Source of the DNA: Polytrichum commune
Lineage: Eukaryota > Streptophyta > Polytrichopsida > Polytrichales > Polytrichaceae
Direction of reading: 5' to 3'
Assembly (NCBI GenBank): GCA_950295325.1
Contig: OX485809.1
Coordinates: forward strand, 10,786,001-10,850,000
DNA length: 64,000 nt
Under the pieces are notes generated by a model. That model did not search any database. It had not been told where the DNA came from and worked only from the letters and a program-made list of their open reading frames with translations. This document shows positions 1 through 64,000 of the stretch, one piece after another (within the stretch, counting starts at the first letter, position 1; the number at the start of each line of letters is the position of its first letter). A program made the position numbers and the translations under genes.

Positions 1-258
1 AAAGTATATAGGACTAGGATTACATTCCATTAGTATGAGTATACGAGATTTTGTTCAAGGACAATTATGAAAGAAGAATATTTAAGCAATTACGAGGAGT
101 ATATAAGTATTAAGGAGTATATAGGAATATGGTACATTCTACTAGTATGATCATTGGAATTTAAATCAATCAATATGAAGATTTGATGGATTCTCAAAAA
201 GAATTTGGAATGTAGCCACGACAAAGATATAGTGGAATCTTAGAAAGACGAACATTAG
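1..258. other. AT-rich stretch without a gene
   Basis: I see no coding frame, repeat or RNA gene here. The last five bases (ATTAG, 254-258) are one copy of the target-site duplication of the solo LTR that follows. Confidence 0.6.
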
Positions 259-1230
259 TGTCGCGCACCTCTCCATGAGGAGTGCCTGAAACACCATGGG
301 CACAAGGGGGACCCCGGAGTGACACCCGGGACTTGTGGCGCCGTTGGTGAGAGGGCCCAAGTGATCCTAGTGTGGGTGAGGGCCCCGGGCGTTGGGAACG
401 CCTCCCACCCACGAAGACTAGGAGGCACAAGGGTAAGGCCATGAGCTATGCGTAGCTCATGGCGTGGTGATTCTAGAAAGCTCAAGAACACCTCAATCGG
501 AGGTGTGAGCTAGGAGTTATGGCCATTTGAGTGGGGCGCTGTCCCGGGACAGCGCCCTGGTACAGCAGTGCCTGGGAGTGATTCCCGGGACTGCCAAGGT
601 TCAAACAGGCATAACGTCCTCAATACTTGTCCGAATGGGGCAAGTGAGGAGTCCATCGGCATCTACGTGAAGCGTAGATGAAGATGGAGTGGTTGGTTGT
701 TATGATCAGACATCATACAAGGAAGTTATGATGGTCTGAAGCTGCTAGTGGGTTCTAGGCCCAGCAGCTAAAGGAAAATGTCCACTTGGCCCCAACTCTT
801 GGTAGAGAGACAAGAGGTTGGTTGACGGTGGGGTAGGGGCCCCGCGTGAAGTCCTAGAGGCTTATATGGGTGAGGTGGTGTGGCCTCACCCACCCGAGGC
901 CGAACGGCACGGCCTCCATGGGCATTGGCCCATTGTGAGGCCACAGTTGCCTAGTATGCTTCGGGTTGTTGTAGTGTTGCTCCGGCAACGCGATGATCAA
1001 CATAGGATTGGACTTCCATGGATGGAAGTCCACATTGGGGAAATGGGTTACCGATTAAGGGGTGAGTCCCGAAAGCAAAGTAGGAGGGTTGGTTCCCTCC
1101 TATGAACTATTGGTCCGGGGTAAGAGGAGCTATCCATTAGCATGGCGGAATGCGAAGGGTTAGCGCTCGTAACCTTTGCTAGAAACGAAAATTGGCAAGA
1201 TTATTAAGGGACCTAGCAAGGGTTGCGACA
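259..1230 (+). mobile_element. Solo LTR of the TGTCGC chromovirus-derived family
   Basis: This is a 972-bp LTR beginning TGTCGCGCACC and ending GGTTGCGACA. It is nearly the same as the LTRs at 4157-5130, 10231-11204, 18730-19702 and 24277-25249. It is flanked by a perfect 5-bp duplication, ATTAG (254-258 and 1231-1235), with no internal region. That is the signature of unequal recombination between the two LTRs of a complete element. Several short reading frames in it recur in every LTR copy and are not genes. Confidence 0.92.
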
Positions 1231-1235
1231 ATTAG

Positions 1236-2715
1236 AGTGGTAAAACGGTTATAACCGTTTATAATAGATATCATCTACCTATGTCGGAGATAGGTAGTTA
1301 TCTAGGAAAGTGGAGTTAACAACCATTTTAAATATAGATTTTGGGTTAGGAAGAAAAGACTATATAAAGGGAACACTTTTAGGAGACTACACCTCATTTT
1401 CAATACGACGAAGCTATCTTAAATTTGAGTGTCAAAAACACTTGAGTTCCTTTTGTATCTCTCCTCTCGGAGTACTTTTGCAATATACTATCTTTTCCAC
1501 AAATATGTGTGATCTATCTTTCTCTCTCAATTGGACTTACAAGTTGTTAAGCGGTACTTGGAACTTAAGTGATTAAGCAACCGAGAGAAGAGTAGACTCT
1601 TTTGAGCAAGAACTCAAAAGATTAGTGTGTGAGGGTGAGAACAAAGCGCTCAAGGATATTCGGAGAATCAATGGAACTTTGAGAGATGTTGTTATGATGA
1701 AGTAACGTCAATTCATACAACGTGAATGAAGAAAACAAGATTGTCTCTTAAAAGTGGAAGTTATCATTGAACTCCTCAAAAGGGAATTATCCAAATATAA
1801 AGTGATAGAGTGATTAAGATTGAGTTGATAAGACTTGCATGCATATTTCAATTAAATTGAGAGTAAGACTTTTTAAATATTTCTAAGAAAGAGATACAAT
1901 TAATTGAGAGAAACTTCTCAATATAAACTACCTATATATATTATGTGACTTATGGATGATAGTTGAACTTATTCATATTCAATTCTTTAAATAAATTGTA
2001 AGGATAGTAATAAAGATTGATTGATTAACTATTCACAACAATTGTTATTGAAACTTCTTACCTTTAAAATTCTTGTGAGTTGTTGGATGTCATTACAAGT
2101 GAAAGATTAACTATCAAAGAGAAGAGTTCTCTCTCTTGAGCAAAATTCAAGAGAGTTATAATTACTCTCGTCATCAAGAAACACTTTAAAGTAAAAACGT
2201 GACATTGCAAAACAATCAATGGTGTTTTGGATATAAAGTTATAACCACTATATGTTATACATATCAAAGTTACAATACTATAAGTAGTAACACTTGAGCT
2301 TAAAAAGGAAGATTCAATAACACAATATCTTTCTTATTATTATAAGTTATGGAGCAATATTATAAAGTATGTGATTGACGTTTATGAACTACGAACTTAA
2401 CTCCTTGAAGACTTATATAACCTATTGAAAATTATATTGTTATCAACGATATTGTTATACCTCTTGAAACCTTCTCTAATCTAATTGTTCTTATTATCAA
2501 TGATGCCTTACATTGAGAGTGAGAATATATGATAATGAGAATGTGTTCACTCCAATAATTATATTCATATCACAAGGAGAAGAGAGAGATTACTAATTCG
2601 AGACCGAACATATTAATGAGACACGGTAGTTCTCAAGCAAATATAAATTTACATGATGTCTCATCGTGAGTCTTCTTAGCTAATTACAAAGAAACGACCC
2701 ACGGCGTCCATCAAC
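1236..2715. other. AT-rich non-coding stretch
   Basis: No convincing gene, RNA or repeat was recognised. Short frames on both strands are unsupported. The composition is clearly more AT-rich than the retrotransposons around it. Confidence 0.5.
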
Positions 2716-2719
2716 ACTT

Positions 2720-2955
2720 CCATTCTCACACTCACAACTACATTTTCACTCCTACCCACATACACATTCTTACTCACATTCTTACACTAACACACACATT
2801 ATCACATATTCTCATTCACACTCTCACACTCTCACACTCTCATACTCACACACATACATTGTCATTCACACTCTCAAACACATTCTCATTCATACTTTCA
2901 CATATTCCCTCACACTCACACACACTCACACTCTCACACTCACACACTCATACAG
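2720..2955. repeat. CACACT/CTCACA low-complexity tract
   Basis: An imperfect simple-sequence tract built from CACTCA, CACACT and CTCACA words, with occasional CATTCT interruptions. It lies downstream of the minus-strand transposase gene and has no coding potential. Confidence 0.85.
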
Positions 2956-3159
2956 ACTAACGGGTCATTTTTTGTGAGTATTCTGTCTAAAACCCTGAAA
3001 AACATGACAATTGGACTTAACATTCTCTCCATGTGGACCACTTCACTACCCACAGTCATGCACGTTCTACTGGACGTTCCCAAACACATTTACAAGAGCG
3101 TTCCCAACTGAATTGTTGTCCCACTTCACTACTATGACTCCGCAAAGTTAATTCGGACA

Positions 3160-4156
3160 TCAAATGAGCCCATGTAGATTTCTATTATTCCTCCAATCAC
3201 TGTTTATAGTAGTAAAAGACATGTAGTGAAGTAGGTGTTGGAATAAAAGACGTGTTTTGTAGTAGTGTCCACCTTTAAGGAATTGGAAGTATGCAACAAC
3301 TTGTAAGAAGGCGCGAATGTAGTCGTCCACGGTAGCAACGTATAGGTCTCCACCCTTGTTGCCGGAGGCTTGAAGCCACTTGTTGTGGACGGACTCCGCA
3401 AGATTGCACGACGGCATCTCGGCCAACTGGTCTGGGGTCAATACCTTTTCCTGATTGAAAAAATGGAGTATTAGAGCAAGCACAGAAACATGAAAATAAT
3501 GAAAGGAAAAAACAAGAAAGAAAGAGAAGGGAGATGTACCAGTTCCATGAAACCACCCCATTGAAGGTAGCGGAAGTGCCAAAAAGCAAGCCATAGCTGG
3601 AGGTGCTTGAGACCGTCTTCACTTGTACAATTCGACGAAGACCACCAAGCCTTGATAGCTAGGTACCTAGTCTCGGCCTCTTCCATAGACGACGCATTCC
3701 GATATTGAAGGCAAAGGTGTCTATGTTGGTCTTGTAACTCATGTTTAATATACGATTTTGTATGTTTCTCGAGCGATTGTTTCCAATGAAAATAACAGGT
3801 GCGCTCACGGCCCTCCAGTGGAACTTTAGGATCTCCTGAACCATACACAATTCGCACAGCGTTCCAATTGGCTTGGGCACTGTCTGCCATGAAGCCAATG
3901 AAGTTTGGATGTGGGACACCGTGCCGGGCCATGACTTGGTTGAGGTTCTGCCAGAAAAGAACTTGAGCATCCTTGTCCTCGGATTGGAAGTCGCAGCAAG
4001 CGATGGTCATGATGCGCTGGTAGGTACCGTCGTATACGTGGCAGGCCATGGTGGTCCACTTGGCGACGCGTTTGACATGGTCAGACATCATCCAAGCATG
4101 CTCGATATCCCCACCAGGTTGCATACGCTTAACCAAGTCGACCCCACTACCAAGGC
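3160..4156 (-). pseudogene. MULE-like transposase, C-terminal part (after the retrotransposon insertion)
   Basis: This is the 3' part of a gene whose 5' part lies at 11205-12740. With the element removed and one AAGGC duplication counted, the frame continues without a break across the junction. The first exon runs on to 3540. A canonical intron follows at 3539-3451 (GT donor, T-rich tract, AATCAG acceptor, 89 nt, phase 0). A second exon spans 3450-3160. The exon 1 part holds MULE-type features: VYDGTYQ, the acidic motif FMADSAQANWNAV and CYFHW (C-x2-H). In this superfamily these belong to the DDE catalytic domain. Exon 2 continues with LTPDQLAEMPSCNLAES. The SWIM zinc finger usual near the C terminus of MULE transposases is not seen, and the last ~35 residues look degenerate, so the 3' end is probably truncated. 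Whole gene: 812 codons including the stop, with two in-frame TAGs, both in the 5' part. Confidence 0.75.
3451..3539 (-). other. Intron of the transposase gene
   Basis: 89-nt phase-0 intron with GT donor at 3539-3538 and AG acceptor at 3452-3451. Joining the exons gives ...GGFMEL|EKVLTPDQ..., which removes a hydrophobic, low-complexity read-through. Confidence 0.8.
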
Positions 4157-5130
4157 TGTCGCAACCCTTGCTAGGTCCCTTAATAATCTTGCCAATTTTC
4201 AATTCTAGCAAAGGTTACGAGTTGCTAACCCTTCGCATTCCGCCATGCTAATGGATAGCTCCTCTTACCCCGGACCAATAGTTCATAGGAGGGAACCAAC
4301 CCTCCTACTTTGCTTTCGGGACTCACCCCTTAATCGGTAACCCATTTCCCCAATGTGGACTTCCATCCATGGAAGTCCAATCCCATGTTGATCATCGCGT
4401 TGCCGGAGCAACACTACAACAACCCGAACCATACTAGGCAACTATGTCCTCACAATGGGCCAATGCCCATGGAGGCCGTGCCGTTCGGCCTCGGGTGGGT
4501 GAGGCCACACCACCTCACCCATATAAGCCTCTAGGACTCTACACGGAGCCCCTACCCCACCGCCAACCAACCTCTTGTCTCTCTACCAAGAGTTGGGGCC
4601 AAGTGGACATTTTCCCTTAGCTGCTGGGCCTAGAACCCCCCCAGCAGCTTCAGACCATCATAACTTCCTTGTATGATGTCTGATCATAACAACCAACCAC
4701 TCCATCCTCATCTACGCTTCACGTAGATGCCGATGGACTCCTTGCTTGCCCCATTCGGGCAAGGCTTGAGGAAGTTATGCCTGTTTGAACCTTGGCAGTC
4801 CCGGGAATCACTCCCAGGCACTGCTGTACCAGGGCGCTGTCCCGGGACAGCACCCCACTCAAATGGCCATAACTCCTAGCTCACACCTCCGATTGAGGTG
4901 ATCTTGAGCATTCTAGAATCACCACGCCATGAGCTACGCATAGCTCATGGCCTCACCCTCATGCCTCCTAGTCTTTGTGGGTGGGAGGCGTTCCCAACGC
5001 CCGGGGCCCTCACCCACACTAGGATCACTTGGGCCCTCTCACCAACGGCGCCACAAGTCCCGGGTGTCACTCCGGGGTCCCCCTTGTGCCCATGGTGTTT
5101 CGGGCACTCCTCATGGAGAGGTGCGCGACA
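4157..5130 (-). repeat. 3' LTR of copy 1
   Basis: 974 bp, TG...CA termini on the minus strand. It abuts the TSD on its left and the polypurine tract on its right. Confidence 0.93.
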
Positions 5131-5146
5131 CTCACCCCCACCAAAC
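5131..5146 (-). other. Polypurine tract of copy 1
   Basis: Read on the minus strand, the sequence just before the 3' LTR is TTTGGTGGGGGTGAG, a purine-rich plus-strand primer site. The same tract precedes the right LTR of copy 2 (24262-24276). Confidence 0.8.
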
Positions 5147-5940
5147 GGAGTCGATGCCCTCATCGACTATACTCGTAGTCGGCACACCAATTCTCAAGTT
5201 GCCATCCTCTATGGTGCGGCATTGTGTTTACCTTAGGGCGCGACCCCCACAATGCATCTTCAAATTTGGCATGGTCCCAAAGGTGTCGTTCCTAGGTGGT
5301 CCGTTAGCGACCTTGGATCTCTCATCCAAGGACCTAACCTATACTAGACCCACCTACTTTGGGACTCACTTGGGTTGCCCCTCCTTTGGGGCCTCCCCCG
5401 TTAGGCTCCACTAGCCTAACATGACACATCTAGGCGAGACCTCAACGCTTCCACTAAGTTGTCTCGGTTGCAACTCCGAGATGGCTTTCCATTGTTAAGC
5501 CACGCCTCGATCGCACGGGGGTGATGCCAAGTCCCGCCCGACTCGGTTCCCACTTTGCTCTTTCGAGACATGGGTTCATGACTCCCATGCGCCAACTCTC
5601 GTTAGCTCGCGGGTAGCACTTTTATGAGCACGCGCCATCACCTTGTCCCCGCCCGGACAAGCCCACAACTAAGAAGTTTCTTGGTTTTATCCAAGGCCCC
5701 TCCAAGCCATGGCCCCCAATTACTCGGCTTACCCAACCTAGTTTGGCATGTCTATTCCCCCTCTTCCATTAACCAAACACAAGTACAAGACTAGGACCTC
5801 ATCTCATACTTTTCTCTTTGCACCACTAAAGTTTGGACTTTATTCCCTCAAGCCAAAGAACAAGTTCATGTTGTGGAGCAATTAACCTCGAAGCTAAGTG
5901 TGCTAGTAGCGTCTCTCCCCCACTAAAGGAGATTGATGTC

Positions 5941-6110
5941 CTCATCAATGCCTACGCTTCATTTTATTGGAATGTCTAGCCTTAGTTTCTTCAAAGTGCT
6001 TCACCAATTCATTGGTGTTGACCATGTCTCTTGCCGCCACCCAAGCGGTTTCTTTCTCATGGTATCCTCACCATTTCACCAAGTATTCCTTTGTACTTTT
6101 TCTTTCCTTT
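5941..6110 (-). pseudogene. Chromodomain remnant of copy 1
   Basis: The minus-strand frame reads EYLVKW, then a stop (TGA at 6070-6068), then GYHEKETAWVAARDMV and an acidic-to-basic tail. This is the chromodomain pattern of plant chromoviruses, which directs integration to marked chromatin. Copy 2 has the same TGA at the same codon, so the defect predates both insertions. Confidence 0.7.
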
Positions 6111-6406
6111 TCACTTGGGCTTCCTACACTTGAGGATGCCCTCTTACCTCATGTTCCAAATGATGTCCACAAGGTCGGGAGGTGGCCTAATCACTTGCTT
6201 GTGATCGGGCCACAAGGTGTCGTCCTAAAATGACTTTCGTAATGAGACATGAAATGTCGGATGCACTTTGATCTCCGGCGGTAATTCCAACTTATACATG
6301 TCCTTGAACACTTGTTCCACAATGGAAAACGAAGCTCCAATTTTGGACATGAACTTTTGAAGTAAGGCCTTTGGGCAAGGTGAAGTTGTCCACATTCAAC
6401 AACACC

Positions 6407-7363
6407 TTATTGGCCCACCTCATACTCCACTTCGCGTCTTCCGGCATTGATTTGCACTCCGTAGCACCTTCGGGCTTTCTCCACCAACAACTTGGTCATC
6501 TCCAAGACTTGTTTACCATCCTTGGCCAAGTCCTCACCATCTTGGTTGAACTCTAGTGTTGAATGTGCCCCCTCGAGAGCTAGGTTAATAGGTTGGAGCG
6601 CATCCACTCCATAAGCCACCACCAAAGACCACCCCTTGGTAGCCAAGTGCGTGGCTACATTGCAATTACACTCCGCTCGACCCACATAGTCCGCCCAATC
6701 TCCTTGGTCCGCCCCCACCCAGTTCCTCAAGTATTGCTTCAAGATTCCATTCACACGCTCCGATTTCCCATTCATTTGGGAATGCAAGGTCGTGCTAAAC
6801 CTTAGTTTCATTCCGACCTCCTTAGAGAAATGCATTGAAAATGCACTTGTGAACTTTGGATCTTGATCCCACACAATCACTTTTGGCAACCCGTGGTGCC
6901 TCAACCATCCTTTGAGAAAAGGCTATGCGGTCTCCAACGCGGTGGCGGTTCCCACAATCGGCACCATGTGTGCCCACTTGGCAAACCGCTCTACCATCAA
7001 CAAGATGGCATCATACCCATGTGACTCCGGCAAACTTGTGATCAAGTCCATGCACATACCATGCCATGGCGCCAACGGGATAGGCAACGGTTGCAAGAAA
7101 CCGCCTTGCTTTTGGTAAGAGGCTCGGTTCACTTGGCACTTTATTCACGCCTTCACAAAGTGGGTTATATCCTCCTTTATGCACCGCCAATGGTACCTCC
7201 ATGACACCATTCTATGGCGGTTTTTTCTTTCTCCTCTATGGCTGGCAATAGGACTATCACATTTTTCCTTCAAAACCGATAGCCTCAACTTGCCTTGAGG
7301 CACATACACCCGACTTTGCTTACACTTGAACAATCCGTCCACCAACTTAACCTCTTTGAGCAC
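6407..7363 (-). pseudogene. Integrase remnant of copy 1
   Basis: Three collinear minus-strand segments in one frame encode a Ty3/gypsy integrase: an HHCC-like zinc region (7363-7145), the start of the catalytic core with CMDLITSLPESHGYDAILLM (7132-6923), and the rest of the core with the second Asp in DQDPKFTSAF and the Glu in MNGKSERVN (6904-6407). They are separated by a TGA (7147-7145, at the expected second Cys pair) and a TAG (6925-6923). Copy 2 carries both stops at matching codons. The enzyme would insert cDNA into the genome if intact. Confidence 0.78.
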
Positions 7364-7825
7364 CTTGCTCTTGCGAAGCTCACCTAAAAGCTTTTGTGCC
7401 TCGGGGTAGTTAATTTACCCCTCCCGTATCTTGCATCACAAGTTTCCTTTGCCGGCACACATTAGCCACAAGGTTTGGATGGTTCTCATTACTTGGAACT
7501 CATCCGGTCTACTTAGCGCATCCGGCACCACATTTCCATGGTCCGGTTTGTGGACCAAATCCACCTTCATAAGCGCCAAACTATCATGCCACCGCAATGA
7601 CTTGGCGCTCACTTGTGCTTGTATACGTTAAAATACTTTTAGGACACATTGTCCATGTAGACCTTTGCTTTGTGCGACCCCAAATAATGTCGCCACATCT
7701 TCAAGCAATGCACTACGGCAAAGAAGTTCTTTGTCATGAGTTGGTTGTCTTCTTTGACAACCATCGAGCCTCAAGCCCCCATATGCAAAGGCCATCCATC
7801 TTACATTAACAATCCATCATTGGCA

Positions 7826-8584
7826 AAGTTACTCGCCCCCGTATGCACCTCAAAAGGTTTGTCAAACTCCATGAACTTGAGCACGGGCGGTGAAGAAAAC
7901 TTGCTCTTAAGCTCCCCAAAGACTTGGTGACAAGGCTAGTCCCACTCTTGGGATAGCCATTTCTTTCACAAGTCGGACAAGGTCTTACAACTATCGAGCT
8001 TCATGCTCCCATGTGCAATGGCCATATTTTTTTTTTTTACATCCACATCCGCCAAATAAAGTCTTTCGCCCCCATATGCACCTCAAAAGGTATGTCAAAC
8101 TCCGTGAACTTGAGCACGGGCGGCGAAGAGAACTTCGTCTTAAGCTCCTCAATGGCTTGGTGGCACGGCTCATCCCACTCTTGGGATAGCCATTTCTTGC
8201 ACAAGCCGGACAAGGTTCGACAACCATGGAGCTTAATGCTCTCATAAGCAATGGTCATCCATCTTGGATCAACATCCGCCAATGATAAAGTCCTTCGTCT
8301 CCATGTGCACCTCAAAATGCTTATGAAAACCCGGAAACTTAACCACATCTTGTGAAGAGAACTTGCTCTTGAGCTTTCCAAGGGCTTGGTGACAAGGCTC
8401 ATCCCACTCTTGGGATAGCCATTTTCCTCAATAAGTTGAATAAGGTCCTAGCAACCTTAGAAACACCTCGAATGAAGTGGTGGTAGTAGTTGGCTAGGCC
8501 AACAAATGACCTTAGCCCTTCTCTTGAGTCAAGGGCCAATTCTCCTCTTGGATTGCCTTGACATTTGTCATGTTCATCCACCAA
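7826..8584 (-). pseudogene. RT connection and tandemly repeated RNase H start, copy 1
   Basis: On the minus strand GLRSFVGLANYYHHFIRG (within 8584-8399) is the connection region that normally follows the RT palm. It is followed by about three diverged copies of a ~230-bp unit starting at EWDEPCHQA and containing the PPVLKF...PFEVH stretch, the beginning of the RNase H domain. Copy 2 has two units. The duplicated units cannot be a working RNase H. Confidence 0.7.
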
Positions 8585-8648
8585 CTTCCTTTGTCATCAC
8601 ATACCTCAAGAACTCAACCTCTCGTTGAGCAAGTTTTTTTTTTTTTTT

Positions 8649-9163
8649 TTAAAAAAAATTTATTTTTCCACTCGTTGGCGGTAACATTTTGGACAACACA
8701 TTGGTGAATACATCCTTGTACCTCACCAACATCCCACCAATATGGTTTTGGGGAGGCCTATCTTTCCTAGCCTCCCCATGAGTTCCTTGGAGTTGCTCCA
8801 ATTGAACCACGACCATTATTATTATGTTCTTCCGTTTATTCATTTGGTCCATTAAGACCAAATTCGAGTTGGTTCCTCCTACCATAGGAGTCCTTGTCAA
8901 TTTGTAGTGCAATTCTTTGCCATCAAGACATCACAAATGCACCGCAAGCTCACCGGCTTGCACCTCACATCTATCATGTGAGTTCCAAAGAAGGTAGCCT
9001 TCACAATGACATGCATTTCATCTATTTCACATGGTGTGAAATTTTGACAAAAATCCAATGTCCCACATTGAAAAGTTACATGCATCGCGGCCTCCTTTGT
9101 TTCATGCGGTTCGCCCTTTCCAAACCGCACCTTGGTGGGCTTGCCCGCTCTATCAATCGGCAA
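8649..9163 (-). pseudogene. Protease-to-RT linker remnant of copy 1
   Basis: Two minus-strand frames (9163-8897 and 8912-8649) match the copy 2 frame at 20517-21008. They end with KYKDVFTNVL, the motif just before RT in gypsy elements. Directly after it, where RT should start, there is a long T/A homopolymer (about 8634-8667) and then the post-RT sequence LNEREIEFLRY in another frame. Confidence 0.6.
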
Positions 9164-9169
9164 GCCCCA

Positions 9170-10216
9170 ACTCCCTTGTGAGCTTTGGGGTCATGAAAGA
9201 GTCCATTGCCTCTTTGTCAACTCATGAGACATATCTCCGATTACTTGAGCCTCAAGGTATAAAAGACTTGGCCTTGGCTTAAGGCTATTAGCCTTGGCCA
9301 CAATGCCATAGTCTAACATTCGGTCCACGGCAACAATATGTTTTGGCTTGGTCCGCAAAGCCAACTTTTAACATCCCGTCCGCGGCACAAATATGTTCTA
9401 GCTTGGTACCACCAATTCACATTGTAACATTCCGTCCGCGGCCCAAACATTATATGGATTAGTAGCATAAAACCAACTTCTAACATTCCGCATACGGCAC
9501 AAATATGATTTGGCTTGGTACCACAAAGCCACCTTCCACATTGTGTCCGCGAAACGAGCATGATTTGCCTTGGTATAACGGCCACACTACTTATGCCCAT
9601 TTCCTTGAGACCTCTTTCGGGTAAACCCACTTCATGGTGGTACGCCGTCGAATTTCTTTTTAGGACCATCGACTTCAATGTTCTTCAAATCTTAAAGATT
9701 CCCGATACGTCCTCAAGAAGCTTTGGGGACTCGGACATGGAATTCACCACCCGCTTTTGAATTCCCACCTAAAACGATGCATGTCTCACAAGGTCGTCCA
9801 TTTTAGGTGTATCCTTCACTTGTGCGTTTGAATAGCGCACATAGGCCTTAAGAGGCCCCGGGTGCCTCATTTGCACCAATTCCAACATCACCACCTTTTA
9901 AGCATTTCAAATTGGAATTTCAATCCAAAATTAATACCCTCCAAGGTTTAAGGTGCATTCGGTATTCTAGGCCCCAAATACTTTTGGAGGTTTGTGGGAG
10001 CCCTTTTCAAAGCACTCCTTCATTTTCCTTACCGAATCCACCTTAGTGCCCACCATTGTCATTAGAACCAATGGTATGGTCAAACTCCACTTGCACATGA
10101 TCCTTGTTCCAATTTAAGCCTCACAACCTTTTGGAAACCACGGGCTCACCATCACAACCCGCATTTTTTTGATAGTCATGTTTCCCTCAAAGTGCGAGCT
10201 CAAAATTTGGAACCCT
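9170..10216 (-). other. Gag-position leader of copy 1, no intact frame
   Basis: This is where gag should lie, between the PBS and the protease/RT linker. I find no zinc knuckle and no long frame. Several imperfect short repeats with 'ttccgtccgcggc' words occur at 9315-9560. The matching part of copy 2 (19717-20516) is shorter and also lacks gag. Confidence 0.5.
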
Positions 10217-10228
10217 GCTCTGATACCA
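10217..10228 (-). other. Primer-binding site of copy 1 (initiator Met-tRNA)
   Basis: The minus strand reads TGGTATCAGAGC two bases inside the 5' LTR. This is the classic plant Ty3/gypsy and Ty1/copia primer site complementary to the 3' end of initiator Met-tRNA. Confidence 0.93.
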
Positions 10229-10230
10229 AG

Positions 10231-11204
10231 TGTCGCAACCCTTGCTAGGTCCCTTAATAATCTTGCCAATTTTCAATTCTAGCAAAGGTTACGAGTTGCT
10301 AACCCTTCGCATTCCGCCATGCTAATGGATAGCTCCTCTTACCCCGGACCAATAGTTCATAGGAGGGAACCAACCCTCCTACTTTGCTTTCGGGACTCAC
10401 CCCTTAATCGGTAACCCATTTCCCCAATGTGGACTTCCATCCATGGAAGTCCAATCCTATGTTGATCATCGCGTTGCCGGAGCAACACTACAACAACCCG
10501 AACCATACTAGGCAACTATGTCCTCACAATGGGCCAATGCCCATGGAGGCCGTGCCGTTCGGCCTCGGGTGGGTGAGGCCACACCACCTCACCCATATAA
10601 GCCTCTAGGACTCTACACGGAGCCCCTACCCCACCGCCAACCAACCTCTTGTCTCTCTACCAAGAGTTGGGGCCAAGTGGACATTTTCCCTTAGCTGCTG
10701 GGCCTAGAACCCCCCCAGCAGCTTCAGACCATCATAACTTCCTTGTATGATGTCTGATCATAACAACCAACCACTCCATCCTCATCTACGCTTCACGTAG
10801 ATGCCGATGGACTCCTTGCTTGCCCCATTCGGGCAAGGCTTGAGGAAGTTATGCCTGTTTGAACCTTGGCAGTCCCGGGAATCACTCCCAGGCACTGCTG
10901 TACCAGGGCGCTGTCCCGGGACAGCACCCCACTCAAATGGCCATAACTCCTAGCTCACACCTCCGATTGAGGTGATCTTGAGCATTCTAGAATCACCACG
11001 CCATGAGCTACGCATAGCTCATGGCCTCACCCTCATGCCTCCTAGTCTTTGTGGGTGGGAGGCGTTCCCAACGCCCGGGGCCCTCACCCACACTAGGATC
11101 ACTTGGGCCCTCTCACCAACGGCGCCACAAGTCCCGGGTGTCACTCCGGGGTCCCCCTTGTGCCCATGGTGTTTCGGGCACTCCTCATGGAGAGGTGCGC
11201 GACA
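10231..11204 (-). repeat. 5' LTR of copy 1
   Basis: 974 bp with the same termini as the left LTR. It abuts the PBS on its left and the AAGGC target duplication on its right. Confidence 0.93.
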
Positions 11205-12740
11205 AAGGCCAACCTCGGACATCTTGAAAACGAAAACTTTGTCCTTTTCGTTACCCTGGTCTGGAAATTGATTACGCTGGACATAGGCCTAGTTGCTGAT
11301 ACCTCGAAGTTTGGCGATTCCATCCATAACCCCTAACCTACGCAAGTATTTGAAACTGGTAACCTTGTTACGGAGGTGGGGGGAATTCAACTCTTTGCAA
11401 CGATCAAAAACTGGTTCAAGTTCTTCCAACGAGAGAAGGTGATGAGGATCAGTATCATTGCGGAGGAGGAACTCACCCACAAGGTCCTTGCTAGCTTCAA
11501 GGACGATTTTGCTATGAGTGGCTTGGGGCGTTCGCTCGACGTGCTCCTCGATGAGGGAGTTGATGCGCTGTTGGCTATCTCTACAATTGCCAACCTTGAC
11601 GGGATGATGATGGTTGCCAAGATGAATACAGGCACGCTGAGTGGTGCCTTTGCCGTGGACGTAGAAGATTCTGGCATGACATGGAGCAATGCATTTGGGA
11701 GGCTCCTTACATATCCGGCACATTAGAGTGGATCCCAGAGGCAAGGGTCCACCAACGGGGAAGGGCTCCTTGGTGAAACCGTCGAAATCAATATCATTGA
11801 CCGGGGAAGTCCGATGAGCACGTTGTAGGTAATCGCACAGAGGATTTTGGCATTCGAGGTGGCCAACACAACAGGAGGAGCGAAAAGCAAGGCCCATGTC
11901 ATTGGTGATATTGGTGGTCTGGGTTTTAGTCCAAACATGGCCGTCATAGCGTTTGTCCATGCCGTCCATGGATTGGGCCTTCTTATGAGAGGAAGAGACA
12001 CCGAGTGGGGGTAGGACAAACATGAGATCACCATCAAAGCGAGGCGGCAGGTAATTAACCTCTTGAATTTGCAAGGTGTCATAATCCAGCTTCTTGAGGA
12101 TGTTCTTCCTACCGGGCATGGAGGCAAGAGAACGCAGACATTGAAGAATGGAAATCGGGGGTTTGCCTGGAAAGGGAGGCAGAGGAGACGGAGGAAGGGG
12201 GGTAACAAAGGTGGAACGGACGGAGGATGGGGATGGCTTGTGAATGGGAGTGGAAAGGGGGGGATCATCACCATCGAAGGAATCGGAAAGATGTATGACA
12301 GTCTACGTACCGGGCTCAGTCTTAACTTTGACCAAGGGAGGAGTATTGAAAGTGGACACATAGGAATGGGGAGGGGTACGGATATCCGTGGATACATTCG
12401 TGCAAGGACATGGGAGTCCGTACACCCTGTATTTACCAGCGCAGAGTTCCCACGTTGATGAGCCACTGTCGGCAACCCTAGGATTCTCACGAATGGACAA
12501 TGACAAAAGAGAAGTAACAGTATCATAAATCTCGCGTTCGACCCATATTGTACTGTTTTGCAAAGAAAACCTAATACTAAGGTCTAGAGAAGAGACAGAT
12601 GCAAAACCGTGCGCATCTATGGGGAAAAGAAGGGGGATGCCCATGCCAGTGGCACGGAGCTCAACCATTTCCGTTAAAGAAGACATTGTGGACGAGGAAG
12701 CCATGGATAAAGAGATGGACGAATAAGAAAAAGACCCCAA
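11205..12740 (-). pseudogene. MULE-like transposase, N-terminal part with Cys/His-rich GCM/WRKY-like domain
   Basis: This is the 5' part of the gene broken by the element at 4157-11204. The frame begins at ATG 12740 (MGSFSYSSISL; a second in-frame ATG at 12704 gives MASSST). It runs as one frame to the insertion point, interrupted only by TAG at 12305-12303 and TAG at 11291-11289. Residues ~290-380 hold ordered Cys and His residues (CCVGHLECQNPLC, LMCRICKEPPKC, RACIHLGNHHHP). The spacing resembles the WRKY-GCM1/FLYWCH zinc fingers that MULE transposases use to bind DNA. Then come FKYLRRLGVMDGIAKLRG and DKVFVFKMSEVGL, which join exactly to the C-terminal part. Residues ~140-205 are Pro/Ser-rich. 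The function would be DNA binding and cut-and-paste transposition in the nucleus. The assignment to MULE is by motif, not by search. Confidence 0.72.
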
Positions 12741-12910
12741 AAAAGGAAAAAGAGGGAAGGCTACCGAACGATTGGAAACCCTAAAGATTCAACAGTGGTA
12801 ATATATAGGTCTGAGAGGTAGGAGAGGGGTCATTTTGTGAGCGAAGGAGAAGGCTGCCCAGAGAGTAGGGAGAACAGAAGAGAGCAATAGAGGGGAAGTT
12901 GGACGCACAC
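12741..12910. promoter_or_regulatory. Putative bidirectional promoter between transposase and methyltransferase-like gene
   Basis: This 170-bp interval separates two divergent start codons (minus ATG 12740, plus ATG 12911). It contains a TATATA core around 12800-12806, which reads as a TATA motif on both strands. It also has AAACCCTAA (12776-12784), a telo-box-like element known from plant promoters. The core lies ~60 bp from the minus start and ~105 bp from the plus start, reasonable for plant 5' leaders. Promoter activity is inferred. Confidence 0.45.
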
Positions 12911-13240
12911 ATGAAGGAACCAGAGCACATTACAGATTCCACAATAGATCCAGGAAAGAAGCGGAAGAAGAGAAAGGGAGGGACTAGTTTCAGCAATTCG
13001 AAACAGAGGAGACGGAGAGAACTAAAGAAGAAGGAGGAAACGTGCATAGAAGGAAGAGGGACCCCTACAGACTCACATAACACGTGTGCAGTGGACAAGG
13101 GAGGCTTGAATCTGATATCGATAGACGAAGAAGCGGAGGACAGTGGTTCACAGGCAATATCTATGGAAGAGAGCGAGCATCCGAACAGTTCAAATCAGAG
13201 CGGGTCTCGCGAGGAGAGAAGGGAGAATTCGATGATTACT
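12911..13240 (+). CDS. Candidate first exon of the ParB/methyltransferase-like gene
   Basis: The frame starts at ATG 12911 (MKEPEHITDSTIDPGKKRKK) and encodes 110 residues. They comprise a strongly basic N terminus (KKRKKRK, KQRRRRELKKK), which could be a nuclear localisation signal, then an acidic Ser/Glu-rich stretch (IDEEAEDSGSQ, SMEESEHPNSS). At 13241 there is a perfect plant donor, GTAAGT, in phase 0. The acceptor before the next exon at 32876 is also phase 0, so the join is possible. The intron would be 19.6 kb, or about 6.3 kb without the retrotransposon in it. Alternatively it is a stand-alone frame ending at 13327, or the downstream gene starts at 32888. The exon linkage is inference. 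Confidence 0.4.
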
Positions 13241-13843
13241 GTAAGTTTGTCGTGGAGGATATATGCACAAGGGGCACTTAAAGATATAGGTTTATGGGAA
13301 CAAGACAAAGGAAATTCAAAACTCTAAATAAAGAAGAAGACTTGCAGACAATAGGGCAATTCAGATATGGGTCTGCATTTTGAAAACAAGAAACTTGCGC
13401 GTACGTGGGGTTTTCACTTGAATAGGTTGTAATATGTGTTACCTAGGTAGTGCGATAACTTGGAAATCTTTGGGAATGCACAAAGGGACGACACACTAGG
13501 AACCGAGAGGGTTGGGTTGGTTGGTATGCACTAGGGACAGACCGAGAGGGTATTGGGTGAAACACATGTTGACGAGGAAGAGGTGCGGTGTGTGTCTATA
13601 GGTATGTGGAAAAGACAGGATAATATGTTCATATTATTTGTGTATGAACGAGAGCCAGACCATCTCGGGTTTTGGGTTGAGGTCGTAGGTTATGACTAAA
13701 AAACGGCGACTTCTGAACTAGTTGGAGCTCTTTGAGAAGGAACTAGGTTTCCGATAGTGTGGTGGGTGCGGTGCCGAGTGTGTAGTGGGCGCGGTTCCGA
13801 GAGTGGACTTGGGGCGGTTGGGTATACATCAATTCTCACTTTA
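13241..13843. other. Proposed intron sequence leading into the satellite
   Basis: No gene recognised beyond the end of the preceding frame. From ~13490 there are isolated copies of the CCGAGAGGG half of the satellite palindrome, suggesting decayed satellite units. Confidence 0.45.
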
Positions 13844-16336
13844 GAGGTGAGTTGTGTATGTGATTTTGACAACTATGATGTGGCTTGTGTATGGGAATGT
13901 GTGTGGACAAGGTAGAAACTTAGGTTCACAAGTTTTGTGGGTGCACAAGAGGCCGACCCTCTCGGAACCGAGAGGTTCGAGGTTAAGAGAGTATGGACCA
14001 GATTTTGAAAACTAGGATATGGCTTGTGTATGTGAATGTGTGGACAAGGTAGCAACTTTGGTTCAAAATTTTGTGTGGGTGCTTAGAGGCCGACCCTCTC
14101 GGAACCGAGAGGGTCGAGGTTGGGATAGTATGGACCAAATTTTGAAACTATGATATGGTTTGTGTATGTGAATGTGTCTGGACAAGGAAGAAACTTAGGT
14201 TCAAAATTTTGTGTGGGTGCTTAGAGGCCGACCCTCTCGGAACCGAGAGGGTCTAGGTTAAGATAGTATGGACCAGATTTTGAAAACTAGGATATGGCTT
14301 GTGTATGTGAATGTGTGGACAAGGTAGCAACTTTGGTTCAAAATTTTTGTGGGTGCATAAGAGGCCGACCCTCTCGGAACCGAGAGGTTCGAGGTTAAGC
14401 GAGTATGGACCAGATTTTGAAAACTACGATATGGCTTGTGTATGTGAATGTGTGGACAAGGTAGCAACTTCGGTTCAAAATTTTTGTGGGTGTATAAGAG
14501 GCCGACCCTCTCGGAACCGAGAGGTTCGAGGTTAAGAGAGTATGGACCAGATTTTGAAAACTAGGATATGGCTTGTGTATGTGAATGTGTGGCCAAGGTA
14601 GCAACTTTGGTTCAAAATTTTTGTGGGTGTATAAGAGGCCGACCCTCTCGGAACCGAGAGGTTCGAGGTTAAGCGAGTATGGACCAGATTTTGAAAACTA
14701 GGATATGGCTTGTGTATGTGAATGTGTGGACAAGGTAGCAACTTTGGTTCAAAATTTTTGTGGGTGCATAAGAGGCCGACCCTCTCGGAACCGAGAGGTT
14801 CGAGGTTAAGCGAGTATGGACCAGATTTTGAAAACTAGGATATGGCTTGTGTATGTGAATGTGTGGACAAGGTAGCAACTTTGGTTCAAAATTTTTGTGG
14901 GTGCATAAGAGGCCGACCCTCTCGGAACCGAGAGGTTCGAGGTTAAGAGAGTATGGACCAGATTTTGAAAACTAGGATATGGCTTGTGTATGTGAATGTG
15001 TGGACAAGGTAGAAACTTAGGTTCAAAATTTTGTGTGGGTGCTAAGAGGCGGACCCTATCGGAACCGAGAGGGTCGAGGTTGGGATAGTATGGACCAAAT
15101 TTTGAAACTATGATATGGCTTGTGTATGTGAATGTGTGTGGACAAGGAAGAAACTTTGGTTCAAAATTTTGTGTGGGTGCTAAGAGGCAGACCCTCTCGG
15201 AACCGAGAGTGTGTAGGTTATGATAGTATTGGCCAGATTTTGACAACTATGATGTGGATTTTGAATGTAAATGTGTGTGGACCAGCTAGTTATTGATGTT
15301 GAGAAGTATTGTGTGTGCACAAGAATGAGACCCTCTCGGAACCGAGAGGGTCAAGGTGGGGATAATAAGAACCAGATTTTGCCAACTATAATGTGGATTG
15401 AGTATGTGACTGTATCTGGACCAGCTAGTTATTCATTTTGAAATTTCTTGTTTGTGCACTAGAATGAGACCCTCTCGGAACCGAGAGGGTCAAGGTGGGG
15501 ATAATAAGAACCAGATTTTGCCAACTATAATGTGGATTGAGTATGTGACTGTATTTGGACCAGCTAGTTATTCATTTTGAAATTTCTTGTTTGTGCACTA
15601 GAATGAGACCCTCTCGGAACCGAGAGGGTCAAGGATGGTTTTAGTGTGGACCAGATTTTCACAACTATGATGTGGCTACAGTATGTGACTGTTCGTGGAC
15701 CACTTAGTTATTCATGTTGAAATTGTTTGTGTGTCCATGAGAGTGAGACCCTCTCGGAACCAAGAGGGTGAAGGTGGGGATAGTGTGGACCTGATTTTGA
15801 CAACTATGATGTGGCTTGTGTATATGAATGTTTGTGGACCAATTAGTAATTCATGTTGAGAAGTTTTGTGTGTGCACTAGGATGACACCCTCTCGGAACC
15901 GAGAGGGTCTAGGATGGGTTTAGTATCGACCAGATTTTGAAAACTATGATATGGCTTTTGTATTTGAATGTATGTGGACCAAGTAGTAATTCATGTTGAA
16001 ATTGTTTGCGGGTGCATGAGAGGGAGACCCTCTCGGAACCGAGAGGGTCAAGTTGGGGATATTAAAGACCAGATTTTGACAACTATGATGTGGATTGAGT
16101 ATATGACAGTATGTGGACCAACTAGTTATTCATTTTGAAATTTCTTGTTTGTGCACTAGAATGAGACCCTCTCGGAACCGAGAGGGTCAAGGATGGTTTT
16201 AGTATGGACCAGATTTTCACAACTATGATGTGGCTACAGTATGTGACTGCTCGTGGACCACTTAGTTATTCATGTTGAAATTGTTTGTGTGTCCATGAGA
16301 GTGAGACCCTCTCGGAACCAAGAGGGTGAAGGTGGG
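13844..16336. repeat. 137-139-bp palindromic satellite, left array
   Basis: Head-to-tail units of about 137 bp (for example near 14258, 14395, 14532, 14669, 14806). Each carries an inverted repeat: 11-bp arms GACCCTCTCGG and CCGAGAGGGTC around an AA spacer. The rest of the unit contains 'ggaccagattttg', 'atgtggcttgtgtatgtgaatg' and a purine/T-rich tail. Units toward 15250-16330 diverge outside the palindrome while the palindrome stays almost unchanged. The array was one block with 29708-32836 before the retrotransposon split it. Frames in it recur every unit and are not genes. Confidence 0.95.
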
Positions 16337-16848
16337 TGTAAGGCCCCGTTAGAATGGGCTAAACACTTAAGAGGTTTTGGGTGCGGCCTTGAGCCGCACC
16401 TCTTGAGTTAGGGTTGAACCCGGTTGGGTTTCGGGACTAAGGTGGGAGGACTTAGTCGCGAAGGTGGGGTGACCCGTGCGCGAGGCACAAAGGTCTTGGC
16501 CGCGAGGCTAAGGGGTGAGTCTTTGAAGAGACTCGGAGCACATGCGGGGCATGTGGGAAATGCCCAACTCCCGGGCCGTGGCAAGGGTCCGGGGTGCCGA
16601 GGGATGACTATTAATAGCCCCAAAGGAGTGTTAGGAAACTAGCACGTAAGTACTTAGGATCGGGACTCGTTGGGACTAGTCGGGACTAGTCACAACGAGC
16701 CGGGACGCGTCGGGACATGTCGGGACAAGTCGGGGCTAGTCCGGGACTAGTCATGGCGAGTCGGGACTCACGGTGCAAAGTGGTTTGCAGGTTGTGAGTT
16801 AGAAGCTTTGCGCGGGGCGCAAGGGACGTGACGTTGAGCGACGTTACA
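16337..16848 (+). repeat. 5' LTR of the chromovirus
   Basis: 512 bp. Its 3' part contains repeated 'cgggactagt'/'cgggacatgt' words (16670-16770). Confidence 0.93.
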
Positions 16849-16850
16849 TG

Positions 16851-16862
16851 TGGTATCAGAGC
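16851..16862 (+). other. Primer-binding site of the chromovirus
   Basis: TGGTATCAGAGC two bases after the LTR, complementary to initiator Met-tRNA. Confidence 0.93.
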
Positions 16863-16939
16863 TGATTTGAGCTCGGGATTGCATTTTGGAGCCTAAGTGC
16901 CGAGTTGGAGCCTAAGGGGGAGTTTTGGAAACTTCGAAA

Positions 16940-18729
16940 ATGGCGGCCAACAAGCGGACTAAGAGGGGCGAGGTCGAATTGCAACGAGAGGGCGATCAAG
17001 GTGAGCCCGCACCGGGAGTTGAGATGTTAACTCAAGGTGTGGACGAAAGCGGGCCGAGCAAGAAGCCTCGGGCAACCCGCAAGAAGAAAGGTCTCGAAGG
17101 AGACAAGACAGCGAGTTTGATTCAGGACGAATTTAACTTAGAGCCGATAGACTTGGACCCGAATCCGGGAGCGGATGAGGTCAACCAAGGCATTGGTGAT
17201 TCGGGGCCACCTAACGAACCACCTCCGAGAGGTGCTGAGGTTGATTATGAACCCGAACCCGAGGAGTCCGCAAGTGACTCGGATCGGAAGAATCCGAGGC
17301 GGAGTGAAACCAAGATGGCTCGGGTTGAAACCGAGCTAAAGAAAATGAGGGACATGATGAACCTAGTTGTGCTTCAACTTGCGCAGGCAACTAGCGCGTC
17401 ATCGGGAGGCACTAGTCCTGGCCTCTACATGAAAAACGTGCCCAAACCGCCGCTTTGGGACACAAGAGACAAACGCAATATAGAAGCGTTTCTCACCGAG
17501 TATGAGGCCTATTGTGAGGCCGCGGGTTACATTGGTGACGCCGTTCGGGTGAGAAGTTTCGGCTCCTTCTTGAAGGAAGGCGCGTCAACGACCTTCGCTA
17601 GTTGACGGAGTTCGCAAGGTGATGACCTTGGGTGGGACGCGCTAAGGACTTGGGCGATCCGGGTGTGGCGAAAGCCGCATCAGCACTTGCTGGATGTCAC
17701 AGCGCTGGGCGCGATGAGGTGGCGAAGCGAGCAAAACCTTTCCCGCTACGCCGAGGAGTACAAAGCGAGATTCTTGCAATTGGATTGCGAGAAGAATCCG
17801 GGCTTAGGAATGATGGGATCATTTCTAGCGAGTTTGGATGAAAACATCCGCCGAAAGGTGTGGGAGCGGGAGCGGCTCCCGACTACGATGTTAGAGCTAC
17901 TTGATGTAGTAATCCGACTCGGCGACGCGCGAGAGGTTAGCCGGCCCGAAACAACGAACGGCAAGCGTCCGTTCGAGAAGAGTTTCGGGGGCGGAAAGTC
18001 TAAGTTTCCGAAACGGAAATACGAGCCGCGAGATGACGGCGAGGGAGGGTCGAGCGGGAAGCCGACTACTCCGAAAGGGTTCGTTAAGCGGGCGAAACGA
18101 GTCGACCCGAAGGATGCGTCCAAGAAGGGACTTTGCTTTAAGTGCGGGAAACCGGGCCACATGGCGAGAGATTGCCGCGAGAACGGGGGCGGAAAGGTAG
18201 AATTGAATTCTACCACGATCGAGCCACCCAGGCAAGCCGAGTGGCCGCCCGCTAATTCAATCAATGAACACGTATTCAAACGGGGGCACCGGGTGCTAGA
18301 AAGTTTGAATCGGAGGTTGCTAATCGCCGAAGGCGTTTTTGAGGCAACGTTGTCGATTGCTAGTCCGAATAAGAAAGGTCTTATTTACTTGAAAAGTCAA
18401 GTTAGCGGTACTAACATTTCGATGTTGATTGACACAGGAGCATCGAATTCCTTCATGACCGCGGAGTGCGCGGCGAGGTTGAAACTGGAAGTGGCGACAA
18501 CGTCCTTGCCGGTGCGGATCAAATTCGCGCAAGGGTCTTGTCTAGCGGGGCAAGTTGCTAGAGGCGTGAAATTCAAAGCGGGCGACGCAAAGTTCGAGGA
18601 GGACTTCACGATTTGCAACTTAGAAAGCGTAGACGTAGTTCTAGGAAATACCTTCCTTCATTACTACGGCGTGGAAGTTAGGCAAAGGCCTAGCATCTAC
18701 GTTGTGATGGTCGGTTCGGATTGTAAACC
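16940..18729 (+). pseudogene. Chromovirus gag and protease (5' part of gag-pol)
   Basis: The frame starts at ATG 16940 (MAANKRTKRG). An acidic, charged N-terminal region is followed by the gag core from VPKPPLWDTRDKRNIEAFL, with one in-frame TGA (17603-17605; a CGA-to-TGA change would explain it). The frame continues to a CCHC zinc knuckle, CFKCGKPGHMARDC (18134-18175), that binds RNA, and to an aspartic protease with the active-site motif LIDTGAS (~18425-18445) and DVVLGNTFLHYYG. The nested element interrupts it at 18730, after GSDCK. The insertion plus its duplication is 6525 bp, a multiple of three, so the pol frame on the far side is in phase. Gag packages the RNA; protease matures the polyprotein. 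Confidence 0.85.
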
Positions 18730-19702
18730 TGTCGCGCACCTCTCCATAAGGAGTGCCCGAAACACCATGGGCACAAGGGGGACCCCGGAGTGACACCCGG
18801 GACTTGTGGCGCCATTGGTGAGAGGGCCCAAGTGATCCTAGTGTGGGTGAGGGCCCCGGGCGTTGGGAACGCCTCCCACCCACAAAGACTAGGAGGCATG
18901 AGGGTGAGGCCATGAGCTATGCGTAGCTCATGGCGTGGTGATTCTAGAATGCTCAAGATCACCTCAATCGGAGGTGTGAGCTAGGAGTTATGGCCATTTG
19001 AGTGGGGTGCTGTCCCGGGACAGCGCCCTGGTGCAGCAGTGCCTGGGAGTGACTCCCGGGACTGCCAAGGTTCAAAGAGGCATAACGTCCTCATAACTTG
19101 CCCAAATGAGGCAAGTGAGGAGTCCATCGGCATCTACGTGAAACGTAGATGAAGATGGAGTAGTTGGTTGCTAGCCTCGGACATCGTACAAGGAAGTTAT
19201 GATGGTCTGAAGCTGCTAGAGGCTTCTTAGCCCAGCAGCTAAGGGAGAATGTCCACTTGGCCCCAACTCTTGGTGGAGAGACAAGAGGTTGGTTGACGGT
19301 GGGGTAGGGGCCCCGTGTAAAGTCCTAGAGGCTTATATGGGTGAGGTGGTGTGGCCTCACCCACCCGAGGCCGAACGGCAAGGCCTCCATGGGCATTGGC
19401 CCATTGTGAGGCCATAGTTGCCTAGTATGGTTCGGGTTGTTGTAGTGTTGCTCCGGCAATGCGATGATCAACATGGGATTGGACTTCCATGGATGGAAGT
19501 CCACATCTAGGAATGGGTTACGGATTAAGGGGTGAGTCCCGAAAGCAAAGTAGGAGGGTTGGTTCCCTCCTATGAACTATAAGGTCCGGGGTAGGAGGAG
19601 CTAATCATTGGCATGGCGGAATGCGAATGGTTAGCGCTCGTAACCTTTGTTAGAATTGAAAATTGGCAAGATTGTCAAGGGGGGCTAGCAAGGGTTGCGA
19701 CA
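18730..19702 (+). repeat. 5' LTR of copy 2
   Basis: 973 bp, TGTCGCGCACC...GGTTGCGACA. The open protease frame of the host element runs a few codons into it by chance. Confidence 0.93.
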
Positions 19703-19704
19703 CT

Positions 19705-19716
19705 TGGTATCAGAGC
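19705..19716 (+). other. Primer-binding site of copy 2
   Basis: TGGTATCAGAGC two bases after the LTR, the same as in copy 1. Confidence 0.93.
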
Positions 19717-20516
19717 AGGGTTCCAATATTTTGAGCTAGCACTTTGAGGGAGACATGGCTATCAAACCTGAGGGTTATTATGGTGAGCCCGGGTTTTCCA
19801 AAAGGTTGTAAGGCTCAAATTGGAACAAAGATCATGTGTAAATGGAATTTGGCCATACCATTAGTTCTAATGACAATGGTGGGCATGATGGTGGATTTAG
19901 TAAGGAAAATGGTGGAGTCCTTTGAAAGGGCTCCCGCACACCTCAAAAAAACATTTGGGGCCTAGAATACCGAATGCACCCAAAACCTTCGAGGGCATTA
20001 ATGTTGGATTAAAATTCCAATTCGAAATGCTGGGAAGGTATTGATGTTGGAATGAATTTGGTGGAAATGAGGCGTCCGGGCCTCTTAAGGCGTATATGCG
20101 CGCATTTCACATCCAAATGAATAGTACATCTTTGATGAACGAGCTTTCTAAGAAATGCATCGTTTTAGGTGGGTTTCAAAAGCGGGTGGTGAAGACCAAG
20201 TTCAAATTTCCAAAGTTTATTGAGGTTGTGGCGGGGATCATCAAAATTGCCATGAGCATCAAGGCCGATGACCCCATTAAGCAATTTGGCGGTGCGTTAC
20301 AACAATGGACGTTGAGGGGAGATAGGTTCCCCGCCAAATAATACTTGTGCCGCGAACCGAATGTAAGACGATGGCATTGTGGCCAAGGCTAGTAGCCTTA
20401 AGCCGAGGCCAAGTCTTTTGTACCTTGACGCTCAAATGAATTGGAGAAATGTCTCATGTATTGATAAAGAGGCTAGCACTTCTTCTTGAGCCCAAAACTC
20501 ATAAGGGAGTTGGGGC
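19717..20516 (+). other. Gag-position leader of copy 2
   Basis: No intact gag and no zinc knuckle. Short frames (for example 20096-20341) have no recognisable domain. The corresponding part of copy 1 is similar but has gained extra repeats. Confidence 0.45.
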
Positions 20517-21008
20517 TTGCCGATTGGTAGAGCGGGCAAGCCCACCAAGGTGAAGTTTGGAAAGGGCGAACCGCATGAGACAAAGGAGGCCGCGATGCAT
20601 GTAACCTTTCAATGTGGGACATTGGATTTTTGTCAAAATTTCACACCAAGTGAAATAGATAAAATGCATGTCATTGTGAAGGCCGCCTTCTTTGAAACTC
20701 ACATGATAGATGTGAGGTGCAAGCCGGTGTGCTTGCGGTGCATTATGATGTGTCATAATGGCAAAGAATTGAAGTTCAAATTAACAATGACTCCTATGGT
20801 AGGAGGACCTAAATTGAATTTGGTCTTAATGGACCGAATGAAAAAAAAAGAAAACATAATGGTCGTGGTTCAATTGGAGCAACTCCAAGGAACGTATGGG
20901 GAGGCTAGGAAAGATGGGCCTCCCCCAAACAACATTGGTGTGATGTTGGTGAAATACAAGGATGTATTCACCAATGCGTTGCCCAAAAAAATTACCGCCG
21001 AGGAGTGA
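20517..21008 (+). pseudogene. Protease-to-RT linker remnant of copy 2
   Basis: A 163-codon frame including KPTKVKFGKGEPHETKEA and ending KYKDVFTNALPKKITAEE. In related elements the last segment lies just before RT. The frame stops where RT should begin. It matches 8649-9163 of copy 1. Confidence 0.6.
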
Positions 21009-21019
21009 AAAATAACTTT

Positions 21020-21640
21020 GCTCAACGAGAGATTGAGTTCTTGAGGTATGTGGTGACAAAGGAAGTTGGTGGACAAACATGAAGAATGTCAAGGCAATCC
21101 AAAAGGAGAATTGGCCCTTGATTCAAAAGGGCTTAGGTCATTTGTTGGCCTAGCCAATTAGTACCACAACTTCATTCGAGAGTTTTCTAACGTTGCTAGG
21201 ACCTTATTCAACTTATTGAGGAAAATGGCTATCCAAAGAGTGGGATGAGCCTTGTCACCAAGCCTTTGGGGGGCTCAAAAACAAGTTCTCTTCGCCGCCC
21301 GTGCTCAAGTTCGCGGAGTTTGACAAACCTTTTGAGGTGCATACGGGGGCGAGTGACTTTACCATTGGCAGATGTTGAGGCAAGATGGATGGCCATGGCA
21401 TATGAGAGCATGAAGCTCGATGGTTGTCCCACCTTGTGCGACTTGTGGAAGAAATGGCTATCCCAAGAGTGGGATGATGTTTGTCACGAGTCTTTGGGGA
21501 GCTTAACACCAAGTTCTCTTCGCCGCCCGTGCTCAAGTTCGCGGAGCTTGACAAACCTTTCGAGGTGCATACGGGGGTGAGTGCCTTTGCCAATGGTGGA
21601 TTATGTGTAAGATGGATGGCCATTGCATATGGGAGCATAA
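21020..21640 (+). pseudogene. Post-RT connection and duplicated RNase H start, copy 2
   Basis: The sequence resumes at REIEFLRYVVTKE, which belongs after the RT palm. Next comes KGLRSFVGLANYYHNFIREF and then two copies of a 229-bp unit (starts at 21241 and 21470), each encoding the PPVLKFAE.DKPFEVHTG stretch. The RT fingers and palm, with the two catalytic Asp, are missing between 21008 and 21020. Confidence 0.72.
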
Positions 21641-22045
21641 AGCTCAATGGTTGTCAAAGAAGACAACCAACTCATGATAAAGAACTTCTTTGCCGTAGTG
21701 CATTGCTTGAAGATGTGGCGACATTATATGGGGTCGCACAAAGCAAAGGTCTACATGGACAATGTGTCCTAAAAGTATTTTGACATACAAGCGTAAGTGA
21801 ACGCCAAGTCATTGCGGTGGCATGATAGTTTGGCGCTTATGAAGGTGGATTTGATCCACAAACCGGACCGTGGAAATGTGGTGCCGGATGCGCGAAGTAG
21901 ACCGGAAGAGTTCCAAGCAATGAGAACCATCCAAACCTTGTGGCTAATGTGTGCCGGCAAAGGAAACTTGTGATGCAAGATACGGGAGGGGTAAATTAAC
22001 TACCCCAAAGCACAAAAGCTTTTAGGTGAGCTTCGCAAGAGCAAG

Positions 22046-23032
22046 GTGCTCAAAGAGGTTAAGTTGGTGGACGGATTGTTCAAGTGTAAGCAAAGTCGGG
22101 TGTATGTGCCTCAAGGCAAGTTGAGGCTATCGGTTTTGAAGGAAAAATGTGATAGTCCTATTGCCAGCCATAGAGGAGAAAGAAAAAACCGCCATAGAAT
22201 GGTGTCATGGAGGTACCATTGGCGGTGCATAAAGGAGGATATAACCCACTTTGTGAAGGCGTGAATAAAGTGCCAAGTGAACCGAGCCTCTTACCAAAAG
22301 CAAGGCGGCTTCTTGCAACCGTTGCCTATCCCGTCGGCGCCATGGCATGGTATGTGCATGGACTTGATCACAAGTTTGCCGGAGTCACATGGGTATGATG
22401 CCATCTTGTTGATGGTAGAGCGGTTTGCCAAGTGGGCACACATGGTGCCGATTGTGGGAACCGCCACCGCGTTGGAGACCGCATAGCCTTTTCTCAAAGG
22501 ATGGTTGAGGCACCACGGGTTGCCAAGAGTGATTGTGTCGGATCAAGATCCAAAGTTCACAAGTGCATTTTCAATGCATTTCTCTAAGGAGGTCGGAATG
22601 AAACTAAGGTTTAGCACAACCTTGCATTCCCAAATGAATGGGAAATCGGAGCGTGTGAATAGAGTCTTGAAGCAATACTTGAGGAACTTGGTGGGGGCGG
22701 ACCAAGGAGATTGGGCGGACTATGTGGGTCGAGCGGAGTGTAATTGCAATGTAGCCACGCACTTGGCTACCAAGGGGTGGTCTTTGGTGGTGGCTTATGG
22801 AGTGGATGTGCTCCAACCTATTAACCTAGCTCTCGAGGGGGCACATTCAACACTAGAGTTCAACCAAGATGGTGAGGACTTGGCCAAGAAGCGTGAACAA
22901 GTCTTGGAGATGACCAAGTTGTTGGTGGAGAAAGCCCGAAGGTGCTACGGAGTGCAAGTCAATGCCGGAAGACGCGAAGTGGAGAATGAGGTGGGCCAAA
23001 AGGCGTTGTTGAATGTGAACAACTTCACTTAG
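22046..23032 (+). pseudogene. Integrase remnant of copy 2
   Basis: One frame broken by TGA (22262-22264) and TAG (22484-22486) encodes the zinc-binding region, the core with CMDLITSLPESHGYDAILLM, the second Asp in SDQDPKFTSAF and the Glu in MNGKSERVN. Both stops occur at the same codons in copy 1. Confidence 0.8.
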
Positions 23033-23299
23033 CCGGAAGGCCTCACTCCAAAGTTCATGTCCAAAATTGGAGCTTCGTTTCCCATTGTGGAACAAGTGGT
23101 CAAGGACATATATAAGTTGGAATTACCGCCGGAGATCAAAGTGCATCCGACATTTCATGTCTGATTACGAAAGTCATTTTAGGACGACACCTTGTGGCCC
23201 GATCACAAGCAAGTGATTAGGCCACCTCCCGACCTTGTGGACATCATTTGGAACATGAGGTAAGAGGGCATCCTCAAGTGTAGGAAGCCCAAGTGAAAA

Positions 23300-23463
23300 G
23301 GAAAGAAAAAGTACAAAGGAATACTTGGTGAAATGGTGAGGATACCATGAGAAAGAAACCGCTTGGGTGGCGGCAAGAGACATGGTCAACACCAATGAAT
23401 TGGTGAAGCACTTTGAAGAAACTAAGGCTAGACATTCCAATAAAAAGAAGCGTAGGCATTGAT
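23300..23463 (+). pseudogene. Chromodomain remnant of copy 2
   Basis: EYLVKW, TGA (23337-23339), GYHEKETAWVAARDMV, then NTNELVKHFEETKARHSNKK and a final stop. This is the chromodomain tail of a chromovirus integrase. It is the homologue of 5941-6110. Confidence 0.72.
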
Positions 23464-24276
23464 GAGGACATCAATCTCCTTTAGTGGGGGAGAGACTCTA
23501 GTAGCAAACATAGCTTCGAGGTTAATTCCTCCACAACATGCACTTGTTCTTTGGCTTGAGGGAATAAAGTCCAAACTTTAGTGGTGCAAAGAGAAAAGTA
23601 TGAGATGAGGTCCTAGTCTTGTACTTGTGTTTGGTTAATGGAAGAGGGGGAATAGACATGCCAAACTAGGTTGGGTAAGCCGAGTAATTGGGGGCCATGG
23701 CTTGGAGGGGCCTTGGATAAAACCAAGAAACTTCTTAGTTGTGGGCTTGTCCGGGCGGGGACAAGGTGATGGCGCGTGCTCATAAAAGTGCTACCCGCGA
23801 GCTAACGAGAGTTGGCGCATGGGAGTCATGAACCCATGTCTCGAAAGAGCAAAGTGGGAACCGAGTCGGGCGGGACTTGGCATCACCCCCGTGCGATCGA
23901 GGCGTGGCTTAACAATGGAAAGCCATCTCGGAGTTGCAACCGAGACAACTTAGTGGAAGCGTTGAGGTCTCGCCTAGATGTGTCATGTTAGGCTAGTGGA
24001 GCCTAACGGGGGAGGCCCCAAAGGAGGGGCAACCCAAGTGAGTCCCAAAGTAGGTGGGTCTAGTATAGGTTAGGTCCTTGGATGAGAGATCCAAGGTCGC
24101 TAACGGACCACCTAGGAACGACACCTTTGGGACCATGCCAAATTTGAAGATGCATTGTGGGGGTCGCGCCCTAAGGTAAACACAATGCCGCACCATAGAG
24201 GATGGCAACTTGAGAATTGGTGTGCCGACTACGAGTATAGTCGATGAGGGCATCGACTCCGTTTGGTGGGGGTGAG
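23464..24276 (+). other. 3' non-coding region and polypurine tract of copy 2
   Basis: About 800 bp between the chromodomain and the right LTR with no gene. It ends in the polypurine tract GTTTGGTGGGGGTGAG (24261-24276). Confidence 0.65.
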
Positions 24277-25249
24277 TGTCGCGCACCTCTCCATAAGGAG
24301 TGCCCGAAACACCATGGGCACAAGGGGGACCCCGGAGTGACACCCGGGACTTGTGGCGCCATTGGTGAGAGGGCCCAAGTGATCCTAGTGTGGGTGAGGG
24401 CCCCGGGCGTTGGGAACGCCTCCCACCCACAAAGACTAGGAGGCATGAGGGTGAGGCCATGAGCTATGCGTAGCTCATGGCGTGGTGATTCTAGAATGCT
24501 CAAGATCACCTCAATCGGAGGTGTGAGCTAGGAGTTATGGCCATTTGAGTGGGGTGCTGTCCCGGGACAGCGCCCTGGTGCAGCAGTGCCTGGGAGTGAC
24601 TCCCGGGACTGCCAAGGTTCAAAGAGGCATAACGTCCTCATAACTTGCCCAAATGAGGCAAGTGAGGAGTCCATCGGCATCTACGTGAAACGTAGATGAA
24701 GATGGAGTAGTTGGTTGCTAGCCTCGGACATCGTACAAGGAAGTTATGATGGTCTGAAGCTGCTAGAGGCTTCTTAGCCCAGCAGCTAAGGGAGAATGTC
24801 CACTTGGCCCCAACTCTTGGTGGAGAGACAAGAGGTTGGTTGACGGTGGGGTAGGGGCCCCGTGTAAAGTCCTAGAGGCTTATATGGGTGAGGTGGTGTG
24901 GCCTCACCCACCCGAGGCCGAACGGCAAGGCCTCCATGGGCATTGGCCCATTGTGAGGCCATAGTTGCCTAGTATGGTTCGGGTTGTTGTAGTGTTGCTC
25001 CGGCAATGCGATGATCAACATGGGATTGGACTTCCATGGATGGAAGTCCACATCTAGGAATGGGTTACGGATTAAGGGGTGAGTCCCGAAAGCAAAGTAG
25101 GAGGGTTGGTTCCCTCCTATGAACTATAAGGTCCGGGGTAGGAGGAGCTAATCATTGGCATGGCGGAATGCGAATGGTTAGCGCTCGTAACCTTTGCTAG
25201 AATTGAAAATTGGCAAGATTGTCAAGGGGAGCTAGCAAGGGTTGCGACA
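24277..25249 (+). repeat. 3' LTR of copy 2
   Basis: 973 bp, nearly identical to 18730-19702. The host pol frame appears open back through its last ~90 bases by chance. Confidence 0.93.
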
Positions 25250-28200
25250 AAACCGAAGCCGTTACCGGTTAGTAGACTAGCCGGGCTAGGTGGGTTAGGT
25301 ATAAACCTAGTTACTAAAGAAGCCCTCTTCGAGGAGCAGTTTGTATTGATTTTGACCGAGAAGTTTCTCGAAAATAATACTAAGGGAAAAACCACGCTTG
25401 TTTGCCCTGCTAGCATTTCTTGTGTGCTTGATGAGTTTCAAGATGTCTTAACAAACGAACTCCCGGAGGACTTGCCTCCAGTGCGGGAGGTTGATCATAA
25501 GATCGAGTTAGTGCCCGGGGCGGAACCGCAGAATAAAGCTCCGTACCGGCTTAACCAAAGTGAGTTGGTTGAGCTTAAGCGGCAACTAACGGAGCTACTT
25601 GCTCGGGGCTACGTTCGGCCGAGCAAGTCGCCGTTCGGCGCGCCCGTATTTTTTGTAAGTAAAAAGGGCGGTCAAATGCGAATGTGCATTGACTACCGTG
25701 CCCTTAACCAAGTGACGGTTAAGAATAACTACCCTTTACCGCGAGTCGATGACTTGCTAGATAGGTTAGCCGGAGCGAAGTGTTTCAGTCGGATTGACTT
25801 GAAATCGGGCTACTATCATATTCGGGTAGCGGCACAAGATGTATACAAAACGGCGATGAGAACTCGATACGGGTCGTATGAGTTTCTCGTGATGCCGTTC
25901 GGGTTGTGTAATGCGCCGGCAACGTTCATGTCGATTATGAACGGCATTTTTCATGACGAAATGGATGAATGCGTGGTCGTCCATATTGACGACATTCTAA
26001 TCTACTCGCGAAGTGAGGTAGAGCACGCGCGTGACCTTAGGAAGGTCTTAGAAAAACTTAGAGCGAATAAACTCTACGTTAACGCGGAGAAAAGCGAGTT
26101 CGCGCTAAAGGAGTTAGACTTCTTGGGTCACGTTTTGGGCGGAGATGGAATCCGCCCGGACCCGAAGAAAATTCAAGCCATCCGGGAGTGGGAGACTCCG
26201 CGGACGCAAAAGGGAGTGAGGTCATTTTTAGGCTTAGCTAACTATTATCGAAAGTACATTAAGAACTTTTCAAAAGTAGCGTTGCCACTTTCAAACCTGT
26301 TAGGTAAGGAGGGGCAGCCCCTCAAGTGGGACGAAGCGTGCGCGAATGCTTTTGACGAACTCAAAACGCTATTATCAACTGCGGGGGTGTTGAAATACCC
26401 CGAGTTCGATAAGAAGTTCAAAGTGCATACCGATGCGAGTGGTTTCGCAATCGGGGGCGTCTTGATGCAATACGGCCACCCAGTGGCGTACGAGAGCCGC
26501 AAGTTGACCGGGAGTCAACTTCGGTGGCCAACTCATGAAAAAAAGTTGTACGCAATAGTGCATTGCCTTAAGAGTTGGCGGCCGGAAAACGAAGGTTTTC
26601 ACGGACAATATCTCGCTAAAGTATTTGGACTCGAAGGCGCAGGCTACTCCGAAAGAGTTGCGGTGGTATGACACCATCATTTCGATGGATGTCGAGTTGA
26701 TCCACAAGCCGGGGCGAGATAACCTAGTGCCGGACGCACTTAGCCGCCGCGAGGAGTTGCTAACTTCTCGATTGCTAATGCTAGCGGAAGAAGACGTCGA
26801 CGAGGTCGAACGGGAATTCCAAGATGATATCCGGGAAGCGATGAAACATGACGAAGACGCCGTGACGAACAACAAGTTCTTCGATGCTAAAGGCACGAGT
26901 AAGAACATGCCGGGAGGCCGGCGAATGCGAAATTTGAAGCGAAAGAATGGGCTTCACTATTTCAAGCAAATTAGGTTGTACGTCCCGGACGGCGAACTTC
27001 GGAAGCGGTTGCTTCACGAGTTTCACGACACGCCGCTAGCGGGGCATAAGGGAGTTCGCGCCACGATGGCCGAACTCCAGAAACGGTACTTTTGGCCGTG
27101 TATGGGCGCCGATGTTGAAGAATACGTCAAAGCGTGCGTCAAATGTCAAATGACAAAACATAGCACTCAACCCAAAATCGGGAAGTTGAGGCCCTTACCT
27201 ATTCCTAAGCAAAATTTTTACTCGATCTCGATGGATTTCATGACGGGTATCCCGAAGGTAGCGGGAGACGACGCGATAATGGTTATCGTTTGTCGCCTAA
27301 GTAAGTGGTCGGCGTTTGTGCCTTGCGCGAAGCAAGCCACGGCCGAAGAGGTAGCACAATTGTTTTGGACAATTGGGTTAGGGTTAGAGGGTTCCCGTGG
27401 GACATAGTTAGCGATCGCGGATTAGTATTCCAAACGCAGTTTTGGCAACACGTAATGCGACGCACCGGAGTGAGGTTGTCAATGACAACGGCTTGGCATC
27501 CGCAAGGCGATGGCCAAACCGAAAGGATCAATTCTATCCTCAACATGTATATGAGGGCATTTTGCGAGAATGATCAACAAGATTGGCCAACACTTATACC
27601 TCTTGCCGAATTATGCTATAACACTACGGTTTCTAGAACTACGGGCAAGACCTCGTTCTATTTGTGTTACGGGCAAGAGGCGGTGTTAGCAAGTGACTTG
27701 TCCGTTGGTCAAAGTGAGTTTACTCGTGACCAAGAACGACTCTCGGGTTACTACTCGCTCGACGCAGCCCAATGGGTTGCGCGGAGGCAAATGATACTCC
27801 GAAACGCTAAGGCCATGATGGCCAAAGCGTAAGATAGATACGCGAGTGCGGTAAACAAGAAACGGAGAGAGGTATCATTCCAAATCGGAGAGAAGGTATG
27901 GCTGGACTCGCGGAACTTAGGAATTCCGACGGAATTTTCGATTAAATGGTCCGCGAGGTGGATAGGCCCGTTTCCGGTGAAGAAGATTCTTCATCCGGAT
28001 GTGTACGTGCTGGACTTAGGCAAACGAGTTGGTAAGAGTTGGCATCCGGTGTTTCACGTTTCCTTACTCAAGAAGTATCACCGCGACAAGAAAGAATTGC
28101 ACTTGTGGCAGGAAGATCCGAGGCCGCCGCCGGAGTATGAACTTTGGGACGGGGCAGTTGGAAAGGTCACGGCAATTCTAGACTCGCGGCAAATACATGG

Positions 28201-28540
28201 ACGAGGGAAGCAATATAAGTGCTTGATGCACGGCTACTCGCCATATGAGTACGAGTGGATAAACGGGGTGAACTTACCGCACGCCAAAACTCTTATCAAG
28301 GCGTTCGAGGCTCGTAAGCTCGCCGAAGCGGCTAACGCCAAAGCGAACAAGCCGGCACGAAAGCGCACGACGACTAGCAAGAAGTTGCCGCCTCTCATTG
28401 ACGATAACGACATTGAGGAGGATGAGGGTCTAGTGACGCGACGGGACGAGGAGCCAACTAACCCATTGGATGTGCCACGTTATACGAAACCCACTAAGAA
28501 CAAACGTAGAATGGCCGGTCCCATCCACGTTAGGCATTGA
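25250..28540 (+). pseudogene. Chromovirus pol: RT, RNase H, integrase, chromodomain (3' part of gag-pol)
   Basis: Continues the protease frame after the nested element. RT has [35 protein letters not shown] and the catalytic [11 protein letters not shown] (Asp codons 25988-25993). RNase H follows ([15 protein letters not shown] ... FTDN). The integrase has an HHCC region (HEFHDTPLAGHKG ... CVKCQ) and DDE residues in SMDFMTGIP, VSDRGLVF and GDGQTERIN. The C-terminal chromodomain has YEYEWINGVNLPHAKTLI, then a basic tail ending at TGA 28538-28540. Defects: a frameshift with probable small deletion at ~26575-26592, a second shift at the T run 27363-27366, and TAA at 27830-27832. The two frameshifts cancel. 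Once a full replicase, now inactive. Confidence 0.9.
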
Positions 28541-29194
28541 TATGTTGGCGAGGTCGCCAACGCCTCTAAGTGGGGGAGGGCATGTACCCCAAATCGAGCA
28601 AAAGTTGAGTAGAAAGGAAGTGCAACCCAAAGCACAAGCTAAGGAAAGCTAAGATTGTGAAAGAAAAACGGTGAGAGCACAAGTACACGTAGAACGAACC
28701 TAAGTCGAAGTCGGAAGATGGGCGCCGCCAAGGGGACTATCGAAGCAAAGTAAGATGGCTTGGTTGTGGCGATACCAAGGTGCGGGTGCCGAGCGTGAGG
28801 AGGATCTCCCACATGGCACACCCCGGAGCGAAAGCGCATGAATGGCCAATCATGTCCTAATGGGTAAACGGGGGAAGGTCTAGCTAACTCGAACGCATTC
28901 TATTACCAGCCGGCAACAAATACCCGATACTCGCTGCGGCCAGGCGAGGTCTAAAGACCGAGGGACTTGAGGATTGTTCTAGAGGTGGCAATTCCCGATT
29001 CATCACGAACGGGAGCCGCAATGGATTGGCGCAAGTATGAGGGAAGGCACACGCGTTTAAAGCCTTCGCCTTGGAAGCTAACACGAGCCGGTGAAGGATC
29101 CACACCGAGGGCGTTTAGACTTCGCCCCGTCCGGGACGGGAAGAGCCGTACTAAAGACTTGATGCGGACATCAAGTGTTCTAAGTGGGGGAGGA
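28541..29194 (+). other. 3' untranslated region and polypurine tract of the chromovirus
   Basis: No gene. It ends in TAAGTGGGGGAGGA just before the right LTR. Confidence 0.7.
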
Positions 29195-29707
29195 TGTAAG
29201 GCCCCGTTAGAACGGACTAAACACTTAAGAGGTTTTGGGTGCGGCCTTGAGCCGCACCTCTTGAGTTAGGGTTGAACCCGGTTGGGTTTCCGGACTAAGG
29301 CGGGAGGACTTAGTCGCGAAGGTGGGGTGACCCGTGGCGCGAGGCACAAAGGTCTTGGCCGCGAGGCTAAGGGGTGAGTCTTTGAAGAGACTCGGAGCAC
29401 ATGCGGGGCATGTGGGAAATGCCCAACTCCCGGGCCGTGGCAAGGGTCCGGGGTGCCGAGGGATGACTATTAATAGCCCCAAAGGAGTGTTAGGAAACTA
29501 GCACGTAAGTACTTAGGATCGGGACTCGTTGGGACTAGTCGGGACTAGTCACAACGAGCCGGGACGCGTCGGGACATGTCGGGACAAGTCGGGGCTAGTC
29601 CGGGACTAGTCATGGCGAGTCGGGACTCACGGTGCAAAGTGGTTTGCAGGTTGTGAGTTAGAAGCTTTGCGCGGGGCGCAAGGGACGTGACGTTGAGCGA
29701 CGTTACA
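29195..29707 (+). repeat. 3' LTR of the chromovirus
   Basis: 513 bp, matching 16337-16848 with a few substitutions and one extra G. Confidence 0.93.
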
Positions 29708-32700
29708 GTGGGGATAGTGTGGACCTGATTTTGACAACTATGATGTGGCTTGTGTATATGAATGTTTGTGGACCAATTAGTAATTCATGTTGAGAAGTTT
29801 TGTGTGTGCACTAGGATGACACCCTCTCGGAACCGAGAGGGTCTAGGATGGGTTTAGTATCGACCAGATTTTGAAAACTATGATATGGCTTTTGTATTTG
29901 AATGTATGTGGACCAAGTAGTAATTCATGTTGAAATTGTTTGCGGGTGCATGAGAGGGAGACCCTCTCGGAACCGAGAGGGTCAAGTTGGGGATAGTATG
30001 TACCAAATTTCGAAAACTGTGATTTGGCTCGTGTATGTGAATGTGTGTGGACAAGGTAGAAACTTAGGCTCAAAAGTTTTGTGGGTGCATGAGAGGGAGA
30101 CCCTCTCGGAACCGAGAGGGTCAAGGTGGGGATATTAAGGACCAGATTTTCACAACTATGATGTGGCTTGAGTATGTGACTGTATGTGGACAAGCTAGTT
30201 ATTCATGTTGAGAAGTTTTGTGTTTGCACTAGGATGAGACCCTCTCGGAACCGAGAGGGTCAAGGTGGGGAACCGAGAGGGTCAAGGTATGTGAAAGTGT
30301 GTGGACAAGGTAGAAACTTTGGTTCAAAATTCTTGTGGGTGCATAAGAGCTAGACCCTCTCGGAACCGAGAGGGTTTAGGTTGTGACAATTTGGACCAGA
30401 TTTTGACAAGTATGATGTGCATTGTGTATGTGATAGTATGTGGTCTAGGTAGGTGCATAGGTTGAAATTTTTAGTATGTTCACTAGAATGATACCCTCTC
30501 GGAACCGAGAGGGTATACCTTGAGATGTTTTGTACCAGATTTTGACAATAATGGGGTATGTATATGTAAAAGGCAGGTTTTTATGGTGAAATTTATTGTG
30601 TATGCACAATATTGAGACCATCTCGGAACCGAGAGGGTCTACGTGCTGGATTTCTGTACCATATGGTGGGAATTATGTATGTGGACTAGGTAGGACTTTG
30701 GGTGAACAGTTTTGTGAATGCACTGAGGTGAGACCCTGTCGGTTCCGAGAGGGTCAAGGATGGGGATTTTGGAAACTATGATGTGGCTTGTGTATGTGAA
30801 TGTATGTGGACTATGTAGGTACTTAGGTTGAAACTAATTTGTGGGTGCACGAGAGTGATACCCTCTCGGAACCAAGAGGGTCAAGGTTGGGATAGTGTGG
30901 ACTAGATTTTGACAACTCTCATGTGGCTTGTGTATATGAATGTTTGTCGACCATCTAGGTAATCATCATGATATTGAGTGTGTGTGCATGACAGTGGGAC
31001 CGTCTCGGAACCGAGAGGGTCTAGGATGGGTTTAGTATCAACCAAATTTTGAAAAATATGATGTGGCTTTTGTATGTGAATGTATATGGACCAACTAGTA
31101 ATTCATGTTGAAATTGTTTTCGTGTGCATGAGAGGGAGACCCTCTCGGAACCGAGAGGGTCAAGGTGGGGATTGTGTGGACCAGATTTTGACAACTCTGA
31201 TGTGGCTTGTGTATATGAATGTATATGGACAAGGTAGCAACTTAGTTTCAAACTTCTTGTGTGTGCATGAGAGTGGGACCGTCTCGGAACCGAGAGGATC
31301 TAGGATGGGTTTAGTATGAACCAGATTTTGAAAACTATGATGTGGCTTTTGTATGTGAATGTATGTGGACCAACTAGTAATTCATGTTGAAATTGTTTTC
31401 GTGTTCATGAGAGGGAGACCCTCTCGAAACCGAGAGGGTCAAGGTGGGGATTGTGTGGACCAGATTTTGACAACTCTGATGTGGCTTGTGTATATGAATG
31501 TATATGGACAAGGTAGCAACTTAGTTTCAAGCTTCTTGTGTGTGCATGAGAGTGAGACCCTCTCGGAACCGAGAGGGTCTAGGATGGGTTTAGTATGAAC
31601 CAGATTTTGAAAACTATGATGTGGCTTTTGTATGTGAATGTATGTGGACCAACTAGTAATTCATGTTGAAATTGTTTTCGTGGGCATGAGAGGGAGACCC
31701 TCTCGGAACCGAGAGGGTCAAGGTGGGGATAGTGTGGACCAGATTTTGACAACTCTGATGTGGCTTGTGTATATGAATGTATATGGACAAGGTAGCAACT
31801 TAGGTTCAAACTTCTTGTGTGTGCATGAGAGTGAGACCCTCTCGGAACCGAGAGGGTCAAGGTGGGGATAGTATAGACCAGATTTTGACAACTCTGATTT
31901 GGCTTGTGTATATGAATGTATGTGGACAAGGTAGCAACTTAGGTTCAAGCTTTTTGTGTGTGCATGAGAGAGAGACCCTCTCGGAACCGAGAGGGTCAAG
32001 GTGGGGATTGTGTGGACCAGATTTTGACAACTCTGATGTGGCTTGTGTATATGAATGTATATGGACAAGGTAGCAACTTAGTTTCAAACTTCTTGTGTGT
32101 GCATGAGAGTGAGACCCTCTCGGAACCGAGAGGGTCTAGGATGGGTTTAGTATGAACCAGATTTTGAAAACTATGATGTGGCTTTTGTATGTGAATGTAT
32201 GTGGACCAACTAGTAATTCATGTTCAAATTGTTTTCGTGTGCATGAGAGGGAGACCCTCTCGGAACCGAGAGGGTCAAGGTGGGGATAGTGTGGACCAAA
32301 TTTTGACAACTCTGATGTGGCTTGTGTATATGAATGTATATGGACAAGGTAGCAACTTAGGTTCAAACTTCTTGTGTGTGCATGAGAGTGAGACCCTCTC
32401 GGAACCGAGAGGGTCAAGGTGGGGATAGTATAGACCAGATTTTGACAACTCTGATTTGGCTTGTGTAAATGAATGTATGTGGACAACGTAGCAACTTAGG
32501 TTCAAGCTTTTTGTGTGTGCATGAGAGAGAGACCCTCTCGGAACCGAGAGGGTCAAGGTGGGGATAGTGTGGACCAAATTTTGACAACTCTGATTTGGCT
32601 TGTGTATATGAATGTATATGGACAAGGTAGCAACTTAGGTTCAAACTTCTTGTGTGTGCATGAGAGTGAGACCCTCTCGGAACCGAGAGGGTCAAGGTGG

Positions 32701-32836
32701 GGATAGTATAGACCAGATTTTGACAACTCTGATTTGGCTTGTATATATGAATGTATGTGGACAACGTAGCAACTTAGGTTCAAGCTTTTTGTGTGTGCAT
32801 GAGAGAGAGACCCTCTCGGAACCGAGAGGGTCAAGG
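29708..32836. repeat. 139-bp palindromic satellite, right part of the split array
   Basis: Continuation of the array at 13844-16336. Regular 139-bp units are clearest at 31020-32830, where frames repeat every 139 bp. Each has the GACCCTCTCGG-AA-CCGAGAGGGTC inverted repeat. Units at 30250-30800 are more diverged, and one has the centre inverted (GGTTCC, ~30730). It ends 39 bp before the splice acceptor of the next coding exon. Confidence 0.95.
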
Positions 32837-32875
32837 TGTCGGTTGTTCTAAAGATTGTATGCCTCATTTTTCCAG

Positions 32876-35800
32876 GAATCACAATCGATGGACCTTATTA
32901 TCATGGAGGAGCCCTCTATGGATGACTATAATGTTCCATTGGAGGGTCCTGTGTTACCTGTTGATCCACCTGTTGCAACAGATTCTTTGCGTCCGCTTGA
33001 TGAGTCCAACCCAGAGGAGACTGAGCTATTGATTCGGAGATCACAGAAAGAGGACTCTAATTCTGTTATACACCGGGTTCAAATCAAACCCCTTCTTAAG
33101 TCGCGTTTCTCTATTCCACTATGCCGCTTGCGTTGTCTTCCACTTGTTCGTCCCCTCAACGAGGTTCAGGTCGCTCGGTTGGAAAATGAGTTCGTCATGG
33201 GTTACCGCGAAGGTGACCGGGCCTTGTATGTCTCTCCCTACAACAACCTCAATGAGGTACTCAATGTCTCCGATGACATCCAAAATTCTTGGAGTTCATT
33301 GTGGAAAGAGGCCAATGAGGAATTCGACGCCATGCTCCAAAATGACCCTGACCTTGCCCACCTTTCTGGCAAGATGTTCTACGTGTGGGAGGGTAACCAC
33401 CGTTTGTCGGCATGGTGGAGGCACATCAATAAGCATCACTCGCTGGAGAAAGATTGGCACATCTCTGTTGACTGTATTGTCGTGGATCCAAGAAATTCCA
33501 CCGCGGTTTTCTTGAATGCCATGAATGACATCAATTGGTGAGTTCACTTTTCATTTTGTTTTTTTCCTCGATTTTGGTGTGGTGCATTGTTTCTTTGATT
33601 CTCATTACTTTGCCTTTTAGGTCCACGGAGCACGATCATGTTAAAGACAACCTCCCTGCCAAATTGCTTCGCATTCGTACATTTGGAAAAATGAAGCTTG
33701 AGGATTTCTCCGACCTCATTTCGGTTGACGACTACAAGATGTGCGAGTCTAAGATGGACAAGAATCCTACTTGGTATCCTCTCACATTGGATGTCTTCGT
33801 CAAGTTCTTGTACAAGGTAATTTTACTCCTGTCTATTGTTTTTCCTTTCCTCATGTTCTATGCATTTGTCTTTACTCACTTCTCTGTTTGTTATAGAGGG
33901 AGATATCCAATGCGGCGGATACTGCTGCACGGTTGTACCGCGAGGCCACTCCCGAGGCTCTTAGATCTGCTCCTGGGATTTGGGACGCTATGACAAAAGC
34001 CCAAGACAGATTGATCAAAAGTATTCGATCTAGAAGCTTTGAAAAGTTCATCTCCGTCGCCCACAAGGACAACGGCGATGACTTCTTCCAAGAGGTACAA
34101 CCTTCACCTCTTCACTTTTAGTTTGTTTCGTCGTTCGTATTTTTCCACTTAAACTTCAAGTACATTTTCTTACTTTGCATTATTCAATGTTGCAGATTGA
34201 CCGTCATTTTTCGTCCTTCCTTGTCCCTAATATGACTATTGAGAAACTACAAAAAGTTGCCACTACACATGTGGATGCTTCCTTTAAGGCTAGGTGGCTT
34301 CGATGGTGGAATTCCCCCGCCGATGTCAAAAACAAAAACAAGTTCCCCTCTTCTCTTCCTCTTCGCGAGAAAGTCCTCGACGATTGGCTTCACAAAGCTT
34401 CCTTTTGGGCACAGGTACTTCAATACCTTCATGTGGATAATGGGCTACTATGCATTTGTATGTATGTGGACCACCAAGTGTCACATATTGAAATTCTTGG
34501 AATTGCAATAGAGGCCGACCCTCACCAGATTTTCACAACTGTGATGTGGCTTGTGTATGTGTTTGTATGTGGTCCAATTAGTTATTCAGGTTGAGAAGTT
34601 TTGTGTGTGCACTAGGATGAGACCCTCTCGGAACCGAGAGGGTCTAGGATGGTTTTGTTATGGACCAGATTTTGACAACCTTTATGTGGCTTTCGTATGT
34701 GAATGTATGTGGACCAACTAGTAATTCATGTTGAAATTGCTTGTGGGTGCATTAGAGTGAAACCCTCTCGGAACCGAGAGGGTCAAGTTGGGGATAGTAT
34801 GGACCAGATTTTAAAAACTAGGATGTGGCTTGTATATGTGAATGTATGTGGACAAGCCAGTTATTCATTTTGTAATTTCTTGTTTGTGCATTAGCAGCGA
34901 ACCCTCTCGGAACCGAGAGGGTCTAGGATTGTTTCAGTATGGACCTGATTTTGAAACAGCTAGTTATTCATGTTGAGAAGTTTTGTGTGTGCACTAGGTT
35001 GAGACCCTCTCGGAACCGAGAGGGTCTAGTATGGTTTTAGTATGGACCAGATTTTGACAACATCTGATGTGGCTTGTGTATATGAATGTTTGTGGTCCAA
35101 TTAGTAATTCATGTTGAGAAGTTTTGTGCGTGCACTAGGATGAGACCCTCTCGGAACCGAGAGGGTCTAGGATGGCTTTTGTATTTGAATGTATGTGGAC
35201 CAAGTAGTAATTCATGTTGAAATTGTTTGCGGGTGCATGAGAGGGAGACCCTCTCGGAACCGAGAGTGTCAACTTGGGGATATTAAAGACCAGATTTTGA
35301 CAACTATGATGTGGCTTCAGTATGTGAGTGTTTGTGTACCAGCTAGTTATTCATGTTGAAATTGTTTGTGTGTGCATGAGAGTGAGACCCTCTCGGAGCC
35401 GAGAGGGCCAAGGTGGGGATAGTAAGGACCAGATTTTGACAACTATGAGGTGGCTTGTGTATATGAATGTTTGTGGACCAATTAGTAATTCATGTTTAGA
35501 AGTTTTGTGTGTTCACTAGGATGAGACCCTCTCGGAACCGAGAGGGTCTACTATGGTTTTAGTATGGACCAGATTTTGACAACTATGATGTGGATTGAGT
35601 ATGTGACTGTATGTGGACCGGCTAGTTATTCATTTTGAAATTTCTTGGTTGTGCACTAGGATGAGACCCTCTCGGAACCCAGAGGGTCTATGATGGTTTT
35701 GTTATGGACCAGATTTTGACAGCCTTGATGTGGCTTTTGTATGTGAATGTATGTGGACAAACTAGTAATTCATGTTTAAATGGATTGTGATTGCATTAGA

Positions 35801-38800
35801 ATGAGACCCTCTCGGAACCGAGAGGATCAAGTTGGGAATAGTATGGACCAGATTTTAATAACTATGATGTGGCTTGTATATGTGAATGTATGTGGACAAG
35901 CCAGTTATTCATTTTGAAATTTCTTGTTTCTGCACTTGCAACGAACCCTCTCGGAACCGAGAGGGTCTAGGATGGTTTTAGTATGGACCAGATTTTGACA
36001 ACCTTGATGTGGCTTTCACGGGTAGATCACTCCATTGTCAAGTTGAACACCACGTGCGACCAAAAAAAATCTTCTTTTGGTAAGTTGCACCACCAAAATG
36101 GGTCAAACTTTTATCAAATTTTTTTCATAAGTAGATATACACAGTACCTATGACATAGTCAAAAGTGGTAACTAAATTTGATGATTTGTTTTTTTCATAA
36201 AACATACCATTTCTAACTAGAATGACACAAAATTGAACTAAAAAATTTACTAAAAAAAATAAAGATGACTAAAAATTTCAAAAAAGTATACAAAAGATAC
36301 TATCAATGGTTATGTATATGTAGAAAAAATATCATAAATTTTAAAATTATATATGACATGTAATATAGGGGTAGCAAACTTTGTCCGCACGTGGTGTCAA
36401 CTTGGCAATGAAGTGACCTCCCCGTGGTGGCTTTTGTATGTCATTGTATGTGGACTAGGATGGTACTTAAGTTGAAATTTTTAGTGTCGGCTTTCCATCT
36501 TGGACTTACTTTGTTTTTCTGTTATCTTAGTTGGAGAAAGGTGTTGAGGGTGAGATTGCCTCATTTGAAAATGAATGCTCCATCGACATTAACTGGGTTT
36601 CTATGGAGGACCTTTTCCCACCTGCTCATTTTGTCGAGCATTGGAGGCTCATTTTGTGGGACAAGGCATTTCGAGTATATTTTGATGACAAAGGTGACTT
36701 CAAGTTCACCAAAGGGCTCAATCTCATGGAGTTCGAGGAAGGACCAATTGCTATCAAGCGCGTTGCTTACCGGTAATCATTTTTTCTTTTTCTTTCGTGC
36801 TTCATATCTTCGTTTCTTTTCACTACATTCTTTTGTTCTAATTTTCTTCACTTCATAGGTACATTCACCGTGAGCTTGTCGTTAAGAATGCTCTTCCAGC
36901 TTCGTCATTGCCGTCTTTCCTTCACGAGTGGGTCGATGACAACTCCAACCTTTTTGTGTACACGCCCATGCAACTTGCAAAATTTCCACACGTCCATTTG
37001 GTCACTGGTGGTTGGTACCTGGATTGTTCTCGTGGATTTGTTCCAGAAGTTGAAGAACCCCTCTACAGGAGCCTTGTTTCCGCTGCCCCTGAGGTCATTG
37101 AATTGGAGGAAGAGCCAGATGAAGATGAGAATCTTACTCCTACCGCCATTGACAAAGAGGTAGCACCGGTGAAGGCCAAAGGCAAGGGTAAGAGGGTAGC
37201 TTCTAGTCAAGTGTCCACCCGTTCTTTCACCAAGGCCTCTGTTCAGCGCACTCCCGCTACCACAGTTGTCGGAAGTCCAACGGCCACTCCTTCTGTCCCT
37301 TCTCGAGACCATGTTCCTGCTCCTTCCCATAGCGGTGTCACCATTCCCTCCGTGCCACGCAAGAGGAAGGCCGTCACTCCGGATACCTCCGGAACTTCTT
37401 CGGAGAAGTCGTCTTCTCTCTCTTTGCTTGAGAATATCGATATGGGGGAGCTCATAGAGGAACTCATGCGGTCCAAGGTTGCCCCCCCGGCTTACCGTCG
37501 CATCCAGGAATTTCTTACTAAGGTTTGTGCGACATTCTGTTGTTTTCTCGTTCATTCATTCTATTTCACCAATTGGTTTCTTATATTTTTCTTTGGCTTT
37601 TTGATTTCTAGGTGGGAGCGGGTCGTATTCGTCCTAATACCAAACCTAAGGTGCACACAGGGTTTGATCTTCTCTTCGCAGATGTGCCGGAGAACCTATG
37701 TGTTCTTGGCATCTCGTCATCTTCGTCCGATGTTCCTCAATGGAACAAGCGTTCTTCCTCTTACTTTGAGGTTCTATTTGCCTTTGCTAACGCAAACCTC
37801 CATGATGACGGCGTCCTTGTCTTTGCACACGCCGCCGATCCTGACGTCTCTAGATCCATACATAACTAGGCACACACAGAGGATTTCTACGTTGCCGAAG
37901 ACTGGTTTGGGATGAATGACCTCGACCTCCAATCGCCTACTAATCCAGCTGATTTGGTATGTCTTTCTTGCCTCATCTATTTCTAGTTTTCTCTTTTTTT
38001 CTCTTCCATTTTGTTTTCCTAATACTACCATTTTCATTTCTAACAGACTCGCAAGTTCTTCATCAAGGTTCTCGTGCGCAATAATTCGGTTTTGAATGTC
38101 CGGACTTCGGACTTCGAAGACATGGGTTACAATCTGAAGAGAGATGGTTGGCTCAACAGTTTTGCGGATGCCAAGAACCAGTCGATGAGGGAAGACGGTA
38201 TTCCTTGGAGAGGTGCTCGTGAGAAGCGCCCGGAGTTCTTCTCCATCATTTTCTCCGCCCTCACGGATAAGGATGACATTATTATGAATTGGCAATGTGG
38301 CCTTGGTCGGTTTTTCTTTTCCTTGTTTCATTTCCTTGTTTTTTTTCCTTGCTTCATTTCCCATTCATTCCCTTATGCTCATCTTATGGCATTTTGTTTT
38401 TATAGGAGGTTCCGTGATTGCATGTCGTTCCATTCAACGCCATATTGTGGCGCTTGAGTCCGATCTCGACATCTTTAAGTCCATCCTCCTTCCTATGCGT
38501 GAAACTGAGCAAGAACACACTTCTCAGCATGCTGCCCCACAACGAGGATCCGTTTTTGCTCCTCCTCCCCGGAAGATGGCCAAGCGCAATTTTGATTTGC
38601 TGTGTGCGTAAGTTCGTTCTTGTTTTCTTACTTGCTTGTATTTGTATCTTCTTCTATCGGATTTTTTGGCTTGTACTAATTTGTTTTGTTTTTCCGTTTT
38701 GACTGTGCAGAGTTCAAAATGAGAGTCCCATTCGTGTCCTTAATGCAGACATGTTTGCAACCCCTTCGACAACCTTCCAGCTCCCTTCGTATGCCGCTGA

Positions 38801-38939
38801 CATTGCCAATCTTTTGGCAAAAGCACCTTCCCCACCTCCTCGTCGCATTCGCCCTCTCAACAAAGTAGTATTTGATTTCCTAGACATAGAGGCCGACCAG
38901 GGCGAGGTTAGTGATAGACATGATAGTCCTAGTTGTTAA
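32876..38939 (+). CDS. ParB-like / DNA methyltransferase-like fusion gene (exons 2-11)
   Basis: Ten exons with canonical GT-AG borders: 32876-33537, 33621-33816, 33897-34094, 34196-34414, 36531-36772, 36859-37522, 37612-37956, 38047-38305, 38406-38607, 38711-38939. All joins keep one frame, ending at TAA 38937-38939. If exon 1 is separate, translation could start at ATG 32888 (1067 residues); with 12911-13240 it is 1181. The first large exon contains KMFYVWEGNHRLSAWW, like the G-x-HR-x-x-A signature of ParB/sulfiredoxin-fold domains. A Pro/Ser/Lys-rich linker follows (exon 6). Later exons resemble a permuted amino-methyltransferase: FDLLFADVPEN (DPPY-like position), GVLVFAHA, then DDIIMNWQCGLGGSVIACR and IVALESD (the FxGxG SAM-binding position). 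ParB-methylase fusions are known in phages and plasmids. The DPPY site is altered to DVPE, and a TAG lies at 37867-37869, so activity is doubtful. The family assignment is by motif. Confidence 0.6.
34455..36016. repeat. Palindromic satellite inside intron (exon 5 to exon 6)
   Basis: About eleven satellite units in the 2116-nt intron 34415-36530. Each has the same inverted repeat, with spacing near 139 bp but several truncated units (for example around 34930 and 35170). It continues for ~55 bp after the MITE (36427-36480). Confidence 0.9.
36017..36426. mobile_element. MITE with ~44-bp inverted termini
   Basis: A 410-bp AT-rich insertion in a satellite unit. The left end starts CACGGGTAGATCACTCC and the right end, read on the other strand, starts CACGGGGAGGTCACTTC. 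The similarity extends ~44 bp, including ACACCACGTGCG. It is flanked by the 8-bp direct repeat GTGGCTTT (36009-36016 and 36427-36434). An 8-bp duplication suggests a hAT-type transposase as the mobiliser. No coding capacity. Confidence 0.85.
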
Positions 38940-39116
38940 CTACACCTGGTGCGTTTGGAACCCCTATTCTCTATGTTTTCTTTATGTTTGAGTTACTTAC
39001 AAATTCCCTTGTTGAATTTCCATTTCCCTTTTTAAAACCCCATTTAACTCCATCATCTTATGTGTTTTTTACCTTTCAATCTCTCTTTCAATTACTTATC
39101 TTATGTCCATAAGTGG
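38940..39116 (+). other. 3' flank of the methyltransferase-like gene
   Basis: T-rich unique sequence between the stop codon and the next satellite block, probably the 3' untranslated region. No clear polyadenylation signal stands out. Confidence 0.4.
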
Positions 39117-41160
39117 CCGACCCTCTCGGAACCGAGAGGGTCTAGGATGGTTTTAGTATGGACCAGATTTTCACAACTATGATGTGGCTTCAGTATGTGA
39201 CTGTATGTGGACCAGCTAGTTATTCATGTTGAAATTGTTCGCGGGTGCATGAAAGGGAGACCCTCTCGGAACCCAGAGGGTCAAGGTGGGGATATTAAGG
39301 ACCAGATTTTGACAACTATGATTTTGCTTGTGTATGTGAATGTATTTGGACCAACTAGTTATTCATCTTCAAAAGTTTTGTGTTTGCAAGAGAGTGAGAC
39401 CCTCTCGGAACCGAGAGGGTCAAGGTGGGGATAGTATGGACCAGATTTTGACAACTATAATGTGGCTTGTGTATATGTTTCTTTGTGGACCACTTAGTAA
39501 TTCATGTTGAGAATTTTTGTGTGTGCACTAGGATGAGACTCTCTCGGAACCGAGAGGGTCTAGGATGGGTTTAGTATCGACCAGATTTTGAAAACTATGA
39601 TGTGGCTTTTGTATGTGAATGTATGTGGACCAACTAGTAATTCATGTTGAAATTGTTTGCGGGTTCGTGAGAGGGAGACCCTCTCGGAACCGAGAGGGTC
39701 GAGGTTGGGATAGTGTGGACCAGATTTCGACAACTCTGATGTGGCTTGTGTATGTGAATGTATTTGGACCAACTAGTTATTCATGTTCAAAACTTTTGTG
39801 TGTGCATGAGTGTTAGACCCTCTGAGAACCGAGAGGGTGAATTTGGGGTTAGTATGGACCAGAATTTGACAATTATGATTTGGCTTGTCTATGTGTATGT
39901 ATGTGGTCCATCTAGTTAGTCATAATGAAATTGATTTTGGGTGCATGAGAGTGAGACCCTCTCGGAACCGAGAGGGTCAAGTTGGGGACAGTATGGACCA
40001 GATTTTGTCAACTATGATTTGGCTTGTGTATATGTTTGTTTGTGGACCAATTATTAGTTCATGTTGAAAAGTTTTGTTTGTGCACTAGGATGAGACCCTC
40101 TCGGAACCGACAGTGTCTAGGATGGGTTTAGTATGGACCAGATTTTGAAAACTATGATGTGGCTTTTGTATGTGAATGTATGTGGACCAACTAGTAATTC
40201 ATGTTGAAAATGTTTGCGAGTGCATGAGAGGGAGACCCTCTCGGAACCGAGAGGGTCGAGGTTGGGATAGTGTGGACCACATTTCGACAACTCTGATTTG
40301 GCTTGTTTATGTGAATGTATTTGGACCAACTAGTTATTCATGTTCAAAACTTTTGTGTGTGCATGAGAGTGAGACCCTCTCGGAACCGAGAGGGTGAATT
40401 TGGGGTTAGTATGGACCAGATTTTGACAACTATGATTTGGCTTGTCTATGTGTATGTATGTGGTCCATCTAGTTAGTAATAATGAAATTGATTTTGGGTG
40501 CATGTTAGTGAGACCCTCTCGGAACCGAGAGGGTCAAGTTGGGGATAGTATGGACCAGATTTTGACAACTATGACTTGGCTTGTCTATGTGTATGTATGT
40601 GGACTAGGTAGGTACTTAGGTTGTTAATGTTTGTGTATTCATAAGAGGCCCACCCTCTCCGAACCGAGAGGGTCAATGTTGGGATAGTATGGACCAGATT
40701 TTTACAACTATGATGTGCCTTGTGGATGTGAATGTATGTGGTCTAGGTGGGTACTTACGTTTGAAATTTTTGTATATGCATGAGAGTGATACCCTCTCGG
40801 GTGTAGGTTGTGATAGTAAGGACCAGATTTTCACAACTATTATGTGCCTTTTGTATGTGCATGTATGTGTATTACGTAGGTACTTAGGTTGAAAACGTTT
40901 GTGTATCCTTGACAGTGAGACCCTCTCGGAACCGAGAGGGTCAAGGTGGGGATAGTATGGATAGTATTCATTTTTACATGAATGTATGTGGATTAGGTAG
41001 GTAATTAGATTTTGTCAAGTTGAGTGGTTGGACTACTTGTGGACCCTCTCGGTTTCGAGAGGTTCCAGTGGTTGGGGGTTTCTTTTTGGGGTTCATATTT
41101 GTCAAGGGGTTCGACTATTTGGGAACCCTCTTGGTTCCGAGAGGGTCCCTGGGTATGGGG
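39117..41160. repeat. Palindromic satellite, downstream array
   Basis: Units of ~139 bp with the same inverted repeat, continuing to ~40970. At the far edge (41041-41160) two degenerate units have the core in the opposite sense (GGTTTCGAGAGG, GGTTCCGAGAGGG) with different flanks, marking array decay. Confidence 0.92.
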
Positions 41161-41587
41161 TTCATCCCAGATTTTTGCATGTGGCATTATAGCCATAATG
41201 TTATATATTGCATCCTCTGTCATTATGTGCAATATTAGTTAAGATCCCCTAGTTAAGTTCAGATTCATCCCATTAATGTAATGCATTGAATGCATATCTC
41301 CTTCCAATTATGGTCACATCCCCGTGCACCCTTTTCACATTGTGCCGCTCCAAGCACATGCTCTCCTATTTCGGCATGTAATACTTTCAAGCCCAAGCAT
41401 TGTGCTACTCCAACCTATTGAGTGCTCGGACTCTCAACTCTGTTTCTACGAGATTGTCAACCTTGTTTCAGGTGAATGCTCTCACTTCCGATTGCCCTAG
41501 ATGTGTAGTCCTTATTCTTGAGTTGGATTCAGGTGTTGATTTGGTTAGGATTTTTGGATGCTCTCACTTTTAATGGCCCAAAAATTT
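41161..41587. other. Unique sequence between two repeat arrays
   Basis: No gene or repeat recognised. Confidence 0.45.
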
Positions 41588-42465
41588 CGGATTTTATGCT
41601 CTTGTTTTTGAGGTTAAGCCCTTGGCCAAAAATTTCAGATTGTAGGCTCTTGTTTGTGAGGTTAAGTCCTTGGCCAAACATATCATATTAGTGGCTCTTG
41701 TGTGTGAGGTTAAGCCCTTGCCCAAAGATTTCAGATTGTTAGCTCTTGTATATGGTGTTGAGGCCTTGGCCAAAAATTTCAGATTGTTGGCTCTTGTGTG
41801 TGAGGTTAAGCCGTTGCCCAAAAATTTCATATTCTATGCTCTTGTATGTGAGGTTAAGGCCTTGGCCACAACTTTCAGATTCTATGGTTTGTATATGAGG
41901 TTAAGGCCTTGGCCAAAAATTTCAGATTGTAGGCTCTTCTTTGTGAGGTTAAGTCCTTGGCCAAACATATCAGATTAGTTGCTCTTGTATGTGATGTTAA
42001 GGCCTTCTCCAAACATATTAGATTAGTGGCTCTTGTGTGTGAGGTTAAGCCCTTGCCCAAAAATTTCAGATTGTTAGCTCTTGTATATGGTGTTGAGGCC
42101 TTGGCCAAAAATTTCAGATTGTTGGCTCTTGTGTGTGAGGTTAAGGCCTTGGCCAACAATTTTAGATTGTAGGCTTTTGAATGTGATGTTAAGGCCTTGG
42201 CCAAATATTTCAGATTGTGGGCTCTTGTGTGTGAGGTTAAGGCCTTGGCCAACAATTTCAGATTGTAGGCTTTTGAATGTGATGTTAAGGCCTTGGCCAA
42301 ATATTTCAGATTGTGGGCTCTTGTATATGAGGTTAAAGCCTTGGCTAAACATATCAGATTAGTGGCTCTTGTGTGTGAGGTTAAGGCATTGGCCAAAAGT
42401 TTGTGATTGTTAGCTCTTGTAGATGGGGTTGAGGCCTTGGCCAAAAATTTGTTATTGTAGCCTCT
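41588..42465. repeat. 48-bp minisatellite, block 1
   Basis: Diverged tandem units of 48 bp, built around 'gaggttaaggccttggcc', 'aaatttcagattg' and 'ggctcttgt'. Because 48 is a multiple of three, frames stay open on both strands as 16-residue repeats (for example minus 42504-41875). No start, splice or family signal supports a gene. A higher-order period of ~480 bp is shared with blocks 2 and 3. Confidence 0.9.
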
Positions 42466-43549
42466 TGTGAACCCTTTGAGTGGTCCACCACTCTGCGGGA
42501 TCACTTTTAGTTAGAATGTTAGCATTAAAAGTTAGAATTGATAGGGAATTTAGGAAAAATTAGTTCATTTAGCATTTAGCCTAGAAGAAGGAAGGTCAAA
42601 ATGAAACTAAGTAGTGCTAGAAGATAGCAAAGTAGAAAAAATATGCTAGCTAGTAAAAACAACTAGCTAAGCAAATATTAGTAGATGCTAGCTATTAAGC
42701 AAATGTTAGTAAATGCTAGCTAAGCAAGTGTTAGTTTATTAGTTAGTGTGAGGCACACAAGACTATTAGAGGTGGTTTAGGTAAGAAGATAAAATCGGCT
42801 TGAAGACTTTTGAAGACAAAAAAGAAAGAGAGCAAGGGGGCTACTTGCCCACTTGCCCCCTTGCCAACTCGATGGCGGAAAAATTAGAAAGATTTCTAAA
42901 GGTTTTCTGTCGGAGCCACCTCGGCGAGAGGATAGCAACCTCAACCGGGAAAACCCCCGAGCCAAAATTTCGGGAAAGGGTTTGAAAAATGGATCCGGTG
43001 GAGGAGGGGTCCAACCCTTTTATGAGAGGGTTTAAAAACCCCTCCTTCCACCTTGTAGCTCTCTCTCTTTCTCTAGTTTTTGGGCGAAGCCCTGCTTCAA
43101 TGTAGTTAGGAAAAAATCCTTTAGCATGTATTCTCAATGGTCTAAAAGAAAGGCTTGAGAACCTCCTCTACTCTCTCTCTCCTAGTTAGGTTGTGTGTTT
43201 ATTAACACACCAACAAAATTATTCCTTCTTTTGTAGAGGTAGGTTGGATGGTAGAGTTTTGAGTAGAGGCATTATAGACCTCATCTGCCAATGCCCTGAA
43301 GGCTTAGTTCAAAAGCTAGAACAAGATACTTATCAATTTTCTCTTAGAGAGATTTCATATAGCTATCCATAGCCGTTTCCCATTTGTGATTTGGTTGAGA
43401 TGACAATTAGTTATGGATTTTCAAAGATGGAGTAGAAAAACTGGGTGGTCTTGTGGGTAGCGGCTGCTGGATCAGACCTGCGAGCCCAATAGGAATTTTA
43501 ATTCCAAGAAATTATATTTTTCCCAAGTAGAACTTTTGTGTAGCTTTCC

Positions 43550-43860
43550 AAAATGGCTTAGAACATTTGATTTGAGCATGATTTGAATTAGATATGAATT
43601 GTGCAAGATGGGACACATAGTTTGAGAACTTTTGGTTGACTGCTGCATTACAGAGGACCTGCTGGGTTCACTTCGGCTTACCTTTCTAATCACATATTTT
43701 TATCAAATACATCTTTTTAATATCTCTCCAGGGTCATATAGAACGTTTGATTTGACTAAGATTTGAATTAGATATGAATTGTTGAAGGCGAGATACATAG
43801 TTCAAGCCTTCTTGATTGACTGCTGTGTTACAAGGAGTCCGCTGAATTTCTATTAGCTTA
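43550..43860. repeat. Diverged ~180-bp direct repeat within the insertion
   Basis: Two copies of a segment containing 'gatttgaattagatatgaattgt' words, 'acatagtt' and 'ttgactgctg' (about 43555-43660 and 43738-43845). A weaker third copy may follow near 43915. No coding signal. Confidence 0.6.
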
Positions 43861-44756
43861 ACCTGCTGATGTCATAATTTTTCTAGTTAGAGCTTGTTCA
43901 TAGCTTTCCAATGGTATAAGGAAAGCCTAGATCCAAGTAGTAAGGAATGTGCTATGAATTTTTGAAGTTAGAAGGTAGATAGGTGGGTTGGAAGGGTCGG
44001 TTGAATCGACCTCACACTTCCAACCCTCATAACTTTTGCATTTCTTATCCGATTAGAGTGATTTTTAGATCATTGGAAAGATAATTTGGTGCACTAAGTA
44101 TAAATGTTATGCTTAGGATTAAATTACAGGGCAGAATAACACTTTATATTTTAATTGTTAACTAAGGTACGCTTACTACCAAACTAGTTACAAAGAAGGA
44201 GGCAAGGTCGACGCTCGGAAAGTGGAGCAAGGAAGGAGGTAGCGGCTCGGCCTACATCAAGCCCAAATCAACCGAGGAAAATTGAGGTAAATTAACTAAC
44301 CTTAAGCCTTCCATTTAGGATTGGAGGGAGCACGGCTAAGGTACGTATCTCTAAACCCACTCACCTATCTCGTAAGGTCAAATGGCTTGACCACTTGACC
44401 GCCAAGGGAGTACCCAATTCCATTGTTTTCGGGGCCCTTGGTATGTTTTGTGGTAGTAGCTTCATTTATTAGCAAGTTTCGTGTGTGGTAAGTCGGATTA
44501 ATCACCGACACGACCACTCTGAATGTTGTTGGTGGAAAGGTGGGGTTAATGACCCGCGAATCCACTATTATGTTGTTGGCCCCATAGATTGGGAGTAATG
44601 GCCCCAACCTATGAAGATTGCGCAACAGGTTGAACCTACAGGTCGCCCGTCACCCTGGTCCCATTGAGTTGCATTTCGTGGTCTATCCAGTGTAAACACA
44701 TTTAACAATCAAAACATACCAAATAAATCGTAAACCCTTGTTGGCAAGAGACCCGA

Positions 44757-45054
44757 TGTCGCAACCCTTGCTAGGTCCCTTAATAATCTTGCCAATTTTC
44801 AATTCTAGCAAAGGTTACGAGTCGCTAACCCTTCGCATTCCGCCATGCTAATGGTTAGCTCCTCTTACCCCGGACCAATAGTTCATAGGAGGGAACCAAC
44901 CCTCCTACTTTGCTTTCGGGACTCACCCCTTAATCGGTAACCCATTTCCCCAATGTGGACTTCCATCCATGGAAGTCCAATCCCATGTTGATCATCGCGT
45001 TGCCGGAGCAACACTACAACAACCCGAAGCATACTAGGCAACTATGGCCTCACA
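44757..45054 (-). mobile_element. Truncated LTR of the TGTCGC family
   Basis: About 298 bp equal to the 3' end of the minus-strand LTR (TGTCGCAACCC...), breaking off after 'cctcacaatag'. Only one terminus is preserved, so it is a deletion remnant. Confidence 0.85.
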
Positions 45055-45315
45055 ATAGAATAGGTTGTAGGTTAAGGTTAGAACTAGATATGAAATTGGT
45101 TAGTGGAGTTTAAAGCCACACTAGTAAAAAACTAAGGCCTAACCTCCGGAGGTACTACGACGCATATTTAATCTCCCTTAAAAATCTGACTACTCACGTT
45201 ATACACCTATCATCCGGGTTCGGCTTGGGCGCCTGCAAATGCAGGCCACCTTCACCGAAGGGCTTGTGTGATACTTTTAGGCTCCCTCGAAAGGGGGTGG
45301 CCCAAAAGTACCACA

Positions 45316-45698
45316 CCTCTTGTATGTGAGGTTAAGGCCTTGGCCAAACATATCAGATTAGGGGCTCTTGTGTGTGAGGTTAAGCCCTTGCCCAAAAATT
45401 TCAGATTGTTAGCTCTTGTATATGGTGTTGAGGCCTTGGCCAAAAATTTCAGATTGTTGGCTCTTGTGTGTGAGGTTAAGGCCTTGGCCAACAATTTTAG
45501 ATTGTAGGCTTTTGAATGTGATGTTAAGGCCTTGGCCAAATATTTCAGATTGTGGGCTCTTGTGTGTGAGGTTAAGGCCTTGGCCAACAATTTCAGATTG
45601 TAGGCTTTTGAATGTGATGTTAAGGCCTTGGCCAAATATTTCAGATTGTGGGCTCTTGTATATGAGGTTAAAGCCTTGGCCAAACATATCAGATTAGT
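45316..45698. repeat. 48-bp minisatellite, block 2
   Basis: Eight 48-bp units. Nearly identical over its whole length to 46773-47152, which shows recent higher-order duplication. Its last bases (TTAGT, 45694-45698) are the target duplication of the next LTR. Confidence 0.9.
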
Positions 45699-46670
45699 TG
45701 TCGCGCACCTCTCCATGAGGAGTGCCCGAAACACCATGGGCACAAGGGGGACCCCGGAGTGACACCCGGGACTTGTGGCGCCGTTGGTGAGAGGGCCCAA
45801 GTGATCCTAGTGTGGGTGAGGTCCCCGGGCGTTGGGAACGCCTCCCATCCACGAAGACTAGGAGGCACAAGGGTAAGGCCATGAGCTATGCGTATCTCAT
45901 GGCGTGGTGATTCTAGAATGCTCAAGAACACCTCAATCCGAGGTGTGAGCTAGGAGTTATGGCCATTTGAGTGGGGCGTTGTCCCGGGACAGCGCCCTGG
46001 TACAGCAGTGCCTGGGAGTGATTCCCGGGACTGCCAAGGTTCAAACAGGCATAACTTCCTCACCACTTGCCCGAATGGGGCAAGTGAGGAGTGCATCGGC
46101 ATCTACGTGAAGCGTAGATGAAGATGGAGTGGTTGGTTGCTGGAATCAGACATCATACAAGGAAGTTATGATGGTCTGAAGCTGTGGGGGCTTCTAGGCC
46201 CAGCGGCTAAGGGAAAATGTCCACTTGGCCCCAACTCTTGGTAGAGAGACAAGAGGTTGGTTGACGGTGGGGTAGGGGCCCCGCGTAGAGTCCTAGAGGC
46301 TTATATGGGTGAGGTGGTGTGGCCTCACCCACCCGAGGCCGAACGGCAAGGCCTCCATGGGCATTGGCCCATTGTGAGGCCATAGTTGCCTAGTATGGTT
46401 CGGGTTGTTGTAGTGTTGCTCCGGCAACGCGATGATCAACATAGGATTGGACTTCCATGGATGGAAGTCCACATTGGGGAAATGGGTTACCGATTAAGGG
46501 GTGAGTCCCGAAAGCAAAGTAGGAGGGTTGGTTCCCTCCTATGAACTATTGGTCCGGGGTAAGAGGAGCTAAGCATTAGCATGGCGGAATGCGAAGGGTT
46601 AGCGACTCGTAACCTTTGCTAGAATTGAAAATTGGCAAGATTATTAAGGGACCTAGCAAGGGTTGCGACA
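45699..46670 (+). mobile_element. Solo LTR of the TGTCGC family
   Basis: 972 bp, TGTCGCGCACC...GGTTGCGACA, flanked by a perfect TSD, TTAGT (45694-45698 and 46671-46675), with minisatellite on both sides. Confidence 0.93.
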
Positions 46671-47250
46671 TTAGTGGCTCTTGTGTGTGAGGTTAAGGCA
46701 TTGGCCAAAAGTTTGTGATTGTTAGCTCTTGTAGATGGGGTTGAGGCCTTGGCCAAAAATTTGTTATTGTAGCCTCTTGTATGTGAGGTTAAGGCCTTGG
46801 CCAAACATATCAGATTAGGGGCTCTTGTGTGTGAGGTTAAGCCCTTGCCCAAAAATTTCAGATTGTTAGCTCTTGTATATGGTGTTGAGGCCTTGGCCAA
46901 AAATTTCAGATTGTTGGCTCTTGTGTGTGAGGTTAAGGCCTTGGCCAACAATTTTAGATTGTAGGCTTTTGAATGTGATGTTAAGGCCTTGGCCAAATAT
47001 TTCAGATTGTGGGCTCTTGTGTGTGAGGTTAAGGCCTTGGCCAACAATTTCAGATTGTAGGCTTTTGAATGTGATGTTAAGGCCTTGGCCAAATATTTCA
47101 GATTGTGGGCTCTTGTATATGAGGTTAAAGCCTTGGCCAAACATATCAGATTAGTGGCTCTTGTGTGTGAGGTTAAGGCATTGGCCAAAAGTTTGTGATT
47201 GTTAGCTCTTGTATATGGGGTTGATGCCTTGGCCAAAAATTTCAAATTGT
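46671..47250. repeat. 48-bp minisatellite, block 3
   Basis: Continuation of block 2 after the solo LTR, then a second higher-order copy from 46773. Units decay toward 47300. Confidence 0.9.
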
Positions 47251-47407
47251 ATGCTCTTGTGAGTTTAAGGCTCTTGTGAATTTTAAGCATTCTTGAGTCT
47301 TTGGGTTGAGGTTAAGTTCTTGGCCAAAATTTACTTGATTTTTGAGTTCATTTGTGTACCTCATCATTTGTTCATCAGGTTGTGGAAGATCGCTCTAATT
47401 GCACGTC

Positions 47408-47908
47408 ATGGAGCCACTCGTACTACATCTGGACCTATATGTACAATTGTCAGTCTTAGTTCCCAACTTATTGGTGGGTGCCGCAAATGTGGATACGGGC
47501 CGGGAGACGGTATTGGACACCCAACGTCGTTTGTCGCTAATCCACGATTTGAGGCTATGTTGCAAATCATGGAAAAATGTTGTGGATAAAAGTGTGGAGT
47601 ACAATGCTCTTCGTTTGGCTCAATATGAATACGCCATGGGTCCCAATGTAGACTTAAGGGTGTGTTTGCCACGCGAACATAACCTCATCACACAATTTCA
47701 AATGAACATGATGTGGTTCTCTCGTAGCCGCCACGTCAGCTCAAAAATTTCGCGGAGGATTCTTATGTCGGACTTGGGGGATTTATCATTGCGTTCATTG
47801 GCTAAACTAAGGGATGAATTGGAGAGTTGCTGGTGTGCGGAGGAGTTATATGGCATGATCTTTGAATCATTTTACCCATATTGGACATGCCCGGCCGATA
47901 GGGTGTAG
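47408..47908 (+). CDS. Uncharacterised ORF with weak F-box-like motif
   Basis: A 166-residue frame from ATG 47408. Residues ~45-70 (LIHDLRLCCKSWKNVVDKS) resemble the second half of an F-box, where R/C-x-W-x-x-hydrophobic residues contact SKP1. The rest (for example ILMSDLGDLSLRSLAKLRDELE and a Cys/Trp-rich end) is not recognised. The N-terminal part lacks the usual LP...I start of an F-box. A T-rich tract and CAG at 47379 could be a splice acceptor just upstream, so it may be a last exon. The function in protein turnover is only a guess. Confidence 0.35.
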   Translation: MEPLVLHLDLYVQLSVLVPNLLVGAANVDTGRETVLDTQRRLSLIHDLRLCCKSWKNVVDKSVEYNALRLAQYEYAMGPNVDLRVCLPREHNLITQFQMNMMWFSRSRHVSSKISRRILMSDLGDLSLRSLAKLRDELESCWCAEELYGMIFESFYPYWTCPADRV

Positions 47909-49185
47909 ATGGAAATAAAGTAGAGGATGATTGTATATAGCTACTTGAACTGAATACACATTTTTGTAAGTCTTGAGTTTGGCACCTATCTTCATGAACA
48001 TTTTCTCGGCCAATCAAATATTTTGTGTATGGTAATTATTGAAATCTAATCGTACTTGGAAATAGTACCCAACCTACTTGGCGCAATTTATCACTTTGTG
48101 GAAATCATTTATGTACACTTACATTGTTCATCATATGTTTATGTTTGATTTCAATTGGTGACGTCAGCCCTAATTTAATATGAAACATTTCAAACCTAGA
48201 CTCTAGGATGTTTGAGAACAAATGGAATCTTCCACGCCTATAGGATCCGTTGGTTTCTCGAACAATTCAGGTTTCTTATGTCCACGGGAATGGGGTGCCT
48301 TTCCAACAAATTGAATTCAAACTACCCCTAAATCCACGGAAATAGGCACGGCTTCTCCTAAAATTACCCAATAAAATCTAAATTTTTCGCTCTCCAATCA
48401 CCGCTCTCCGCTCTCCGCTCTACGCTCACACTACTAAGTTTCCCGAGAGACATGTGGTTGGTTTGAACCGCATGCCTAGATGTGCCAGCCTTGTTGGATG
48501 TGCCTTACAATATCTCATTCGATTATTTTCATCTGAGGTGGTTGCAGAGGTTAACTCCATCCAATCGGGTGGTCATCCCCGAGTATATGTCTTACATCTA
48601 CTTGAGTTCATCTAAGTCTATTTACTAACTAGTCCTAGATTGCTCACTATGTTTGGTTTGGTTTCCTATTGCCGTGGCTCGCCGGCTCACGGTCCTCTCA
48701 CACGCAATGAACGGGGAGTACCGAACTTTAGTTACGAGCTAGCCAAATTTTTTTGGAGATTTCCGAATGAGTTCGCGATGATTCGGACGAGGTACCGACT
48801 TAAAATTGTTAAGGTTGGAAATTGACCGGTTCAAATGAGAAAAGATCGGCAATATAGCCGGTTGAGGCATCATATTTTAGGATATTTACCGAGCCAATTT
48901 TAAAATTTTAGGCAAGTAGCCGAAGGGACTAGGGATAGGGTGGAAATTTCTACTAGGGTAATACTAGAGTCATGACTCATAAGGTCAAGAACCATGGAGG
49001 CTAATTAATTTAGGGTTGGTTCCGTTCATTGGGCCGATTAGGGTTTTGAGGCTCTAAGCACTCAAGGACCCTCCCTCACGAGTATAAGGAGTTTGAGTCC
49101 CTTGTGCAAAGTATCTCACTCCTCTACTGGGATTTCTCTCTGTACTCTTTCACTACTGCTCTTCCGCTTCTCTTTGTTTATGCAT
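47909..49185. other. Unannotated stretch
   Basis: No supported gene. A 61-codon frame at 48640-48825 has no recognised domain. 48400-48425 has a short CGCTCTC repeat. Confidence 0.4.
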
Positions 49186-49189
49186 CCAC

Positions 49190-49440
49190 CTGCGGCGATC
49201 CACCTGCGATCTACTAGTTGGAGACATTTGTTTCGGAGGTCCAGTTCGGTGCGGCGATCCACCTGCGATCTAGTTGGTGACATCTATTTCGAAGGTCCAG
49301 GGTGAAGGTCCATTTCGATGCGGCGATCCACTGCGATCCAGTTGGAGATATCTGTTTCGAAGGTCCAGGGTGAAGGTCCAGTTCGGAGGTCTAGTTTAGT
49401 ACGGCAATCCACTGCGATCCAATCGGAGACATTTGTTTGG
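49190..49440. repeat. Imperfect 60-80-bp direct repeats
   Basis: Four copies of 'gcggcgatccacctgcgatc'-like text followed by 'gttggagacat..gtttcgaaggtccag' at irregular spacing (about 49192, 49250, 49319, 49400). Confidence 0.7.
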
Positions 49441-49781
49441 AGGTCACAAATCTCTTGAAATCCTGTGGATAAGTCTTGAAGAGTAGGAAACAAACTTGTG
49501 CGGAACCAATGCTCGTCTCCTGGATCTCTTGAATCTCTCACAACGATTCTTGAATCTCCTGGATTTCTCACAGCGATTTTGAGACTTCACAGTGACATCA
49601 CACTGCAGTTTTGTGCATGGCGCCGTGAAGTACAGAGCGTGGGATGAAGTTTCTCTCAGCCGCCACTATTTGGTGCCTTCCTTCGTGTACACCCGGAGCA
49701 CCTTGTTTTGACAAGGTAGAAACTATTTGTGAAATTTCAATGTGACACTTGTGACACTTTGAAAATTTAATAAAAACATGA

Positions 49782-50012
49782 GTGAGAAACAGACTTGGAA
49801 GTAAAAATTTGGAAGCTATGCTTAGAATTGCTTTAGAGGGACCAGATGAAAACTTTGATAATATTATTGAAGAGGCAGTTCCTTTGTGGAAAACTGGAAT
49901 CAAATACCGGTTTTTATATGCTAATCCTTCACGTTATGTGTCTTTTGCAAGTGATGCATCTTGTTCAGTAAGTTCAACTATGTTTTCTAATTATGAGGTT
50001 ACGGATGTTTAA
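49782..50012 (+). pseudogene. hAT-type transposase C-terminal fragment
   Basis: A 76-codon frame reads RNRLGSKNLEAMLRIALEGP, then DENFDNIIEEAVPLWKTGIK. This pattern is typical of the C-terminal dimerisation segment of hAT transposases and their domesticated relatives. No upstream catalytic region is present, so it is a fragment. No initiation codon is evident. Confidence 0.45.
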
Positions 50013-50352
50013 AAGTTGCATGTATTGTTGTACTAACTAGCTTCTAAATAATGTATGAGCATTTTTTGGATTTATATATATTTTTAAAGGCTAAATCCTT
50101 GGCCCCAAGTTGGTGGGGGCTTGGCAAGGTTCAAATCCTTCCAAGGATACTTGAATTTTCTATCAACACAAATTCACCCGTTTAAAAGCATAACACCAAT
50201 TTTTTTAACAATGTTTAAAAAAACAAATCCGACATACAATACAAATCTTCGGAAACATACCGAAATGAAATTCAGAAAGTCGGAAAATTACCAAATGGTA
50301 AAGTTAAATATCAGTTTTTAACCGAGAATAAAAATCGGATTTAGGTAGCTTC

Positions 50353-50688
50353 CTAGCAAAAAAATAAAAATCCGAATGTCTTTATAAAAGATCGGAAATG
50401 TACCGATTTTTGTATAAAACTCCCCGGACTGTGCTCACACGTGGTTCCAAATGATGTGAGGTCTACATAGTCCATACTTATTATTTCTTCCACCCACTCA
50501 ACATATTCTAGATTGGCCGCCCTTATGTTCCTATCGCTATTGCTAGCATGACAAAATTGCAAAAACATGGTGGTGACTCCGCTATCACAAGTGGACAAAT
50601 ACACTTTTGCTCCTCGTACTCTTATATGATTGCCGTACGCATACATTGACATGTACCTTTTGCATCTCTTGAGGGTGGTGTAGACCAA
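50353..50688 (-). pseudogene. CACTA-associated DUF4216-like fragment
   Basis: A 111-codon minus frame contains CDSGVTTMFLQFCHASNSDR, then LEYVEWVEEIISMDYVDL. The layout resembles DUF4216, a domain encoded beside Tnp2 transposases in plant CACTA elements (an SGV motif, then a Y-x-x-x-x-E-I-I-x-hydrophobic-x-Y segment). The match is by eye and partial. Confidence 0.3.
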
Positions 50689-50689
50689 T

Positions 50690-51250
50690 TTTTTGTCTTT
50701 TTGATAATTTTTTGCATTCTTAGTTTTTATAGATGGACAAATGCCACTTCATAATTGAAAATCAGTGGTAAGTGTGTACAGTTTATTCAAAGAGAGGATT
50801 AGTGAAAATTTAGTGACAGTTACTCAAAAGACAGTTTGGCGGACTATAGTCAGTAGGAGAAGAAAACTATAACTAACGGACTATAGGCAAGTAAGGTAGT
50901 TAGTAATTGAACCATCCCCCTCAAGAGAGATATTCGGAAGAGGAAGTGGACACAAGTAGTCATAGTGGACTCCAATGTAGAGCGAGAGAGCAATTAACCC
51001 TCTCGAGAAGAGAGTGGTAATCTTTTTTTCAAGGTATTAACAAGTCTCTAAGGGAGTTTAAGTCTCATCATTTTTGAAGTATTCATTGTGTGATTGGCCT
51101 GAGCGGGGGGGAATGTTTTATTCATGTCTTTACTATTAAAATAAAACATATGTTTGAATGAAATCTTACCAGTTTGACTCTTGTGTGTGTGTATGTTTTT
51201 GATTCCTGACTCCTATGGAAGGGAAGGGAATAAGTTTTGGTGATGTTGAA
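50690..51250. other. Unannotated stretch
   Basis: No gene or repeat recognised. Confidence 0.4.
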
Positions 51251-51703
51251 TGTGAGCCCAAAATGGTGCCCACATGTGGTGATTAACTCTTCGAAACCAA
51301 TTTTAGTTTGGCTTTGATGTGTTATGATTATTCACAAAACATAAAAAGAGTGAAGTAGGGTGTGGATTTAAGTTTAGGCATTAGGTGGTGTTGTGTGATT
51401 ATTCCAAGGTTTGATTTCAATAAGAGAGTGCCTTGATTATGTGAGTAGGGGGGTAAGGTGAGGCAAGGTGAGCTCCACGGGTAAATGCCCACTTTTGGAT
51501 CCACCTTGTTGGTTTAGGAATGAGAAGGTTTTGTGGATGGGGATTAGTCCCTACTTTGGAGGAGAGGGTTAAAGGATTGTGATTGGAGGTGCTAATCCTC
51601 TCACCCTATCCTCACCCCTATCCCCCTCTCTCCCTCTTTGCTACTTAAGGTGGTTCTCTCTCATTTTTTCTCTCTCTCTCTCAAGTTCCCTCAATGGAGA
51701 TGA

Positions 51704-51840
51704 GCTCTTGGAGCTTGGGTCCACATGTGTAGATTAGTTAATGTTATAGGCTCTTGGAGCTTGGGTCCACATGTGTGGATTAGTTAATGTTATAGACTCT
51801 TGGAGCTTGGGTCCACGTGTGTGGATTAGTTAGTGATGTT
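51704..51840. repeat. 46-bp triplicate inside the LTR
   Basis: Three near-perfect copies of a 46-bp unit beginning 'ctcttggagcttgggtccac'; copies start at 51704, 51750 and 51796. Confidence 0.88.
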
Positions 51841-51992
51841 AGGTAATTAGTTAGCTTATTAGCCGAAGAATAAAAGAGTTAGCAATTGTCCGATTAAGCA
51901 TCTTGAGGGATTACATTTAAGAGTGTAGCTAAAGGCTCACATGTGGGCCTTTGAGCAATTAGTTGCTTAGGTGGTTATGGTGAAATTTAGTT

Positions 51993-52820
51993 AGGTGGCT
52001 AAGCCGACTGCTGGACTTTGGGACGAGGTGGCTAAGCCGACTGCTGGACCTTGGACGAGGTGGCTAAGCCAATTGCTAGACCCTGTGATGAGGTGGCTAA
52101 GTCAACTGCTGGACCCTGGGACGAGGTGGCTAGGCCGACTGCTGGACCTTGGACGAGGTGGCTAAGCCAACTGCTAGACCTTGGGACGAGGTGGCTAAGC
52201 CGACTGCTGGACCTTGGACGAGGTGGCTAAGCCAACTGCTGGACCCTGTGACGAGGTGGCTAGGCCGACTGCTGGACCTTGGACGAGGTGGCTAAGCCAA
52301 TTGCTGGACCCTGTGATGAGGTGGCTAAGTCAACTGCTGGACCCTGGGACGAGGTGGCTAGGCCGACTGCTGGACCTTGGACGAGGTGGCTAAGCCAACT
52401 GCTAGACCTTGGGACGAGGTGGCTAAGCCGACTGCTGGACCTTGGACGAGGTGGCTAAGCCAACTGCTGGACCCTGTGACGAGGTGGCTAGGCCGACTGC
52501 TGGACCTTGGACGAGGTGGCTAAGCCAACTGTTGGACCTTGGACGAGGTGGCTAAGCCAACTGCTAGACCCTGTGACGAGGTGGCTAAGCCAACTGCTGG
52601 ACCCTGGGACGAGGTGGCTAGGCCAACTGCTGGATCTGGGACGAGGTGGCTAGGCCGATTGCTGGACCTTGGACGAGGTGGCTAAGCCGATTGCTGGACC
52701 CTGGGACGAGGTGGCTAGGCCGACTGCTGGACCCTAGGACGAGGTGGCTAAGCCGACTGCTGGACCTTGGGACGAGGTGGCTAAGCCAACTGCTGGACCC
52801 TGGGATGAGGTGGCTAAGCC
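51993..52820. repeat. 32/33-bp minisatellite inside the LTR
   Basis: About 25 tandem units of 32 or 33 bp ('tggctaagccgactgctgga' plus 'cc(t/c)tgg(g)acgagg'). There is a higher-order period of ~230 bp, visible as the repeated 'ccctgtgatgagg' variant. Confidence 0.93.
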
Positions 52821-53390
52821 TCGGAATTGCCCGGAAGAGGATTGATGTGAGAAGCATTAGTTTATCTACACATCAACTTAACATAGAAGCTAGTCAAGGC
52901 TAGTCCTAAACAACCTTACATTAGTACTTCTATAAACCATTACATTAGGTGTTTAGATGTTGTAGTGCAAGCCAAGTAGTTAAAACATTAGTTTATCTAG
53001 AATTCCGTGTGGCCTCAAAGGCAATTGTACTTGTGATCAACCATTGAGGGAGTGTTTTTTAACACTTATGTCCTTTTTGGGAGATTCAATCGCTTATAAG
53101 AAATGGATAAAATGGAGGACTCTAGCAAGGGCAAGGTGAAGGAAAGGATAATCAAAGGCCAAAGGAGAATATCCTTGAGAGTTTGTGTTGCCAAGGCTGC
53201 CGGTTGGACCCTAGAAAAGGCCAACGCGACCACGAGCCAAGAGGCTACTTCTAAATAAACAAAGTAATTCAAAATGACATGAATGCTTAATAATGTGAAG
53301 AGATTAATTTCCACGCTACATACACTACATGTGATTCTCAAGACCATCACCCGGACTAGGGCGCTTAAGGGTGGTGGGTTTGGCCTCACA

Positions 53391-55229
53391 ATGAATTATT
53401 CGAAAACATAAGATAAGTTGAGTGAGAAGAGGCTTACCCGTAATGTGTGTATGCATAACTAAAAAAAACTCAGAGTGTCATTCTCGAATCCTGTGAAAGG
53501 GTGAGAGGTTTCTATCACGAGTAAGTGAATAGTGAAATTGGGAATAATATAGGGCCCTCATAGTATGAAACACTAAACTTCATAGGACTCCGAGCGGTTG
53601 TTCTTTATTCTTTGAATTATCTAATGAGTAAGTAGGTACAAGAGTCAATATTTAGGCTACAAATCCTTGATCCCTGGGAAAATGTTGAAAACAGTTTAAC
53701 ATAAAGGTATGGTTAACTTTGAGAAGAAGGTTCCAGACAGAGAGTAATTTTTGGGTGGTGAGATTAACTTTGTATGACGACATGAGCCAGTGAATGAGAA
53801 GTTTGCGACTCATTTCTTTCTGGGAGAAAGGGGAATTAGAGAACAATTGTCTTCTTCAATCCATAACAATATTATTCGAGCTCAATAGACTTATATACTC
53901 AACTCAGCAAGACCAAATAAGGGATGTGGTTCCCTGAGGACGAAGATCTCGGGTGAGATTAATTACAGCCTTGTGTTGGAACTGATCTTTAAACAAACCA
54001 GAGGGAGAGAGACTCCGAGTTTGTTAAACTGTCGCAATGGCAAGTAGCCTTGTTAACGTAAGTAGCTTCAAGACGCGGATTGTCAATCTCTGAGTCCTAT
54101 GCATGTCATTTCGGTAAATAATAGTGAACTTATTATAGAAAGTGGAGCAAGAGCTTAATCTGTATCTAGACTTTTTGGTGTTGATACTACTCACTTTAAT
54201 CTGCCTCAGTGGGGACAGAATGTGTCACATAGTGAACTATCCTATATGGAATGAAGACATGGCCGTAATTTAAATAAGAGTGTGCAAGCTGGAGCCCTTT
54301 TGCTGTGTATATCATCTGATTCGACGCTAGGCCCACCTCCTAACGGAGGCATAAAACCTATGTTGCATCACGGAATACCGTGATCAACACTAGGCCAACG
54401 GGCTCACCTTCGTGCTGGTATTTGCATACTAGCGTAATTTTTCTTTCTTTTCTTCATCTGATTCTTCTCTCTTATTTGCTCTAATTCGACTTCTGGGAGT
54501 GTGATTGAGTCCGTCGCAGAGGGAATGGGAGGAATCTTGAGTAAGGAGGTTAGAAGTAAGGGAAGAGAGGACGTGTAGGCGTGGGAGAGTGATGCGCCTT
54601 AAACCAATATCGTTTGGGTGAGGGCCAGAGGGCAAGTACATATGGTGGGCCTTACCCCCTTCCATTTGAGTATACTTGGACTTTGATTTGGTACTCAGAA
54701 CTATGGATTGCTCCATTATGGTTACTTGTGATTGGATATTTATAAATTAACATAAGTATAATGACTTAAAAGATATTTTGCGCAATTTCATCTAAGTAAC
54801 CAAGTGTTAACTTATCCTTTTAAAGGTGACTGGATATATGATGTGGTTAGTCATGCTAACCTGTAGTTTTGGCCTTGGCTCTAATACTTGAAACCGGGTT
54901 CTAAAAAGACTATGGTTGAGCCGAGACTCTCTGTGTTGTGATTTCATACTGAGTATACGAAAAAAAATCCTTTGGGTTGTGAAGAGAGAGACTTCCGTGA
55001 TGTATGTACTGCATTGAGTGTCCTCACATTCATTAACTTTAAGATAATTAATTGCTGAATACACTTAAGTAACCATACCTTATAAGTATGTCATCTTTAT
55101 TTCATTCAGTAAACATTGTGATTTGTCAATGAACCTAATTATGACAATCTATAGTTCAATCTGACACTCATTTAGTCTTCCTTGTGTGGTTTTCTTAATT
55201 AGAACCCAATACCAAAACTAACTACATTT
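53391..55229. other. Unresolved sequence, possibly a decayed LTR
   Basis: No gene recognised. Because a primer-site-like motif follows at 55230, part of this stretch may be a 5' LTR ending ...ACTACA near 55226. I could not find its left boundary. Confidence 0.35.
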
Positions 55230-55247
55230 TGGCGCCGCTGTTGGGGA
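55230..55247 (+). other. Primer-binding-site-like motif (tRNA-Asp type)
   Basis: TGGCGCCGCTGTTGGGGA resembles the tRNA-Asp-complementary primer site of many plant gypsy elements, with about three mismatches by my recall of the consensus. Confidence 0.5.
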
Positions 55248-55668
55248 AGGCTACGGTCGTCAGAATGTAGAAAATTAGGTGTTGATAGATATCATTAGTT
55301 CACTTACCAATTAACCTAAGACATATCATGTTTGCGACAAAGTCAAGAGCAAGAGAAATAAATTGGGAATAAGTCTTCAACTATTCTTACAATTTATCTC
55401 TACTTAGACTCAGGCAGAGAACATGATATAATCTTAGTAAAAGATTTGTAGGTCACACTTAATGTGGCCCTGAAAATCTGGTGTGAAGGATTCCTGGAAG
55501 TGTAATGTGGCGCTTCTTACCTTAGTTGTCGAATTAAGTGAGAAAGCACAACCAGTTGCCAAACTAGCGGAACCACAGTTAAATGCTAGATTCACATTAT
55601 GGAAACCCAAGGAAACTCACCTTCATAAATGGAGTAGGTTATCTCGGGACTGATTTTTAACACAAACA

Positions 55669-56209
55669 ATGTTTGCGCAATCCCCACTAGAGGCTAGAGT
55701 CAAGACGCTACCCCTAGAAGTTCAACAAATTATTATAACAAAAGTATGGCAACATAGGACCATTATTGAAGGAATCGAGAAAATAAAAAACTTTGGTAAC
55801 TTTGTGGAAAGAGATTATTTTTTAAGTCAATACCTCAAACATACATTGTTGGCACCGGAAGGTGAACAAATCATTAAAGATGCTAACAATGCGATAAAGC
55901 GACTTGAGAATGTGGCCCTGGGATTCTACCCCACCAAAGTCAAAAAGTTTTGACGAGTGGTTGTACCAAGGCTCACGTTTGTTTTCTGCTCTTTATCAGT
56001 TCTACAAAGCACCTTTTTGGGGAGTTGGTATTCACATAGGACCAAACCACCCCAAATACCCGAAAGAATTTCGGGCAAATTTCCTTAATCTACCTATTCA
56101 CCTCCAAGAAAAGATTTTTGACAAAGTTTGGAATGGTGGTGAGGGTTTTAATGCAGAAGAAGAAAAAAGAAGAAAAACTTCGGTCTCCGGAGGAGACCGA
56201 CGTGAATGA
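55669..56209 (+). pseudogene. Uncharacterised frameshifted ORF
   Basis: Two overlapping frames (55669-55953 and the frame through 56209) fit one protein with a 1-nt insertion in the T run near 55948-55951. The first gives LPLEVQQIIITKVW and the second LPIHLQEKIFDKVW, so it appears to contain two copies of a short helical motif. It lies 420 bp after a primer-site-like motif, so it could be a gag-like gene. No zinc knuckle is seen. Confidence 0.4.
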
Positions 56210-56442
56210 AGTGTCTGTTCGATCCTCCTCCAATCCGATGCCCACAGGACAAAGGTATGGAGGTAAAGATCTACTCCTCCCTTTCGAGAGTAGACACTAT
56301 AGTCACCAGTTACTAGTAACAAGAACCAAAATGGTTAGTTTTTAGGGGGGGGTTGTTAGTATAGTTTGGATCGCCAAGTCTCTATTGCATTTGTTAGTGG
56401 ATGGAGTAGAGTGGCTTACTTACCAAAGTTTTATGGCTTTGT

Positions 56443-57622
56443 CTATGGGGGGTCTAGTGTTTGGGGTAGGGGTTGGTGGTTTTCTATTCTTCTTTTGTGT
56501 AGGAGGATAGACATGGCATATTTAATAGCGATAGTATTGATGTTTTTAAAAGTATTTTTAATGATAGGCATAGGTATTTTAAATTTATTTTCGAGTGATT
56601 TCATTGAAGGAATGTGTGTAGTGGCTCTAGCGCCTGCGGTGATTATAATAAGGGGGTCAACTTTCCATCCTCTAGCAGCAATACTATCGATTAATGGTTT
56701 ATATTTGTTATTTTTTGCTTTGAGTGTTTCTGGAGAGAATCTATCATTACAGTATGTGAATTCGATGAATTGTATGGTGAGGTTGGGGTCCATGTCTGTG
56801 GGGGGGTCGTTTTGGTACGGTAATCCTCTAACACAAAGGATGTCAGGTCTAAATCTGGAGTTACAATGGCATCTTTGTGTACCGCATGTGCAAGGGAGTA
56901 GCCAGTTGGGAACGGTGTTTTCCTGGGATGTATTGTTGAAGGTGCCAACGTTCATGAGAATATAACATCGAGATTTTTCAGATGAGATTAGTAATTTCCT
57001 AATTTCCCATACAGCTTTGTTGTGTCTTTTGACGTGAAGTGAATGTATATGTTGTTGTTTACACGTAAGTAGTACATGTAACCACGTGTCCGGTTCGTAT
57101 GAGTTGCAAATGGGGCATGTAATAGAGGGATATGATTGTCTACCGAAGAACAATTGTTTTCGAGCATTGCCCATATAGGTTCATGTTCGGAATTTGATGA
57201 GGCATGATTTTTGTTTATCCGTGATTTCCGGGTTTTCCCAGAATTCGTTAGAAAGTTCTTTGTCTATATATGCATTTCCTGTCCATTTGTAAGTGTTGGG
57301 GGTTTGTGTGGCCATGTTTTCCAAGTTGTTTTCCCTGTCGTATTTAATAATTTGTTTTTCTAGGAATCTAACAGGGCCTTTATCAGGAACGTCCATCATT
57401 GAGGCCCAAACGTCTTTTTGGTAGTAGTATGGGGTGGCATGGGCATGTTCATATGGGTGAATGGCAATTCTGTGCTCTAGTTCTAGCCCTTCTTTTGCCA
57501 ATTTGTCTGCTTGTTCATTGCCGTTAATGTTGACGTGTGCTCTGACTTTGTATAGTGTGATTGGTTTAGTTCGGTTTTGAAGTAGTTGTACCATGGTGGC
57601 GAGGGTGATTTGGTCAGGGTGG
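56443..57622 (-). pseudogene. LINE C-terminal region: RNase H, zinc motif, endonuclease-like tail
   Basis: One minus frame broken by a single TGA (57183-57181; CGA would restore it). It begins inside an RNase H domain (YKVRAHVNINGNEQADKLAKE). It continues through FRT-stop-TYMGNARKQLFFG to a zinc motif CPICNSYEPDTWLHVLLTC, and ends with a PD-(D/E)xK-like stretch: RPDILCVRG, then IQFIEFTYCNDRF and KNNKYKPL. The order suits a non-LTR retrotransposon with RNase H and a restriction-like endonuclease. The RT should lie upstream on this strand, but the Tat-like element cut the gene at 57622, so any RT would be beyond the right edge of the window. Confidence 0.65.
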
Positions 57623-59305
57623 TGTGAGCCCAAAAGGGTGCCCACATTTAGTCTTAGACCCTTGAAACGTTAGTTGATGCACTTTGAAGTAGCATGTTAC
57701 TTCACAAAAATATAAAAAGAGTGAAATGTTAGTCTTAGAAGTACCATGTTGTAAGAGGCTAGGATGTGAGTTGTTATTGTGTTTTTACCTTCGGAAGGAT
57801 TTGAGTGAATGAGGATAGGTAAGGAGAACTTGGATTGAGTAGTTAGTGAGTAGGCTAGTACAAATGGATGGAGACAACCAAAGTGACTCAAGAGGCAAGT
57901 GCATTCGAATTGGGATGAATGGAGGATCACATGGAGCGCACAAGTGGACCACCTCATCATGGCCACTTAATGGGGAAGGCCCAAGGAAGAATGCAAGGTG
58001 GAGGATAAGCAAATTCTCAAAGCACCAATCAAATCACGAGTTAAGCATCGTGGTTTGAATTAAGTGGTGAGCGACGATTTGGGAAAGTAAGGGGAGAAAG
58101 TTATGGCGGCGGAAAGCGAAGGAGGCTAAGTTTGGGTTGAAGCATCCCAAGTTTGGTAAAGTGTGGTAGGTAGAAAGCCAAGGCTAGTTAAATGTTCGAA
58201 TTAGGATCCTTGTTGATCATTTGAGGGAGGGAGGCTTAGAAGATAGGATTGGCGCCTACTAAGTAGGAGGAAATCTCAAGGGCTTATCGTGAGCCTTGAG
58301 GGTGCTCACCCCCTCAAGCTTACTATTTAATCCCTCATTCTTCCCTCACTCATCCTCTCTCTTTCCTTTGTGCTCCAAGGCACCCCACGAGTTATAAGTG
58401 TGGGTGTGGGAAGCCATATTGGAGCACATGTGTGTGCTTAGTTTTTAGTTTGAGAGCCAAGGCTTGTTAGCCTTGAAGAGGGCTTGACCTCTTGGTAGAA
58501 TTAGTGTTGACGTGAAGGATTTTAAAGTTAATTCATGATTCCAATTTGTGGTACTTAAAGTTCATGTTTTGAATACACGTGGTTGCAAGTTCCATGTTTA
58601 AGAGTTGAGCACTTGATGTTGTGATGAGTGCAAAAATATACTTGTGTGGATTAGTTAGTCTTAGTGAAGTTAGGAAATTCTCTCTCCCCCTCTCCTCTCT
58701 AGGATTTTAGGATTTTAGGATTAGAGAAGAATTGTGTGATTAGAAAGGGGTTGTTAGTAGAATTAGGGAAATTAGGTAGGAAGATTAGTTAAGGGCTTGA
58801 ATAATTAGTGAGGTAGTTGGGGATTACAACTACAAAGTTGTGGGTTCATGAAGGAGCTGGGTTTATGAAGGAGCTGGGTTTGTTTAGTTAGAAAGTAAAG
58901 AGCTGGGTTCATGAAGGAGCTGGGTTTGTTTAGTTAGAAGCTAAGGAGCTGGGTTCATGAAGGAGCTGGGTTTATTTAGTTAGAAAGTAAAGAGCTGGGT
59001 TTATGAAGGACCTGGGTTTGTTTAGTTAGAAGCTAAGAAGCTGGGTGGACGTTAGAAGCAAACAAAGACAAAATAGCACCCGAGCATAAGGAGGTTAAAT
59101 AGTTAACTTGTGCATTCTCCACATACGTATTGAAATCGTACATTGAGTTGTTAAAAGTGAAATTCCAGTTAAATCCAAGACCACTTGAAGGGTGAACCTT
59201 GCACTATGGACTCATCCAAGTCCAAATCCAATACCGCGGAGGAATGTGAGCCCAAACCCACTACTCGGACTACGGACGCTTAAGGGTGGGGGGTTTGGCC
59301 TCACA
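57623..59305 (+). repeat. 5' LTR of the Tat-like element
   Basis: 1683 bp, TGTGAGCCCAAAAGGG...GTTTGGCCTCACA. Termini match the solo LTR at 51251-53390, but the interior differs in length and sequence. Confidence 0.85.
58850..59045. repeat. 46-bp minisatellite inside the Tat-like LTR
   Basis: Units of about 46 bp alternating 'gagctgggttcatgaag' and 'gagctgggtttgtttagttag'. It occupies roughly the same place in the LTR as the 32/33-bp array of the solo LTR. Confidence 0.85.
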
Positions 59306-59309
59306 TAAT

Positions 59310-59327
59310 TGGTGCGTCCGCCGGGAG
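59310..59327 (+). other. Primer-binding site of the Tat-like element
   Basis: TGGTGCGTCCGCCGGGAG lies four bases after the LTR. It resembles the complement of a plant tRNA-Gly 3' end with one mismatch by my recall; the tRNA identity is tentative. Confidence 0.6.
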
Positions 59328-60214
59328 CGAAGCGGAAGGTAGTTACAAGACTTGGAGGCGACTAGGAGACTTGGAGGCAACTAGGAAAAATTGGAGACAC
59401 AAACTTGAGAGAAGGGAAGGAGCACCCGAAACTCGGTAAGTATTCTCTCTTTGGGTTACATTTGAATTCATTGTATTTCAACTATTCCTTGGAATGAATT
59501 GCATTGTCAATTACGCAAATTCATTTTTGAGGAAGGAGCGCGGCGAAGGTACGTCCTCAACCTTTTTGGGGATTTGCTAAGAACTTAAAAGGAACCTATA
59601 ACCGAGTAGCTCATTAAAACATTAGAGGGTAAATTCACCTTAGGACATTGAACTTTGACACTCACCTCGGGGTGAATCTCAAAGTTTTGGGAGTTGTCAT
59701 TTCATGCTCTAGATTAAATTAATATTTCACAAAGTTTATGGTGTTGTTACATTGAGTCACGATTGAGGGGAGTGCTAACTCACAGGGGGATGCGATTGCT
59801 CAAGGTATGTTTATTTCTTCAAAGTGAACTCATTAACTAATTAAGGAATGCCTTTCGTACTCGTGATTGTTGTTATCCGTTGTAGAGGGTAATTCCCGAA
59901 TTGTGGATGGTGTGAGAAGTTGAAGGGTGAAGCCTCGACTTTTAACATAATCTACTCGGAAGGTCACCCCCTCACAATCGGTATTGTGGTGAGTGTTAAT
60001 TTGCGGGAAGGTGCGGAGGTGATGCTCCGACTTAACCAAAAAATTAACATGAACATGCCTATCCCCTATTGGGATTCTTTCACCTAAGTGGGCTTGCAGG
60101 TTCTTTTCCTCACCTCCTAAAAAAATTATAACCACACCAAGACAAGTGAAAATATTAAGAGGGGAATTGCTAGGATTATGTGTGGTCAAGTGAGGGTCGA
60201 TCGATTCTTATGGA
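59328..60214 (+). other. Leader of the Tat-like element
   Basis: No gene recognised; frames here are short and unsupported. Confidence 0.5.
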
Positions 60215-60454
60215 ATGCAAGGTAGGACTCGCTCACAAAAACCAAGTTTGATAGTAGGACTAGAGAAATCTACTCGAAAGAGGCGGTCCTCTAAAATCAG
60301 TGATAGATTAGAACAAGATAATGTTAGAATAGAGAGTTGTTTGAACGTCGAACCTAGGACTAGGTCAATTCTAGACACCTTAGAACTTGGAGCTCAACTT
60401 GAAGAGGAGATCACTCCCTCCAAATTGAGTGGTGAAACTTCTTCGGAAAATTAG
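60215..60454 (+). CDS. Small basic ORF before gag
   Basis: 79 residues (MQGRTRSQKPSLIVGLEKST...), Arg/Lys-rich then acidic, ending in TAG at 60452-60454. It is in the same frame as the gag-pol frame at 60518, with no other stop between them. It could be the true gag N terminus cut by a nonsense change, or a product extended by readthrough. Confidence 0.5.
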   Translation: MQGRTRSQKPSLIVGLEKSTRKRRSSKISDRLEQDNVRIESCLNVEPRTRSILDTLELGAQLEEEITPSKLSGETSSEN

Positions 60455-60517
60455 ACACTTAGAGAAGAATTCCCGGTAGAAGTTGATAGGGGATTGTTGA
60501 ATAGTTCACCGGTCACC

Positions 60518-63500
60518 ATGGCCGAGGAACGGGGGATGGATCCACCACCCATACCCCCAATTCCGCCCATACCTCCTATACCTCCAATAGACCCATTGGT
60601 TAGGCCAAGAGGCCTACCAATTGTGGTTCCACAAAATTTAGCGGCGATGGATATGCCATCTCATCTCCCTAAATTTTATGGGACCAAGGATGAGGACCCC
60701 TCTCGGCACATGGAACGGTATATCGAACGGTTGGCTAGCTTCCTCATAACCGACCCGGGTTATTGGTTAGTGTGGTTTCCTACCACTCTAGAGGGGGAAG
60801 CCTATGAATGGTATCGGGATCATGCCGAGGGACATTTTAGGGGATGGGAACAATTACAAAGGGAGTTTCTTAACGAATTTAGGCCGGAAGTGGGTCAAAG
60901 TACCGCATTAAGGGCATTGTCGTCATTGAAGCAAGGAAGGGAGGAAGAAATTTCGGCTTACATTAGGAGGTTTGATTTAGTGTGCACTAGATTTGTGGGT
61001 ACCATGCTCAACGACGACACGCTAAAGCAATTTTTCATTCAAGGGTTTTTTAAGTCCGGAACTATTAGGGGTGTTCTAGAAAGGAATCCCTTGACCTTGG
61101 CGGATGCCAAGCGTGCGGCTAGAGATATTGAAAACTTGGATAAAGATCACGAAAGGCTATGGAGAAGGGAGGATGAATTGATCCCACAATTCATCCCCAT
61201 ACGCCCTAGGGTGGTAGCGGTAGAACCCGCTAAGTATGAGAACCAAATTCCATATGCCATTGTGGACACCGGTCCCCGACCTTTAGCGGTTAGGGAACCG
61301 GCACCTCTTTTGGCACTACCGGCCCCTAGAACGGATCCACACTTGGAGGAGGTTGAGAGAAGACTAGGTGCTAGCCAACTAGGATTCCAAGAGGCTATGA
61401 TAAAACAAATGCAAAGCCTCACGGATCAAATGTCATTAATGATCCGGAGTCAACAACCGGGGCCTCCACCCCCGGTTGAGTCGGGTAGGCATTCTTCCGG
61501 ATTATGGTGTGTCCAATGTGGCCAACCGGGCCACACGCGTCAATTTTGTAGAAGTGGACAAAACCGTGACCAAAGAGGAAACGGTAACCCACCTCAACAA
61601 AATCAACGAGGTCAAGCGCCACCTCACTATGGAAATGGAAGCAATAGAGGACCACAACCTAGAGGGCAAGGTGGCCAAAATTTAGAGAAGAAGGAATTTC
61701 ATCCCTTTTGTGGAAGGTGGCACGCTCAAGGACAATGTTGGTCCGAAGGTCAAGAGTTTAATTGTAGCAATTGTGGAGGAAGTCATCCCTCGGATACGTG
61801 TCGCCAACCGGACAAAATAATTAATGTCCCTTACCCGGTGGCTAATCCACAACAACAAGCAAGGGATAATATGCGAGGTGCTAGGCCACAAGGAGTACCG
61901 GCCAATGAACTTAGGCCACCTAACTTATACTATGACCATAGTAATGCTAGGCAAACTTTTCATCCACCGGCGGGCTTGCAAACTACAACCGGTTACATTC
62001 CAATACAAAATAGACAAGGAGTTCCACCTAATGGTAGTAACGGGAGACAAGCGCCTCCAACGGATCCGGGACCATCTAACTCCCAAGATGTTAGGTTCAT
62101 GGATGGAGTGTTGGAGGCCACATGTGATGACATGCTTCCTCTCCCAACGAGAATTGGAGAGGAGCAAAGTCAATGGCCTCCTCACACCAATGCTATTACA
62201 TATGAGTTAGTGAAGGGTAAGGGTGTGGTTGAAGAAGCACCTGCACTAGCGGTAACTACTAGGGCTAGGAGAGGGGATGCCCCGTTGGAGGTAGGAATAG
62301 GAGAGCAAGGAAATTACTCTTCGGATGAAGAGATTAATCTCTCCGAGTTGGATAGGGTAGCTAGAAGAGCTACTAAGGATGTGGAGAGGGAAAATATAAT
62401 TTTACAAGATAGGGAGAGGACTAATGCGGTACATGACTTGGATAATAGCGATGTGGGTGAATGGGAAGGACCGGGGGTTCCCGTAGACGAATTCGACGTA
62501 GTGGGTAATTCTAAGGTGGAAAGATCTACCGGGTACGACTTGTGGGCGGACCTTAGTACACTCAAGGCGGATATTACTTTCGGCCAACTATTGGAAATTT
62601 CACCCACGGCAAGGAAAACATTAAAGGAGGGAATGCCGGTACACAAGAGGATGAGGAAGGTGAAAGCTAAAATAGCCGCTAGGATCCAATCACAAGGTGG
62701 AAGAGACGTGAAAGCTATAGAAATAGAAGTTGTTATAGTAGATAAGGTGGTTCCTAATGTGCTAGTCGACGGAGGGAGTAGTCTAAATATACTACCGGAG
62801 GATACTATGAAAAAATTGGGACTTGGACTCACGGGGCCTTCACCTTTGGTCATAAATATGGCAAATCAAAGTTCGACTACGCCTTTGGGGATGATCAAGG
62901 ATTGTAGAATGACTACGGGAGGTGAGGAGTACTTGGTCACCTTCCATGTCATTAAAATGCACTCCAACAAGGACACCTTCCCCATTTTGCTAGGTAGGCC
63001 TTGGTTGCGGATGGCGAATGCTATGGTCAATTGGGGTGGACCTAAACCATCCATCACTTATGGTCCGGAGGGTAATAGGGTCATAGTGTCCATTGGTTCA
63101 TTAGAAGGATGGATGAAGAAGGAGATGTATTTGCCATTGGAGAAGGAAATTGATGACTTAAACGAGAATGAGATTGGCAAGGCATTGGTGGGAGTCGTCC
63201 ATCCCGAAGGTCAAAGGGTTGTTATAGATTCGGGCTCGGGAAGTCTAGGTCCTAATTTTTACAATTATGGGGATAATGGGGATTATGCCCAATGGCTAAG
63301 GGAGTACCCCGAGTCCGAGGTTGATGTAATGGTTGCATTTCACCAAGTAGGCTTAGGGAGTGAATTTCCTAGTGTTAGTTTAGGAGAGGGCTCATTGTTG
63401 GAGCCATGTGAGGTGCTCACCGAGGAAGAGTGGGTTAGCGGTGGGTTAACACCTTGGGTAGATGACGTGGAAGAGGGTGAGGTTAGTTTAATTCATGTAG

Positions 63501-64000
63501 ATGGGACTCAAGAGGAGGATGTGATTATTGAGTCATCGAAATTGGAGGAGCCTTTACATTTCAAGACCACGTCTACGGTGATAGTTGTAGGTCAAGATGT
63601 GAAAGATTACCCCAATGTGCCTTCCGATTGGTATCGGAACAAAGAGGAACAAGCACATGTGTCGGAAGCGGATTGGCGGTACGTGGATGTGAAATTAAAG
63701 AATGGAAAAACCCGACAAATGAAGATGGGCTCCAAATTGGGGGAGAAAGAGGTTAGGGAGTATAGCAATTTGGTGGATGAGTTTAGTGATACTTTTGCAT
63801 GGTCCTACGATGAGCTTAAGGGAATTCCTAGGGAAATGGTAGAGCACCGGATTCCTTTAATTCCGGGGGCGAGGCCAATTAGACAAAAGGAGAGGAGGAT
63901 GAATCCTCAATTGCAATTGTTGGTGAAAGCGGAATTGGAAAGGTTATTGAAGGCCGGGTTTATCAAGCCGGTGGAAATCACGGATTGGGTTTCTCCTATG
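60518..64000 (+). CDS. Tat-like gag-protease-RT polyprotein (partial, open to window end)
   Basis: Open for 1161 codons from ATG 60518 (MAEERGMDPPPIPPIPPIPP). The capsid-like gag core is at ~residues 40-210 (LPKFYGTKDEDPSRHMERYI, WYRDHAEGHFRGWEQL, FQ-rich helices). A CCHC zinc knuckle CVQCGQPGHTRQFC is at 331-344, and two further Cys/His clusters follow (FCGRWHAQGQCW and CSNCGGSHPSDTC). The aspartic protease has VLVDGGSSLNIL near residue 751 and PILLGRPWL. RT begins around residue 1085 (FAWSYDELKGIP, EHRIPLIPGARPIRQKERR) and is cut by the window edge. No frameshift or stop was seen within this frame, so this copy may be young. Confidence 0.9.
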   Translation, partial: MAEERGMDPPPIPPIPPIPPIPPIDPLVRPRGLPIVVPQNLAAMDMPSHLPKFYGTKDEDPSRHMERYIERLASFLITDPGYWLVWFPTTLEGEAYEWYRDHAEGHFRGWEQLQREFLNEFRPEVGQSTALRALSSLKQGREEEISAYIRRFDLVCTRFVGTMLNDDTLKQFFIQGFFKSGTIRGVLERNPLTLADAKRAARDIENLDKDHERLWRREDELIPQFIPIRPRVVAVEPAKYENQIPYAIVDTGPRPLAVREPAPLLALPAPRTDPHLEEVERRLGASQLGFQEAMIKQMQSLTDQMSLMIRSQQPGPPPPVESGRHSSGLWCVQCGQPGHTRQFCRSGQNRDQRGNGNPPQQNQRGQAPPHYGNGSNRGPQPRGQGGQNLEKKEFHPFCGRWHAQGQCWSEGQEFNCSNCGGSHPSDTCRQPDKIINVPYPVANPQQQARDNMRGARPQGVPANELRPPNLYYDHSNARQTFHPPAGLQTTTGYIPIQNRQGVPPNGSNGRQAPPTDPGPSNSQDVRFMDGVLEATCDDMLPLPTRIGEEQSQWPPHTNAITYELVKGKGVVEEAPALAVTTRARRGDAPLEVGIGEQGNYSSDEEINLSELDRVARRATKDVERENIILQDRERTNAVHDLDNSDVGEWEGPGVPVDEFDVVGNSKVERSTGYDLWADLSTLKADITFGQLLEISPTARKTLKEGMPVHKRMRKVKAKIAARIQSQGGRDVKAIEIEVVIVDKVVPNVLVDGGSSLNILPEDTMKKLGLGLTGPSPLVINMANQSSTTPLGMIKDCRMTTGGEEYLVTFHVIKMHSNKDTFPILLGRPWLRMANAMVNWGGPKPSITYGPEGNRVIVSIGSLEGWMKKEMYLPLEKEIDDLNENEIGKALVGVVHPEGQRVVIDSGSGSLGPNFYNYGDNGDYAQWLREYPESEVDVMVAFHQVGLGSEFPSVSLGEGSLLEPCEVLTEEEWVSGGLTPWVDDVEEGEVSLIHVDGTQEEDVIIESSKLEEPLHFKTTSTVIVVGQDVKDYPNVPSDWYRNKEEQAHVSEADWRYVDVKLKNGKTRQMKMGSKLGEKEVREYSNLVDEFSDTFAWSYDELKGIPREMVEHRIPLIPGARPIRQKERRMNPQLQLLVKAELERLLKAGFIKPVEITDWVSPM

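What the first reader, a model, noticed from the sequence alone, without database searches (positions are those of the whole stretch)
3160..38939. A divergent transposase / ParB-methyltransferase gene pair that may be one mobile system
Seen: a minus-strand MULE-like transposase starts at 12740 and a plus-strand frame starts at 12911, 170 bp apart around a palindromic TATATA. The plus frame has a perfect phase-0 donor (GTAAGT, 13241) that fits the phase-0 acceptor before 32876, the first main exon of a ParB-like/DNA-methyltransferase-like gene. Known: MULEs can carry accessory genes beside the transposase, for example VANDAL elements with anti-silencing factors. Inferred: here the accessory gene is a DNA-modifying enzyme, which could mark or protect element ends, or counter silencing. 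A two-gene transposon pairing a DDE transposase with a ParB-methylase would be new to me.
Basis: partly seen in the sequence, partly recalled or inferred. Interest (0 to 1): 0.9.

Follow-up and report, generated by a model that had tools for sequence, protein, structure and literature searches.

The report
Two-gene jumping element with ParB-like protein
A plant-type genome carries a repeated jumping gene that pairs its cutting enzyme with a bacterial-looking, ParB-fold and methylase-like protein and an array of mirror-image DNA sites, which suggests, but does not show, that the element marks or shields its own DNA.

Summary
The window carries most of an old, broken copy of a two-gene DNA transposon: 56.9 kb with its nested insertions, from 8.4 kb left of the window to 48444, with short inverted ends and a 10-bp duplication (GAGAGACATG). 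Two copies elsewhere are 16.2 kb, 99% identical outside the repeat array, with the same ends. Of the 80 scored ParB exons that have a scored transposase core within 20 kb, 78 are head-to-head with it (about 1 expected). Both genes show purifying selection. Exon 12911-13240 has a counterpart with a donor in the same phase in a distant copy. The second protein has a predicted ParB/sulfiredoxin fold and a methylase-like C-terminus; its SAM motif match is weak and catalytic DPPY reads D(V/I)PE. Intron 1 holds tandem repeats with a palindrome (core CTCGGNNCCGAG); three arm types are symmetric, two loci are not. ParB-methylase genes in transposons are already reported in brown, green and red algae, so the kind is known; this Mutator-like, plant-type version with a palindrome array appears to be a new variant. 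The mechanism (VANC-like or parS-like self-recognition) is inferred.

The parts
1..48444 (.). Transposon copy (part inside the window; it begins in the left flank at G000:C7:10777562 = L004 1562 and is 56,883 bp in all)
   Evidence: End sequences and 10-bp duplication GAGAGACATG on both sides
48445..48454 (.). Right target-site duplication GAGAGACATG; left copy at L004 1552-1561
48388..48444 (-). Right terminal inverted repeat
   Evidence: blastn with copy A's ends
11210..12704 (-). Transposase, N-terminal part; in-frame TAG at 12303-12305 and 11289-11291
   Evidence: tblastn P0005/P0018; scripts
4157..11204 (-). LTR retrotransposon inserted in the transposase gene, duplication GCCTT at 4152-4156 and 11205-11209
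3540..4151 (-). Transposase, catalytic core (rest of that exon)
3268..3450 (-). Transposase, next exon; the gene continues in L004, about 4.0-5.2 kb left of the window
1..3267 (.). Right part of a CACTA-like element (24-bp inverted ends, TCC duplication) that splits the transposase gene; left end at L004 6043
12911..13240 (+). Exon 1 of the ParB/methylase-like gene (basic N-terminus), donor GTAAGT
   Evidence: Homologous exon with a donor in the same phase in copy A 6199-6552 (33% identity, E 1e-4)
13241..32875 (+). Intron 1: palindrome arrays split by an LTR retrotransposon
13862..16336 (+). 137-139 bp tandem repeats with palindrome, left part
16337..29707 (+). LTR retrotransposon inserted in the array, duplication GTGGG (16332-16336 and 29708-29712), LTRs 98.5% identical over 524 columns
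29708..32838 (+). 139 bp tandem repeats with palindrome GACCCTCTCGGAACCGAGAGGGTC, right part
32876..33537 (+). Exon 2, ParB/sulfiredoxin-fold domain (GNHR motif)
33621..34414 (+). Exons 3-5 (33621-33816, 33897-34094, 34196-34414)
34524..36016 (+). Palindrome array in intron 5 (10 core sites)
36531..37522 (+). Exons 6-7 (36531-36772, 36859-37522)
37612..37956 (+). Exon 8, methylase-like, FADVPENL where DPPY is expected; in-frame TAG 37867-37869
38047..38607 (+). Exons 9-10 (38047-38305, 38406-38607), SAM-binding motif I-like MNWQCGLGGS
38711..38940 (+). Exon 11 with stop
39119..40961 (+). Palindrome array 3' of the gene (the 3' part of the element has 9 core sites)

Best explanation
Shown: this is one broken copy of a repeated, two-gene DNA transposon of Mutator-like type. 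The transposase and a ParB-fold/methylase-like gene run head-to-head between short inverted ends with 9-10 bp target duplications; both are under purifying selection, and the first intron of the second gene carries tandem repeats of a palindrome. Inferred (about 0.5): the second protein recognises the palindrome array of its own element as a dimer, loads or spreads on the element, and changes its chromatin or DNA-methylation state in cis, so that the element escapes silencing or is marked for transposition. This would resemble the VANC proteins of VANDAL elements, but with a ParB/methylase-like protein. Because the catalytic motif is not DPPY, a SAM-binding reader or an altered methylase seems likelier than an ordinary N6/N4 methylase.
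Against: No binding, methylation or expression data exist here. Loci L033 and L035 have arms that are not symmetric outside the core. DPPY is absent in the 3 copies read; window, copy A and L077 each carry an in-frame stop in the second gene. No Pfam match above cut-off for the transposase, ParB or methylase parts. 51 of 150 scored ParB exons have no scored transposase core within 60 kb. A transposase-bound array, or one that merely expands in introns, is not excluded.
Confidence: 0.72

Rival explanations
1. The second protein is an active DNA methylase with an unusual motif IV that adds a bacterial-type mark (N6A or N4C) to the element, for self-recognition or protection, as proposed for the algal ParB-methylase transposons.
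For: SAM motif I-like region matches six phage-type methylases (hhalign probability 63%, E 7e-5 in one comparison); the order motif IV before motif I is that of beta-class enzymes (recalled); a phage-type ParB-methylase fusion is in hand (L001); published proposal for Ectocarpus (PMC12477816, passages).
Against: DPPY reads D(V/I)PE in 3 of 3 copies read; no PF01555 match; without the fern sequence the profile match falls to 1.3%.
Confidence: 0.2
2. The second protein helps transposition itself: a ParB-type nickase or CTP clamp that pairs element copies or ends through the array.
For: Predicted fold close to CTP-bound ParB; a ParB domain fused to a methylase was reported to nick DNA (PMC5512222, passage); in the sequence in hand the array lies inside the element only.
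Against: The array is internal, not at the ends; CTP or catalytic residues were not tested beyond the GNHR motif.
Confidence: 0.2
3. The second gene is a passenger caught by a Pack-MULE-like event and the repeats are neutral satellite.
For: Mutator elements acquire extra open reading frames (PMC6446971, passages); tandem repeats expand readily; several copies carry stops.
Against: Purifying selection between copies, matching exon structure, the same pairing in 78 copies, fern relatives, three arm types that stay complementary.
Confidence: 0.06

Closest known systems
Sola1-1_Ec32 of Ectocarpus and the algal ParB-methylase transposon genes it cites (PMC12477816; passages read)
   Same: Large DNA transposon; a gene on the strand opposite to the transposase encodes a ParB-like plus N4C/N6A methylase-like protein of 1104 aa (here about 1180 aa).
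   Different: Sola1 there, Mutator-like with 9-10 bp duplications here; plant-type host; degenerate motif IV; palindrome array in intron 1 (no such array is mentioned in the passages read). Sequence relationship not tested.
VANDAL elements with VANC (PMC5735166; passages read)
   Same: Mutator-type element with accessory gene; target motifs in tandem repeats, also in introns of the accessory gene, that diverge between families.
   Different: VANC is not described as ParB/methylase in the passages read; the repeat motif here is a palindrome.
Fungal transposons with TET/JBP (PMC12730594; passages read)
   Same: DNA transposons that carry a DNA-modification-type enzyme.
   Different: Dioxygenase instead of a ParB/methylase-like protein.
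Phage-type ParB-methylase fusions (L001, L070, L071)
   Same: ParB-like domain followed by a methylase domain.
   Different: Uninterrupted bacterial-type genes; L001 has DPPY and FAGSG.
parS / sopC centromere arrays of plasmids (recalled)
   Same: Palindromes in tandem repeats next to a ParB-type gene.
   Different: No ParA seen, no evidence of partition; binding untested.

Membership tests
Mutator superfamily (MULE) | 8-11 bp target duplication | tested here: met
   Window 10/10 GAGAGACATG, copy B 10/10, copy A 9/9 (9/10 at 10 bp). Range from PMC6446971, passage
Mutator superfamily (MULE) | Terminal inverted repeats (variable, may be short or absent) | tested here: met
   About 42 bp, 93-95% in copies A and B
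Mutator superfamily (MULE) | MULE-type DDE transposase profile | tested here: inconclusive
   D..D..CxxH seen by eye in an alignment of 29 of the 120 listed relatives (motif recalled); 0 of 29 match a MULE model in Pfam; the search for canonical MULEs of this genome did not complete
Mutator superfamily (MULE) | SWIM zinc finger (in many) | tested here: inconclusive
   CxC..CxH by eye in P0018 and in the left flank; no Pfam match
VANDAL | VANB/VANC accessory genes | not tested
   No VANC sequence was at hand
VANDAL | Motif-bearing tandem repeats in non-coding parts | tested here: met
   binding not tested
ParB/sulfiredoxin superfamily | ParB/Srx fold | tested here: met
ParB/sulfiredoxin superfamily | PF02195 sequence profile | tested here: not met
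   No match in hmmscan; in the own genome only 3 matches, on small contigs C12 and C23
ParB/sulfiredoxin superfamily | CTP binding and parS-type DNA binding | not testable with these tools
   needs biochemistry
Beta-class N6/N4 DNA methylase | SAM motif I | tested here: inconclusive
   hhalign probability 63% with the fern sequence, 1.3% without (runs with -glob: 40.5% and 0.2%)
Beta-class N6/N4 DNA methylase | Catalytic motif IV (D/N/S)PP(Y/F/W) | tested here: not met
   D(V/I)PE in window, copy A and L077, 3 of 3 read
Algal ParB-methylase transposons | Opposite-strand gene with ParB-like and methylase-like domains inside one transposon | tested here: met
   the methylase part only at motif level
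Algal ParB-methylase transposons | Sequence homology to the algal proteins | not tested
   sequences not held

The most novel reading that the evidence does not exclude
The element carries its own centromere-like module: a ParB-fold protein and a tandem palindrome array that co-evolve as protein and site. The protein loads on the array (possibly as a CTP-dependent clamp), spreads over the element and sets a cis-acting, subfamily-specific chromatin or DNA-modification state. A bacterial partition/methylation architecture would thus have been turned into an anti-silencing or self-marking system of a eukaryotic transposon.
Probability: 0.35. Interest if true: 0.9.

Novelty: new variant of a known kind. 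Interest (0 to 1): 0.7.

Why it matters
If the protein binds the palindrome array of its own subfamily, protein-site co-evolution and spreading in a eukaryotic transposon become directly testable in one genome with at least 150 ParB-exon copies and several palindrome types. It would extend ParB-methylase transposon genes from algae to plants (with fern relatives) and to a Mutator-like transposase, which would suggest that unrelated transposons took up the same bacterial module, and it would give a second, chemically different route to the kind of anti-silencing seen with VANC.

Tried and rejected
A 498-bp inverted repeat between the left flank and 51248-51739 (88%) was considered as the element's ends and rejected: I saw no duplication beside it, and the true ends were found elsewhere.

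A dN/dS run with minus-strand loci not turned was wrong and was replaced. The viral-contig scan with P0005 found no relative. The fern protein model failed (pLDDT 32), so there is no fold evidence for the methylase part. hhalign of the element's methylase part without the fern sequence gave 1.3%. Three of the four loci fetched gave no methylase match (only L077 did). For window against copy A dS was saturated or undefined, so there is no selection test for exon 1. The search with the long ParB/methylase query found only 4 proteins, all Adiantum nelumboides, 21-26% identical; the PDB profile search of the ParB exon gave one meaningless match; PHROGs gave nothing for P0002 and one chance-level match for the window exon.

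Not answered by the machine, so open: genome-wide palindrome searches, PF01555 and PF10551 in the own genome.

Literature statements rest on listings and on the passages named in the report; subscription papers are mostly not held (Petroll 2025 not held).

Full report
What was checked. The window is G000:C7:10786001-10850000 of a 407.8 Mb genome in 64 contigs, seven of them 42-78 Mb.

The transposase gene is real but broken in this copy. It has 155 relatives at E <= 1e-3 in the protein collection, 120 of them listed; the two best are 82-83% identical over 89-90% of the query. In the window it carries in-frame TAG codons at 12303-12305 and 11289-11291, an LTR retrotransposon at 4157-11204 with duplication GCCTT, and a CACTA-like element that ends at 3267 and starts at L004 6043 (24-bp inverted ends, TCC duplication). 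Its last part, with a SWIM-like CxC..CxH, lies 4.0-5.2 kb left of the window. Copies with an open frame exist: the 16-kb copies A and B have 766 codons without a stop.

The element is bounded. Copies A and B (C2, 54.2 and 56.5 Mb) span 16.2 kb each. They are 99% identical in two stretches of 6.8 and 8.0 kb on either side of the repeat array, the arrays differ in make-up, and matching stops at the ends. The ends are about 42-bp inverted repeats with target duplications GTGTAAATC (9/9; 9/10 at 10 bp) and AGAAACTCGG (10/10). With these ends the window copy runs from L004 1562 (C7:10777562) to window 48444 (C7:10834444), 56,883 bp, with GAGAGACATG on both sides. Both genes lie between the ends in all three copies.

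The two genes travel together. The ParB exon gave 150 scored matches out of 1285 first-look candidates, the transposase core 150 out of 1682, so counts are lower bounds. Of the 150 ParB exons, 80 have a scored transposase core within 20 kb; 78 are head-to-head, 1 tail-to-tail, 1 on the same strand. Within 60 kb it is 90 of 99; the other 51 have no scored core that near, which may reflect the caps or solo copies. Random placement gives a mean of 0.7 head-to-head pairs (maximum 5 in 1000), a shift control 1.07 (maximum 6). Related genomes could not be searched. dN/dS was computed for the best 30 of the 150 loci of each gene and is below 1 in every pair with dS 0.2-2: ParB exon median 0.13 in 25 pairs of 9 intact exons (0.18 in all 332 pairs), transposase core 0.045 in 178 pairs of 27 intact cores (229 in all). 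Pairs share history and are not independent; pairs with smaller dS are uninformative, some with ratios above 1.

Copy A has a counterpart of 12911-13240 at 6199-6552 (33% identity, E 1e-4) ending at a donor in the same phase (GTACGT against GTAAGT), and an acceptor in the same phase before the ParB exon. A script that chose splice sites in copy A by alignment to the window protein, with the phases imposed, found GT and AG sites for the other nine introns, and five internal exons have exactly the window's length; for intron 1 its automatic donor lay 15 bases further on, and the conserved GTACGT is my reading. Copy B has the same 11 exons without an in-frame stop; copy A, L077 and the window copy each have a stop in the second gene. 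No RNA data are available.

The palindrome array. Intron 1 of the window copy holds 137-139 bp repeats with GACCCTCTCGGAACCGAGAGGGTC, split by an LTR retrotransposon at 16337-29707 (duplication GTGGG). Copies A and B have GAGGCCTCGGATCCGAGGCCTC; others have CACCC..GGGTG arms or different centres. The core CTCGGNNCCGAG occurs 54 times in the window: 35 in intron 1, 10 in intron 5, 9 in the 3' part of the element, 0 in 48445-64000, and 0 in L004 and L005; single-base shuffles give 0.03. Of 29 other ParB loci, 26 have cores within 1.5 kb upstream of the exon (145 sites, and 48 in the exon or downstream part of the loci); the 30 transposase loci (108 kb) have 2, both in L051. Of 25 sequences with three or more core sites, 23 keep the arms complementary next to the core, with three arm types (GACCCT, CACCCT, GAGGC); L033 and L035 do not. 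Units were collected by the core only, so the arms were not selected for symmetry, but sites within an array and among close copies are not independent. The genome-wide palindrome search did not complete.

How it most likely works. By anatomy it resembles VANDAL elements: an accessory protein whose target motifs sit in tandem repeats, also in introns of its own gene, and diverge between families (PMC5735166, passages). A ParB-fold protein beside a palindrome array adds a parS-like reading (recalled comparison). I think it most likely that the protein binds its own array and changes the element's state in cis. Shown: the pairing, ends, selection and array; predicted: the fold; inferred: binding, spreading, anti-silencing.

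What is known. [quoted passage not shown] its reference 51 was seen only in the reference list, and what I take to be reference 50 only as a link, which I recall as a 2011 review of eukaryotic DNA methylation). So such transposon genes are not new in print. In the listings of searches I saw no report of them in land plants or in Mutator-like elements, nor of the array; the library lacks most subscription journals and I opened only five papers for passages. Mutator features (8-11 bp duplications, SWIM, short or no inverted repeats) are from PMC6446971, passages, whose text does not contain the words methyltransferase or moss. The transposase matches no MULE model in 29 of 29 members scanned, so 'Mutator-like' rests on duplication length and motifs.

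Noticed in passing
G000:C4:41.5-59.1 Mb: 46 of the 150 scored ParB exons and 41 of the 150 scored transposase cores lie in this stretch. It may be a non-recombining or heterochromatic region (guess).
   Followed up: no
G000 contigs C12 and C23 (L001-L003): Small contigs (61 and 20 kb) with phage- or bacteria-like genes: a ParB-methylase, ParB-like genes and a frame that looks like a serine recombinase (by eye); probably contamination of the assembly.
   Followed up: partly
window 41578-47260: Three arrays of a 48-bp repeat near LTR pieces inside the element's 3' part.
   Followed up: no
window 51993-52820: 33-bp tandem repeat, about 25 copies.
   Followed up: no
window 60455-64000: Long open frame that looks like a gypsy-type retrotransposon (by eye) and runs off the window.
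   Followed up: no
P0001-P0004 (Adiantum nelumboides): Four fern proteins with a ParB-like then methylase-like order; the other three are 95-97% identical to P0002, which hints at recent copies there too.
   Followed up: partly
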